Below the pieces are notes generated by a model that did no database searches, was not told the DNA's origin, and saw nothing but the letters and a program-made list of their open reading frames with translations. The translations under genes and the position numbers were made by a program. This document shows, one piece after another, positions 1 through 64,000 of a DNA stretch of 64,000 nt; position 1 is the first letter of the stretch, and every line of letters begins with the position of its first letter. Source of the stretch: Psococerastis gibbosa (Eukaryota > Arthropoda > Insecta > Psocodea > Psocidae); contig CAXART010000009.1 of assembly GCA_963971405.1 (NCBI GenBank), positions 434,001 to 498,000 of the forward strand, given 5' to 3'.

Positions 1-499
1 GCAGGAACAATTGCTCAATGTTGAGTACAATACAATGAGCCAAAATAAGCCAAACTAAGACACCCGTGTCATATCAAGACCTTTAAAAAAAATAAAATAA
101 GTATATAGCTATTTTTCGTATTCTTGTCGAATGAATTTTTTGTAGCTACATTTACACCGATGTACACGCAGGAGCAAGTGTTCAATGTTAAGTACAATAC
201 AATGAGCCTAAATAAGCAAAATTAAGACACCTATATCTTTTAAAGACCTTTAAAAAAAATAAAATAAGTAAATAGCTATTTTTCTTATTCTTGTCGAATG
301 AATTTTTTTTAGCTACATTTACACCGATGAACACGCAGGAGCAATTGTTCAATGTTAAGTACAATACAATGAGCCAAAATAAGCAAAATTAAGACACTCA
401 TATCATATCAAGACCTTTAAAAAAAAAAATAAGTATATAGCTATTTTTCTTATTCTTGTCGAATGAATTTTTTGTAGCTACATTTACACCGATGAACAC

Positions 500-1830
500 G
501 CTGGAGCAATTGCCTAATGTTAGATACAGTACAATGAGCCAAAATAAGCAAAATAAAGACACCTATATCTTTTTAAAACCTTTAAAAAAATAAAATAAGT
601 AAATAGCTATTTTTCTTATTCTTGTCGAATGAATTTTTTTTAGCTACATTTACACCGATGAACACGCAGGAGCAATTGCTCAATGTTAATTACAATACAA
701 TAAGCCAAAATAAGCCAAATTAAGACACCCGTGTCATATCAAGACCTTTAAAAAAAATAAAATAAGTATTTAGCTAATTTTCTTATTCTTGTCGAATGAA
801 TTTTTTTTAGCAACATTTAAACCGATGTACAAGCAGGAGCAATTGTTTAATATCAAGTGCGATACAATGAGCCAAAATAAGCAAAATTAAGACACCTACA
901 TCTTTTAGAAACCTTTAAAAAAATAAAATAAGTAAATAGCTATTTTTCTTATTCTTGTCGAATAAATTTTTTTTAGCTACATTTACAACGATGAACACAC
1001 AGAAGCAATTGCTCAATGTTAATTACAATACAATGAGCCAAAATAAGCCAAATTTAGACACCCGTGTCATATCAAGACCTTTAAAAAAAATAAAATAAGT
1101 ATATAGCTAATTTTCTTATTCTTGTCGAATGAATTTTTTTTAGCTACATTTACACCGATGAACACAAAGGAGCAATTGCCCAATGTTAAGTACAATACAA
1201 TGAGCCAAAATAAGCAAAATTTAGACACCCAAATCATATCAAGACCTTTAAAAAAATAATATAAGTAAATAGCTATTTTTTTTATTTTTGTCGAATGAAT
1301 TTTTTTTAGCAACATTTAAACCGATGAACACGCAGGAGCAATTGCTCAATGTCACGTACAATACAATGAGCCTAAATAAGCAAAATTAAGACACCTATAT
1401 CTTTTTAAGACCTTTAAAAAAAATAAAATAAGTAAAAAGCTATTTTTCTTATTCTTGTCGAATGAATTTTTTTTAGCTACATTTACACCGATGAACACGC
1501 AGGAACAATTGCTCAATGTTACGTACAATACAATGAGCCAAATTAAGCAAAATTAAGACACCTATATCTTTTTAAAACCTTCAAAAAAAATAAAATAAGT
1601 AAATAGCTATTTTTCTTATTCTTGTCGAATGAATTTTTTTTAGCTACATTTACACAGATGAACACGCAGAAGCAATTGCTCAATGTTAAGTACAATACAA
1701 TGAGCCAAAATAAGCAAAATTAAGACACTCATATCATATCAAGACCTTTAAAAAAAAAAATAAGTATATAGCTATTTTTCTTATTCTTGTCGAATGAATT
1801 TTTTGTAGCTACATTTACACAGATGAACAC
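500..1830 (+). repeat. Nested 8-monomer repeat, copy 1 (1331 bp)
   Basis: This block opens with the variant monomer start GCTGGAGCAATTGCCTAATG (G to T at the third base of the usual GCAGG start, and CTC to CCT in the palindrome). The same start returns 1331 bp later at 1831 and again at 3162. Member monomers include the AAGCAGG, ACAGAAGC and AAAGGAGC start variants in fixed order. Small differences between copies exist, such as CACACAGAAG at about 995 against CACGCAGAAG at about 2327. Confidence 0.9.
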
Positions 1831-3161
1831 GCTGGAGCAATTGCCTAATGTTAGATACAGTACAATGAGCCAAAATAAGCAAAATAAAGACACCTATATC
1901 TTTTTAAAACCTTTAAAAAAATAAAATAAGTAAATAGCTATTTTTCTTATTCATGTCGAATGAATTTTTTTTAGCTACATTTACACCGATGAACACGCAG
2001 GAGCAATTGCTCAATGTTAATTACAATACAATGAGCCAAAATAAGCCAAATTAAGACACCCGTGTCATATCAAGACCTTTAAAAAAAATAAAATAAGTAT
2101 TTAGCTAATTTTCTTATTCTTGTCGAATGAATTTTTTTTAGCAACATTTAAACCGATGTACAAGCAGGAGCAATTGTTTAATATCAAGTGCGATACAATG
2201 AGCCAAAATAAGCAAAATTAAGACACCTACATCTTTTAGAAACCTTTAAAAAAATAAAATAAGTAAATAGCTATTTTTCTTATTCTTGTCGAATAAATTT
2301 TTTTTAGCTACATTTACAACGATGAACACGCAGAAGCAATTGCCCAATGTTAATTACAATACAATGAGCCAAAATAAGCCAAATTTAGACACCCGTGTCA
2401 TATCAAGACCTTTAAAAAAAATAAAATAAGTATATAGCTAATTTTCTTATTCTTGTCGAATGAATTTTTTTTAGCTACATTTACACCGATGAACACAAAG
2501 GAGCAATTGCTCAATGTTAAGTACAATACAATGAGCCAAAATAAGCAAAATTTAGACACCCAAATCATATCAAGACCTTTAAAAAAATAATATAAGTAAA
2601 TAGCTATTTTTTTTATTTTTGTCGAATGAATTTTTTTTAGCAACATTTAAACCGATGAACACGCAGGAGCAATTGCTCAATGTCACGTACAATACAATGA
2701 GCCTAAATAAGCAAAATTAAGACACCTATATCTTTTTAAGACCTTTAAAAAAAATAAAATAAGTAAAAAGCTATTTTTCTTATTCTTGTCGAATGAATTT
2801 TTTTTAGCTACATTTACACCGATGAACACGCAGGAACAATTGCTCAATGTTACGTACAATACAATGAGCCAAATTAAGCAAAATTAAGACACCTATATCT
2901 TTTTAAAACCTTCAAAAAAAATAAAATAAGTAAATAGCTATTTTTCTTATTCTTGTCGAATGAATTTTTTTTAGCTACATTTACACAGATGAACACGCAG
3001 GAGCAATTGCTCAATGTTAAGTACAATACAATGAGCCAAAATAAGCAAAATTAAGACACTCATATCATATCAAGACCTTTAAAAAAAAAAATAAGTATAT
3101 AGCTATTTTTCTTATTCTTGTCGAATGAATTTTTTGTAGCTACATTTACACAGATGAACAC
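1831..3161 (+). repeat. Nested 8-monomer repeat, copy 2 (1331 bp)
   Basis: Direct tandem copy of 500-1830 with the same order of eight monomer variants. It carries only scattered single-base differences, for example TTCATGTCG at about 1951 in place of TTCTTGTCG and AATACAATGAGCC at about 2026 in place of AATACAATAAGCC. Confidence 0.9.
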
Positions 3162-3660
3162 GCTGGAGCAATTGCCTAATGTTAGATACAGTACAATGAG
3201 CCAAAATAAGCAAAATAAAGACACCTATATCTTTTTAAAACCTTTAAAAAAATAAAATAAGTAAATAGCTATTTTTCTTATTCTTGTCGAATGAATTTTT
3301 TTTAGCTACATTTACACCGATGAACACGCAGGAGCAATTGCTCAATGTTAATTACAATACAATGAGCCAAAATAAGCCAAATTAAGACACCCGTGTCATA
3401 TCAAGACCTTTAAAAAAAATAAAATAAGTATTTAGCTAATTTTCTTATTCTTGTCGAATGAATTTTTTTTAGCAACATTTAAACCGATGTACACGCAGGA
3501 GCAATTGTTTAATATCAAGTGCGAAACAATGAGCCAAAATAAGCAAAATTAAGACACCTACATCTTTTAGAAACCTTTAAAAAAATAAAATAAGTATATA
3601 GCTAATTTTCTTATTCTTGTCGAATGAATTTTTTTTAGCTACATTTACACCGATGAACAC
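3162..3660 (+). repeat. Nested repeat, partial third copy ending in a hybrid monomer
   Basis: Three monomers (3162, 3328, 3495) restart the 8-monomer series. The third is a hybrid: its front carries TTTAATATCAAGTGC and CTACATCTTTTAGAAACC of one monomer type, while its tail carries GTATATAGCTAATTTTC of the next type, so the series skips a monomer. The switch lies around the A tract, near 3580-3595. Confidence 0.78.
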
Positions 3661-6660
3661 GCAGGAGCAATTGCTCAATATTAAGTACAATACAATGAGC
3701 CAAAATAAGCAAAATTTAGACACCCAAATCATATCAAGACCTTTAAAAAAAATAATATAAATAAATAGCTATTTTTTTTATTCTTGTCGAATGAATTTTT
3801 TTTAGCAAGATTTAAACCGATGAACACGCAGGAGCAATTGCTCAATGTCACGTACAATACAATGAGCCTAAATAAGCAAAATTAAGACACCTATATCTTT
3901 TTAAGACCTTTAAAAAAAATAAAATAAGTAAATAGCTATTTTTCTTATTCTTGTCGAATGAATTTTTTTTAGCTACATTTACACCGATGAACACGCAGGA
4001 ACAATTGCTCAATGTTAAGTACAATACAATGAGCCAAAATAAGCAAAATTAAGACACCTATATCTTTTTAAAACCTTTAAAAAAAATAAAATAAGTAATT
4101 AGCTATTTTTCTTATTCTTGTCGAATGAATTTTTTTTAGCTACATTTACACCGATGAACACGCACGAGCAATTGCTCAATGTCAAGTACAATACAATGAG
4201 CCTAAATGAGCAAAATTAAGACACCTATATCTTTTTAAGACCTTTAAAAAAAATAAAATAAGTAAATAGCTATTTATCTTATTCTTGTCGAATGAATTTG
4301 TTTTAGCTACATTTACACCGATGAACACGCAGGAACAATTGCTCAATGTTAAGTACAATACAATGAGCCAAAATAAGCAAAATTAAGACACCTATATCTT
4401 TTTAAAACCTTTAAAAAAAATAAAATAAGTAATTAGCTATTTTTCTTATTCCTGTCGAATGAATTTTTTTTAGCTACATTTACACCGATGAACACGCAGG
4501 AACAATTGCTCAATGTTAAGTACAATACAATGAGGCAAAATAAGCAAAATTAAGACACCTATATCTTTTTAAAACCTTTAAAAAAATAAAATAAGTAAAT
4601 AGCTATTTTTCCTATTCTTGTCGAATGAATTTTTTTTAGCTACATTTACACCGATGAACACGCAGGAGCAACTGCTCAATGTTAAGTACAATACAATAAG
4701 CCAAAATAAGCCAAATTAAGACACATGCGTCATATCAAGACCTTTAAAAAAAATAAAATAAGTATATAGCTATTTTTCGTATTCTTGTCGAATGAATTTT
4801 TTGTAGCTACATTTACACCGATGTACACGCAGGAGCAAGTGGTCAATGTTAAGTACAATACAATGAGCCTAAATAAGCAAAATTAAGACACCTATATCTT
4901 TTTAAGACCTTTAAAAAAAATAAAATAAGTAAATAGCTATTTTTCTTATTCCTGTCGAATGAATTTTTTTTAGCTACATTTACAACGACGAACACGCAGG
5001 AACAATAGCTCATTGTTAAGTACAATACAGTGAGCCAAAATAGGCAAAATTAAGACACCTATATCTTTTTAAAACCTTTAAAAAAAATAAAATAAGTAAA
5101 TAGCTATTTTTCTTATTCTTGTCTAATGAATTTTTTTTAGCTACATTTACACCGATGAACACGCAGGAACAATTGCTCAATGTTGAGTACAATACAATGA
5201 GCCAAAATAAGCCAAACTAAGACACCCGTGTCATATCAAGACCTTTAAAAAAAATAAAATAAGTATATAGCTATTTTTCGTATTCTTGTCGAATGAATTT
5301 TTTGTAGCTACATTTACACCGATGTACACGCAGGAGCAAGTGTTCAATGTTAAGTACAATACAATGAGCCTAAATAAGCAAAATTAAGACACCTATATCT
5401 TTTAAAGACCTTTAAAAAAAATAAAATAAGTAAATAGCTATTTTTCTTATTCTTGTCGAATGAATTTTTTTTAGCTACATTTACACCGATGAACACGCAG
5501 GAGCAATTGTTCAATGTTAAGTACAATACAATGAGCCAAAATAAGCAAAATTAAGACACTCATATCATATCAAGACCTTTAAAAAAAAAAATAAGTATAT
5601 AGCTATTTTTCTTATTCTTGTCGAATGAATTTTTTGTAGCTACATTTACACCGATGAACACGCTGGAGCAATTGCCTAATGTTATATACAGTACAATGAG
5701 CCAAAATAAGCAAAATAAAGACACCTATATCTTTTTAAAACCTTTAAAAAAATAAAATAAGTAAATAGCTATTTTTCTTATTCTTGTCGAATGAATTTTT
5801 TTTAGCTACATTTACACCGATGAACACGCAGGAGCAATTGCTCAATGTTAATTACAATACAATAAGCCAAAATAAGCCAAATTAAGACACCCGTGTCATA
5901 TCAAGACCTTTAAAAAAAATAAAATAAGTATTTAGCTAATTTTCTTATTCTTGTCGAATGAATTTTTTTTAGCAACATTTAAACCGATGTACAAGCAGGA
6001 GCAATTGTTTAATATCAAGTGCGATACAGTGAGCCAAAATAAGCAAAATTAAGACACCTACATCTTTTAGAAACCTTTAAAAAAATAAAATAAGTAAATA
6101 GCTATTTTTCTTATTCTTGTCGAATAAATTTTTTTTAGCTACATTTACAACGATGAACACGCAGAAGCAATTGCTCAATGTTAATTACAATACAATGAGC
6201 CAAAATAAGCCAAATTTAGACACCCGTGTCATATCAAGACCTTTAAAAAAAATAAAATAAGTATATAGCTAATTTTCTTATTCTTGTCGAATGAATTTTT
6301 TTTAGCTACATTTACACCGATGAACACAAAGGAGCAATTGCTCAATGTTAAGTACAATACAATGAGCCAAAATAAGCAAAATTTAGACACCCAAATCATA
6401 TCAAGACATTTAAAAAAATAATATAAGTAAATAGCTATTTTTTTTATTTTTGTCGAATGAATTTTTTTTAGCAACATTTAAACCGATGAACACGCAGGAG
6501 CAATTGCTCAATGTCACGTACAATACAATGAGCCTAAATAAGCAAAATTAAGACACCTATATCTTTTTAAGACCTTTAAAAAAAATAAAATAAGTAAAAA
6601 GCTATTTTTCTTATTCTTGTCGAATGAATTTTTTTTAGCTATATTTACACCGATGAACAC

Positions 6661-6994
6661 GCAGGAACAATTGCTCAATGTTAAGTACAATACAATGAGC
6701 CAAAATAAGCAAAACTAAGACACCTATATCTTTTTAAAACCTTTAAAAAAAATAAAATAAGTAATTAGCTATTTTTCTTATTCTTGTCGAATGAATTTTT
6801 TTTAGCTACATTTACACCGATGAACACGCACGAGCAATTGCTCAATGTTAATTACAATACAATGAGCCAAAATAAGCCAAATTTAGACACCCGTGTCATA
6901 TCAAGACCTTTAAAAAAAATAAAATAAGTATATAGCTAATTTTCTTATTCTTGTCGAATGAATTTTTTTTAGCTACATTTACACCGATGAACAC
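6661..6994 (+). repeat. Two-monomer insert with a hybrid monomer in HOR B
   Basis: Monomer 6661 carries CAAAACTAAGAC and GTAATTAGC, like monomer 10 of the 21-mer HOR (12157). Monomer 6828 begins with GCACGAGCAATTGCTCAATG, typical of monomer 11 (12324), but continues with TTAATTAC and the CCCGTGTC tail of monomer 7 (11657). The join is in the first 20-25 bases of the unit and returns the series to monomers already passed, which duplicates several monomers downstream. Confidence 0.75.
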
Positions 6995-7659
6995 AAAGGA
7001 GCAATTGCTCAATGTTAAGTACAATACAATGAGCCAAAATAAGCAAAATTTAGACACCCAAATCATATCAAGACCTTTAAAAAAATAATATAAGTAAATA
7101 GCTATTTTTTTTATTTTTGTCGAATGAATTTTTTTTAGCAACATTTAAACCGATGAACACGCAGGAGCAATTGCTCAATGTCACGTACAATACAATGAGC
7201 CTAAATAAGCAAAATTAAGACACCTATATCTTTTTAAGACCTTTAAAAAAAATAAAATAAGTAAAAAGCTATTTTTCTTATTCTTGTCGAATGAATTTTT
7301 TTTAGCTACATTTACACCGATGAACACGCAGGAACAATTGCTCAATGTTACGTACAATACAATGAGCCAAATTAAGCAAAATTAAGACACCTATATCTTT
7401 TTAAAACCTTCAAAAAAAATAAAATAAGTAAATAGCTATTTTTCTTATTCTTGTCGAATGAATTTTTTTTAGCTACATTTACACAGATGAACACGCAGAA
7501 GCAATTGCTCAATGTTAAGTACAATACAATGAGCCAAAATAAGCAAAATTAAGACACTCATATCATATCAAGACCTTTAAAAAAAAAAATAAGTATATAG
7601 CTATTTTTCTTATTCTTGTCGAATGAATTTTTTGTAGCTACATTTACACAGATGAACAC

Positions 7660-8824
7660 GCTGGAGCAATTGCCTAATGTTAGATACAGTACAATGAGCC
7701 AAAATAAGCAAAATAAAGACACCTATATCTTTTTAAAACCTTTAAAAAAATAAAATAAGTAAATAGCTATTTTTCTTATTCTTGTCGAATGAATTTTTTT
7801 TAGCTACATTTACACCGATGAACACGCAGGAGCAATTGCTCAATGTTAATTACAATACAGTGAGCCAAAATAAGCCAAATTAAGACACCCGTGTCATATC
7901 AAGACCTTTAAAAAAAATAAAATAAGTATTTAGCTAATTTTCTTATTCTTGTCGAATGAATTTTTTTTAGCAACATTTAAACCGATGTACACGCAGGAGC
8001 AATTGTTTAATATCAAGTGCGATACAATGAGCCAAAATAAGCAAAATTAAGACACCTACATCTTTTAGAAACCTTTAAAAAAATAAAATAAGTATATAGC
8101 TAATTTTCTTATTCTTGTCGAATGAATTTTTTTTAGCTACATTTACACCGATGAACACGCAGGAGCAATTGCTCAATATTAAGTACAATACAATGAGCCA
8201 AAATAAGCAAAATTTAGACACCCAAATCATATCAAGACCTTTAAAAAAAATAATATAAGTAAATAGCTATTTTTTTTATTCTTGTCGAATGAATTTTTTT
8301 TAGCAACATTTAAACCGATGAACACGCAGGAGCAATTGCTCAATGTCACGTACAATACAATGAGCCTAAATAAGCAAAATTAAGACACCTATATCTTTTT
8401 AAGACCTTAAAAAAAAATAAAATAAGTAAAAAGCTATTTTTCTTATTCTTGTCGAATGAATTTTTTTTAGCTACATTTACACCGATGAACACGCAGGAAC
8501 AATTGCTCAATGTTACGTACAATACAATGAGCCAAATTAAGCAAAATTAAGACACCTATATCTTTTTAAAACCTTCAAAAAAAATAAAATAAGTAAATAG
8601 CTATTTTTCTTATTCTTGTCGAATGAATTTTTTTTAGCTACATTTACACAGATGAACACGCAGGAGCAATTGCTCAATGTTAAGTACAATACAATGAGCC
8701 AAAATAAGCAAAATTAAGACACTCATATCATATCAAGACCTTTAAAAAAAAAAATAAGTATATAGCTATTTTTCTTATTCTTGTCGAATGAATTTTTTGT
8801 AGCTACATTTACACAGACGAACAC
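7660..8824 (+). repeat. Nested 7-monomer repeat in HOR B (1165 bp)
   Basis: Begins with GCTGGAGCAATTGCCTAATG at 7660; the same start recurs at 8825. It corresponds to the 8-monomer block of copy A with one monomer lost, because unit 7993-8158 is the same kind of hybrid seen at 3495 (front TTTAATATCAAGTGC, tail GTATATAGCTAATTTTC). Confidence 0.82.
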
Positions 8825-9490
8825 GCTGGAGCAATTGCCTAATGTTAGATACAGTACAATGAGCCAAAATAAGCAAAATAAAGACACCTATATCTTTTTA
8901 AAACCTTTAAAAAAATAAAATAAGTAAATAGCTATTTTTCTTATTCTTGTCGAATGAATTTTTTTTAGCTACATTTACACCGATGAACACGCAGGAGCAA
9001 TTGCTCAATGTTAATTACAATACAATGAGCCAAAATAAGCCAAATTAAGACACCCGTGTCATATCAAGACCTTTAAAAAAAATAAAATAAGTATTTAGCT
9101 AATTTTCTTATTCTTGTCGAATGAATTTTTTTTAGCAACATTTAAACCGATGTACACGCAGGAGCAATTGTTTAATATCAAGTGCGAAACAATGAGCCAA
9201 AATAAGCAAAATTAAGACACCTACATCTTTTAGAAACCTTTAAAAAAATAAAATAAGTATATAGCTAATTTTCTTATTCTTGTCGAATGAATTTTTTTTA
9301 GCTACATTTACACCGATGAACACGCAGGAGCAATTGCTCAATATTAAGTACAATACAATGAGCCAAAATAAGCAAAATTTAGACACCCAAATCATATCAA
9401 GACCTTTAAAAAAAATAATATAAATAAATAGCTATTTTTTTTATTCTTGTCGAATGAATTTTTTTTAGCAAGATTTAAACCGATGAACAC
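8825..9490 (+). repeat. Nested repeat in HOR B, partial further copy
   Basis: Four monomers (8825, 8991, 9158, 9324) restart the nested series, again with a hybrid at 9158. They share AAGTGCGAAAC with 3495-3660 of copy A. From 9491 the sequence leaves the nested series and enters the HOR tail. Confidence 0.78.
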
Positions 9491-12327
9491 GCAGGAGCAA
9501 TTGCTCAATGTCACGTACAATACAATGAGCCAAAATAAGCAAAATTAAGACACCTATATCTTTTTAAAACCTTTAAAAAAAATAAAATAAGTAATTAGCT
9601 ATTTTTCTTATTCTTGTCGAATGAATTTTTTTTAGCTACATTTACACCGATGAACACGCACGAGCAATTGCTCAATGTCAAGTACAATACAATGAGCCTA
9701 AATGAGCAAAATTAAGACACCTATATCTTTTTAAGACCTTTAAAAAAAATAAAATAAGTAAATAGCTATTTATCTTATTCTTGTCGAATGAATTTGTTTT
9801 AGCTACATTTACACCGATGAACACGCAGGAACAATTGCTCAATGTTAAGTACAATACAATGAGCCAAAATAAGCAAAATTAAGACACCTATATCTTTTTA
9901 AAACCTTTAAAAAAAATAAAATAAGTAATTAGCTATTTTTCTTATTCCTGTCGAATGAATTTTTTTTAGCTACATTTACACCGATGAACACGCAGGAACA
10001 ATTGCTCAATGTTAAGTACAATACAATGAGGCAAAATAAGCAAAATTAAGACACCTATATCTTTTTAAAACCTTTAAAAAAATAAAATAAGTAAATAGCT
10101 ATTTTTCCTATTCTTGTCGAATGAATTTTTTTTAGCTACATTTACACCGATGAACACGCAGGAGCAACTGCTCAATGTTAATTACAATACAATGAGCCAA
10201 AATAAGCCAAATTAAGACACATGCGTCATATCAAGACCTTTAAAAAAAATAAAATAAGTATATAGCTATTTTTCGTATTCTTGTCGAATGAATTTTTTGT
10301 AGCTACATTTACACCGATGTACACGCAGGAGCAAGTGGTCAATGTTAAGTACAATACAATGAGCCTAAATAAGCAAAATTAAGACACCTATATCTTTTTA
10401 AGACCTTTAAAAAAAATAAAATAAGTAAATAGCTATTTTTCTTATTCCTGTCGAATGAATTTTTTTTAGCTACATTTACAACGACGAACACGCAGGAACA
10501 ATAGCTCATTGTTAAGTACAATACAGTGAGCCAAAATAGGCAAAATTAAGACACCTATATCTTTTTAAAACCTTTAAAAAAAATAAAATAAGTAAATAGC
10601 TATTTTTCTTATTCTTGTCTAATGAATTTTTTTTAGCTACATTTACACCGATGAACACGCAGGAACAATTGCTCAATGTTGAGTACAATACAATGAGCCA
10701 AAATAAGCCAAACTAAGACACCCGTGTCATATCAAGACCTTTAAAAAAAATAAAATAAGTATATAGCTATTTTTCGTATTCTTGTCGAATGAATTTTTTG
10801 TAGCTACATTTACACCGATGTACACGCAGGAGCAAGTGTTCAATGTTAAGTACAATAGAATGAGCCTAAATAAGCAAAATTAAGACACCTATATCTTTTA
10901 AAGACCTTTAAAAAAAATAAAATAAGTAAATAGCTATTTTTCTTATTCTTGTCGAATGAATTTTTTTTAGCTACATTTACACCGATGAACACGCAGGAGC
11001 AATTGTTCAATGTTAAGTACAATACAATGAGCCAAAATAAGCAAAATTAAGACACTCATATCATATCAAGACCTTTAAAAAAAAAAATAAGTATATAGCT
11101 ATTTTTCTTATTCTTGTCGAATGAATTTTTTGTAGCTACATTTACACCGATGAACACGCTGGAGCAATTGCCTAATGTTATATACAGTACAATGAGCCAA
11201 AATAAGCAAAATAAAGACACCTATATCTTTTTAAAACCTTTAAAAAAATAAAATAAGTAAATAGCTATTTTTCTTATTCTTGTCGAATGAATTTTTTTTA
11301 GCTACATTTACACCGATGAACACGCAGGAGCAATTGCTCAATGTTAATTACAATACAATAAGCCAAAATAAGCCAAATTAAGACACCCGTGTCATATCAA
11401 GACCTTTAAAAAAAATAAAATAAGTATTTAGCTAATTTTCTTATTCTTGTCGAATGAATTTTTTTTAGCAACATTTAAACCGATGTACAAGCAGGAGCAA
11501 TTGTTTAATATCAAGTGCGATACAATGAGCCAAAATAAGCAAAATTAAGACACCTACATCTTTTAGAAACCTTTAAAAAAATAAAATAAGTAAATAGCTA
11601 TTTTTCTTATTCTTGTCGAATAAATTTTTTTTAGCTACATTTACAACGATGAACACGCAGAAGCAATTGCTCAATGTTAATTACAATACAATGAGCCAAA
11701 ATAAGCCAAATTTAGACACCCGTGTCATATCAAGACCTTTAAAAAAAATAAAATAAGTATATAGCTAATTTTCTTATTCTTGTCGAATGAATTTTTTTTA
11801 GCTACATTTACACCGATGAACACAAAGGAGCAATTGCTCAATGTTAAGTACAATACAATGAGCCAAAATAAGCAAAATTTAGACACCCAAATCATATCAA
11901 GACCTTTAAAAAAATAATATAAGTAAATAGCTATTTTTTTTATTTTTGTCGAATGAATTTTTTTTAGCAACATTTAAACCGATGAACACGCAGGAGCAAT
12001 TGCTCAATGTCACGTACAATACAATGAGCCTAAATAAGCAAAATTAAGACACCTATATCTTTTTAAGACCTTTAAAAAAAATAAAATAAGTAAAAAGCTA
12101 TTTTTCTTATTCTTGTCGAATGAATTTTTTTTAGCTACATTTACACCGATGAACACGCAGGAACAATTGCTCAATGTTAAGTACAATACAATGAGCCAAA
12201 ATAAGCAAAACTAAGACACCTATATCTTTTTAAAACCTTTAAAAAAAATAAAATAAGTAATTAGCTATTTTTCTTATTCTTGTCGAATGAATTTTTTTTA
12301 GCTACATTTACACCGATGAACACGCAC

Positions 12328-12339
12328 GAGCAATTGCTC
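12328..12339. other. 12-bp perfect palindrome GAGCAATTGCTC (example)
   Basis: Equal to its own reverse complement; occupies monomer positions 5-16. In HOR copy C the full dyad is intact in 5 of 21 monomers (numbers 5, 8, 9, 11, 16). Others carry one or more mismatches (GAACAATTGCTC, GAGCAACTGCTC, GAGCAAGTGGTC, GAGCAATTGTTC), and the inner CAATTG survives in most. Short dyads are a known feature of several centromeric satellites; a binding role here is only a possibility. Confidence 0.9.
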
Positions 12340-12425
12340 AATGTCAAGTACAATACAATGAGCCTAAATAAGCAAAATTAAGACACCTATATCTTTTTAA
12401 GACCTTTAAAAAAAATAAAATAAGT

Positions 12426-12437
12426 AAATAGCTATTT
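12426..12437. other. 12-bp perfect palindrome AAATAGCTATTT (example)
   Basis: Monomer positions 103-114. In the consensus it is flanked by AATAAG on the left and CTTATT on the right, extending the dyad to about 27 bp with a one-base asymmetry. In copy C it is intact in 10 of 21 monomers (2, 4, 6, 8, 11, 13, 16, 18, 20, 21); the rest have GTATATAGC, GTAATTAGC, GTATTTAGC or GTAAAAAGC versions. Confidence 0.9.
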
Positions 12438-14158
12438 ATCTTATTCTTGTCGAATGAATTTTTTTTAGCTACATTTACACCGATGAACACGCAGGAACAA
12501 TTGCTCAATGTTAAGTACAATACAATGAGCCAAAATAAGCAAAATTAAGACACCTATATCTTTTTAAAACCTTTAAAAAAAATAAAATAAGTAATTAGCT
12601 ATTTTTCTTATTCCTGTCGAATGAATTTTTTTTAGCTACATTTACACCGATGAACACGCAGGAACAATTGCTCAATGTAAAGTACAATACAATGAGGCAA
12701 AATAAGCAAAATTAAGACACCTATATCTTTTTAAAACCTTTAAAAAAATAAAATAAGTAAATAGCTATTTTTCCTATTCTTTACGAATGAATTTTTTTTA
12801 GCTACATTTACACCGATGAACACGCAGGAGCAACTGCTCAATGTTAAGTACAATACAATGAGCCAAAATAAGCCAAATTAAGACACCCGCGTCATATCAA
12901 GACCTTTAAAAAAAATAAAATAAGTATATAGCTATTTTTCGTATTCTTGTCGAATGAATTTTTTGTAGCTACATTTACACCGATGTACACGCAGGAGCAA
13001 GTGGTCAATGTTAAGTACAATACAATGAGCCAAAATAAGCAAAATTAAGACACCTATATCTTTTTAAAACCTTTAAAAAAAATAAAATAAGTAATTAGCT
13101 ATTTTTCTTATTCTTGTCGAATGAATTTTTTTTTGCTACATTTACACCGATGAACACGCACGAGCAATTGCTCAATGTCAAGTACAATACAATGAGCCTA
13201 AATGAGCAAAATTAAGACACCTATATCTTTTTAAGACCTTTAAAAAAAATAAAATAAGTAAATAGCTATTTATCTTATTCTTGTCGAATGAATTTGTTAT
13301 AGCTACATTTACACCGATGAACACGCAGGAACAATTGCTCAATGTTAAGTACAATACAATGAGCCAAAATAAGCAAAATTAAGACACCTATATCTTTTTA
13401 AAACCTTTAAAAAAAATAATATAAGTAATTAGCTATTTTTCTTATTCCTGTCGAATGAATTTTTTTTAGCTACATTTACACCGATGAACACGCAGGAACA
13501 ATTGCTCAATGTTAAGTACAATACAATGAGGCAAAATAAGCAAAATTAAGACACCTATATCTTTTTAAAACCTTTAAAAAAATAAAATAAGTAAATAGCT
13601 ATTTTTCCTATTCTTGTCGAATGAATTTTTTTTAGCTACATTTACACCGATGAACACGCAGGAGCAACTGCTCAATGTTAAGTACAATACAATGAGCCAA
13701 AATAAGCCAAATTAAGACACATGCGTCATATCAAGACCTTTAAAAAAAATAAAATAAGTATATAGCTATTTTTCGTATTCTTGTCGAATGAATTTTTTGT
13801 AGCTTCATTTACACCGATGTACACGCAGGAGCAAGTGGTCAATGTTAAGTACAATACAATGAGCCTAAATAAGCAAAATTAAGACACCTATATCTTTTTA
13901 AGACCTTTAAAAAAAATAAAATAAGTAAATAGCTATTTTTCTTATTCCTGTCGAATGAATTTTTTTTAGCTACATTTACAACGACGAACACGCAGGAACA
14001 ATAGCTCATTGTTAAGTACAATACAGTGAGCCAAAATAGGCAAAATTAAGACACCTATATCTTTTTAAAACCTTTAAAAAAAATAAAATAAGTAAATAGC
14101 TATTTTTCTTATTCTTGTCTAATGAATTTTTTTTAGCTACATTTACACCGATGAACAC

Positions 14159-17100
14159 GCAGGAACAATTGCTCAATGTTGAGTACAATACAATGAGCCA
14201 AAATAAGCCAAACTAAGACACCCGTGTCATATCAAGACCTTTAAAAAAAATAAAATAAGTATATAGCTATTTTTCGTATTCTTGTCGAATGAATTTTTTG
14301 TAGCTACATTTACACCGATGTACACGCAGGAGCAAGTGTTCAATGTTAAGTACAATAGAATGAGCCTAAATAAGCAAAATTAAGACACCTATATCTTTTA
14401 AAGACCTTTAAAAAAAATAAAATAAGTAAATAGCTATTTTTCTTATTCTTGTCGAATGAATTTTTTTTAGCTACATTTACACCGATGAACACGCAGGAGC
14501 AATTGTTCAATGTTAAGTACAATACAATGAGCCAAAATAAGCAAAATTAAGACACTCATATCATATCAAGACCTTTAAAAAAAAAAATAAGTATATAGCT
14601 ATTTTTCTTATTCTTGTCGAATGAATTTTTTGTAGCTACATTTACACCGATGAACACGCTGGAGCAATTGCCTAATGTTATATACAGTACAATGAGCCAA
14701 AATAAGCAAAATAAAGACACCTATATCTTTTTAAAACCTTTAAAAAAATAAAATAAGTAAATAGCTATTTTTCTTATTCTTGTCGAATGAATTTTTTTTA
14801 GCTACATTTACACCGATGAACACGCAGGAGCAATTGCTCAATGTTAATTACAATACAATAAGCCAAAATAAGCCAAATTAAGACACCCGTGTCATATCAA
14901 GACCTTTAAAAAAAATAAAATAAGTATTTAGCTAATTTTCTTATTCTTGTCGAATGAATTTTTTTTAGCAACATTTAAACCGATGTACAAGCAGGAGCAA
15001 TTGTTTAATATCAAGTGCGATACAATGAGCCAAAATAAGCAAAATTAAGACACCTACATCTTTTAGAAACCTTTAAAAAAATAAAATAAGTAAATAGCTA
15101 TTTTTCTTATTCTTGTCGAATAAATTTTTTTTAGCTACATTTACAACGATGAACACGCAGAAGCAATTGCTCAATGTTAATTACAATACAATGAGCCAAA
15201 ATAAGCCAAATTTAGACACCCGTGTCATATCAAGACCTTTAAAAAAAATAAAATAAGTATATAGCTAATTTTCTTATTCTTGTCGAATGAATTTTTTTTA
15301 GCTACATTTACACCGATGAACACAAAGGAGCAATTGCTCAATGTTAAGTACAATACAATGAGCCAAAATAAGCAAAATTTAGACACCCAAATCATATCAA
15401 GACCTTTAAAAAAATAATATAAGTAAATAGCTATTTTTTTTATTTTTGTCGAATGAATTTTTTTTAGCAACATTTAAACCGATGAACACGCAGGAGCAAT
15501 TGCTCAATGTCACGTACAATACAATGAGCCTAAATAAGCAAAATTAAGACACCTATATCTTTTTAAGACCTTTAAAAAAAATAAAATAAGTAAAAAGCTA
15601 TTTTTCTTATTCTTGTCGAATGAATTTTTTTTAGCTACATTTACACCGATGAACACGCAGGAACAATTGCTCAATGTTAAGTACAATACAATGAGCCAAA
15701 ATAAGCAAAACTAAGACACCTATATCTTTTTAAAACCTTTAAAAAAAATAAAATAAGTAATTAGCTATTTTTCTTATTCTTGTCGAATGAATTTTTTTTA
15801 GCTACATTTACACCGATGAACACGCACGAGCAATTGCTCAATGTCAAGTACAATACAATGAGCCTAAATAAGCAAAATTAAGACACCTATATCTTTTTAA
15901 GACCTTTAAAAAAAATAAAATAAGTAAATAGCTATTTATCTTATTCTTGTCGAATGAATTTTTTTTAGCTACATTTACACCGATGAACACGCAGGAACAA
16001 TTGCTCAATGTTAAGTACAATACAATGAGCCAAAATAAGCAAAATTAAGACACCTATATCTTTTTAAAACCTTTAAAAAAAATAAAATAAGTAATTAGCT
16101 ATTTTTCTTATTCCTGTCGAATGAATTTTTTTTAGCTACATTTACACCGATGAACACGCAGGAACAATTGCTCAATGTTAAGTACAATACAATGAGGCAA
16201 AATAAGCAAAATTAAGACACCTATATCTTTTTAAAACCTTTAAAAAAATAAAATAAGTAAATAGCTATTTTTCCTATTCTTTACGAATGAATTTTTTTTA
16301 GCTACATTTACACCGATGAACACGCAGGAGCAACTGCTCAATGTTAAGTACAATACAATGAGCCATCATAAGCCAAATTAAGACACCCGCGTCATATCAA
16401 GACCTTTAAAAAAAATAAAATAAGTATATAGCTATTTTTCGTATTCTTGTCGAATGAATTTTTTGTAGCTACATTTACACCGATGTACACGCAGGAGCAA
16501 GTGGTCAATGTTAAGTACAATACAATGAGCCAAAATAAGCAAAATTAAGACACCTATATCTTTTTAAAACCTTTAAAAAAAATAAAATAAGTAATTAGCT
16601 ATTTTTCTTATTCTTGTCGAATGAATTTTTTTTAGCTACATTTACACCGATGAACACGCACGAGCAATTGCTCAATGTCAAGTACAATACAATGAGCCTA
16701 AATGAGCAAAATTAAGACACCTATATCTTTTTAAGACCTTTAAAAAAAATAAAATAAGTAAATAGCTATTTATCTTATTCTTGTCGAATGAATTTGTTAT
16801 AGCTCCATTTACACCGATGAACACGCAGGAACAATTGCTCAATGTTAAGTACAATACAATGAGCCAAAATAAGCAAAATTAAGACACCTATATCTTTTTA
16901 AAACCTTTAAAAAAAATAAAATAAGTAATTAGCTATTTTTCTTATTCCTGTCGAATGAATTTTTTTTAGCTACATTTACACCGATGAACACGCAGGAACA
17001 ATTGCTCAATGTTAAGTACAATACAATGAGGCAAAATAAGCAAAATTAAGACACCTATATCTTTTTAAAACCTTTAAAAAAATAAAATAAGTAAATAGCT

Positions 17101-17658
17101 ATTTTTCCTATTCTTGTCGAATGAATTTTTTTTAGCTACATTTACACCGATGAACACGCAGGAGCAACTGCTCAATGTTAAGTACAATACAATGAGCCAA
17201 AATAAGCCAAATTAAGACACATGCGTCATATCAAGACCTTTAAAAAAAATAAAATAAGTATATAGCTATTTTTCGTATTCTTGTCGAATGAATTTTTTGT
17301 AGCTTCATTTACACCGATGTACACGCAGGAGCAAGTGGTCAATGTTAAGTACAATACAATGAGCCTAAATAAGCAAAATTAAGACACCTATATCTTTTTA
17401 AGACCTTTAAAAAAAATAAAATAAGTAAATAGCTATTTTTCTTATTCCTGTCGAATGAATTTTTTTTAGCTACATTTACAACGACGAACACGCAGGAACA
17501 ATAGCTCATTGTTAAGTACAATACAGTGAGCCAAAATAGGCAAAATTAAGACACCTATATCTTTTTAAAACCTTTAAAAAAAATAAAATAAGTAAATAGC
17601 TATTTTTCTTATTCTTGTCTAATGAATTTTTTTTAGCTACATTTACACCGATGAACAC
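14159..17658 (+). repeat. HOR copy D, 21 monomers (3500 bp)
   Basis: Exact 3500-bp step from copy C with the same monomer order. Private changes noticed: GAGCCATCATAAG at about 16361 (in place of GAGCCAAAATAAG) and AGCTCCATTT at about 16801 (in place of AGCTACATTT). AGCTTCATTT at about 17301 is shared with C, F and G. Confidence 0.93.
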
Positions 17659-20600
17659 GCAGGAACAATTGCTCAATGTTGAGTACAATACAATGAGCCA
17701 AAATAAGCCAAACTAAGACACCCGTGTCATATCAAGACCTTTAAAAAAAATAAAATAAGTATATAGCTATTTTTCGTATTCTTGTCGAATGAATTTTTTG
17801 TAGCTACATTTACACCGATGTACACGCAGGAGCAAGTGTTCAATGTTAAGTACAATACAATGAGCCTAAATAAGCAAAATTAAGACACCTATATCTTTTA
17901 AAGACCTTTAAAAAAAATAAAATAAGTAAATAGCTATTTTTCTTATTCTTGTCGAATGAATTTTTTTTAGCTACATTTACACCGATGAACACGCAGGAGC
18001 AATTGTTCAATGTTAAGTACAATACAATGAGCCAAAATAAGCAAAATTAAGACACTCATATCATATCAAGACCTTTAAAAAAAAAAATAAGTATATAGCT
18101 ATTTTTCTTATTCTTGTCGAATGAATTTTTTGTAGCTACATTTACACCGATGAACACGCTGGAGCAATTGCCTAATGTTATATACAGTACAATTAGCCAA
18201 AATAAGCAAAATAAAGACACCTATATCTTTTTAAAACCTTTAAAAAAATAAAATAAGTAAATAGCTATTTTTCTTATTCTTGTCGAATGAATTTTTTTTA
18301 GCTACATTTACACCGATGAACACGCAGGAGCAATTGCTCAATGTTAATTACAATACATTAAGCCAAAATAAGCCAAATTAAGACACCCGTGTCATATCAA
18401 GACCTTTAAAAAAAAAAAAATAAGTATTTAGCTAATTTTCTTATTCTTGTCGAATGAATTTTTTTTAGCAACATTTAAACCGATGTACAAGCAGGAGCAA
18501 TTGTTTAATATCAAGTGCGATACAATGAGCCAAAATAAGCAAAATTAAGACACCTACATCTTTTAGAAACCTTTAAAAAAATAAAATAAGTAAATAGCTA
18601 TTTTTCTTATTCTTGTCGAATAAATTTTTTTTAGCTACATTTACAACGATGAACACGCAGAAGCAATTGCTCAATGTTAATTACAATACAATGAGCCAAA
18701 ATAAGCCAAATTTAGACACCCGTGTCATATCAAGACCTTTAAAAAAAATAAAATAAGTATATAGCTAATTTTCTTATTCTTGTCGAATGAATTTTTTTTA
18801 GCTACATTTACACCGATGAACACAAAGGAGCAATTGCTCAATGTTAAGTACAATACAATGAGCCAAAATAAGCAAAATTTAGACACCCAAATCATATCAA
18901 GACCTTTAAAAAAATAATATAAGTAAATAGCTATTTTTTTTATTTTTGTCGAATGAATTTTTTTTAGCAACATTTAAACCGATGAACACGCAGGAGCAAT
19001 TGCTCAATGTCACGTACAATACAATGAGCCTAAATAAGCAAAATTAAGACACCTATGTCTTTTTAAGACCTTTAAAAAAAATAAAATAAGTAAAAAGCTA
19101 TTTTTCTTATTCTTGTCGAATGAATTTTTTTTAGCTACATTTACACCGATGAACACGCAGGAACAATTGCTCAATGTTAAGTACAATACAATGAGCCAAA
19201 ATAAGCAAAATTAAGACACCTATATCTTTTTAAAACCTTTAAAAAAAATAAAATAAGTAAAAAGCTATTTTTCTTATTCTTGTCGAATGAATTTTTTTTA
19301 GCTACATTTACACCGATGAACACGCAGGAACAATTGCTCAATGTTAAGTACAATACAATGAGCCAAAATAAGCAAAATTAAGACACCTATATCTTTTTAA
19401 AACCTTTAAAAAAAATAAAATAAGTAATTAGCTATTTTTCTTATTCCTGTCGAATGAATTTTTTTTAGCTACATTTACACCGATGAACACGCAGGAACAA
19501 TTGCTCAATGTTAAGTACAATACAATGAGGCAAAATAAGCAAAATTAAGACACCTATATCTTTTTAAAACCTTTAAAAAAATAAAATAAGTAAATAGCTA
19601 TTTTTCCTATTCTTTACGAATGAATTTTTTTTAGCTACATTTACACCGATGAACACGCAGGAGCAACTGCTCAATGTTAAGTACAATACAATGAGCCAAA
19701 ATAAGCCAAATTAAGACACCCGCGTCATATCAAGACCTTTAAAAAAAATAAAATAAGTATATAGCTATTTTTCGTATTCTTGTCGAATGAATTTTTTGTA
19801 GCTACATTTACACCGATGTACACGCAGGAGCAAGTGGTCAATGTTAAGTACAATACAATGAGCCTAAATAAGCAAAATTAATACACCTATATCTTTTTAA
19901 GACCTTTAAAAAAAATAAAATAAGTAAATAGCTATTTTTCTTATTCCTGTCGAATGAATTTTTTTTAGCTACATTTACAACGACGAACACGCAGGAACAA
20001 TAGCTCATTGTTAAGTACAATACAGTGAGCCAAAATAAGCAAAACTAAGACACCTATATCTTTTTAAAACCTTTAAAAAAAAATAAAATAAGTAAATAGC
20101 TATTTTTCTTATTCTTGTCTAATGAATTTTTTTTAGCTACATTTACACCGATGAACACGCAGGAACAATTGCTCAATGTTATGTACAATACAATGAGCCA
20201 AAATAAGCCAAACTAAGACACCCGTGTCATATCAAGACCTTTAAAAAAAATAAAATAAGTATATAGCTATTTTTCGTATTCTTGTCGAATGAATTTTTTG
20301 TAGCTACATTTACACCGATGTACACGCAGGAGCAAGTGTTCAATGTTAAGTACAATACAATGAGCCTAAATAAGCAAAATTAAGACACCTATATCTTTTA
20401 AAGACCTTTAAAAAAAATAATATAAGTAAATAGCTATTTTTCTTATTCTTGTCGAATGAATTTTTTTTAGCTACATTTACACCGATGAACACGCAGGAAC
20501 AATTGCTCAATGTTAAGTACAATACAATGAGCCAAATTAAGCAAAATTAAGACACCTATATCTTTTTAAAACCTTTAAAAAAAATAAAATAAGTAAATAG

Positions 20601-21991
20601 CTATTTTTCTTATTCTTGTCGAATGAATTTTTTTTAGCTACATTTACACCGATGAACACGCAGGAGCAATTGCTCAATGTTAAGTGCAATACAGTGAGCC
20701 AAAATAAGCAAAATAAAGACACTCATATCATATCAAGACCTTTAAAAAAAAAAAATAAGTATATAGCTATTTTTCTTATTCTTGTCGAATGAATTTTTTG
20801 TAGCTACATTTACACCGATGAACACGCTGGAGCAATTGCCTAATGTTAGATACAGTACAGTGAGCCAAAATAAGCAAAATAAAGACACCTATATCTTTTT
20901 AAAACCTTTAAAAAAATAAAATAAGTAAATAGCTATTTTTCTTATTCTTGTCGAATGAATTTTTTTTAGCTACATTTACACCGATGAACACGCAGGAGCA
21001 ATTGCTCAATGTTAGTTACAATACAATGAGCCAAAATAAGCCAAATTAAGACACCTATATCTTTTTAAAACCTTTAAAAAAAATAAAATAAGTAAATAGC
21101 TATTTTTCTTATTCTTGTCGAATGAATTTTTTTTAGCTACATTTACAACGATGAACACGCAGAGGCAATTGTTTAATATCAAGTACGATACAATGAGCCA
21201 AAATAAGCAAAATTAAGACACCTACATCTTTTAGAAACCTTTAAAAAAATAAAATAAGTAAATAGCTATTTTTCTTATTATTGTCGAATGAATTTTTTTT
21301 AGCTACATTTACAACGATGAACACGCAGAGGCAATTGTTTAATATCAAGTACGATACAATGAGCCAAAATAAGCAAAATTAAGACACCTACATCTTTTAG
21401 AAACCTTTAAAAAAATAAAATAAGTAAATAGCTATTTTTCTTATTCTTGTCGAATGAATTTTTTTTAGCTACATTTACAAAGATGAACACGCAGAGGCAA
21501 TTGCTCAATGTTAATTACAATACAATGAGCCAAAATAAGCCAAATTTAGACACCCGTGTCATATCAAGACCTTTAAAAAAAATAAAATAAGTATATAGCT
21601 ATTTTTCGTATTCTTGTCGAATGAATTTTTTGTAGCTTCATTTACACCGATGTACACGCAGGAGCAAGTGGTCAATGTTAAGTACAATACAATGAGCCTA
21701 AATAAGCAAAATTAAGACACCTATATCTTTTTAAGACCTTTAAAAAAAATAAAATAAGTAAATAGCTATTTTTCTTATTCCTGTCGAATGAATTTTTTTT
21801 AGCTACATTTACAACGACGAACACGCAGGAACAATAGCTCATTGTTAAGTACAATACAGTGAGCCAAAATAGGCAAAATTAAGACACCTATATCTTTTTA
21901 AAACCTTTAAAAAAAATAAAATAAGTAAATAGCTATTTTTCTTATTCTTGTCTAATGAATTTTTTTTAGCTACATTTACACCGATGAACAC
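17659..21991 (+). repeat. HOR copy E, 26 monomers (4333 bp), chimeric
   Basis: The first 15 monomers (to 20158) follow the 21-mer but with one monomer missing and another replaced (around 19157-19490, two successive units carry GTAAAAAGC). A second diagnostic start with GTTATG follows at 20159, opening about nine monomers of the subarray-2 type. The last stretch, from about 21602, is again the tail of the 21-mer (GTATATAGC, AGCTTCATTT, CGACGAACAC). It is thus a joint between the two HOR families. Confidence 0.85.
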
Positions 21992-24900
21992 GCAGGAACA
22001 ATTGCTCAATGTTGAGTACAATACAATGAGCCAAAATAAGCCAAACTAAGACACCCGTGTCATATCAAGACCTTTAAAAAAAATAAAATAAGTATATAGC
22101 TATTTTTCGTATTCTTGTCGAATGAATTTTTTGTAGCTACATTTACACCGATGTACACGCAGGAGCAAGTGTTCAATGTTAAGTACAATAGAATGAGCCT
22201 AAATAAGCAAAATTAAGACACCTATATCTTTTAAAGACCTTTAAAAAAAATAAAATAAGTAAATAGCTATTTTTCTTATTCTTGTCGAATGAATTTTTTT
22301 TAGCTACATTTACACCGATGAACACGCAGGAGCAATTGTTCAATGTTAAGTACAATACAATGAGCCAAAATAAGCAAAATTAAGACACTCATATCATATC
22401 AAGACCTTTAAAAAAAAAAATAAGTATATAGCTATTTTTCTTATTCTTGTCGAATGAATTTTTTGTAGCTACATTTACACCGATGAACACGCTGGAGCAA
22501 TTGCCTAATGTTATATACAGTACAATGAGCCAAAATAAGCAAAATAAAGACACCTATATCTTTTTAAAACCTTTAAAAAAATAAAATAAGTAAATAGCTA
22601 TTTTTCTTATTCTTGTCGAATGAATTTTTTTTAGCTACATTTACACCGATGAACACGCAGGAGCAATTGCTCAATGTTAATTACAATACAATAAGCCAAA
22701 ATAAGCCAAATTAAGACACCCGTGTCATATCAAGACCTTTAAAAAAAATAAAATAAGTATTTAGCTAATTTTCTTATTCTTGTCGAATGAATTTTTTTTA
22801 GCAACATTTAAACCGATGTACAAGCAGGAGCAATTGTTTAATATCAAGTGCGATACAATGAGCCAAAATAAGCAAAATTAAGACACCTACATCTTTTAGA
22901 AACCTTTAAAAAAATAAAATAAGTAAATAGCTATTTTTCTTATTCTTGTCGAATAAATTTTTTTTAGCTACATTTACAACGATGAACACGCAGAAGCAAT
23001 TGCTCAATGTTAATTACAATACAATGAGCCAAAATAAGCCAAATTTAGACACCCGTGTCATATCAAGACCTTTAAAAAAAATAAAATAAGTATATAGCTA
23101 ATTTTCTTATTCTTGTCGAATGAATTTTTTTTAGCTACATTTACACCGATGAACACAAAGGAGCAATTGCTCAATGTTAAGTACAATACAATGAGCCAAA
23201 ATAAGCAAAATTTAGACACCCAAATCATATCAAGACCTTTAAAAAAATAATATAAGTAAATAGCTATTTTTTTTATTTTTGTCGAATGAATTTTTTTTAG
23301 CAACATTTAAACCGATGAACACGCAGGAGCAATTGCTCAATGTCACGTACAATACAATGAGCCTAAATAAGCAAAATTAAGACACCTATATCTTTTTAAG
23401 ACCTTTAAAAAAAATAAAATAAGTAAAAAGCTATTTTTCTTATTCTTGTCGAATGAATTTTTTTTAGCTACATTTACACCGATGAACACGCAGGAACAAT
23501 TGCTCAATGTTAAGTACAATACAATGAGCCAAAATAAGCAAAACTAAGACACCTATATCTTTTTAAAACCTTTAAAAAAAATAAAATAAGTAATTAGCTA
23601 TTTTTCTTATTCTTGTCGAATGAATTTTTTTTAGCTACATTTACACCGATGAACACGCACGAGCAATTGCTCAATGTCAAGTACAATACAATGAGCCTAA
23701 ATAAGCAAAATTAAGACACCTATATCTTTTTAAGACCTTTAAAAAAAATAAAATAAGTAAATAGCTATTTATCTTATTCTTGTCGAATGAATTTTTTTTA
23801 GCTACATTTACACCGATGAACACGCAGGAACAATTGCTCAATGTTAAGTACAATACAATGAGCCAAAATAAGCAAAATTAAGACACCTATATCTTTTTAA
23901 AACCTTTAAAAAAAATAAAATAAGTAATTAGCTATTTTTCTTATTCCTGTCGAATGAATTTTTTTTAGCTACATTTACACCGATGAACACGCAGGAACAA
24001 TTGCTCAATGTTAAGTACAATACAATGAGGCAAAATAAGCAAAATTAAGACACCTATATCTTTTTAAAACCTTTAAAAAAATAAAATAAGTAAATAGCTA
24101 TTTTTCCTATTCTTTACGAATGAATTTTTTTTAGCTACATTTACACCGATGAACACGCAGGAGCAACTGCTCAATGTTAAGTACAATACAATGAGCCAAA
24201 ATAAGCCAAATTAAGACACCCGCGTCATATCAAGACCTTTAAAAAAAATAAAATAAGTATATAGCTATTTTTCGTATTCTTGTCGAATGAATTTTTTGTA
24301 GCTACATTTACACCGATGTACACGCAGGAGCAAGTGGTCAATGTTAAGTACAATACAATGAGCCAAAATAAGCAAAATTAAGACACCTATATCTTTTTAA
24401 AACCTTTAAAAAAAATAAAATAAGTAATTAGCTATTTTTCTTATTCTTGTCGAATGAATTTTTTTTAGCTACATTTACACCGATGAACACGCACGAGCAA
24501 TTGCTCAATGTCAAGTACAATACAATGAGCCTAAATGAGCAAAATTAAGACACCTATATCTTTTTAAGACCTTTAAAAAAAATAAAATAAGTAAATAGCT
24601 ATTTATCTTATTCTTGTCGAATGAATTTGTTATAGCTACATTTACACCGATGAACACGCAGGAACAATTGCTCAATGTTAAGTACAATACAATGAGCCAA
24701 AATAAGCAAAATTAAGACACCTATATCTTTTTAAAACCTTTAAAAAAAATAAAATAAGTAATTAGCTATTTTTCTTATTCCTGTCGAATGAATTTTTTTT
24801 AGCTACATTTACACCGATGAACACGCAGGAACAATTGCTCAATGTTAAGTACAATACAATGAGGCAAAATAAGCAAAATTAAGACACCTATATCTTTTTA

Positions 24901-25491
24901 AAACCTTTAAAAAAATAAAATAAGTAAATAGCTATTTTTCCTATTCTTGTCGAATGAATTTTTTTTAGCTACATTTACACCGATGAACACGCAGGAGCAA
25001 CTGCTCAATGTTAAGTACAATACAATGAGCCAAAATAAGCCAAATTAAGACACATGCGTCATATCAAGACCTTTAAAAAAAATAAAATAAGTATATAGCT
25101 ATTTTTCGTATTCTTGTCGAATGAATTTTTTGTAGCTTCATTTACACCGATGTACACGCAGGAGCAAGTGGTCAATGTTAAGTACAATACAATGAGCCTA
25201 AATAAGCAAAATTAAGACACCTATATCTTTTTAAGACCTTTAAAAAAAATAAAATAAGTAAATAGCTATTTTTCTTATTCCTGTCGAATGAATTTTTTTT
25301 AGCTACATTTACAACGACGAACACGCAGGAACAATAGCTCATTGTTAAGTACAATACAGTGAGCCAAAATAGGCAAAATTAAGACACCTATATCTTTTTA
25401 AAACCTTTAAAAAAAATAAAATAAGTAAATAGCTATTTTTCTTATTCTTGTCTAATGAATTTTTTTTAGCTACATTTACACCGATGAACAC
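21992..25491 (+). repeat. HOR copy F, 21 monomers (3500 bp)
   Basis: Same monomer order and length as C and D. I found no change private to this copy, making it the best consensus of the 21-mer. It keeps TACAATAGAATGAGCC (about 22185) and AGCTTCATTT (about 25133). Confidence 0.93.
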
Positions 25492-28400
25492 GCAGGAACA
25501 ATTGCTCAATGTTGAGTACAATACAATGAGCCAAAATAAGCCAAACTAAGACACCCGTGTCATATCAAGACCTTTAAAAAAAATAAAATAAGTATATAGC
25601 TATTTTTCGTATTCTTGTCGAATGAATTTTTTGTAGCTACATTTACACCGATGTACACGCAGGAGCAAGTGTTCAATGTTAAGTACAATAGAATGAGCCT
25701 AAATAAGCAAAATTAAGACACCTATATCTTTTAAAGACCTTTAAAAAAAATAAAATAAGTAAATAGCTATTTTTCTTATTCTTGTCGAATGAATTTTTTT
25801 TAGCTACATTTACACCGATGAACACGCAGGAGCAATTGTTCAATGTTAAGTACAATACAATGAGCCAAAATAAGCAAAATTAAGACACTCATATCATATC
25901 AAGACCTTTAAAAAAAAAAATAAGTATATAGCTATTTTTCTTATTCTTGTCGAATGAATTTTTTGTAGCTACATTTACACCGATGAACACGCTGGAGCAA
26001 TTGCCTAATGTTATATACAGTACAATGAGCCAAAATAAGCAAAATAAAGACACCTATATCTTTTTAAAACCTTTAAAAAAATAAAATAAGTAAATAGCTA
26101 TTTTTCTTATTCTTGTCGAATGAATTTTTTTTAGCTACATTTACACCGATGAACACGCAGGAGCAATTGCTCAATGTTAATTACAATACAATAAGCCAAA
26201 ATAAGCCAAATTAAGACACCCGTGTCATATCAAGACCTTTAAAAAAAATAAAATAAGTATTTAGCTAATTTTCTTATTCTTGTCGAATGAATTTTTTTTA
26301 GCAACATTTAAACCGATGTACAAGCAGGAGCAATTGTTTAATATCAAGTGCGATACAATGAGCCAAAATAAGCAAAATTAAGACACCTACATCTTTTAGA
26401 AACCTTTAAAAAAATAAAATAAGTAAATAGCTATTTTTCTTATTCTTGTCGAATAAATTTTTTTTAGCTACATTTACAACGATGAACACGCAGAAGCAAT
26501 TGCTCAATGTTAATTACAATACAATGAGCCAAAATAAGCCAAATTTAGACACCCGTGTCATATCAAGACCTTTAAAAAAAATAAAATAAGTATATAGCTA
26601 ATTTTCTTATTCTTGTCGAATGAATTTTTTTTAGCTACATTTACACCGATGAACACAAAGGAGCAATTGCTCAATGTTAAGTACAATACAATGAGCCAAA
26701 ATAAGCAAAATTTAGACACCCAAATCATATCAAGACCTTTAAAAAAATAATATAAGTAAATAGCTATTTTTTTTATTTTTGTCGAATGAATTTTTTTTAG
26801 CAACATTTAAACCGATGAACACGCAGGAGCAATTGCTCAATGTCACGTACAATACAATGAGCCTAAATAAGCAAAATTAAGACACCTATATCTTTTTAAG
26901 ACCTTTAAAAAAAATAAAATAAGTAAAAAGCTATTTTTCTTATTCTTGTCGAATGAATTTTTTTTAGCTACATTTACACCGATGAACACGCAGGAACAAT
27001 TGCTCAATGTTAAGTACAATACAATGAGCCAAAATAAGCAAAACTAAGACACCTATATCTTTTTAAAACCTTTAAAAAAAATAAAATAAGTAATTAGCTA
27101 TTTTTCTTATTCTTGTCGAATGAATTTTTTTTAGCTACATTTACACCGATGAACACGCACGAGCAATTGCTCAATGTCAAGTACAATACAATGAGCCTAA
27201 ATAAGCAAAATTAAGACACCTATATCTTTTTAAGACCTTTAAAAAAAATAAAATAAGTAAATAGCTATTTATCTTATTCTTGTCGAATGAATTTTTTTTA
27301 GCTACATTTACACCGATGAACACGCAGGAACAATTGCTCAATGTTAAGTACAATACAATGAGCCAAAATAAGCAAAATTAAGACACCTATATCTTTTTAA
27401 AACCTTTAAAAAAAATAAAATAAGTAATTAGCTATTTTTCTTATTCCTGTCGAATGAATTTTTTTTAGCTACATTTACACCGATGAACACGCAGGAACAA
27501 TTGCTCAATGTTAAGTACAATACAATGAGGCAAAATAAGCAAAATTAAGACACCTATATCTTTTTGAAACCTTTAAAAAAATAAAATAAGTAAATAGCTA
27601 TTTTTCCTATTCTTTACGAATGAATTTTTTTTAGCTACATTTACACCGATGAACACGCAGGAGCAACTGCTCAATGTTAAGTACAATACAATGAGCCAAA
27701 ATAAGCCAAATTAAGACACCCGCGTCATATCAAGACCTTTAAAAAAAATAAAATAAGTATATAGCTATTTTTCGTATTCTTGTCGAATGAATTTTTTGTA
27801 GCTACATTTACACCGATGTACACGCAGGAGCAAGTGGTCAATGTTAAGTACAATACAATGAGCCAAAATAAGCAAAATTAAGACACCTATATCTTTTTAA
27901 AACCTTTAAAAAAAATAAAATAAGTAATTAGCTATTTTTCTTATTCTTGTCGAATGAATTTTTTTTAGCTACATTTACACCGATGAACACGCACGAGCAA
28001 TTGCTCAATGTCAAGTACAATACAATGAGCCTAAATGAGCAAAATTAAGACACCTATATCTTTTTAAGACCTTTAAAAAAAATAAAATAAGTAAATAGCT
28101 ATTTATCTTATTCTTGTCGAATGAATTTGTTATAGCTACATTTACACCGATGAACACGCAGGAACAATTGCTCAATGTTAAGTACAATACAATGAGCCAA
28201 AATAAGCAAAATTAAGACACCTATATCTTTTTAAAACCTTTAAAAAAAATAAAATAAGTAATTAGCTATTTTTCTTATTCCTGTCGAATGAATTTTTTTT
28301 AGCTACATTTACACCGATGAACACGCAGGAACAATTGCTCAATGTTAAGTACAATACAATGAGGCAAAATAAGCAAAATTAAGACACCTATATCTTTTTA

Positions 28401-28991
28401 AAACCTTTAAAAAAATAAAATAAGTAAATAGCTATTTTTCCTATTCTTGTCGAATGAATTTTTTTTAGCTACATTTACACCGATGAACACGCAGGAGCAA
28501 CTGCTCAATGTTAAGTACAATACAATGAGCCAAAATAAGCCAAATTAAGACACATGCGTCATATCAAGACCTTTAAAAAAAATAAAATAAGTATATAGCT
28601 ATTTTTCGTATTCTTGTCGAATGAATTTTTTGTAGCTTCATTTACACCGATGTACACGCAGGAGCAAGTGGTCAATGTTAAGTACAATACAATGAGCCTA
28701 AATAAGCAAAATTAAGACACCTATATCTTTTTAAGACCTTTAAAAAAAATAAAATAAGTAAATAGCTATTTTTCTTATTCCTGTCGAATGAATTTTTTTT
28801 AGCTACATTTACAACGACGAACACGCAGGAACAATAGCTCATTGTTAAGTACAATACAGTGAGCCAAAATAGGCAAAATTAAGACACCTATATCTTTTTA
28901 AAACCTTTAAAAAAAATAAAATAAGTAAATAGCTATTTTTCTTATTCTTGTCTAATGAATTTTTTTTAGCTACATTTACACCGATGAACAC
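25492..28991 (+). repeat. HOR copy G, 21 monomers (3500 bp)
   Basis: Exact 3500-bp step from F. The one private change I noticed is TTTTTGAAACC at about 27561 in place of TTTTTAAAACC. Confidence 0.93.
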
Positions 28992-31658
28992 GCAGGAACA
29001 ATTGCTCAATGTTGAGTACAATACAATGAGCCAAAATAAGCCAAACTAAGACACCCGTGTCATATCAAGACCTTTAAAAAAAATAAAATAAGTATATAGC
29101 TATTTTTCGTATTCTTGTCGAATGAATTTTTTGTAGCTACATTTACACCGATGTACACGCAGGAGCAAGTGTTCAATGTTAAGTACAATACAATGAGCCT
29201 AAATAAGCAAAATTAAGACACCTATATCTTTTAAAGACCTTTAAAAAAAATAAAATAAGTAAATAGCTATTTTTCTTATTCTTGTCGAATGAATTTTTTT
29301 TAGCTACATTTACACCGATGAACACGCAGGAGCAATTGTTCAATGTTAAGTACAATACAATGAGCCAAAATAAGCAAAATTAAGACACTCATATCATATC
29401 AAGACCTTTAAAAAAAAAAATAAGTATATAGCTATTTTTCTTATTCTTGTCGAATGAATTTTTTGTAGCTACATTTACACCGATGAACACGCTGGAGCAA
29501 TTGCCTAATGTTATATACAGTACAATGAGCCAAAATAAGCAAAATAAAGACACCTATATCTTTTTAAAACCTTTAAAAAAATAAAATAAGTAAATAGCTA
29601 TTTTTCTTATTCTTGTCGAATGAATTTTTTTTAGCTACATTTACACCGATGAACACGCAGGAGCAATTGCTCAATGTTAATTACAATACATTAAGCCAAA
29701 ATAAGCCAAATTAAGACACCCGTGTCATATCAAGACCTTTAAAAAAAAAAAAATAAGTATTTAGCTAATTTTCTTATTCTTGTCGAATGAATTTTTTTTA
29801 GCAACATTTAAACCGATGTACAAGCAGGAGCAATTGTTTAATATCAAGTGCGATACAATGAGCCAAAATAAGCAAAATTAAGACACCTACATCTTTTAGA
29901 AACCTTTAAAAAAATAAAATAAGTAAATAGCTATTTTTCTTATTCTTGTCGAATAAATTTTTTTTAGCTACATTTACAACGATGAACACGCAGAAGCAAT
30001 TGCTCAATGTTAATTACAATACAATGAGCCAAAATAAGCCAAATTTAGACACCCGTGTCATATCAAGACCTTTAAAAAAAATAAAATAAGTATATAGCTA
30101 ATTTTCTTATTCTTGTCGAATGAATTTTTTTTAGCTACATTTACACCGATGAACACAAAGGAGCAATTGCTCAATGTTAAGTACAATACAATGAGCCAAA
30201 ATAAGCAAAATTTAGACACCCAAATCATATCAAGACCTTTAAAAAAATAATATAAGTAAATAGCTATTTTTTTTATTTTTGTCGAATGAATTTTTTTTAG
30301 CAACATTTAAACCGATGAACACGCAGGAGCAATTGCTCAATGTCACGTACAATACAATGAGCCTAAATAAGCAAAATTAAGACACCTATGTCTTTTTAAG
30401 ACCTTTAAAAAAAATAAAATAAGTAAAAAGCTATTTTTCTTATTCTTGTCGAATGAATTTTTTTTAGCTACATTTACACCGATGAACACGCAGGAACAAT
30501 TGCTCAATGTTAAGTACAATACAATGAGCCAAAATAAGCAAAATTAAGACACCTATATCTTTTTAAAACCTTTAAAAAAAATAAAATAAGTAATTAGCTA
30601 TTTTTCTTATTCTTGTCGAATGAATTTTTTTTAGCTACATTTACACCGATGAACACGCACGAGCAATTGCTCAATGTCAAGTACAATACAATGAGCCTAA
30701 ATAAGCAAAATTAAGACACCTATATCTTTTTAAGACCTTTAAAAAAAATAAAATAAGTAAATAGCTATTTATCTTATTCTTGTCGAATGAATTTTTTTTA
30801 GCTACATTTACACCGATGAACACGCAGGAACAATTGCTCAATGTTAAGTACAATACAATGAGCCAAAATAAGCAAAATTAAGACACCTATATCTTTTTAA
30901 AACCTTTAAAAAAAATAAAATAAGTAATTAGCTATTTTTCTTATTCCTGTCGAATGAATTTTTTTTAGCTACATTTACACCGATGAACACGCAGGAACAA
31001 TTGCTCAATGTTAAGTACAATACAATGAGGCAAAATAAGCAAAATTAAGACACCTATATCTTTTTAAAACCTTTAAAAAAATAAAATAAGTAAATAGCTA
31101 TTTTTCCTATTCTTTACGAATGAATTTTTTTTAGCTACATTTACACCGATGAACACGCAGGAGCAACTGCTCAATGTTAAGTACAATACAATGAGCCAAA
31201 ATAAGCCAAATTAAGACACCCGCGTCATATCAAGACCTTTAAAAAAAATAAAATAAGTATATAGCTATTTTTCGTATTCTTGTCGAATGAATTTTTTGTA
31301 GCTACATTTACACCGATGTACACGCAGGAGCAAGTGGTCAATGTTAAGTACAATACAATGAGCCTAAATAAGCAAAATTAATACACCTATATCTTTTTAA
31401 GACCTTTAAAAAAAATAAAATAAGTAAATAGCTATTTTTCTTATTCCTGTCGAATGAATTTTTTTTAGCTACATTTACAACGACGAACACGCAGGAACAA
31501 TAGCTCATTGTTAAGTACAATACAGTGAGCCAAAATAAGCAAAACTAAGACACCTATATCTTTTTAAAACCTTTAAAAAAAAATAAAATAAGTAAATAGC
31601 TATTTTTCTTATTCTTGTCTAATGAATTTTTTTTAGCTACATTTACACCGATGAACAC
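28992..31658 (+). repeat. HOR copy H, 16 monomers (2667 bp), leads into subarray 2
   Basis: Begins with the GTTGAG diagnostic monomer and follows E closely, sharing TACATTAAGCC (29688), the long uninterrupted A tract near 29740 and CACCTATGTC (30384). It has one more monomer than the first 15 units of E. It ends where the GTTATG version of the diagnostic monomer appears at 31659. Confidence 0.88.
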
Positions 31659-33991
31659 GCAGGAACAATTGCTCAATGTTATGTACAATACAATGAGCCA
31701 AAATAAGCCAAACTAAGACACCCGTGTCATATCAAGACCTTTAAAAAAAATAAAATAAGTATATAGCTATTTTTCGTATTCTTGTCGAATGAATTTTTTG
31801 TAGCTACATTTACACCGATGTACACGCAGGAGCAAGTGTTCAATGTTAAGTACAATACAATGAGCCTAAATAAGCAAAATTAAGACACCTATATCTTTTA
31901 AAGACCTTTAAAAAAAATAATATAAGTAAATAGCTATTTTTCTTATTCTTGTCGAATGAATTTTTTTTAGCTACATTTACACCGATGAACACGCAGGAAC
32001 AATTGCTCAATGTTAAGTACAATACAATGAGCCAAATTAAGCAAAATTAAGACACCTATATCTTTTTAAAACCTTTAAAAAAAATAAAATAAGTAAATAG
32101 CTATTTTTCTTATTCTTGTCGAATGAATTTTTTTTAGCTACATTTACACCGATGAACACGCAGGAGCAATTGCTCAATGTTAAGTGCAATACAGTGAGCC
32201 AAAATAAGCAAAATAAAGACACTCATATCATATCAAGACCTTTAAAAAAAAAAAATAAGTATATAGCTATTTTTCTTATTCTTGTCGAATGAATTTTTTG
32301 TAGCTACATTTACACCGATGAACACGCTGGAGCAATTGCCTAATGTTAGATACAGTACAATGAGCCAAAATAAGCAAAATAAAGACACCTATATCTTTTT
32401 AAAACCTTTAAAAAAATAAAATAAGTAAATAGCTATTTTTCTTATTCTTGTCGAATGAATTTTTTTTAGCTACATTTACACCGATGAACACGCAGGAGCA
32501 ATTGCTCAATGTTAGTTACAATACAATGAGCCAAAATAAGCCAAATTAAGACACCTATATCTTTTTAAAACCTTTAAAAAAAATAAAATAAGTAAATAGC
32601 TATTTTTCTTATTCTTGTCGAATGAATTTTTTTTAGCTACATTTACAACGATGAACACGCAGAGGCAATTGTTTAATATCAAGTACGATACAATGAGCCA
32701 AAATAAGCAAAATTAAGACACCTACATCTTTTAGAAACCTTTAAAAAAATAAAATAAGTAAATAGCTATTTTTCTTATTATTGTCGAATGAATTTTTTTT
32801 AGCTACATTTACAACGATGAACACGCAGAGGCAATTGTTTAATATCAAGTACGATACAATGAGCCAAAATAAGCAAAATTAAGACACCTACATCTTTTAG
32901 AAACCTTTAAAAAAATAAAATAAGTAAATAGCTATTTTTCTTATTCTTGTCGAATGAATTTTTTTTAGCTACATTTACAACGATGAACACGCAGAGGCAA
33001 TTGCTCAATGTTAATTACAATACAATGAGCCAAAATAAGCCAAATTTAGACACCCGTGTCATATCAAGACCTTTAAAAAAAATAAAATAAGTATATAGCT
33101 AATTTTCTTATTCTTGTCGAATGAATTTTTTTTAGCTACATTTACACCGATGAACACGCAGGAGCAATTGCTCAATGTTAAGTACAATACAATGAGCCAA
33201 AATAAGCAAAATTTAGACACCCAAATCATATCAAGACCTTTAAAAAAAATAAAATAAGTATATAGCTATTTTTCGTATTCTTGTCGAATGAATTTTTTGT
33301 AGCTACATTTACACCGATGTACACGCAGGAGCAAGTGGTCAATGTTAAGTACAATACAATGAGCCAAAATAAGCAAAATTAAGACACCTATATCTTTTTA
33401 AAACCTTTAAAAAAAATAAAATAAGTAATTAGCTATTTTTCTTATTCCTGTCGAATGAATTTTTTTTAGCTACATTTACACCGATGAACACGCAGGAACA
33501 ATTGCTCAATGTTAAGTACAATACAATGAGGCAAAATAAGCAAAATTAAGACACCTATATCTTTTTAAAACCTTTAAAAAAATAAAATAAGTAAATAGCT
33601 ATTTTTCCTATTCTTGTCGAATGAATTTTTTTTAGCTACATTTACACCGATGAACACGCAGGAGCAACTGCTCAATGTTAAGTACAATACATTGAGCCAA
33701 AATAAGCCAAATTAAGACACCCGCGTCATATCAGGACCTTTAAAAAAAATAAAATAAGTATATAGCTATTTTTCGTATTCTTGTCGAATGAATTTTTTGT
33801 AGCTACATTTACACCGATGTACACGCAGGAGCAAGTGGTCAATGTTAAGTACAATACAATGAGCCTAAATAAGCAAAATTAAGACACCTATATCTTTTTA
33901 AGACCTTTAAAAAAAATAAAATAAGTAAATAGCTATTTTTCTTATTCCTGTCGAATGAATTTTTTTTAGCTACATTTACACCGATGAACAC
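31659..33991 (+). repeat. Subarray 2 unit 1, 14 monomers (2333 bp)
   Basis: Diagnostic GTTATG start. It lacks the CGACGAACACG[CT]AGG / ATAGCTCATTG monomer that closes unit 2, so CCTGTCG at about 33948 is followed directly by the next GTTATG unit. It contains the private TTATTATTGTCG variant at about 32776, also present in copy E and unit 2. Confidence 0.85.
32659..32991 (+). repeat. Adjacent near-identical monomer doublet
   Basis: Two consecutive monomers (32659 and 32825) both carry GCAGAGGCAATTGTTTAATATC, AAGTACGATAC and CTACATCTTTTAGAAACC. In the HOR, neighbouring monomers normally differ much more. The same doublet recurs at 21159/21325, 34992/35158, 37326/37492, 39159/39325 and 41326/41492, so one local monomer duplication was later spread with the larger unit. 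Confidence 0.85.
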
Positions 33992-36491
33992 GCAGGAACA
34001 ATTGCTCAATGTTATGTACAATACAATGAGCCAAAATAAGCCAAACTAAGACACCCGTGTCATATCAAGACCTTTAAAAAAAATAAAATAAGTATATAGC
34101 TATTTTTCGTATTCTTGTCGAATGAATTTTTTGTAGCTACATTTACACCGATGTACACGCAGGAGCAAGTGTTCAATGTTAAGTACAATACAATGAGCCT
34201 AAATAAGCAAAATTAAGACACCTATATCTTTTAAAGACCTTTAAAAAAAATAATATAAGTAAATAGCTATTTTTCTTATTCTTGTCGAATGAATTTTTTT
34301 TAGCTACATTTACACCGATGAACACGCAGGAACAATTGCTCAATGTTAAGTACAATACAATGAGCCAAATTAAGCAAAATTAAGACACCTATATCTTTTT
34401 AAAACCTTTAAAAAAAATAAAATAAGTAAATAGCTATTTTTCTTATTCTTGTCGAATGAATTTTTTTTAGCTACATTTACACCGATGAACACGCAGGAGC
34501 AATTGCTCAATGTTAAGTGCAATACAGTGAGCCAAAATAAGCAAAATAAAGACACTCATATCATATCAAGACCTTTAAAAAAAAAAAATAAGTATATAGC
34601 TATTTTTCTTATTCTTGTCGAATGAATTTTTTGTAGCTACATTTACACCGATGAACACGCTGGAGCAATTGCCTAATGTTAGATACAGTACAATGAGCCA
34701 AAATAAGCAAAATAAAGACACCTATATCTTTTTAAAACCTTTAAAAAAATAAAATAAGTAAATAGCTATTTTTCTTATTCTTGTCGAATGAATTTTTTTT
34801 AGCTACATTTACACCGATGAACACGCAGGAGCAATTGCTCAATGTTAGTTACAATACAATGAGCCAAAATAAGCCAAATTAAGACACCTATATCTTTTTA
34901 AAACCTTTAAAAAAAATAAAATAAGTAAATAGCTATTTTTCTTATTCTTGTCGAATGAATTTTTTTTAGCTACATTTACAACGATGAACACGCAGAGGCA
35001 ATTGTTTAATATCAAGTACGATACAATGAGCCAAAATAAGCAAAATTAAGACACCTACATCTTTTAGAAACCTTTAAAAAAATAAAATAAGTAAATAGCT
35101 ATTTTTCTTATTATTGTCGAATGAATTTTTTTTAGCTACATTTACAACGATGAACACGCAGAGGCAATTGTTTAATATCAAGTACGATACAATGAGCCAA
35201 AATAAGCAAAATTAAGACACCTACATCTTTTAGAAACCTTTAAAAAAATAAAATAAGTAAATAGCTATTTTTCTTATTCTTGTCGAATGAATTTTTTTTA
35301 GCTACATTTACAACGATGAACACGCAGAGGCAATTGCTCAATGTTAATTACAATACAATGAGCCAAAATAAGCCAAATTTAGACACCCGTGTCATATCAA
35401 GACCTTTAAAAAAAATAAAATAAGTATATAGCTAATTTTCTTATTCTTGTCGAATGAATTTTTTTTAGCTACATTTACACCGATGAACACGCAGGAGCAA
35501 TTGCTCAATGTTAAGTACAATACAATGAGCCAAAATAAGCAAAATTTAGACACCCAAATCATATCAAGACCTTTAAAAAAAATAAAATAAGTATATAGCT
35601 ATTTTTCGTATTCTTGTCGAATGAATTTTTTGTAGCTACATTTACACCGATGTACACGCAGGAGCAAGTGGTCAATGTTAAGTACAATACAATGAGCCAA
35701 AATAAGCAAAATTAAGACACCTATATCTTTTTAAAACCTTTAAAAAAAATAAAATAAGTAATTAGCTATTTTTCTTATTCCTGTCGAATGAATTTTTTTT
35801 AGCTACATTTACACCGATGAACACGCAGGAACAATTGCTCAATGTTAAGTACAATACAATGAGGCAAAATAAGCAAAATTAAGACACCTATATCTTTTTA
35901 AAACCTTTAAAAAAATAAAATAAGTAAATAGCTATTTTTCCTATTCTTGTCGAATGAATTTTTTTTAGCTACATTTACACCGATGAACACGCAGGAGCAA
36001 CTGCTCAATGTTAAGTACAATACATTGAGCCAAAATAAGCCAAATTAAGACACCCGCGTCATATCAGGACCTTTAAAAAAAATAAAATAAGTATATAGCT
36101 ATTTTTCGTATTCTTGTCGAATGAATTTTTTGTAGCTACATTTACACCGATGTACACGCAGGAGCAAGTGGTCAATGTTAAGTACAATACAATGAGCCTA
36201 AATAAGCAAAATTAAGACACCTATATCTTTTTAAGACCTTTAAAAAAAATAAAATAAGTAAATAGCTATTTTTCTTATTCCTGTCGAATGAATTTTTTTT
36301 AGCTACATTTACAACGACGAACACGTAGGAACAATAGCTCATTGTTAAGTACAATACAGTGAGCCAAAATAGGCAAAATTAAGACACCTATATCTTTTTA
36401 AAACCTTTAAAAAAAATAAAATAAGTAAATAGCTATTTTTCTTATTCTTGTCTAATGAATTTTTTTTAGCTACATTTACACCGATGAACAC
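33992..36491 (+). repeat. Subarray 2 unit 2, 15 monomers (2500 bp)
   Basis: Parallel to unit 1 at 2333 bp offset, sharing TTATTATTGTCG (about 35109), TACATTGAGCC (about 36021) and CATATCAGGACC (about 36060). It adds a final monomer with ACGTAGGAACAATAGCTC at 36323. Confidence 0.85.
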
Positions 36492-38158
36492 GCAGGAACA
36501 ATTGCTCAATGTTAAGTACAATACAATGAGCCAAAATAAGCCAAAGTAAGACACCCGTGTCATATCAAGACCTTTAAAAAAAATAAAATAAGTATATAGC
36601 TATTTTTCGTATTCTTGTCGAATGAATTTTTTGTAGCTACATTTACACCGATGTACACGCAGGAGCAAGTGTTCAATGTTAAGTACAATACAATGAGCCT
36701 AAATAAGCAAAATTAAGACACCTATATCTTTTAAAGACCTTTAAAAAAAATAATATAAGTAAATAGCTATTTTTCTTATTCTTGTCGAATGAATTTTTTT
36801 TAGCTACATTTACACCGATGAACACGCAGGAACAATTGCTCAATGTTAAGTACAATACAATGAGCCAAATTAAGCAAAATTAAGACACCTATATCTTTTT
36901 AAAACCTTTAAAAAAAATAAAATAAGTAAATAGCTATTTTTCTTATTCTTGTCGAATGAATTTTTTTTAGCTACATTTACACCGATGAACACGCAGGAGC
37001 AATTGCTCAATGTTAAGTGCAATACAGTGAGCCAACATAAGCAAAATAAAGACACTCATATCATATCAAGACCTTTAAAAAAATAAAATAAGTAAATAGC
37101 TATTTTTCTTATTCTTGTCGAATGAATTTTTTTTAGCTACATTTACACCGATGAACACGCAGGAGCAATTGCTCAATGTTAGTTACAATACATTGAGCCA
37201 AAATAAGCCAAATTAAGACACCTATATCTTTTTAAAACCTTTAAAAAAAATAAAATAAGTAAATAGCTATTTTTCTTATTCTTGTCGAATGAATTTTTTT
37301 TAGCTACATTTACAACGATGAACACGCAGAGGCAATTGTTTAATATCAAGTACGATACAATGAGCCAAAATAAGCAAAATTAAGACACCTACATCTTTTA
37401 GAAACCTTTAAAAAAATAAAATAAGTAAATAGCTATTTTTCTTATTCTTGTCGAATGAATTTTTTTTAGCTACATTTACAACGATGAACACGCAGAGGCA
37501 ATTGTTTAATATCAAGTACGATACAATGAGCCAAAATAAGCAAAATTAAGACACCTACATCTTTTAGAAACCTTTAAAAAAATAAAATAAGTAAATAGCT
37601 ATTTTTCTTATTCTTGTCGAATGAATTTTTTTTAGCTACATTTACAACGATGAACACGCAGAGGCAATTGCTCAATGTTAATTACAATACAATGAGCCAA
37701 AATAAGCCAAATTTAGACACCCGTGTCATATCAAGACCTTTAAAAAAAATAAAATAAGTATATAGCTAATTTTCTTATTCTTGTCGAATGAATTTTTTTT
37801 AGCTACATTTACACCGATGAACACGCAGGAGCAATTGCTCAATGTTAAGTACAATACAATGAGCCAAAATAAGCCAAATTTAGACACCCGTGTCATATCA
37901 AGACCTTTAAAAAAAATAAAATAAGTATATAGCTATTTTTTTTATTCTTGTCGAATGAATTTTTTGTAGCTACATTTACACCGATGTACACGCAGGAGCA
38001 AGTGTTCAATGTTAAGTACAATACAATGAGCCTAAATAAGCAAAATTAAGACACCTATATCTTTTAAAGACCTTTAAAAAAAATAATATAAGTAAATAGC
38101 TATTTTTCTTATTCTTGTCTAATGAATTTTTTTTAGCTACATTTACACCGATGAACAC
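36492..38158 (+). repeat. Subarray 2 unit 3, 10 monomers (1667 bp)
   Basis: Starts with CCAAAGTAAGAC, a variant shared only with 40326. One monomer is missing at about 37070-37090, where CACTCATATC runs into the A tract and tail of the following unit. CCAACATAAGC at about 37033 is shared with 40866. Confidence 0.83.
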
Positions 38159-40325
38159 GCAGGAACAATTGCTCAATGTTAAGTACAATACAATGAGCCA
38201 AAATAAGCCAAACTAAGACACCCGTGTCATATCAAGACCTTTAAAAAAAATAAAATAAGTATATAGCTAATTTTCGTATTCTTGTCGAATGAATTTTTTG
38301 TAGCTACATTTACACCGATGTACACGCAGGAGCAAGTGTTCAATGTTAAGTACAATACAATGAGCCTAAATAAGCAAAATTAAGACACCTATATCTTTTA
38401 AAGACCTTTAAAAAAAATAATATAAGTAAATAGCTATTTTTCTTATTCTTGTCGAATGAATTTTTTTTAGCTACATTTACACCGATGAACACGCAGGAAC
38501 AATTGCTCAATGTTAAGTACAATACAATGAGCCAAATTAAGCAAAATTAAGACACCTATATCTTTTTAAAACCTTTAAAAAAAATAAAATAAGTAAATAG
38601 CTATTTTTCTTATTCTTGTCGAATGAATTTTTTTTAGCTACATTTACACCGATGAACACGCAGGAGCAATTGCTCAATGTTAAGTGCAATACAGTGAGCC
38701 AAAATAAGCAAAATAAAGACACTCATATCATATCAAGACCTTTAAAAAAAAAAAATAAGTATATAGCTATTTTTCTTATTCTTGTCGAATGAATTTTTTG
38801 TAGCTACATTTACACCGATGAACACGCTGGAGCAATTGCCTAATGTTAGATACAGTACAGTGAGCCAAAATAAGCAAAATAAAGACACCTATATCTTTTT
38901 AAAACCTTTAAAAAAATAAAATAAGTAAATAGCTATTTTTCTTATTCTTGTCGAATGAATTTTTTTTAGCTACATTTACACCGATGAACACGCAGGAGCA
39001 ATTGCTCAATGTTAGTTACAATACAATGAGCCAAAATAAGCCAAATTAAGACACCTATATCTTTTTAAAACCTTTAAAAAAAATAAAATAAGTAAATAGC
39101 TATTTTTCTTATTCTTGTCGAATGAATTTTTTTTAGCTACATTTACAACGATGAACACGCAGAGGCAATTGTTTAATATCAAGTACGATACAATGAGCCA
39201 AAATAAGCAAAATTAAGACACCTACATCTTTTAGAAACCTTTAAAAAAATAAAATAAGTAAATAGCTATTTTTCTTATTCTTGTCGAATGAATTTTTTTT
39301 AGCTACATTTACAACGATGAACACGCAGAGGCAATTGTTTAATATCAAGTACGATACAATGAGCCAAAATAAGCAAAATTAAGACACCTACATCTTTTAG
39401 AAACCTTTAAAAAAATAAAATAAGTAAATAGCTATTTTTCTTATTCTTGTCGAATGAATTTTTTTTAGCTACATTTACAACGATGAACACGCAGAGGCAA
39501 TTGCTCAATGTTAATTACAATACAATGAGCCAAAATAAGCCAAATTTAGACACCCGTGTCATATCAAGACCTTTAAAAAAAATAAAATAAGTATATAGCT
39601 AATTTTCTTATTCTTGTCGAATGAATTTTTTTTAGCTACATTTACACCGATGAACACGCAGGAGCAATTGCTCAATGTTAAGTACAATACAATGAGCCAA
39701 AATAAGCCAAATTTAGACACCCGTGTCATATCAAGACCTTTAAAAAAAATAAAATAAGTATATAGCTATTTTTTTTATTCTTGTCGAATGAATTTTTTTT
39801 AGCAACATTTAAACCGATGAACACGCAGGAGCAATTGCTCAATGTCAAGTACAATACAATGAGCCTAAATAAGCAAAATTATGACACCTATATCTTTTTA
39901 AGACCTTTAAAAAAAATAAAATAAGTAAATAGCTATTTTTCGTATTCTTGTCGAATGAATTTTTTGTAGCTACATTTACACCGATGTACACGCAGGAGCA
40001 AGTGGTCAATGTTAAGTACAATACAATGAGCCTAAATAAGCAAAATTAAGACACCTATATCTTTTTAAGACCTTTAAAAAAAATAAAATAAGTAAATAGC
40101 TATTTTTCTTATTCCTGTCGAATGAATTTTTTTTAGCTACATTTACAACGACGAACACGTAGGAACAATAGCTCATTGTTAAGTACAATACAGTGAGCCA
40201 AAATAGGCAAAATTAAGACACCTATATCTTTTTAAAACCTTTAAAAAAAATAAAATAAGTAAATAGCTATTTTTCTTATTCTTGTCTAATGAATTTTTTT
40301 TAGCTACATTTACACCGATGAACAC
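38159..40325 (+). repeat. Subarray 2 unit 4, 13 monomers (2167 bp)
   Basis: Same series with the GTATATAGCTAATTTTCG variant at about 38261. It ends with the ACGTAGGAACAATAGCTC monomer at 40157, as unit 2 does at 36323 (3834 bp apart). Confidence 0.83.
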
Positions 40326-42158
40326 GCAGGAACAATTGCTCAATGTTAAGTACAATACAATGAGCCAAAATAAGCCAAAGTAAGACACCCGTGTCATATC
40401 AAGACCTTTAAAAAAAATAAAATAAGTATATAGCTATTTTTCGTATTCTTGTCGAATGAATTTTTTGTAGCTACATTTACACCGATGTACACGCAGGAGC
40501 AAGTGTTCAATGTTAAGTACAATACAATGAGCCTAAATAAGCAAAATTAAGACACCTATATCTTTTAAAGACCTTTAAAAAAAATAATATAAGTAAATAG
40601 CTATTTTTCTTATTCTTGTCGAATGAATTTTTTTTAGCTACATTTACACCGATGAACACGCAGGAACAATTGCTCAATGTTAAGTACAATACAATGAGCC
40701 AAATTAAGCAAAATTAAGACACCTATATCTTTTTAAAACCTTTAAAAAAAATAAAATAAGTAAATAGCTATTTTTCTTATTCTTGTCGAATGAATTTTTT
40801 TTAGCTACATTTACACCGATGAACACGCAGGAGCAATTGCTCAATGTTAAGTGCAATACAGTGAGCCAACATAAGCAAAATAAAGACACTCATATCATAT
40901 CAAGACCTTTAAAAAAAAAAAATAAGTATATAGCTATTTTTCTTATTCTTGTCGAATGAATTTTTTGTAGCTACATTTACACCGATGAACACGCTGGAGC
41001 AATTGCCTAATGTTAGATACAGTACAGTGAGCCAAAATAAGCAAAATAAAGACACCTATATCTTTTTAAAACCTTTAAAAAAATAAAATAAGTAAATAGC
41101 TATTTTTCTTATTCTTGTCGAATGAATTTTTTTTAGCTACATTTACACCGATGAACACGCAGGAGCAATTGCTCAATGTTAGTTACAATACAATGAGCCA
41201 AAATAAGCCAAATTAAGACACCTATATCTTTTTAAAACCTTTAAAAAAAATAAAATAAGTAAATAGCTATTTTTCTTATTCTTGTCGAATGAATTTTTTT
41301 TAGCTACATTTACAACGATGAACACGCAGAGGCAATTGTTTAATATCAAGTACGATACAATGAGCCAAAATAAGCAAAATTAAGACACCTACATCTTTTA
41401 GAAACCTTTAAAAAAATAAAATAAGTAAATAGCTATTTTTCTTATTCTTGTCGAATGAATTTTTTTTAGCTACATTTACAACGATGAACACGCAGAGGCA
41501 ATTGTTTAATATCAAGTACGATACAATGAGCCAAAATAAGCAAAATTAAGACACCTACATCTTTTAGAAACCTTTAAAAAAATAAAATAAGTAAATAGCT
41601 ATTTTTCTTATTCTTGTCGAATGAATTTTTTTTAGCTACATTTACAACGATGAACACGCAGAGGCAATTGCTCAATGTTAATTACAATACAATGAGCCAA
41701 AATAAGCCAAATTTAGACACCCGTGTCATATCAAGACCTTTAAAAAAAATAAAATAAGTATATAGCTAATTTTCTTATTCTTGTCGAATGAATTTTTTTT
41801 AGCTACATTTACACCGATGAACACGCAGGAGCAATTGCTCAATGTTAAGTACAATACAATGAGCCAAAATAAGCCAAATTTAGACACCCGTGTCATATCA
41901 AGACCTTTAAAAAAAATAAAATAAGTATATAGCTATTTTTTTTATTCTTGTCGAATGAATTTTTTGTAGCTACATTTACACCGATGTACACGCAGGAGCA
42001 AGTGTTCAATGTTAAGTACAATACAATGAGCCTAAATAAGCAAAATTAAGACACCTATATCTTTTAAAGACCTTTAAAAAAAATAATATAAGTAAATAGC
42101 TATTTTTCTTATTCTTGTCTAATGAATTTTTTTTAGCTACATTTACACCGATGAACAC
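40326..42158 (+). repeat. Subarray 2 unit 5, 11 monomers (1833 bp)
   Basis: Copy of unit 3 with the missing monomer present (GCTGGAGCAATTGCCTAATG with GTACAGTGAGCC near 40993-41030). Units 3+4 and 5 onward are therefore a 23/24-monomer tandem repeat of about 3.83-4.0 kb. Confidence 0.83.
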
Positions 42159-43160
42159 GCAGGAACAATTGCTCAATGTTAAGTACAATACAATGAGCCA
42201 AAATAAGCCAAACTAAGACACCCGTGTCATATCAAGACCTTTAAAAAAAATAAAATAAGTATATAGCTAATTTTCGTATTCTTGTCGAATGAATTTTTTG
42301 TAGCTACATTTACACCGATGTACACGCAGGAGCAAGTGTTCAATGTTAAGTACAATACAATGAGCCTAAATAAGCAAAATTAAGACACCTATATCTTTTA
42401 AAGACCTTTAAAAAAAATAATATAAGTAAATAGCTATTTTTCTTATTCTTGTCGAATAAATTTTTTTTAGCTACATTTACACCGATGAACACGCAGGAAC
42501 AATTGCTCAATGTTAAGTACAATACAATGAGCCAAATTAAGCAAAATTAAGACACCTATATCTTTTTAAAACCTTTAAAAAAAATAAAATAAGTAAATAG
42601 CTATTTTTCTTATTCTTGTCGAATGAATTTTTTTTAGCTACATTTACACCGATGAACACGCAGGAGCAATTGCTCAATGTTAAGTGCAATACAGTGAGCC
42701 AAAATAAGCAAAATAAAGACACTCATATCATATCAAGACCTTTAAAAAAAATAAAATAAGTAAATAGCTATTTTTCGTATTCTTGTCGAATGAATTTTTT
42801 GTAGCTACATTTACACCGATGTACACGCAGGAGCAAGTGGTCAATGTTAAGTACAATACAATGAGCCTAAATAAGCAAAATTAAGACACCTATATCTTTT
42901 TAAGACCTTTAAAAAAAATAAAATAAGTAAATAGCTATTTTTCTTATTCCTGTCGAATGAATTTTTTTTAGCTACATTTACAACGACGAACACGTAGGAA
43001 CAATAGCTCATTGTTAAGTACAATACAGTGAGCCAAAATAGGCAAAATTAAGACACCTATATCTTTTTAAAACCTTTAAAAAAAATAAAATAAGTAAATA
43101 GCTATTTTTCTTATTCTTGTCGAATGAATTTTTTTTAGCTACATTTACACCGATGAACAC
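42159..43160 (+). repeat. Subarray 2 unit 6, 6-monomer truncated unit at the boundary
   Basis: Begins like unit 4 (4000 bp upstream). Near 42750 it jumps to the GTATTC / GTGGTCAATG monomers and the ACGTAGGAACAATAGCTC unit (42992), skipping most of the series. After it, the subarray-3 monomers begin with GCAAGAGCAATTGTTC at 43161. Confidence 0.78.
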
Positions 43161-44460
43161 GCAAGAGCAATTGTTCAATGTTAAGTACAATACAATGAGC
43201 CAAAATAAGCAAAATTAAGACACCCTTATCATATCAAGACCTTTAAAAAAAATAAAATAAGTAAATAGCTATTTTTTTGATTCTTGTCGAATGAATTTTT
43301 TTTAGCAACATTTAAACCGATGTACACGCAGGAGCAATTGTTTAATATCAAGTACGATACATTGAGCCAAAATAAGCAAAATTAAGACACCTACATCTTT
43401 TAGAAACCTTTAAAAAAATAAAATAAGTAAATAGCTATTTTTCTTATTCTTGTCGAATGAATTTTTTTTAGCTACATTTACAACGATGAACACGCAGAAG
43501 CAATTGCTCAATGTTAATTACAATACAATGAGCCAAAAAAAGCCAAATTTAGACACCCGTAACATATCAAGACCTTTAAAAAAAATAAAATAAGTATATA
43601 GCTAATTTTCTTATTCTTGTCGAATGAATTTTTTTTAGCTACATTTACACCGATGAACACGCAGGAGCAATTGCTCAATGTTAAGTACAATACAATGAGC
43701 CAAAATAAGCAAAATTTAGACACCCAAATCATATCAAGACCTTTAAAAAAAATAATATAAGTAAATAGCTATTTTTTTTATTCTTGTCGAATGAATTTTT
43801 TTTAGCAACATTTAAACCGATGAACACGCAGGAGCAATTGCTCAATGTCAAGTACAATACAATGAGCCTAAATAAGCAAAATTAAGACACCTATATCTTT
43901 TTAAGACCTTTAAAAAAAATAAAATAAGTAAATAGCTATTTTTCTTATTCTTGTCGAATGAATTTTTTTTAGCTACATTTACACCGATGAACACGCAGGA
44001 ACAATTGCTCAATGTTAAGTACAATACAATGAGCCAAAATAAGCAAAATTAAGACACCTATATCTTTTTAAAACCTTTAAAAAAAATAAAATAAGTAAAT
44101 AGCTATTTTTCCTATTCTTGTCGAATGAATTTTTTTTAGCTACATTTACACCGATGAACACGCAGGAGCAACTGCTCAATGTTAAGTACAATACAATGAG
44201 CCAAAATAAGCCAAATTAAGACACCCGCGTCATATCAAGACCTTTAAAAAAAATAAAATAAGTATATAGCTATTTTTCGTATTCTTGTCGAATGAATTTT
44301 TTGTAGCTACATTTACACCGATGTACACGCAGAAGCAAGTGGTCAATGTTAAGTACAATACAATGAGCCTAAATAAGCAAAATTAAGACACCTATATCTT
44401 TTTAAGACCTTTAAAAAAAATAAAATAAGTAAATAGCTATTTTTCGTATTCTTGCCGTAT

Positions 44461-44810
44461 GAATTTTTTTAAGCTTCATTTACACCGATGAACACGCAGG
44501 AGCAATTGCTCAATGTTAAGTACAATACACTGAGCCAAAATAAGCAAAATAAAGACACCTATATCTTTTTAAAACCTTTAAAAAAAATAAAATAAGTAAA
44601 TAGCTATTTTTCGTATTCTTGTCGAATGAATTTTTTGTAGCTACATTTACACCGATGAACACGCTGGAGCAATTGGCTTAAGCTTAGGTACAGTACAGTG
44701 AGCCAAAATAAGCAAAATTAAGACACCTATATCTTTTTAAAACCTTTAAATAAATAAAATAAGTAATTAGCTATTTTTCGTATTCTTGCCGTATGAATTT
44801 TTTTAAGCTT
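44461..44810 (+). repeat. HindIII-bearing monomer variant cluster
   Basis: The tail of this monomer type reads GCCGTATGAA, T7, AAGCTTC instead of GTCGAATGAA, T8, AGCTAC. AAGCTT sites here are 44471, 44680 (inside GGCTTAAGCTTAGG) and 44805. Later ones are 47807, 48016, 48141, 48641, 54975, 55309, 55809, 60313, 60647, 61147 and 63315. I saw none in the first 44 kb, so the variant is private to subarray 3. Confidence 0.85.
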
Positions 44811-45163
44811 CATTTACACCGATGAACACGCAGGAGCAATTGCTCAATGTTAAGTACAATACACTGAGCCAAAATAAGCAAAATAAAGACACCTATATCT
44901 TTTTAAAACCTTTAAAAAAAATAAAATAAGTAAATAGCTATTTTTCTTATTCTTGTCGAATGAATTTTTTTTAGCCACATTTACACCGATGAACACGCAG
45001 GAACAATTGCTGAATGTTAAGTACAATACATTGAGCCAAAATAAGCAAAATAAAGACACCTATATCTTTTTAAAACCTTCAAAAAAAATAAAATAAGTAA
45101 ATAGCTATTTTTCTTATTCTTGTCGAATGAATTTTTTTTAGCTACATTTACACCGATGAACAC

Positions 45164-46163
45164 GCTGGAGCAATTGCTCAATGTTAAGTACAATACAATG
45201 AGCCTAAATAGGCAAAATTAAGACACCTATATCTTTTGGAGACCTTTAAAAAAAATAATATAAGTAAATAGCTATTTTTCTTATTCTTGTCGAATGAATT
45301 GTTTTAGCTACATTTACACCGATGAACACGCAGGAACAATTTCTCAATGTTAAGTACAATATATTGAGCCAAAATAAGCAAAATTAAGACACCTATATCT
45401 TTTTAAAACCTTTAAAAAAAATAAAATAAGTAAATAGCTATTTTTCTTATTCTTGTCGAATGAATTTTTTTTAGCTACATTTACACCGATGAACACGCAG
45501 GAGCAATTGTTCAATGTTAAGTACAATACAATGAGCCAAAATAAGCAAAATTAAGACACCCTTATCATATCAAGACCTTTAAAAAAAATAAAATAAGTAA
45601 ATAGCTATTTTTTTTATTCTTGTCGAATGAATTTTTTTTAGCAACATTTAAACCGATGTACACGCAGGAGCAATTGTTTAATATCAAGTACGATACAATG
45701 AGCCAAAATAAGCAAAATTAAGACACCTACATCTTTTAGAAACCTTTAAAAAAATAAAATAAGTAAATAGCTATTTTTCTTATTCTTGTCGAATGAATTT
45801 TTTTTAGCTACATTTACAACGATGAACACGCAGAAGCAATTGCTCAATGTTAATTACAATACAATGAGCCAAAATAAGCCAAATTTAGACACCCGTGTCA
45901 TATCAAGACCTTTAAAAAAAATAAAATAAGTATATAGCTAATTTTCTTATTCTTGTCGAATGAATTTTTTTTAGCTACATTTACACCGATGAACACGCAG
46001 GAGCAATTGCTCAATGTTAAGTACAATACAATGAGCCAAAATAAGCAAAATTTAGACACCCAAATCATATCAAGACCTTTAAAAAAAATAATATAAGTAA
46101 ATAGCTATTTTTTTTATTCTTGTCGAATGAATTTTTTTTAGCAACATTTAAACCGATGAACAC
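45164..46163 (+). repeat. Six-monomer local repeat, copy 1 (1000 bp)
   Basis: Begins with a monomer carrying CCTAAATAGGCAAAATT, CTTTTGGAGACC, AATAATATAAG and GAATTGTTTTAGC, followed by GGAACAATTTCTCAATG with ATATTGAGCC. The same two-monomer signature restarts 1000 bp later. The first unit starts GCTGG rather than GCAGG, marking a join with the preceding series. Confidence 0.85.
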
Positions 46164-46496
46164 GCAGGAGCAATTGCTCAATGTTAAGTACAATACAATG
46201 AGCCTAAATAGGCAAAATTAAGACACCTATATCTTTTGGAGACCTTTAAAAAAAATAATATAAGTAAATAGCTATTTTTCTTATTCTTGTCGAATGAATT
46301 GTTTTAGCTACATTTACACCGATGAACACGCAGGAACAATTTCTCAATGTTAAGTACAATATATTGAGCCAAAATAAGCAAAATTAAGACACCTATATCT
46401 TTTTAAAACCTTTAAAAAAAATAAAATAAGTAAATAGCTATTTTTCTTATTCTTGTCGAATGAATTTTTTTTAGCTACATTTACACCGATGAACAC
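46164..46496 (+). repeat. Six-monomer local repeat, partial copy 2
   Basis: Restart of the GGAGACC / GTTTTAGC and TTTCTCAATG monomers. It then continues into block II at 46497, whose first monomers (CCTTATCATATC) are also the next members of this local series. Confidence 0.82.
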
Positions 46497-48998
46497 GCAG
46501 GAGCAATTGTTCAATGTTAAGTACAATACAATGAGCCAAAATAAGCAAAATTAAGACACCCTTATCATATCAAGACCTTTAAAAAAAATAAAATAAGTAA
46601 ATAGCTATTTTTTTGATTCTTGTCGAATGAATTTTTTTTAGCAACATTTAAACCGATGTACACGCAGGAGCAATTGTTTAATATCAAGTACGATACATTG
46701 AGCCAAAATAAGCAAAATTAAGACACCTACATCTTTTAGAAACCTTTAAAAAAATAAAATAAGTAAATAGCTATTTTTCTTATTCTTGTCGAATGAATTT
46801 TTTTTAGCTACATTTACACCGATGAACACGCAGGAGCAATTGCTCAATGTTAAGTACAATACAATGAGCCTAAATAAGCAAAATTTAGACACCCAAATCA
46901 TATCAAGACCTTTAAAAAAAATAAAATAAGTATAGAGCTAATTTTCTTATTCTTGTCGAATGAATTTTTTTTAGCTACATTTACACCGATGAACACGCAG
47001 GAGCAATTGCTCAATGTTAAGTACAATACAATGAGCCAAAATAAGCAAAATTTAGACACCCAAATCATATCAAGACCTTTAAAAAAAATAATATAAGTAA
47101 ATAGCTATTTTTTTTATTCTTGTCGAATGAATTTTTTTTAGCAACATTTAAACCGATGAACACGCAGGAGCAATTGCTCAATGTCAAGTACAATACAATG
47201 AGCCTAAATAAGCAAAATTAAGACACCTATATCTTTTTAAGACCTTTAAAAAAAATAAAATAAGTAAATAGCTATTTTTCTTATTCTTGTCGAATGAATT
47301 TTTTTTAGCTACATTTACACCGATGAACACGCAGGAACAATTGCTCAATGTTAAGTACAATACAATGAGCCAAAATAAGCAAAATTAAGACACCTATATC
47401 TTTTTAAAACCTTTAAAAAAAATAAAATAAGTAAATAGCTATTTTTCCTATTCTTGTCGAATGAATTTTTTTTAGCTACATTTACACCGATGAACACGCA
47501 GGAGCAACTGCTCAATGTTAAGTACAATACAATGAGCCAAAATAAGCCAAATTAAGACACCCGCGTCATATCAAGACCTTTAAAAAAAATAAAATAAGTA
47601 TATAGCTATTTTTCGTATTCTTGTCGAATGAATTTTTTGTAGCTACATTTACACCGATGTACACGCAGAAGCAAGTGGTCAATGTTAAGTACAATACAAT
47701 GAGCCTAAATAAGCAAAATTAAGACACCTATATCTTTTTAAGACCTTTAAAAAAAATAAAATAAGTAAATAGCTATTTTTCGTATTCTTGCCGTATGAAT
47801 TTTTTTAAGCTTCATTTACACCGATGAACACGCAGGAGCAATTGCTCAATGTTAAGTACAATACACTGAGCCAAAATAAGCAAAATAAAGACACCTATAT
47901 CTTTTTAAAACCTTTAAAAAAAATAAAATAAGTAAATAGCTATTTTTCGTATTCTTGTCGAATGAATTTTTTGTAGCTACATTTACACCGATGAACACGC
48001 TGGAGCAATTGGCTTAAGCTTAGGTACAGTACAGTGAGCCAAAATAAGCAAAATTAAGACACCTATATCTTTTTAAAACCTTTAAATAAATAAAATAATT
48101 AATTAGCTATTTTTCGTATTCTTGCCGTATGAATTTTTTTAAGCTTCATTTACACCGATGAACACGCAGGAGCAATTGCTCAATGTTAAGTACAATACAC
48201 TGAGCCAAAATAAGCAAAATAAAGACACCTATATCTTTTTAAAACCTTTAAAAAAAATAAAATAAGTAAATAGCTATTTTTCTTATTCTTGTCGAATGAA
48301 TTTTTTTTAGCCACATTTACACCGATGAACACGCAGGAACAATTGCTGAATGTTAAGTACAATACATTGAGCCAAAATAAGCAAAATAAAGACACCTATA
48401 TCTTTTTAAAACCTTCAAAAAAAATAAAATAAGTAAATAGCTATTTTTCTTATTCTTGTCGAATGAATTTTTTTTAGCTACATTTACACCGATGAACACG
48501 CTGGAGCAATTGCCTAATGTTAGATACAGTACAATGAGCCAAAATAAGCAAAATTAAGACACCTATATCTTTATAAACCTTTAAAAAAAATAAAATAAGT
48601 AATTAGCTATTTTTCGTATTCTTGCCGTATGAATTTTTTTAAGCTTCATTTACACCGATGAACACGCAGGAGCAATTGCTCAATGTTAAGTACAATACAA
48701 TGAGCCTAAATAAGCAAAATTAAGACACCTATATCTTTTGGAGACCTTTAAAAAAAATAATATAAGTAAATAGCTATTTTTCTTATTCTTGTCGAATGAA
48801 TTGTTTTAGCTACATTTACACCGATGAACACGCAGGAACAATTTCTCAATGTTAAGTACAATATATTGAGCCAAAATAAGCAAAATTAAGACACCTATAT
48901 CTTTTTAAAACCTTTAAAAAAAATTAAATAAGTAAATAGCTATTTTTCTTATTCTTGTCGAATGAATTTTATTTAGCTACATTCACACCGATGAACAA
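46497..48998 (+). repeat. Subarray 3 block II, 15 monomers (2502 bp)
   Basis: Partial copy of block I at 3336 bp. The third monomer (46830) is a hybrid: it has the AAATTTAGACACCCAAATC front of one type and the GCTAATTTTC tail of another, with a private GTATAGAGC. The block keeps GGCTTAAGCTTAGG (48011). Confidence 0.8.
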
Positions 48999-51832
48999 TC
49001 CGGAGCAATTGCTCAATGTTAAGTTCAATACAATAAGCCAAAATAAGCCATATTAAGACACCCGTGTCATATCAAGACCTTAAAAAAAAATAAAATAAGT
49101 ATATAGCTATTTTTCTTATTCTTGCCGTATGAATTTTTTGTAGCTACATTTACACCGATGAACACGCAGGAGCAAGTGGCCAATGTTAAGTACAATACAG
49201 TGAGCCTAAATAAGCAAAACTTAGACACCTATATCTTTATAAGACCTTTTAAAAAAATAAAATAAGTAAATAGCTATTTTTCTTATTCTTGTCGAATGAA
49301 TTTTTTTAGCTACATTTACACCGATGAACACGCAGGAACAATTTCTCAATGTTAAGTACAATACATTGAGCCAAAATAAGCAAAATTAAGACACCTGTAT
49401 GTTTTTAAAACCTTTAAAAAAAATAAAATAAGTAAATAGCTATTTTTCTTATTCTTGTCGAATGAATTTTTTTTAGCAACATTTAAACCGATGAACACGC
49501 AGGAGCAATTGCTCAATGTCAAGTACAATACAATGAGCCAAAATAAGCAAAATTAAGACACCTATATCTTTTTAAAACCTTTAAAAAAATAAAATAAGTA
49601 AATAGCTATTTTTCTTATTCTTGTCGAATGAATTTTGTTTAGCTACATTTACACCGATGAACACGCAGGAGCAATTGCTCAATGTTTGTTACAATACAAT
49701 GAGCCAAAATAAGCCAAATTAAGACACCCGTGTCATATCAAGACCTTTAAAAAAAAAAAAATAAGTAAATAGCTATTTTTCGTATTCTTGTCTAATGAAT
49801 TTTTTGTAGCTACATTTACACCGATGAACACGCAGGAGCAAGTGGTCAATGTTAAGTACAATACAGTGAGCCTAAATAAGCATAACTAAGACACCTATAT
49901 CTTTTTAAGACCTTTAAAAAAAATAAAATAAGTAAATAGCTATATTTCTTATTCTTGTCGAATGAATTTTTTTTAGCTACATTTACACCGATGAACACGC
50001 AGGAGCAATTGCTCAATGTTAAGTACAATACAATGAGCCAAAATAAGCCAAATTAAGACACCCGTGTCATATCAAGACCTTTAAAAAAAATAAAATAAGT
50101 ATATGGCTATTTTTCGTATTCTTGTCGAATGAATTTTTTGTAGCTACATTTACACCGATGTACACGCAGGAGCAAGTGTTCAATGTTAAGTACAATACAA
50201 TGAGCCTAAATAGGCAAAATTAAGACACCTATATCTTTTGGAGACCTTTAAAAAAAATAATATAAGTAAATAGCTATTTTTCATATTCTTGTCGAATGAA
50301 TTGTTTTAGCTACATTTACACCGATGAACACGCAGGAACAATTTCTCAATGTTAAGTACAATATATTGAGCCAAAATAAGCAAAATTAAGACACCTATAT
50401 CTTTTTAAAACCTTTAAAAAAAATAAAATAAGTAAATAGCTATTTTTCTTATTCTTGTCGAATGAATTTTTTTTAGCTACATTTACACCGATGAACACGC
50501 AGGAGCAATTGTTCAATGTTAAGTACAATACAATGAGCCAAAGTAAGCAAAATTAAGACACCCTTATCATATCAAGACCTTTAAAAAAAATAAAATAAGT
50601 AAATAGCTATTTTTTTTATTCTTGTCGAATGAATTTTTTTTAGCAACATTTAAACCGATGTACACGCAGGAGCAATTGTTTAATATCAAGTACGATACAA
50701 TGAGCCAAAATAAGCAAAATTAAGACACCTACATCTTTTAGAAACCTTTAAAAAAATAAAATAAGTAAATAGCTATTTTTCTTATTCTTGTCGAATGAAT
50801 TTTTTTTAGCTACATTTACAACGATGAACACGCAGAAGCAATTGCTCAATGTTAATTACAATACAATGAGCCAAAATAAGCCAAATTTAGACACCCGTGT
50901 CATATCAAGACCTTTAAAAAAAATAAAATAAGTATATAGCTAATTTTCTTATTCTTGTCGAATGAATTTTTTTTAGCTACATTTACACCGATGAACACGC
51001 AGGAGCAATTGCTCAATGTTAAGTACAATACAATGAGCCAAAATAAGCAAAATTTAGACACCCAAATCATATCAAGACCTTTAAAAAAAATAATATAAGT
51101 AAATAGCTATTTTTTTTATTCTTGTCGAATGAATTTTTTTTAGCAACATTTAAACCGATGAACACGCAGGAGCAATTGCTCAATGTCAAGTACAATACAA
51201 TGAGCCTAAATAAGCAAAATTAAGACACCTATATCTTTTTAAGACCTTTAAAAAAAATAAAATAAGTAAATAGCTATTTTTCTTATTCTTGTCGAATGAA
51301 TTTTTTTTAGCTACATTTACACCGATGAACACGCAGGAACAATTGCTCAATGTTAAGTACAATACAATGAGCCAAAATAAGCAAAATTAAGACACCTATA
51401 TCTTTTTAAAACCTTTAAAAAAAATAAAATAAGTAATTAGCTATTTTTCTTATTCTTGTCGAATGAATTTTTTTTAGCTACATTTACACCGATGAACACG
51501 CACGAGCAATCGCTCAATGTCAAGTACAATACAATGAGCCTAAATAAGCAAAATTAAGACACCTATATCTTTTTAAGACCTTTAAAAAAATAAAATAAGT
51601 AAATAGCTATTTTTCTTATTCTTGTCGAATGAATTTTTTTTAGCTACATTTACACCGATGAACACGCAGGAACAAGTGCTCAATGTTAAGTACAATACAA
51701 TGAGCCAAAATAAGCAAAATTAAGACACCTTTATCTTTTTAAAACCTTTAAAAAAAATAAAATAAGTAATTAGCTATTTTTCTTATTCTTGTCGAATGAA
51801 TTTTTTTTAGCTACATTTACACCGATGAACAC

Positions 51833-53165
51833 GCAGGAGCAATTGCTCAATGTTAAGTACAATACAATGAGCCTAAATAGGCAAAATTAAGACACCTATA
51901 TCTTTTGGAGACCTTTAAAAAAAATAATATAAGTAAATAGCTATTTTTCTTATTCTTGTCGAATGAATTGTTTTAGCTACATTTACACCGATGAACACGC
52001 AGGAACAATTTCTCAATGTTAAGTACAATATATTGAGCCAAAATAAGCAAAATTAAGACACCTATATCTTTTTAAAACCTTTAAAAAAAATAAAATAAGT
52101 AAATAGCTATTTTTCTTATTCTTGTCGAATGAATTTTTTTTAGCTACATTTACACCGATGAACACGCAGGAGCAATTGTTCAATGTTAAGTACAATACAA
52201 TGAGCCAAAATAAGCAAAATTAAGACACCCTTATCATATCAAGACCTTTAAAAAAAATAAAATAAGTAAATAGCTATTTTTTTTATTCTTGTCGAATGAA
52301 TTTTTTTTAGCAACATTTAAACCGATGTACACGCAGGAGCAATTGTTTAATATCAAGTACGATACAATGAGCCAAAATAAGCAAAATTAAGACACCTACA
52401 TCTTTTAGAAACCTTTAAAAAAATAAAATAAGTAAATAGCTATTTTTCTTATTCTTGTCGAATGAATTTTTTTTAGCTACATTTACAACGATGAACACGC
52501 AGAAGCAATTGCTCAATGTTAATTACAATACAATGAGCCAAAATAAGCCAAATTTAGACACCCGTGTCATATCAAGACCTTTAAAAAAAATAAAATAAGT
52601 ATATAGCTAATTTTCTTATTCTTGTCGAATGAATTTTTTTTAGCTACATTTACACTGATGAACACGCAGGAGCAATTGCTCAATGTTAAGTACAATACAA
52701 TGAGCCAAAATAAGCAAAATTTAGACACCCAAATCATATCAAGACCTTTAAAAAAAATAATATAAGTAAATAGCTATTTTTTTTATTCTTGTCGAATGAA
52801 TTTTTTTTAGCAACATTTAAACCGATGAACACGCAGGAGCAATTGCTCAATGTTAAGTACAATACAATGAGCCTAAATAGGCAAAATTAAGACACCTATA
52901 TCTTTTGGAGACCTTTAAAAAAAATAATATAAGTAAATAGCTATTTTTCTTATTCTTGTCGAATGAATTGTTTTAGCTACATTTACACCGATGAACACGC
53001 AGGAACAATTTCTCAATGTTAAGTACAATATATTGAGCCAAAATAAGCAAAATTAAGACACCTATATCTTTTTAAAACCTTTAAAAAAAATAAAATAAGT
53101 AAATAGCTATTTTTCTTATTCTTGTCGAATGAATTTTTTTTAGCTACATTTACACCGATGAACAC
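51833..53165 (+). repeat. Copy of 45164-46496 (six-monomer repeat plus partial repeat)
   Basis: The 1000-bp local duplication recurs here with the same internal spacing (51833, 52833) and a constant 6669-bp offset, so it was copied as one piece. One visible change is ACACTGATG at about 52652 in place of ACACCGATG, a CpG to TpG change. Confidence 0.83.
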
Positions 53166-54164
53166 GCAGGAGCAATTGTTCAATGTTAAGTACAATACAA
53201 TGAGCCAAAATAAGCAAAATTAAGACACCCTTATCATATCAAGACCTTTAAAAAAAATAAAATAAGTAAATAGCTATTTTTTTGATTCTTGTCGAATGAA
53301 TTTTTTTTAGCAACATTTAAACCGATGTACACGCAGGAGCAATTGTTTAATATCAAGTACGATACATTGAGCCAAAATAAGCAAAATTAAGACACCTACA
53401 TCTTTTAGAAACCTTTAAAAAAATAAAATAAGTAAATAGCTATTTTTCTTATTCTTGTCGAATGAATTTTTTTTAGCTACATTTACAACGATGAACACGC
53501 AGAAGCAATTGCTCAATGTTAATTACAATACAATGAGCCAAAAAAAGCCAAATTTAGACACCCGTAACATATCAAGACCTTTAAAAAAAATAAAATAAGT
53601 ATATAGCTAATTTTCTTATTCTTGTCGAATGAATTTTTTTTAGCTACATTTACACCGATGAACACGCAGGAGCAATTGCTCAATGTTAAGTACAATACAA
53701 TGAGCCAAAATAAGCAAAATTTAGACACCCAAATCATATCAAGACCTTTAAAAAAAATAATATAAGTAAATAGCTATTTTTTTTATTCTTGTCGAATGAA
53801 TTTTTTTTAGCAACATTTAAACCGATGAACACGCAGGAGCAATTGCTCAATGTCAAGTACAATACAATGAGCCTAAATAAGCAAAATTAAGACACCTATA
53901 TCTTTTTAAGACCTTTAAAAAAAATAAAATAAGTAAATAGCTATTTTTCTTATTCTTGTCGAATGAATTTTTTTTAGCTACATTTACACCGATGAACACG
54001 CAGGAACAATTGCTCAATGTTAAGTACAATACAATGAGCCAAAATAAGCAAAATTAAGACACCTATATCTTTTTAAAACCTTTAAAAAAAATAAAATAAG
54101 TAATTAGCTATTGTTCTTATTCTTGTCGAATGAATTTTTTTTAGCTACATTTACACCGATGAAC
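53166..54164 (+). repeat. Recent copy of block I start (offset 10005 bp from 43161)
   Basis: It shares private variants with 43161 onward that block II lacks: GAGCCAAAAAAAGCC (43531 and 53536) and CACCCGTAACATATC (43554 and 53559). The offset is exactly 10005 bp, 60 monomers. Downstream it gains three extra monomers (about 54165-54660) relative to block I. Confidence 0.83.
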
Positions 54165-57100
54165 ACGCACGAGCAATCGCTCAATGTCAAGTACAATACA
54201 ATGAGCCTAAATAAGCAAAATTAAGACACCCATATCTTTTTAAGACCTTTAAAAAAATAAAATAAGTAAATAGCTATTTTTCTTATTCTTGTCGAATGAA
54301 TTTTTTTTAGCTACATTTACACCGATGAACACGCAGGAACAATTGCTCAATGTTAAGTACAATACAGTGAGCCAAAATAAGCAAAATTAAGACACCTTTA
54401 TCTTTTTAAAACCTTTAAAAAAAATAAAATAAGTAATTAGCTATTTTTCTTATTCTTGTCGAATGAATTTTTTTTAGCTACATTTACACCGATGAACACG
54501 CAAGAGCAATTGCTCAATGTTAAGTACAATACAATGAGGCAAAATAAGCAAAATTAAGACACCTATATCTTTTTAAAACCTTTAAAAAAATAAAATAAGT
54601 AAATAGCTATTTTTCCTATTCTTGTCGAATGAATTTTTTTTAGCTACATTTACACCGATGAACACGCAGGAGCAACTGCTCAATGTTAAGTACAATACAA
54701 TGAGCCAAAATAAGCCAAATTAAGACACCCGCGTCATATCAAGACCTTTAAAAAAAATAAAATAAGTATATAGCTATTTTTCGTATTCTTGTCGAATGAA
54801 TTTTTTGTAGCTACATTTACACCGATGTACACGCAGGAGCAAGTGGTCAATGTTAAGTACAATACAATGAGCCTAAATAAGCAAAATTAAGACACCTATA
54901 TCTTTTTAAGACCTTTAAAAAAAATAAAATAAGTAAATAGCTATTTTTCGTATTCTTGCCGTATGAATTTTTTTAAGCTTCATTTACACCGATGAACACG
55001 CAGGAGCAATTGCTCAATGTTAAGTACAATACACTGAGCCAAAATAAGCAAAATAAAGACACCTATATCTTTTTAAAACCTTTAAAAAAAATAAAATAAG
55101 TAAATAGCTATTTTTCGTATTCTTGTCGAATGAATTTTTTGTAGCTACATTTACACCGATGAACACGCTGGAGCAATTGCCTAATGTTAGGTACAGTACA
55201 GTGAGCCAAAATAAGCAAAATTAAGACACCTATATCTTTTTAAAACCTTTAAAAAAAATAAAATAAGTAATTAGCTATTTTTCGTATTCTTGCCGTATGA
55301 ATTTTTTTAAGCTTCATTTACACCGATGAACACGCAGGAGCAATTGCTCAATGTTAAGTACAATACACTGAGCCAAAATAAGCAAAATAAAGACACTTAT
55401 ATCTTTTTAAAACCTTTAAAAAAAATAAAATAAGTAAATAGCTATTTTTCTTATTCTTGTCGAATGAATTTTTTTTAGCCACATTTACACCGATGAACAC
55501 GCAGGAACAATTGCTGAATGTTAAGTACAATACATTGAGCCAAAATAAGCAAAATAAAGACACCTATATCTTTTTAAAACCTTCAAAAAAAATAAAATAA
55601 GTAAATAGCTATTTTTCTTATTCTTGTCGAATGAATTTTTTTTAGCTACATTTACACCGATGAACACGCTGGAGCAATTGCCTAATGTTAGATACAGTAC
55701 AATGAGCCAAAATAAGCAAAATTAAGACACCTATATCTTTATAAACCTTTAAAAAAAATAAAATAAGTAATTAGCTATTTTTCGTATTCTTGCCGTATGA
55801 ATTTTTTTAAGCTTCATTTACACCGATGAACACGCAGGAGCAATTGCTCAATGTTAAGTACAATACAATGAGCCTAAATAAGCAAAATTAAGACACCTAT
55901 ATCTTTTGGAGACCTTTAAAAAAAATAATATAAGTAAATAGCTATTTTTCTTATTCTTGTCGAATGAATTGTTTTAGCTACATTTACACCGATGAACACG
56001 CAGGAACAATTTCTCAATGTTAAGTACAATATATTGAGCCAAAATAAGCAAAATTAAGACACCTATATCTTTTTAAAACCTTTAAAAAAAATAAAATAAG
56101 TAAATAGCTATTTTTCTTATTCTTGTCGAATGAATTTTATTTAGCTACATTCACACCGATGAACAATCCGGAGCAATTGCTCAATGTTAAGTTCAATACA
56201 ATAAGCCAAAATAAGCCAAATTAAGACACCCGTGTCATATCAAGACCTTAAAAAAAAATAAAATAAGTATATAGCTATTTTTCTTATTCTTGCCGTATGA
56301 ATTTTTTGTAGCTACATTTACACCGATAATCACGCAGGAGCAAGTGGCCAATGTTAAGTACAATACAGTGAGCCTAAATAAGCAAAACTAAGACACCTAT
56401 ATCTTTATAAAACCTTTTAAAAAAATAAAATAAGTAAATAGCTATTTTTCTTATTCTTGTCGAATGAATTTTTTTAGCTACATTTACACCGATGAACACG
56501 CAGGAACAATTTCTCAATGTTAAGTACAATACATTGAGCCAAAATAAGCAAAATTAAGACACCTATATGTTTTTAAAACCTTTAAAAAAAATAAAATAAG
56601 TAAATAGCTATTTTTCTTATTCTTGTCGAATGAATTTTTTTTAGCTACATTTACACCGATGAACACGCAGGAGCAATTGTTCAATGTTAAGTACAATACA
56701 GTGAGCCAAAATAAGCAAAATTAAGACACCCTTATCATATCAAGACCTTTAAAAAAAATAAAATAAGTAAATAGCTATTTTTTTTATTCTTGTCGAATGA
56801 ATTTTTTTTAGCAACATTTAAACCGATGAACACGCAGGAGCAATTGCTCAATGTCAAGTACAATACAATGAGCCAAAATAAGCAAAATTAAGACACCTAT
56901 ATCTTTTTAAAACCTTTAAAAAAATAAAATAAGTAAATAGCTATTTTTCTTATTCTTGTCGAATGAATTTTTTTTAGCTACATTTACACCGATGAACACG
57001 CAGGAGCAATTGCTCAATGTTTATTACAATACAATGAGCCAAAATAAGCCAAATTAAGACACCCGTGTCATATCAAGACCTTTAAAAAAAATAAAATAAG

Positions 57101-58167
57101 TAAATAGCTATTTTTCGTATTCTTGTCTAATGAATTTTTTGTAGCTACATTTACACCGATGAACACGCAGGAGCAAGTGGTCAATGTTAAGTACAATACA
57201 GTGAGCCTAAATAAGCATAACTAAGACACCTATATCTTTTTAAGACCTTTAAAAAAAATAAAATATGTAAATAGCTATTTTTCTTATTCTTGTCGAATGA
57301 ATTTTTTTTAGCTACATTTACACCGATGAACACGCAGGAACAATTGCTCAATGTTGAGTACAATACAGTGAGCCAAAATAAGCCAAATTAAGACACCCGT
57401 GTCATATCAAGACCTTTAAAAAAAATAAAATAAGTATATAGCTATTTTTCGTATTCTTGTCGAATGAATTTTTTGTAGCTACATTTACACCGATGTACAC
57501 GCAGGAGCAAGTGTTCAATGTTAAGTACAATACAATGAGCCAAAATAAGCCAAATTATGACACCCGTGTCATATCAAGACCTTTAAAAAAAATAAAATAA
57601 GTATATAGCTATTTTTCGTATTCTTGTCGAATGAATTTTTTGTAGCTACATTTACACCGATGTACACGCAGGAGCAAGTGTTCAATGTTAAGTACAATAC
57701 AATGAGCCTAAATAAGCAAAATTAAGACACCTATATCTTTTTAAGACCTTTAAAAAAAATAAAATAAGTAAATAGCTATTTTTTTTATTCTTGTCGAATG
57801 AATTTTTTTTAGCAACATTTAAACCGATGTACACGCAGGAGCAATTGTTTAATATCAAGTACGATACAATGAGCCAAAATAAGCAAAATTAAGACACCTA
57901 CATCTTTTAGAAACCTTTAAAAAAATAAAATAAGTAAATAGCTATTTTTCTTATTCTTGTCGAATGAATTTTTTTTAGCTACATTTACAACGATGAACAC
58001 GCAGAAGCAATTGCTCAATGTTAATTACAATACAATGAGCCAAAATAAGCCAAATTTAGACACCCGTGTCATATCAAGACCTTTAAAAAAAATAAAATAA
58101 GTATATAGCTAATTTTCTTATTCTTGTCGAATGAATTTTTTTTAGCTACATTTACACCGATGAACAC

Positions 58168-59002
58168 GCAGGAGCAATTGCTCAATGTTAAGTACAATAC
58201 AATGAGCCAAAATAAGCAAAATTTAGACACCCAAATCATATCAAGACCTTTAAAAAAAATAATATAAGTAAATAGCTATTTTTTTTATTCTTGTCGAATG
58301 AATTTTTTTTAGCAACATTTAAACCGATGAACACGCAGGAGCAATTGCTCAATGTCAAGTACAATACAATGAGCCTAAATAAGCAAAATTAAGACACCTA
58401 TATCTTTTTAAGACCTTTAAAAAAAATAAAATAAGTAAATAGCTATTTTTCTTATTCTTGTCGAATGAATTTTTTTTAGCTACATTTACACCGATGAACA
58501 CGCAGGAACAATTGCTCAATGTTAAGTACAATACAATGAGCCAAAATAAGCAAAATTAAGACACCTATATCTTTTTAAAACCTTTAAAAAAAATAAAATA
58601 AGTAATTAGCTATTTTTCTTTTTCTTGTCGAATGAATTTTTTTTAGCTACATTTACACCGATGAACACGCACGAGCAATTGCTCAATGTCAAGTACAATA
58701 CAATGAGCCTAAATAAGCAAAATTAAGACACCTATATCTTTTTAAGACCTTTAAAAAAAATAAAATAAGTAAATAGCTATTTTTCTTATTCTTGTCGAAT
58801 GAATTTTTTTTAGCTACATTTACACCGATGAACACGCAGGAACAATTGCTCAATGTTAAGTACAATACAATGAGCCAAAATAAGCAAAATTAAGACACCT
58901 TTATCTTTTTAAAACCTTTAAAAAAAATAAAATAAGTAATTAGCTATTTTTCTTATTCTTGTCGAATGAATTTTTTTTAGCTACATTTACACCGATGAAC
59001 AC
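58168..59002 (+). repeat. Five-monomer tandem duplication, copy 1 (835 bp)
   Basis: Monomers at 58168, 58335, 58502, 58669 and 58836 repeat in order at 59003 onward. Copy 1 has CTTTTTCTTG at about 58618 where other arrays have CTTATTCTTG. Confidence 0.87.
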
Positions 59003-59837
59003 GCAGGAGCAATTGCTCAATGTTAAGTACAATACAATGAGCCAAAATAAGCAAAATTTAGACACCCAAATCATATCAAGACCTTTAAAAAAAATAATAT
59101 AAGTAAATAGCTATTTTTTTTATTCTTGTCGAATGAATTTTTTTTAGCAACATTTAAACCGATGAACACGCAGGAGCAATTGCTCAATGTCAAGGACAAT
59201 ACAATGAGCCTAAATAAGCAAAATTAAGACACCTATATCTTTTTAAGACCTTTAAAAAAAATAAAATAAGTAAATAGCTATTTTTCTTATTCTTGTCGAA
59301 TGAATTTTTTTTAGCTACATTTACACCGATGAACACGCAGGAACAATTGCTCAATGTTAAGTACAATACAATGAGCCAAAATAAGCAAAATTAAGACACC
59401 TATATCTTTTTAAAACCTTTAAAAAAAATAAAATAAGTAATTAGCTATTTTTCTTCTTCTTGTCGAATGAATTTTTTTTAGCTACATTTACACCGATGAA
59501 CACGCACGAGCAATTGCTCAATGTCAAGTACAATACAATGAGCCTAAATAAGCAAAATTAAGACACCTATATCTTTTTAAGACCTTTAAAAAAAATAAAA
59601 TAAGTAAATAGCTATTTTTCTTATTCTTGTCGAATGAATTTTTTTTAGCTACATTTACACCGATGAACACGCAGGAACAATTGCTCAATGTTAAGTACAA
59701 TACAATGAGCCAAAATAAGCAAAATTAAGACACCTTTATCTTTTTAAAACCTTTAAAAAAAATAAAATAAGTAATTAGCTATTTTTCTTATTCTTGTCGA
59801 ATGAATTTTTTTTAGCTACATTTACACCGATGAACAC
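59003..59837 (+). repeat. Five-monomer tandem duplication, copy 2 (835 bp)
   Basis: Exact 835-bp step from 58168. Differences noticed are CAAGGACAATAC at about 59191 (copy 1 CAAGTACAATAC) and CTTCTTCTTG at about 59453, at the same base that is changed in copy 1. At 59838 the array leaves the duplication with a TGAGGCAAAATAAG monomer. Confidence 0.87.
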
Positions 59838-62800
59838 GCAGGAGCAATTGCTCAATGTTAAGTACAATACAATGAGGCAAAATAAGCAAAATTAAGACAC
59901 CTATATCTTTTTAAAACCTTTAAAAAAATAAAATAAGTAAATAGCTATTTTTCCTATTCTTGTCGAATGAATTTTTTTTAGCTACATTTACACCGATGAA
60001 CACGCAGGAGCAACTGCTCAATGTTAAGTACAATACAATGAGCCAAAATAAGCCAAATTAAGACACCCGCGTCATATCAAGACCTTTAAAAAAAATAAAA
60101 TAAGTATATAGCTATTTTTCGTATTCTTGTCGAATGAATTTTTTGTAGCTACATTTACACCGATGTACACGCAGGAGCAAGTGGTCAATGTTAAGTACAA
60201 TACAATGAGCCTAAATAAGCAAAATTAAGACACCTATATCTTTTAAAGACCTTTAAAAAAAATAAAATAATTAAATAGCTATTTTTCGTATTCTTGCCGT
60301 ATGAATTTTTTTAAGCTTCATTTACACCGATGAACACGCAGGAGCAATTGCTCAATGTTAAGTGCAATACACTGAGCCAAAATAAGCAAAATAAAGACAC
60401 CTATATCTTTTTAAAACCTTTAAAAAAAATAAAATAAGTAAATAGCTATTTTTCGTATTCTTGTCGAATGAATTTTTTGTAGCTACATTTACACAGATGA
60501 ACACGCTGGAGCAATTGCCTAATGTTAGGTACAGTACAGTGAGCCAAAATAAGCAAAATTAAGACACCTATATCTTTTTAAAACCTTTAAAAAAAATAAA
60601 ATAAGTAATTAGCTATTTTTCGTATTCTTGCCGTATGAATTTTTTTAAGCTTCATTTACACCGATGAACACGCAGGAGCAATTGCTCAATGTTTAGTACA
60701 ATACACTGAGCCAAAATAAGCAAAATAAAGACACCTTTATCTTTTTAAAACCTTTAAAAAAAATAAAATAAGTAAATAGCTATTTTTCTTATTCTTGTCG
60801 AATGAATTTTTTTTAGCCACATTTACACCGATGAACACGCAGGAACAATTGCTAAATGTTAAGTACAATACATTGAGCCAAAATAAGCAAAATAAAGACA
60901 CCTATATCTTTTTAAAACCTTCAAAAAAAATAAAATAAGTAAATAGCTATTTTTCTTATTCTTGTCGAATGAATTTTTTTTAGCTACATTTACACCGATG
61001 AACACGCTGGAGCAATTGCCTAATGTTAGATACAGTACAATGAGCCAAAATAAGCAAAATTAAGACACCTATATCTTTATAAACCTTTAAAAAAAATAAA
61101 ATAAGTAATTAGCTATTTTTCGTATTCTTGCCGTATGAATTTTTTTAAGCTTCATTTACACCGATGAACACGCAGGAGCAATTGCTCAATGTTAAGTACA
61201 ATACACTGAGCCAAAATAAGCAAAATAAAGACACCTATATCTTTTTAAAACCTTAAAAAAAAAAAAATAAGTAAATAGCTATTTTTCTTATTCTTGTCGA
61301 ATGAATTTTTTTTAGCCACATTTACACCGATGAACACGCAGGAACAATTGCTCAATGTTAATTACAATACATTGAGCCAAAATAAGGAAAATAAAGACAC
61401 CTATATCTTTTTAAAACCTTTAAAAAAAATAAAATAAGTAAATAGCTATTTTTCTTATTCTTGTCGAATGAATTTTATTTAGCTACATTCACACCGATGA
61501 ACAATCCGGAGCAATTGCTCAATGTTAAGTTCAATACAATAAGCCAAAATAAGCCAAATTAAGACACCCGTGTCATATCAAGACCTTAAAAAAAAATAAA
61601 ATAAGTATATAGCTATTTTTCTTATTCTTGCCGTATGAATTTTTTGTAGCTACATTTACACCGATGAACACGCAGGAGCAAGTGGCCAATGTTATGTACA
61701 ATACAGTGAGCCTAAATAAGCAAAACTAAGACACCTATATCTTTATAAGACCTTTTAAAAAAATAAAATAAGTAAATAGCTATTTTTCTTATTCTTGTCG
61801 AATGAATTTTTTTAGCTACATTTACACCGATGAACACGCAGGAACAATTTCTCAATGTTAAGTACAATACATTGAGCCAAAATAAGCAAAATTAAGACAC
61901 CTATATCTTTTTAAAACCATTAAAAAAAATAAAATAAGTAAATAGCTATTTTTCTTATTCTTGTCGAATGAATTTTTTTTTAGCTACATTTACACCGATG
62001 AACACGCAGGAGCAATTGTTCAATGTTAAGTACAATACAGTGAGCCAAAATAAGCAAAATTAAGACACCCTTATCATATCAAGACCTTTAAAAAAAATAA
62101 AATAAGTAAATAGCTATTTTTTTTATTCTTGTCGAATGAATTTTTTTTAGCTACATTTACACCGATGAACACGCAGGAACAATTGCTCAATGTTAAGTAC
62201 AATACAATGAGCCAAAATAAGCAAAATTAAGACACCTATATCTTTTTAAAACCTTTAAAAAAAATAAAATAAGTAATTAGCTATTTTTCTTATTCTTGTC
62301 GAATGAATTTTTTTTAGCTACATTTACACCGATGAACACGCACGAGCAATGGCTCAATGTCAAGTACAATACAATGAGCCTAAATAAGCAAAATTAAGAC
62401 ACCTTTATCTTTTTAAGACCTTTAAAAAAAATAAAATAAGTAAATAGCTATTTTTCTTATTCTTGTCGAATGAATTTTTTTTAGCTACATTTACACCGAT
62501 GAACACGCAGGAACAATTGCTCAATGTTAAGTACAATACAATGAGCCAAAATAAGCAAAATTAAGACACCTTTATCTTTTTAAAACCTTTAAAAAAAATA
62601 AAATAAGTAATTAGCTATTTTTCTTATTCTTGTCGAATGAATTTTTTTTAGCTACATTTACACCGATGAACACGCAGGAGCAATTGCTCAATGTTAAGTA
62701 CAATACAATGAGGCAAAATAAGCAAAATTAAGACACCTATATCTTTTTAAAACCTTTAAAAAAATAAAATAAGTAAATAGCTATTTTTCCTATTCTTGTC

Positions 62801-63672
62801 GAATGAATTTTTTTTAGCTACATTTACACCGATGAACACGCACGAGCAATTGCTCAATGTCAAGTACAATACAATGAGCCTAAATAAGCAAAATTGAGAC
62901 ACCTATATCTTTTTAAGACCTTTAAAAAAAGTAAAATAAGTAAATAGCTATTTTTCTTATTCTTGTCGAATGAATTTTTTTTAGCCACATTTACACCGAT
63001 GAACACGCAGGAACAATTGCTGAATGTTAAGTACAATACATTGAGCCAAAATAAGCAAAATAAAGACACCTATATCTTTTTAAAACCTTCAAAAAAAATA
63101 AAATAAGTAAATAGCTATTTTTCTTATTCTTGTCGAATGAATTTTTTTTAGCTACATTTACACCGATGAACACGCTGGAGCAATTGCCTAATGTTAGATA
63201 CAGTACAATGAGCCAAAATAAGCAAAATTAAGACACCTATATCTTTATAAACCTTTAAAAAAAATAAAATAAGTAATTAGCTATTTTTCGTATTCTTGCC
63301 GTATGAATTTTTTTAAGCTTCATTTACACCGATGAACACGCAGGAGCAATTGCTCAATGTTAAGTACAATACAATGAGCCTAAATAAGCAAAATTAAGAC
63401 ACCTATATCTTTTGGAGACCTTTAAAAAAAATAATATAAGTAAATAGCTATTTTTCTTATTCTTGTCGAATGAATTGTTTTAGCTACATTTACACCGATG
63501 AACACGCAGGAACAATTTCTCAATGTTAAGTACAATATATTGAGCCAAAATAAGCAAAATTAAGACACCTATATCTTTTTAAAACCTTTAAAAAAAATAA
63601 AATAAGTAAATAGCTATTTTTCTTATTCTTGTCGAATGAATTTTATTTAGCTACATTCACACCGATGAACAA

Positions 63673-64000
63673 TCCGGAGCAATTGCTCAATGTTAAGTTC
63701 AATACAATAAGCCAAAATAAGCCAAATTAAGACACCCGTGTCATATCAAGACCTTAAAAAAAAATAAAATAAGTATATAGCTATTTTTCTTATTCTTGCC
63801 GTATGAATTTTTTGTAGCTACATTTACACCGATGAACACGCAGGAGCAAGTGGCCAATGTTAAGTACAATACAGTGAGCCTAAATAAGCAAAACTAAGAC
63901 ACCTATATCTTTATAAGACCTTTTAAAAAAATAAAATAAGTAAATAGCTATTTTTCTTATTCTTGTCGAATGAATTTTTTTAGCTACATTTACACCGATG
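63673..64000 (+). repeat. Start of a further long HOR copy, cut by the window edge
   Basis: Two monomers following the AACAATCCGGAGC boundary start repeat those after 48999 and 56167 (GTGGCCAATG, CTTTATAAGACC, T7 tract). The array continues beyond base 64000. Confidence 0.85.

What the first reader, a model, noticed from the sequence alone, without database searches (positions are those of the whole stretch)
1..64000. Uninterrupted 64-kb single-family satellite array with layered higher-order repeats
About 384 monomers in one orientation, with no transposon, gene or spacer, organised into at least four HOR architectures. This is the signature of an active or recently active centromere or a major heterochromatin block. 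I do not recognise the family by sequence, so it may be undescribed.
Basis: partly seen in the sequence, partly recalled or inferred. Interest (0 to 1): 0.8.

Follow-up and report, generated by a model that had tools for sequence, protein, structure and literature searches.

The report
Chromosome-tip satellite DNA of a barkfly

Summary
All 64 kb are one ~167-bp, 72% AT satellite: 384 anchors, all + strand, spaced 165-168 bp, in layered higher-order repeats: a 3,500-bp 21-mer, 8-mers, 13/14-mers and a 9-kb duplication at 99.9%.

The centromere reading is not supported. Lengths identify the genome as Psococerastis gibbosa (barkfly), whose order is holokinetic and whose C-heterochromatin is reported as small, terminal, mostly AT-rich blocks. 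Contig C16 (973 kb) probably continues in C35, where the satellite abuts a 7.8-kb (TTAGG)n telomere about 523 kb from the window. C3 and C4 also run from telomere into this satellite. In sparse sampling, arrays occupy one end of five of nine chromosomes and no right end. A second ~800-bp repeat lies inward of them and on satellite-free ends.

Verdict: an apparently undescribed subtelomeric satellite, roughly 4% of the assembly, most likely the terminal AT-rich heterochromatin; a known kind, like the 169-bp Myzus satellite. Side finding: the published 'Y' is satellite at 9 of 21 sampled points in a species karyotyped X0.

The parts
1..64000 (+). Single-family satellite array, consensus monomer 167 bp, AT 72%, 384 monomer anchors in one orientation; middle part of a roughly 1-Mb array (contig C16, probably continued in C35) whose + strand runs towards a telomere
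124..9613 (+). HOR region 1: mosaic built on an 8-mer unit (about 1.33 kb, monomer types 2-9) with shortened versions
   Evidence: type string; lag-8 run of 12 monomers from 291 at 99.2%
9614..31450 (+). HOR region 2: 21-mer unit of 3,500 bp in two tracts (about 9,614-19,280 and 21,614-31,450) with an irregular stretch between them; unit copies about 99.7-99.8% alike
   Evidence: lag-21 runs of 37 and 38 monomers
10281..19280 (+). Source half of a segmental duplication: 54 monomers repeated 68 monomers (about 11.3 kb) downstream, from 21,614, at 99.88% mean identity
   Evidence: lag-68 run; shift 11,333 also
31615..42600 (+). HOR region 3: 13/14-mer units (about 2.2-2.3 kb; monomer types 15-1-9-18-3-19-20-20-6-22/23); right limit approximate
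   Evidence: lag-14 run of 14 monomers from 31,615 at 99.9%; lag-13 run of 10 from 38,115
42600..64000 (+). HOR region 4: mixed architecture with longer periods (for example lags 32 and 40) and short nested blocks; left limit approximate
   Evidence: lag-40 run of 10 from 45,120; lag-32 run of 13 from 53,622

Best explanation
The window is the middle of a roughly 1-Mb subtelomeric satellite block at one end of a holokinetic chromosome of the barkfly Psococerastis gibbosa. It most likely forms constitutive terminal heterochromatin between the TTAGG telomere and the gene-bearing chromosome. Shown here: same-family arrays touch telomeric repeats on three contigs, occupy one end of several chromosomes, and their bulk runs the same way relative to the end. 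Inferred: the array grows and is kept homogeneous by unequal exchange and segmental duplication within an end (hence nested HORs at about 99-99.9% identity) and, more slowly, by exchange between different autosome ends. Such exchange keeps polarity and a common consensus, with the X lagging behind. At C35 the telomere begins inside a satellite monomer, as if a broken end had been healed by telomerase. The block buffers the telomere and is not the spindle attachment site.
For: (1) Identity: assembly 409,210,807 bases; C1, C2, C3, C12 are 53.62, 52.57, 50.33, 49.17 Mb and the mitochondrion 17,084 bp. P. gibbosa is published at 409.21 Mb with those chromosome lengths and a 17.08-kb mitochondrion. 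(2) Psocoptera holokinetic; C-heterochromatin as tiny terminal blocks in the three species studied, P. gibbosa among them, AT-rich except at NORs and the X. (3) Telomere contact: at C35:47,616 the satellite passes directly into 7,784 bp of (TTAGG)n, 99.7% pure. C4 is telomeric at 5,201-5,230 and satellite at 5,501; C3 is telomeric at 9,001-9,030 and satellite at 10,001. (4) C16 to C35: the straddling monomer is exactly 167 bp with 0 edits to a known monomer; the 3 other partners tested give 99, 114 and 134 bp. An 11-monomer block over the join has 43 edits to its best match (0 in its first 7 monomers), against 58-85 for 15 random joins. (5) Same family at the left ends of C2, C3, C13, C14, C20 (5 of 9 chromosomes other than 'Y'); 0 of 9 right ends in the last 2-10 kb, 0 of 6 at -20 to -30 kb. 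(6) Bulk + strand points to the chromosome end in 7 of 7 arrays judged: C2, C3, C4, C13, C14, C16, C20. (7) Autosomal and unplaced arrays share the 167-bp consensus with few changes (between-array identity 0.89-0.91); the X samples stand at 0.85-0.86. (8) A second repeat (period about 800 bp or multiples) lies inward of satellite samples at C2:1.66-1.70 Mb, C3:620-669 kb, C13:291-302 kb and C14:1.41 Mb, and on right ends of C2, C12, C14; of the first 100 of 254 places listed only one (C13:2.47 Mb) is more than 2 Mb from an end.
Against: The C16-C35 join is my inference; the assembly holds them as two records, other possible partners (starts of C9-C11, reversed ends of - strand contigs) were not held and not tested, and the last 4 monomers of the 11-monomer block differ by 3-17 edits from the best match. 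Left ends of C1, C12, C15 and C19 showed no satellite where sampled (two of them begin with N). Interior coverage is by sparse samples and pattern counts. Only 3 of the 7 arrays in the polarity count (C3, C4, C16 through C35) have the telomere in sequence; for the others the scaffold start is taken as the chromosome end, and C20 rests on one inner sample. Polarity is broken near the tip in 3 arrays (C35, C14, C20). The C14 block is interrupted: C14:100,001-104,000 is not satellite. Much of the family appears to lie on the assembled 'Y' (C21), which does not fit a simple subtelomeric picture. Heterochromatic state was not measured. The C-banding result was read in a review, not in the original paper. 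Hi-C scaffolding in satellite is error-prone.
Confidence: 0.9

Rival explanations
1. Centromeric satellite: the array marks a localised centromere; the chromosomes would be telocentric with CENH3 on the array.
For: 167-bp nucleosome-sized monomer, Mb scale, HORs and a block at one chromosome end look like centromeric satellites; satellite at one end only where sampled. [quoted passage not shown]
Against: Psocoptera are described as holokinetic without primary constrictions; CenH3 was not found in lice, Hemiptera and other holocentric insects examined (passages); telomere contact; no exact 27-mer listed on chromosome 1; no CENP-B box. My H3 search shows no clear CenH3 among 21 matches, but two weak fragments were left unread. 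The CENP-C search is uninformative because its Ndc80 control also failed.
Confidence: 0.04
2. Satellite-based holocentromere: several Mb-scale arrays per chromosome carry the kinetochore, as in the plant Chionographis japonica.
For: Such holocentromeres exist (abstract read); some arrays here reach about 1 Mb (C16; C2 at its 1.0-Mb sample).
Against: The plant has 7-11 evenly spaced arrays per chromatid; here chromosome 1 has no exact 27-mer listed in 53.6 Mb, C2 is non-satellite at the 2 and 4 Mb samples, and 0 of 6 right-end samples have it.
Confidence: 0.02
3. Meiosis-only kinetic or pairing end: the satellite end works as the end-specific spindle or pairing site of holokinetic chromosomes in meiosis, while mitosis stays diffuse. 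This does not exclude the best explanation.
For: Satellite at 5 of 9 left ends and 0 of 9 right ends sampled; conserved bulk polarity; restriction or shift of kinetic activity in meiosis is described for holokinetic bugs (passage, reference title; the terminal form is recalled).
Against: [quoted passage not shown] four chromosomes have no satellite end shown; nothing tested directly.
Confidence: 0.08
4. Assembly artefact: collapsed or falsely expanded satellite, with the HORs produced by the assembler.
For: Satellite contigs C4-C11, C16 and C17 have lengths in whole kilobases, as if cut, and several lie outside chromosomes.
Against: HiFi assembly with reported primary QV 60.4; the window has no N; HOR copies differ slightly and their order varies along the array.
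Confidence: 0.04

Closest known systems
169-bp subtelomeric satellite of Myzus persicae aphids (Spence et al. 1998; seen as a citation and in passages of PMC12241859 and PMC3401891)
   Same: Holocentric insect, nucleosome-length monomer, subtelomeric position on several chromosomes
   Different: Other order; sequence not compared (not at hand). The passages I saw mention neither HORs nor one-ended placement; there it is on all autosomes.
Human alpha satellite and other centromeric HOR satellites (recalled)
   Same: About 170-bp monomer, nested HORs, local homogenisation, Mb scale
   Different: Not at a localised centromere as far as known; no CENP-B box; family joined to telomere; holokinetic host
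Terminal AT-rich C-heterochromatin of P. gibbosa (Golub et al. 2004, seen through passages of the review PMC8490342)
   Same: Terminal position, AT-rich, small blocks; very probably the same material seen under the microscope
   Different: Its sequence was not given in the passages I read; the identification is mine and untested by FISH

Membership tests
Subtelomeric satellite DNA | Long tandem array of one family | tested here: met
   384 head-to-tail monomers in the window; 15 of 15 C16 samples of 4-10 kb contain the array
Subtelomeric satellite DNA | Directly next to telomeric repeats | tested here: met
   Base-level junction on C35; within 271 bp on C4; within about 1 kb on C3. For the window's own contig it depends on the inferred C16-C35 join
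Subtelomeric satellite DNA | At ends of several chromosomes and not in the interior | tested here: inconclusive
   Ends: 5 of 9 left ends. Interior: no exact 27-mer listed on C1; samples C2 at 2 and 4 Mb, C14 at 1.5 Mb, C13 and C20 at 300 kb negative. Interior sampling is too sparse for a full answer, and C21 is an exception
Subtelomeric satellite DNA | Heterochromatic state | not testable with these tools
   Only literature: tiny terminal AT-rich C-bands
Centromeric satellite | Enrichment of CENH3 or kinetochore proteins | not testable with these tools
   Needs ChIP; whether the genome has CenH3 at all is unresolved
Centromeric satellite | Localised centromere in the species | not tested
   Literature says holokinetic
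Centromeric satellite | CENP-B box (alpha-satellite type; motif recalled) | tested here: not met
   0 boxes on either strand of the window; best consensus match 3 mismatches, the commonest result in shuffles (291 of 500)
Satellite-based holocentromere (Chionographis type) | Several evenly spaced arrays along every chromosome | tested here: not met
   No exact 27-mer listed on chromosome 1; on the other chromosomes sampled, arrays were met only towards one end
Myzus 169-bp satellite family | Sequence homology | not tested

The most novel reading that the evidence does not exclude
Each holokinetic chromosome of this insect has one satellite end and one satellite-free end. The satellite end, kept in fixed polarity by exchange between chromosomes, serves as the meiosis-specific kinetic or pairing end: a latent, centromere-like satellite in a lineage thought to have lost CenH3. 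The satellite-rich 'Y' would then be a supernumerary chromosome exploiting it.
Probability: 0.06. Interest if true: 0.85.

Novelty: new member of a known kind. Interest (0 to 1): 0.4.

Why it matters
It offers a sequence for the terminal AT-rich C-bands seen in this barkfly, in an order for which my search listed no satellite paper (20 of 69 listed). It suggests that centromere-like anatomy (about 167-bp monomers, multi-layer HORs, a block at one end of a chromosome) can arise at telomeres of holokinetic chromosomes, so HORs alone are not evidence of a centromere. It also gives a FISH probe that would test one-ended organisation and the disputed 'Y'.

Tried and rejected
CENP-C search with Pfam PF11699: 0 matches, but the intended positive control Ndc80 (PF03801) also gave 0, so neither result counts. 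Nucleosome-type 10-bp AT periodicity in the consensus: not above shuffles (274 of 1000 as strong). Internal sub-repeats: of lags 10-83 only lag 10, at 0.401 self-identity, passed the 0.40 reporting line. Direct continuation of C16 into C5, C7 or C17: rejected by monomer phase. Reading the mitochondrial COX1 by eye did not identify the species; the lengths did. A first length search ('409.2 megabases') found 0 papers. Whether the C21 non-satellite half is copied from autosomes: the search was swamped by a local C21 repeat (38 of 500 candidates scored) and is inconclusive. One correction after checking: nearest-neighbour identity is highest within the same array in 8 of 12 groups (one of them a tie), not in all.
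Full report
WHAT IS THERE. The window is one uninterrupted array of a 167-bp satellite, 384 anchors on one strand. GC is 0.275-0.289 in every 2-kb bin. Monomers average 91.4% identity to each other and 94.7% to the consensus. Ordering them shows layered higher-order repeats: an 8-mer mosaic to about 9.6 kb, a 21-mer (3,500 bp) to about 31.5 kb with a break near 19.3-21.6 kb, 13/14-mers to about 42.6 kb, and a mixed pattern with longer lags (32, 40 monomers) beyond. A block of 54 monomers recurs 68 monomers later at 99.88%. Runs of 5 or more matching monomers number 162, the longest 54, against a longest run of 5 and at most 2 such runs in 40 random orders.

WHERE IT COMES FROM. The window is G000:C16:434001-498000 in an assembly of 409,210,807 bases and 68 contigs. 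Chromosome lengths searched in the paper library returned Psococerastis gibbosa: 409.21 Mb, mitochondrion 17.08 kb, with chromosome lengths that agree (one, chromosome 5, is printed 47.06 against 47.05 here). Of the genome note I read the outline, part 1 of 4 and passages. It counts 69 scaffolds; 68 are held here.

POSITION ON THE CHROMOSOME. C16 is 973,000 bp. Its first ~1.87 kb is not satellite and looks by eye like a Penelope-type element, with no search made; 15 of 15 samples of 4-10 kb are + strand satellite beyond that, with one non-satellite stretch of about 0.6 kb at 360 kb. C16 was apparently cut at a whole kilobase. Of four satellite contigs tested as the next piece (C5, C7, C17, C35), only C35 continues the monomer phase: straddling monomer 167 bp, 0 edits to a known one, against 134, 99 and 114 bp for the others. 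Other possible partners were not held. An 11-monomer block over the join matches elsewhere with 43 edits, 0 in its first 7 monomers and 3-17 in each of the last 4; 15 random joins needed 58-85 in total. C35 carries the satellite onward, flips orientation near 14.1 kb, and at 47,616 passes directly into 7,784 bp of TTAGG repeats. If the join is right, the window ends 522.6 kb from that telomere. C3 (chromosome 3) and C4 (795 kb, outside the chromosome scaffolds) also run from telomere into the same satellite.

DISTRIBUTION. Exact 27-mer: 24,382 forward and 18,895 reverse copies, 0 in the reversed-pattern control. 24-mer with up to 2 mismatches: 56,223 and 45,199, control 0. Scaled by the window's own rate (189 and 366 per 64 kb) this is about 14.7-17.7 Mb, 3.6-4.3% of the assembly; a rough figure, since sampled arrays differ in 27-mer rate (0-4.75 per kb). 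The listing shows only the first 100 places, in contig order, and begins at C2, which implies no exact 27-mer on chromosome 1. Satellite is at the left end of C2, C3, C13, C14 and C20 (X); not found at sampled left ends of C1, C12, C15, C19 (two of these begin with N). Right ends: 0 of 9 in the last 2-10 kb (half of the C1 stretch is N), and telomere there in 7 of 9; 0 of 6 at -20 to -30 kb; 0 of 5 further points on C12 and C15. Of 40 points sampled, 12 of 12 on C3 and C4 and 10 of 10 on C5-C11, C17 and C18 were satellite; 0 of 8 on C12 and C15 and 0 of 10 on C24-C60 were; 0 of 40 shuffled 30-mers matched. The C14 block is broken: satellite at its start, 300 kb and 600 kb, not at 100 kb. A second subtelomeric repeat (254 exact 30-mers; first 100 listed; spacing about 800 bp or multiples) lies at about 1.66-1.70 Mb on C2, 620-669 kb on C3, 291-302 kb on C13 and 1.41 Mb on C14, each inward of the satellite samples there, and at right ends of C2, C12 and C14 and the left end of C12. 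So a satellite end probably reads: telomere, 167-bp satellite, 800-bp repeat, euchromatin. The inner edges of the arrays were not read.

EVOLUTION. Autosomal and unplaced arrays share the same 167-bp consensus with a few substitutions. Between-array identity is 0.89-0.91 among them and 0.85-0.86 to the X samples. Nearest-neighbour identity is highest within the same group in 8 of 12 groups (one a tie), not in C5, C6, C17 and C18; group sizes differ (18-399 monomers), which favours the large C16 sets. C17 and C18 are closest to each other, then to C16/C35. This fits the order of records (C16-C18 follow C15, chromosome 7) and suggests, without proof, that this end belongs to chromosome 7. Bulk polarity is + towards the end in 7 of 7 arrays judged (3 of 3 where the telomere is in sequence: C3, C4, C16 through C35), with local flips near the tip of C35, C14 and C20; C20 rests on one inner sample. 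Exchange between ends of non-homologous chromosomes keeps polarity and would explain both the shared consensus and the fixed direction; this is inference.

FUNCTION. The order is described as holokinetic, without primary constrictions (PMC6910881, parts 1-2 of 3 read). P. gibbosa is among three species with small terminal C-heterochromatin, AT-rich except at NORs and the X (PMC8490342, passages). CenH3 was not found in the lice, Hemiptera, moths, earwigs and dragonflies examined (PMC4359364, passages), though a review says that some holokinetic insects keep CenH3. Holocentric taxa generally carry heterochromatin at telomeres (PMC3401891, passages), and Myzus persicae has a 169-bp subtelomeric satellite (PMC12241859, passages). 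The simplest account is terminal heterochromatin. A centromere role is not excluded by experiment, but nothing here favours it over the terminal reading: no CENP-B box, and AT phasing no stronger than shuffles. My CENP-C and Ndc80 searches do not count, as the control failed.

THE 'Y'. C21 (12,031,718 bp, published as Y, GC 34%) is satellite at 9 of 21 sampled points, all between 5.9 and 11.9 Mb (9 of 10 points in that span), in both orientations, and carries another tandem repeat near 1.6 Mb. Yet males of this species were karyotyped 2n = 16 + X(0) (4 males, 46 nuclei), and the genome note of Loensia variegata, of the same family, reports no Y and an XO karyotype in related species (passages). 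C21 may be a real Y or B chromosome in British animals, or a scaffold into which satellite pieces were gathered.

NOVELTY. Searches for satellite DNA with Psocodea or barklice (69 papers, 20 listed, none of the listed with the term satellite DNA) and for the species name (4 papers, listing only for two of them) showed no description of this repeat. The kind, subtelomeric satellite of a holocentric insect, is known. I rate it a new member of a known kind.

Noticed in passing
C21 (L068, L075-L094), 12.03 Mb, published as Y: The assembled 'Y' is this satellite at 9 of 21 sampled points, while males of the species are karyotyped X0. It may be a Y, a B chromosome or a scaffolding artefact.
   Followed up: partly
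C16:973,000 and C35:1 (L030, L027): C35 (55 kb) appears to be the cut-off telomeric end of C16. Satellite contigs C4-C11, C16 and C17 have lengths in whole kilobases, as if cut during scaffolding.
   Followed up: partly
C2:1.66-1.70 Mb and 52.54-52.55 Mb, C3:620-669 kb, C12 both ends, C13:291-302 kb, C14 both ends: A second subtelomeric tandem repeat with a period of about 800 bp or multiples, inward of the satellite arrays and on satellite-free ends. The C13 sample in it (L061) also holds short CCTAA runs.
   Followed up: partly
C21:1.59-1.64 Mb: A different tandem repeat (spacings near 337 and 1,085 bp); all 92 matches listed for the C21 probe were on C21, but only 38 of 500 candidates were scored.
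   Followed up: no
C19:8,494-74,315: Four full-length histone H3 genes near the left end of chromosome 8, a probable histone cluster.
   Followed up: no
C19:8,257,078-8,257,233 and C3:41,065,774-41,065,878: Two weak, divergent H3-like fragments; whether either is a CenH3 or a pseudogene was not settled.
   Followed up: no
C16:1-1870 (L013) and C16:360,001-~360,630 (L020): Non-satellite inner edge that looks by eye like a GIY-YIG/Penelope-type coding stretch, and one non-satellite stretch inside the array, outside the window.
   Followed up: partly
C35:14,078-14,215, C14:1-700, C20 between 2 and 100 kb: Orientation flips of the satellite close to the chromosome tip in three arrays.
   Followed up: partly
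C20 (L047, L064): The X-linked satellite samples are clearly diverged (0.85-0.86 to the other arrays).
   Followed up: partly
many contigs, for example C14:11,085,363-11,086,704: Besides the mitochondrial contig, 42 weaker COX1-like matches lie on the chromosome scaffolds, probably nuclear copies of mitochondrial DNA.
   Followed up: no
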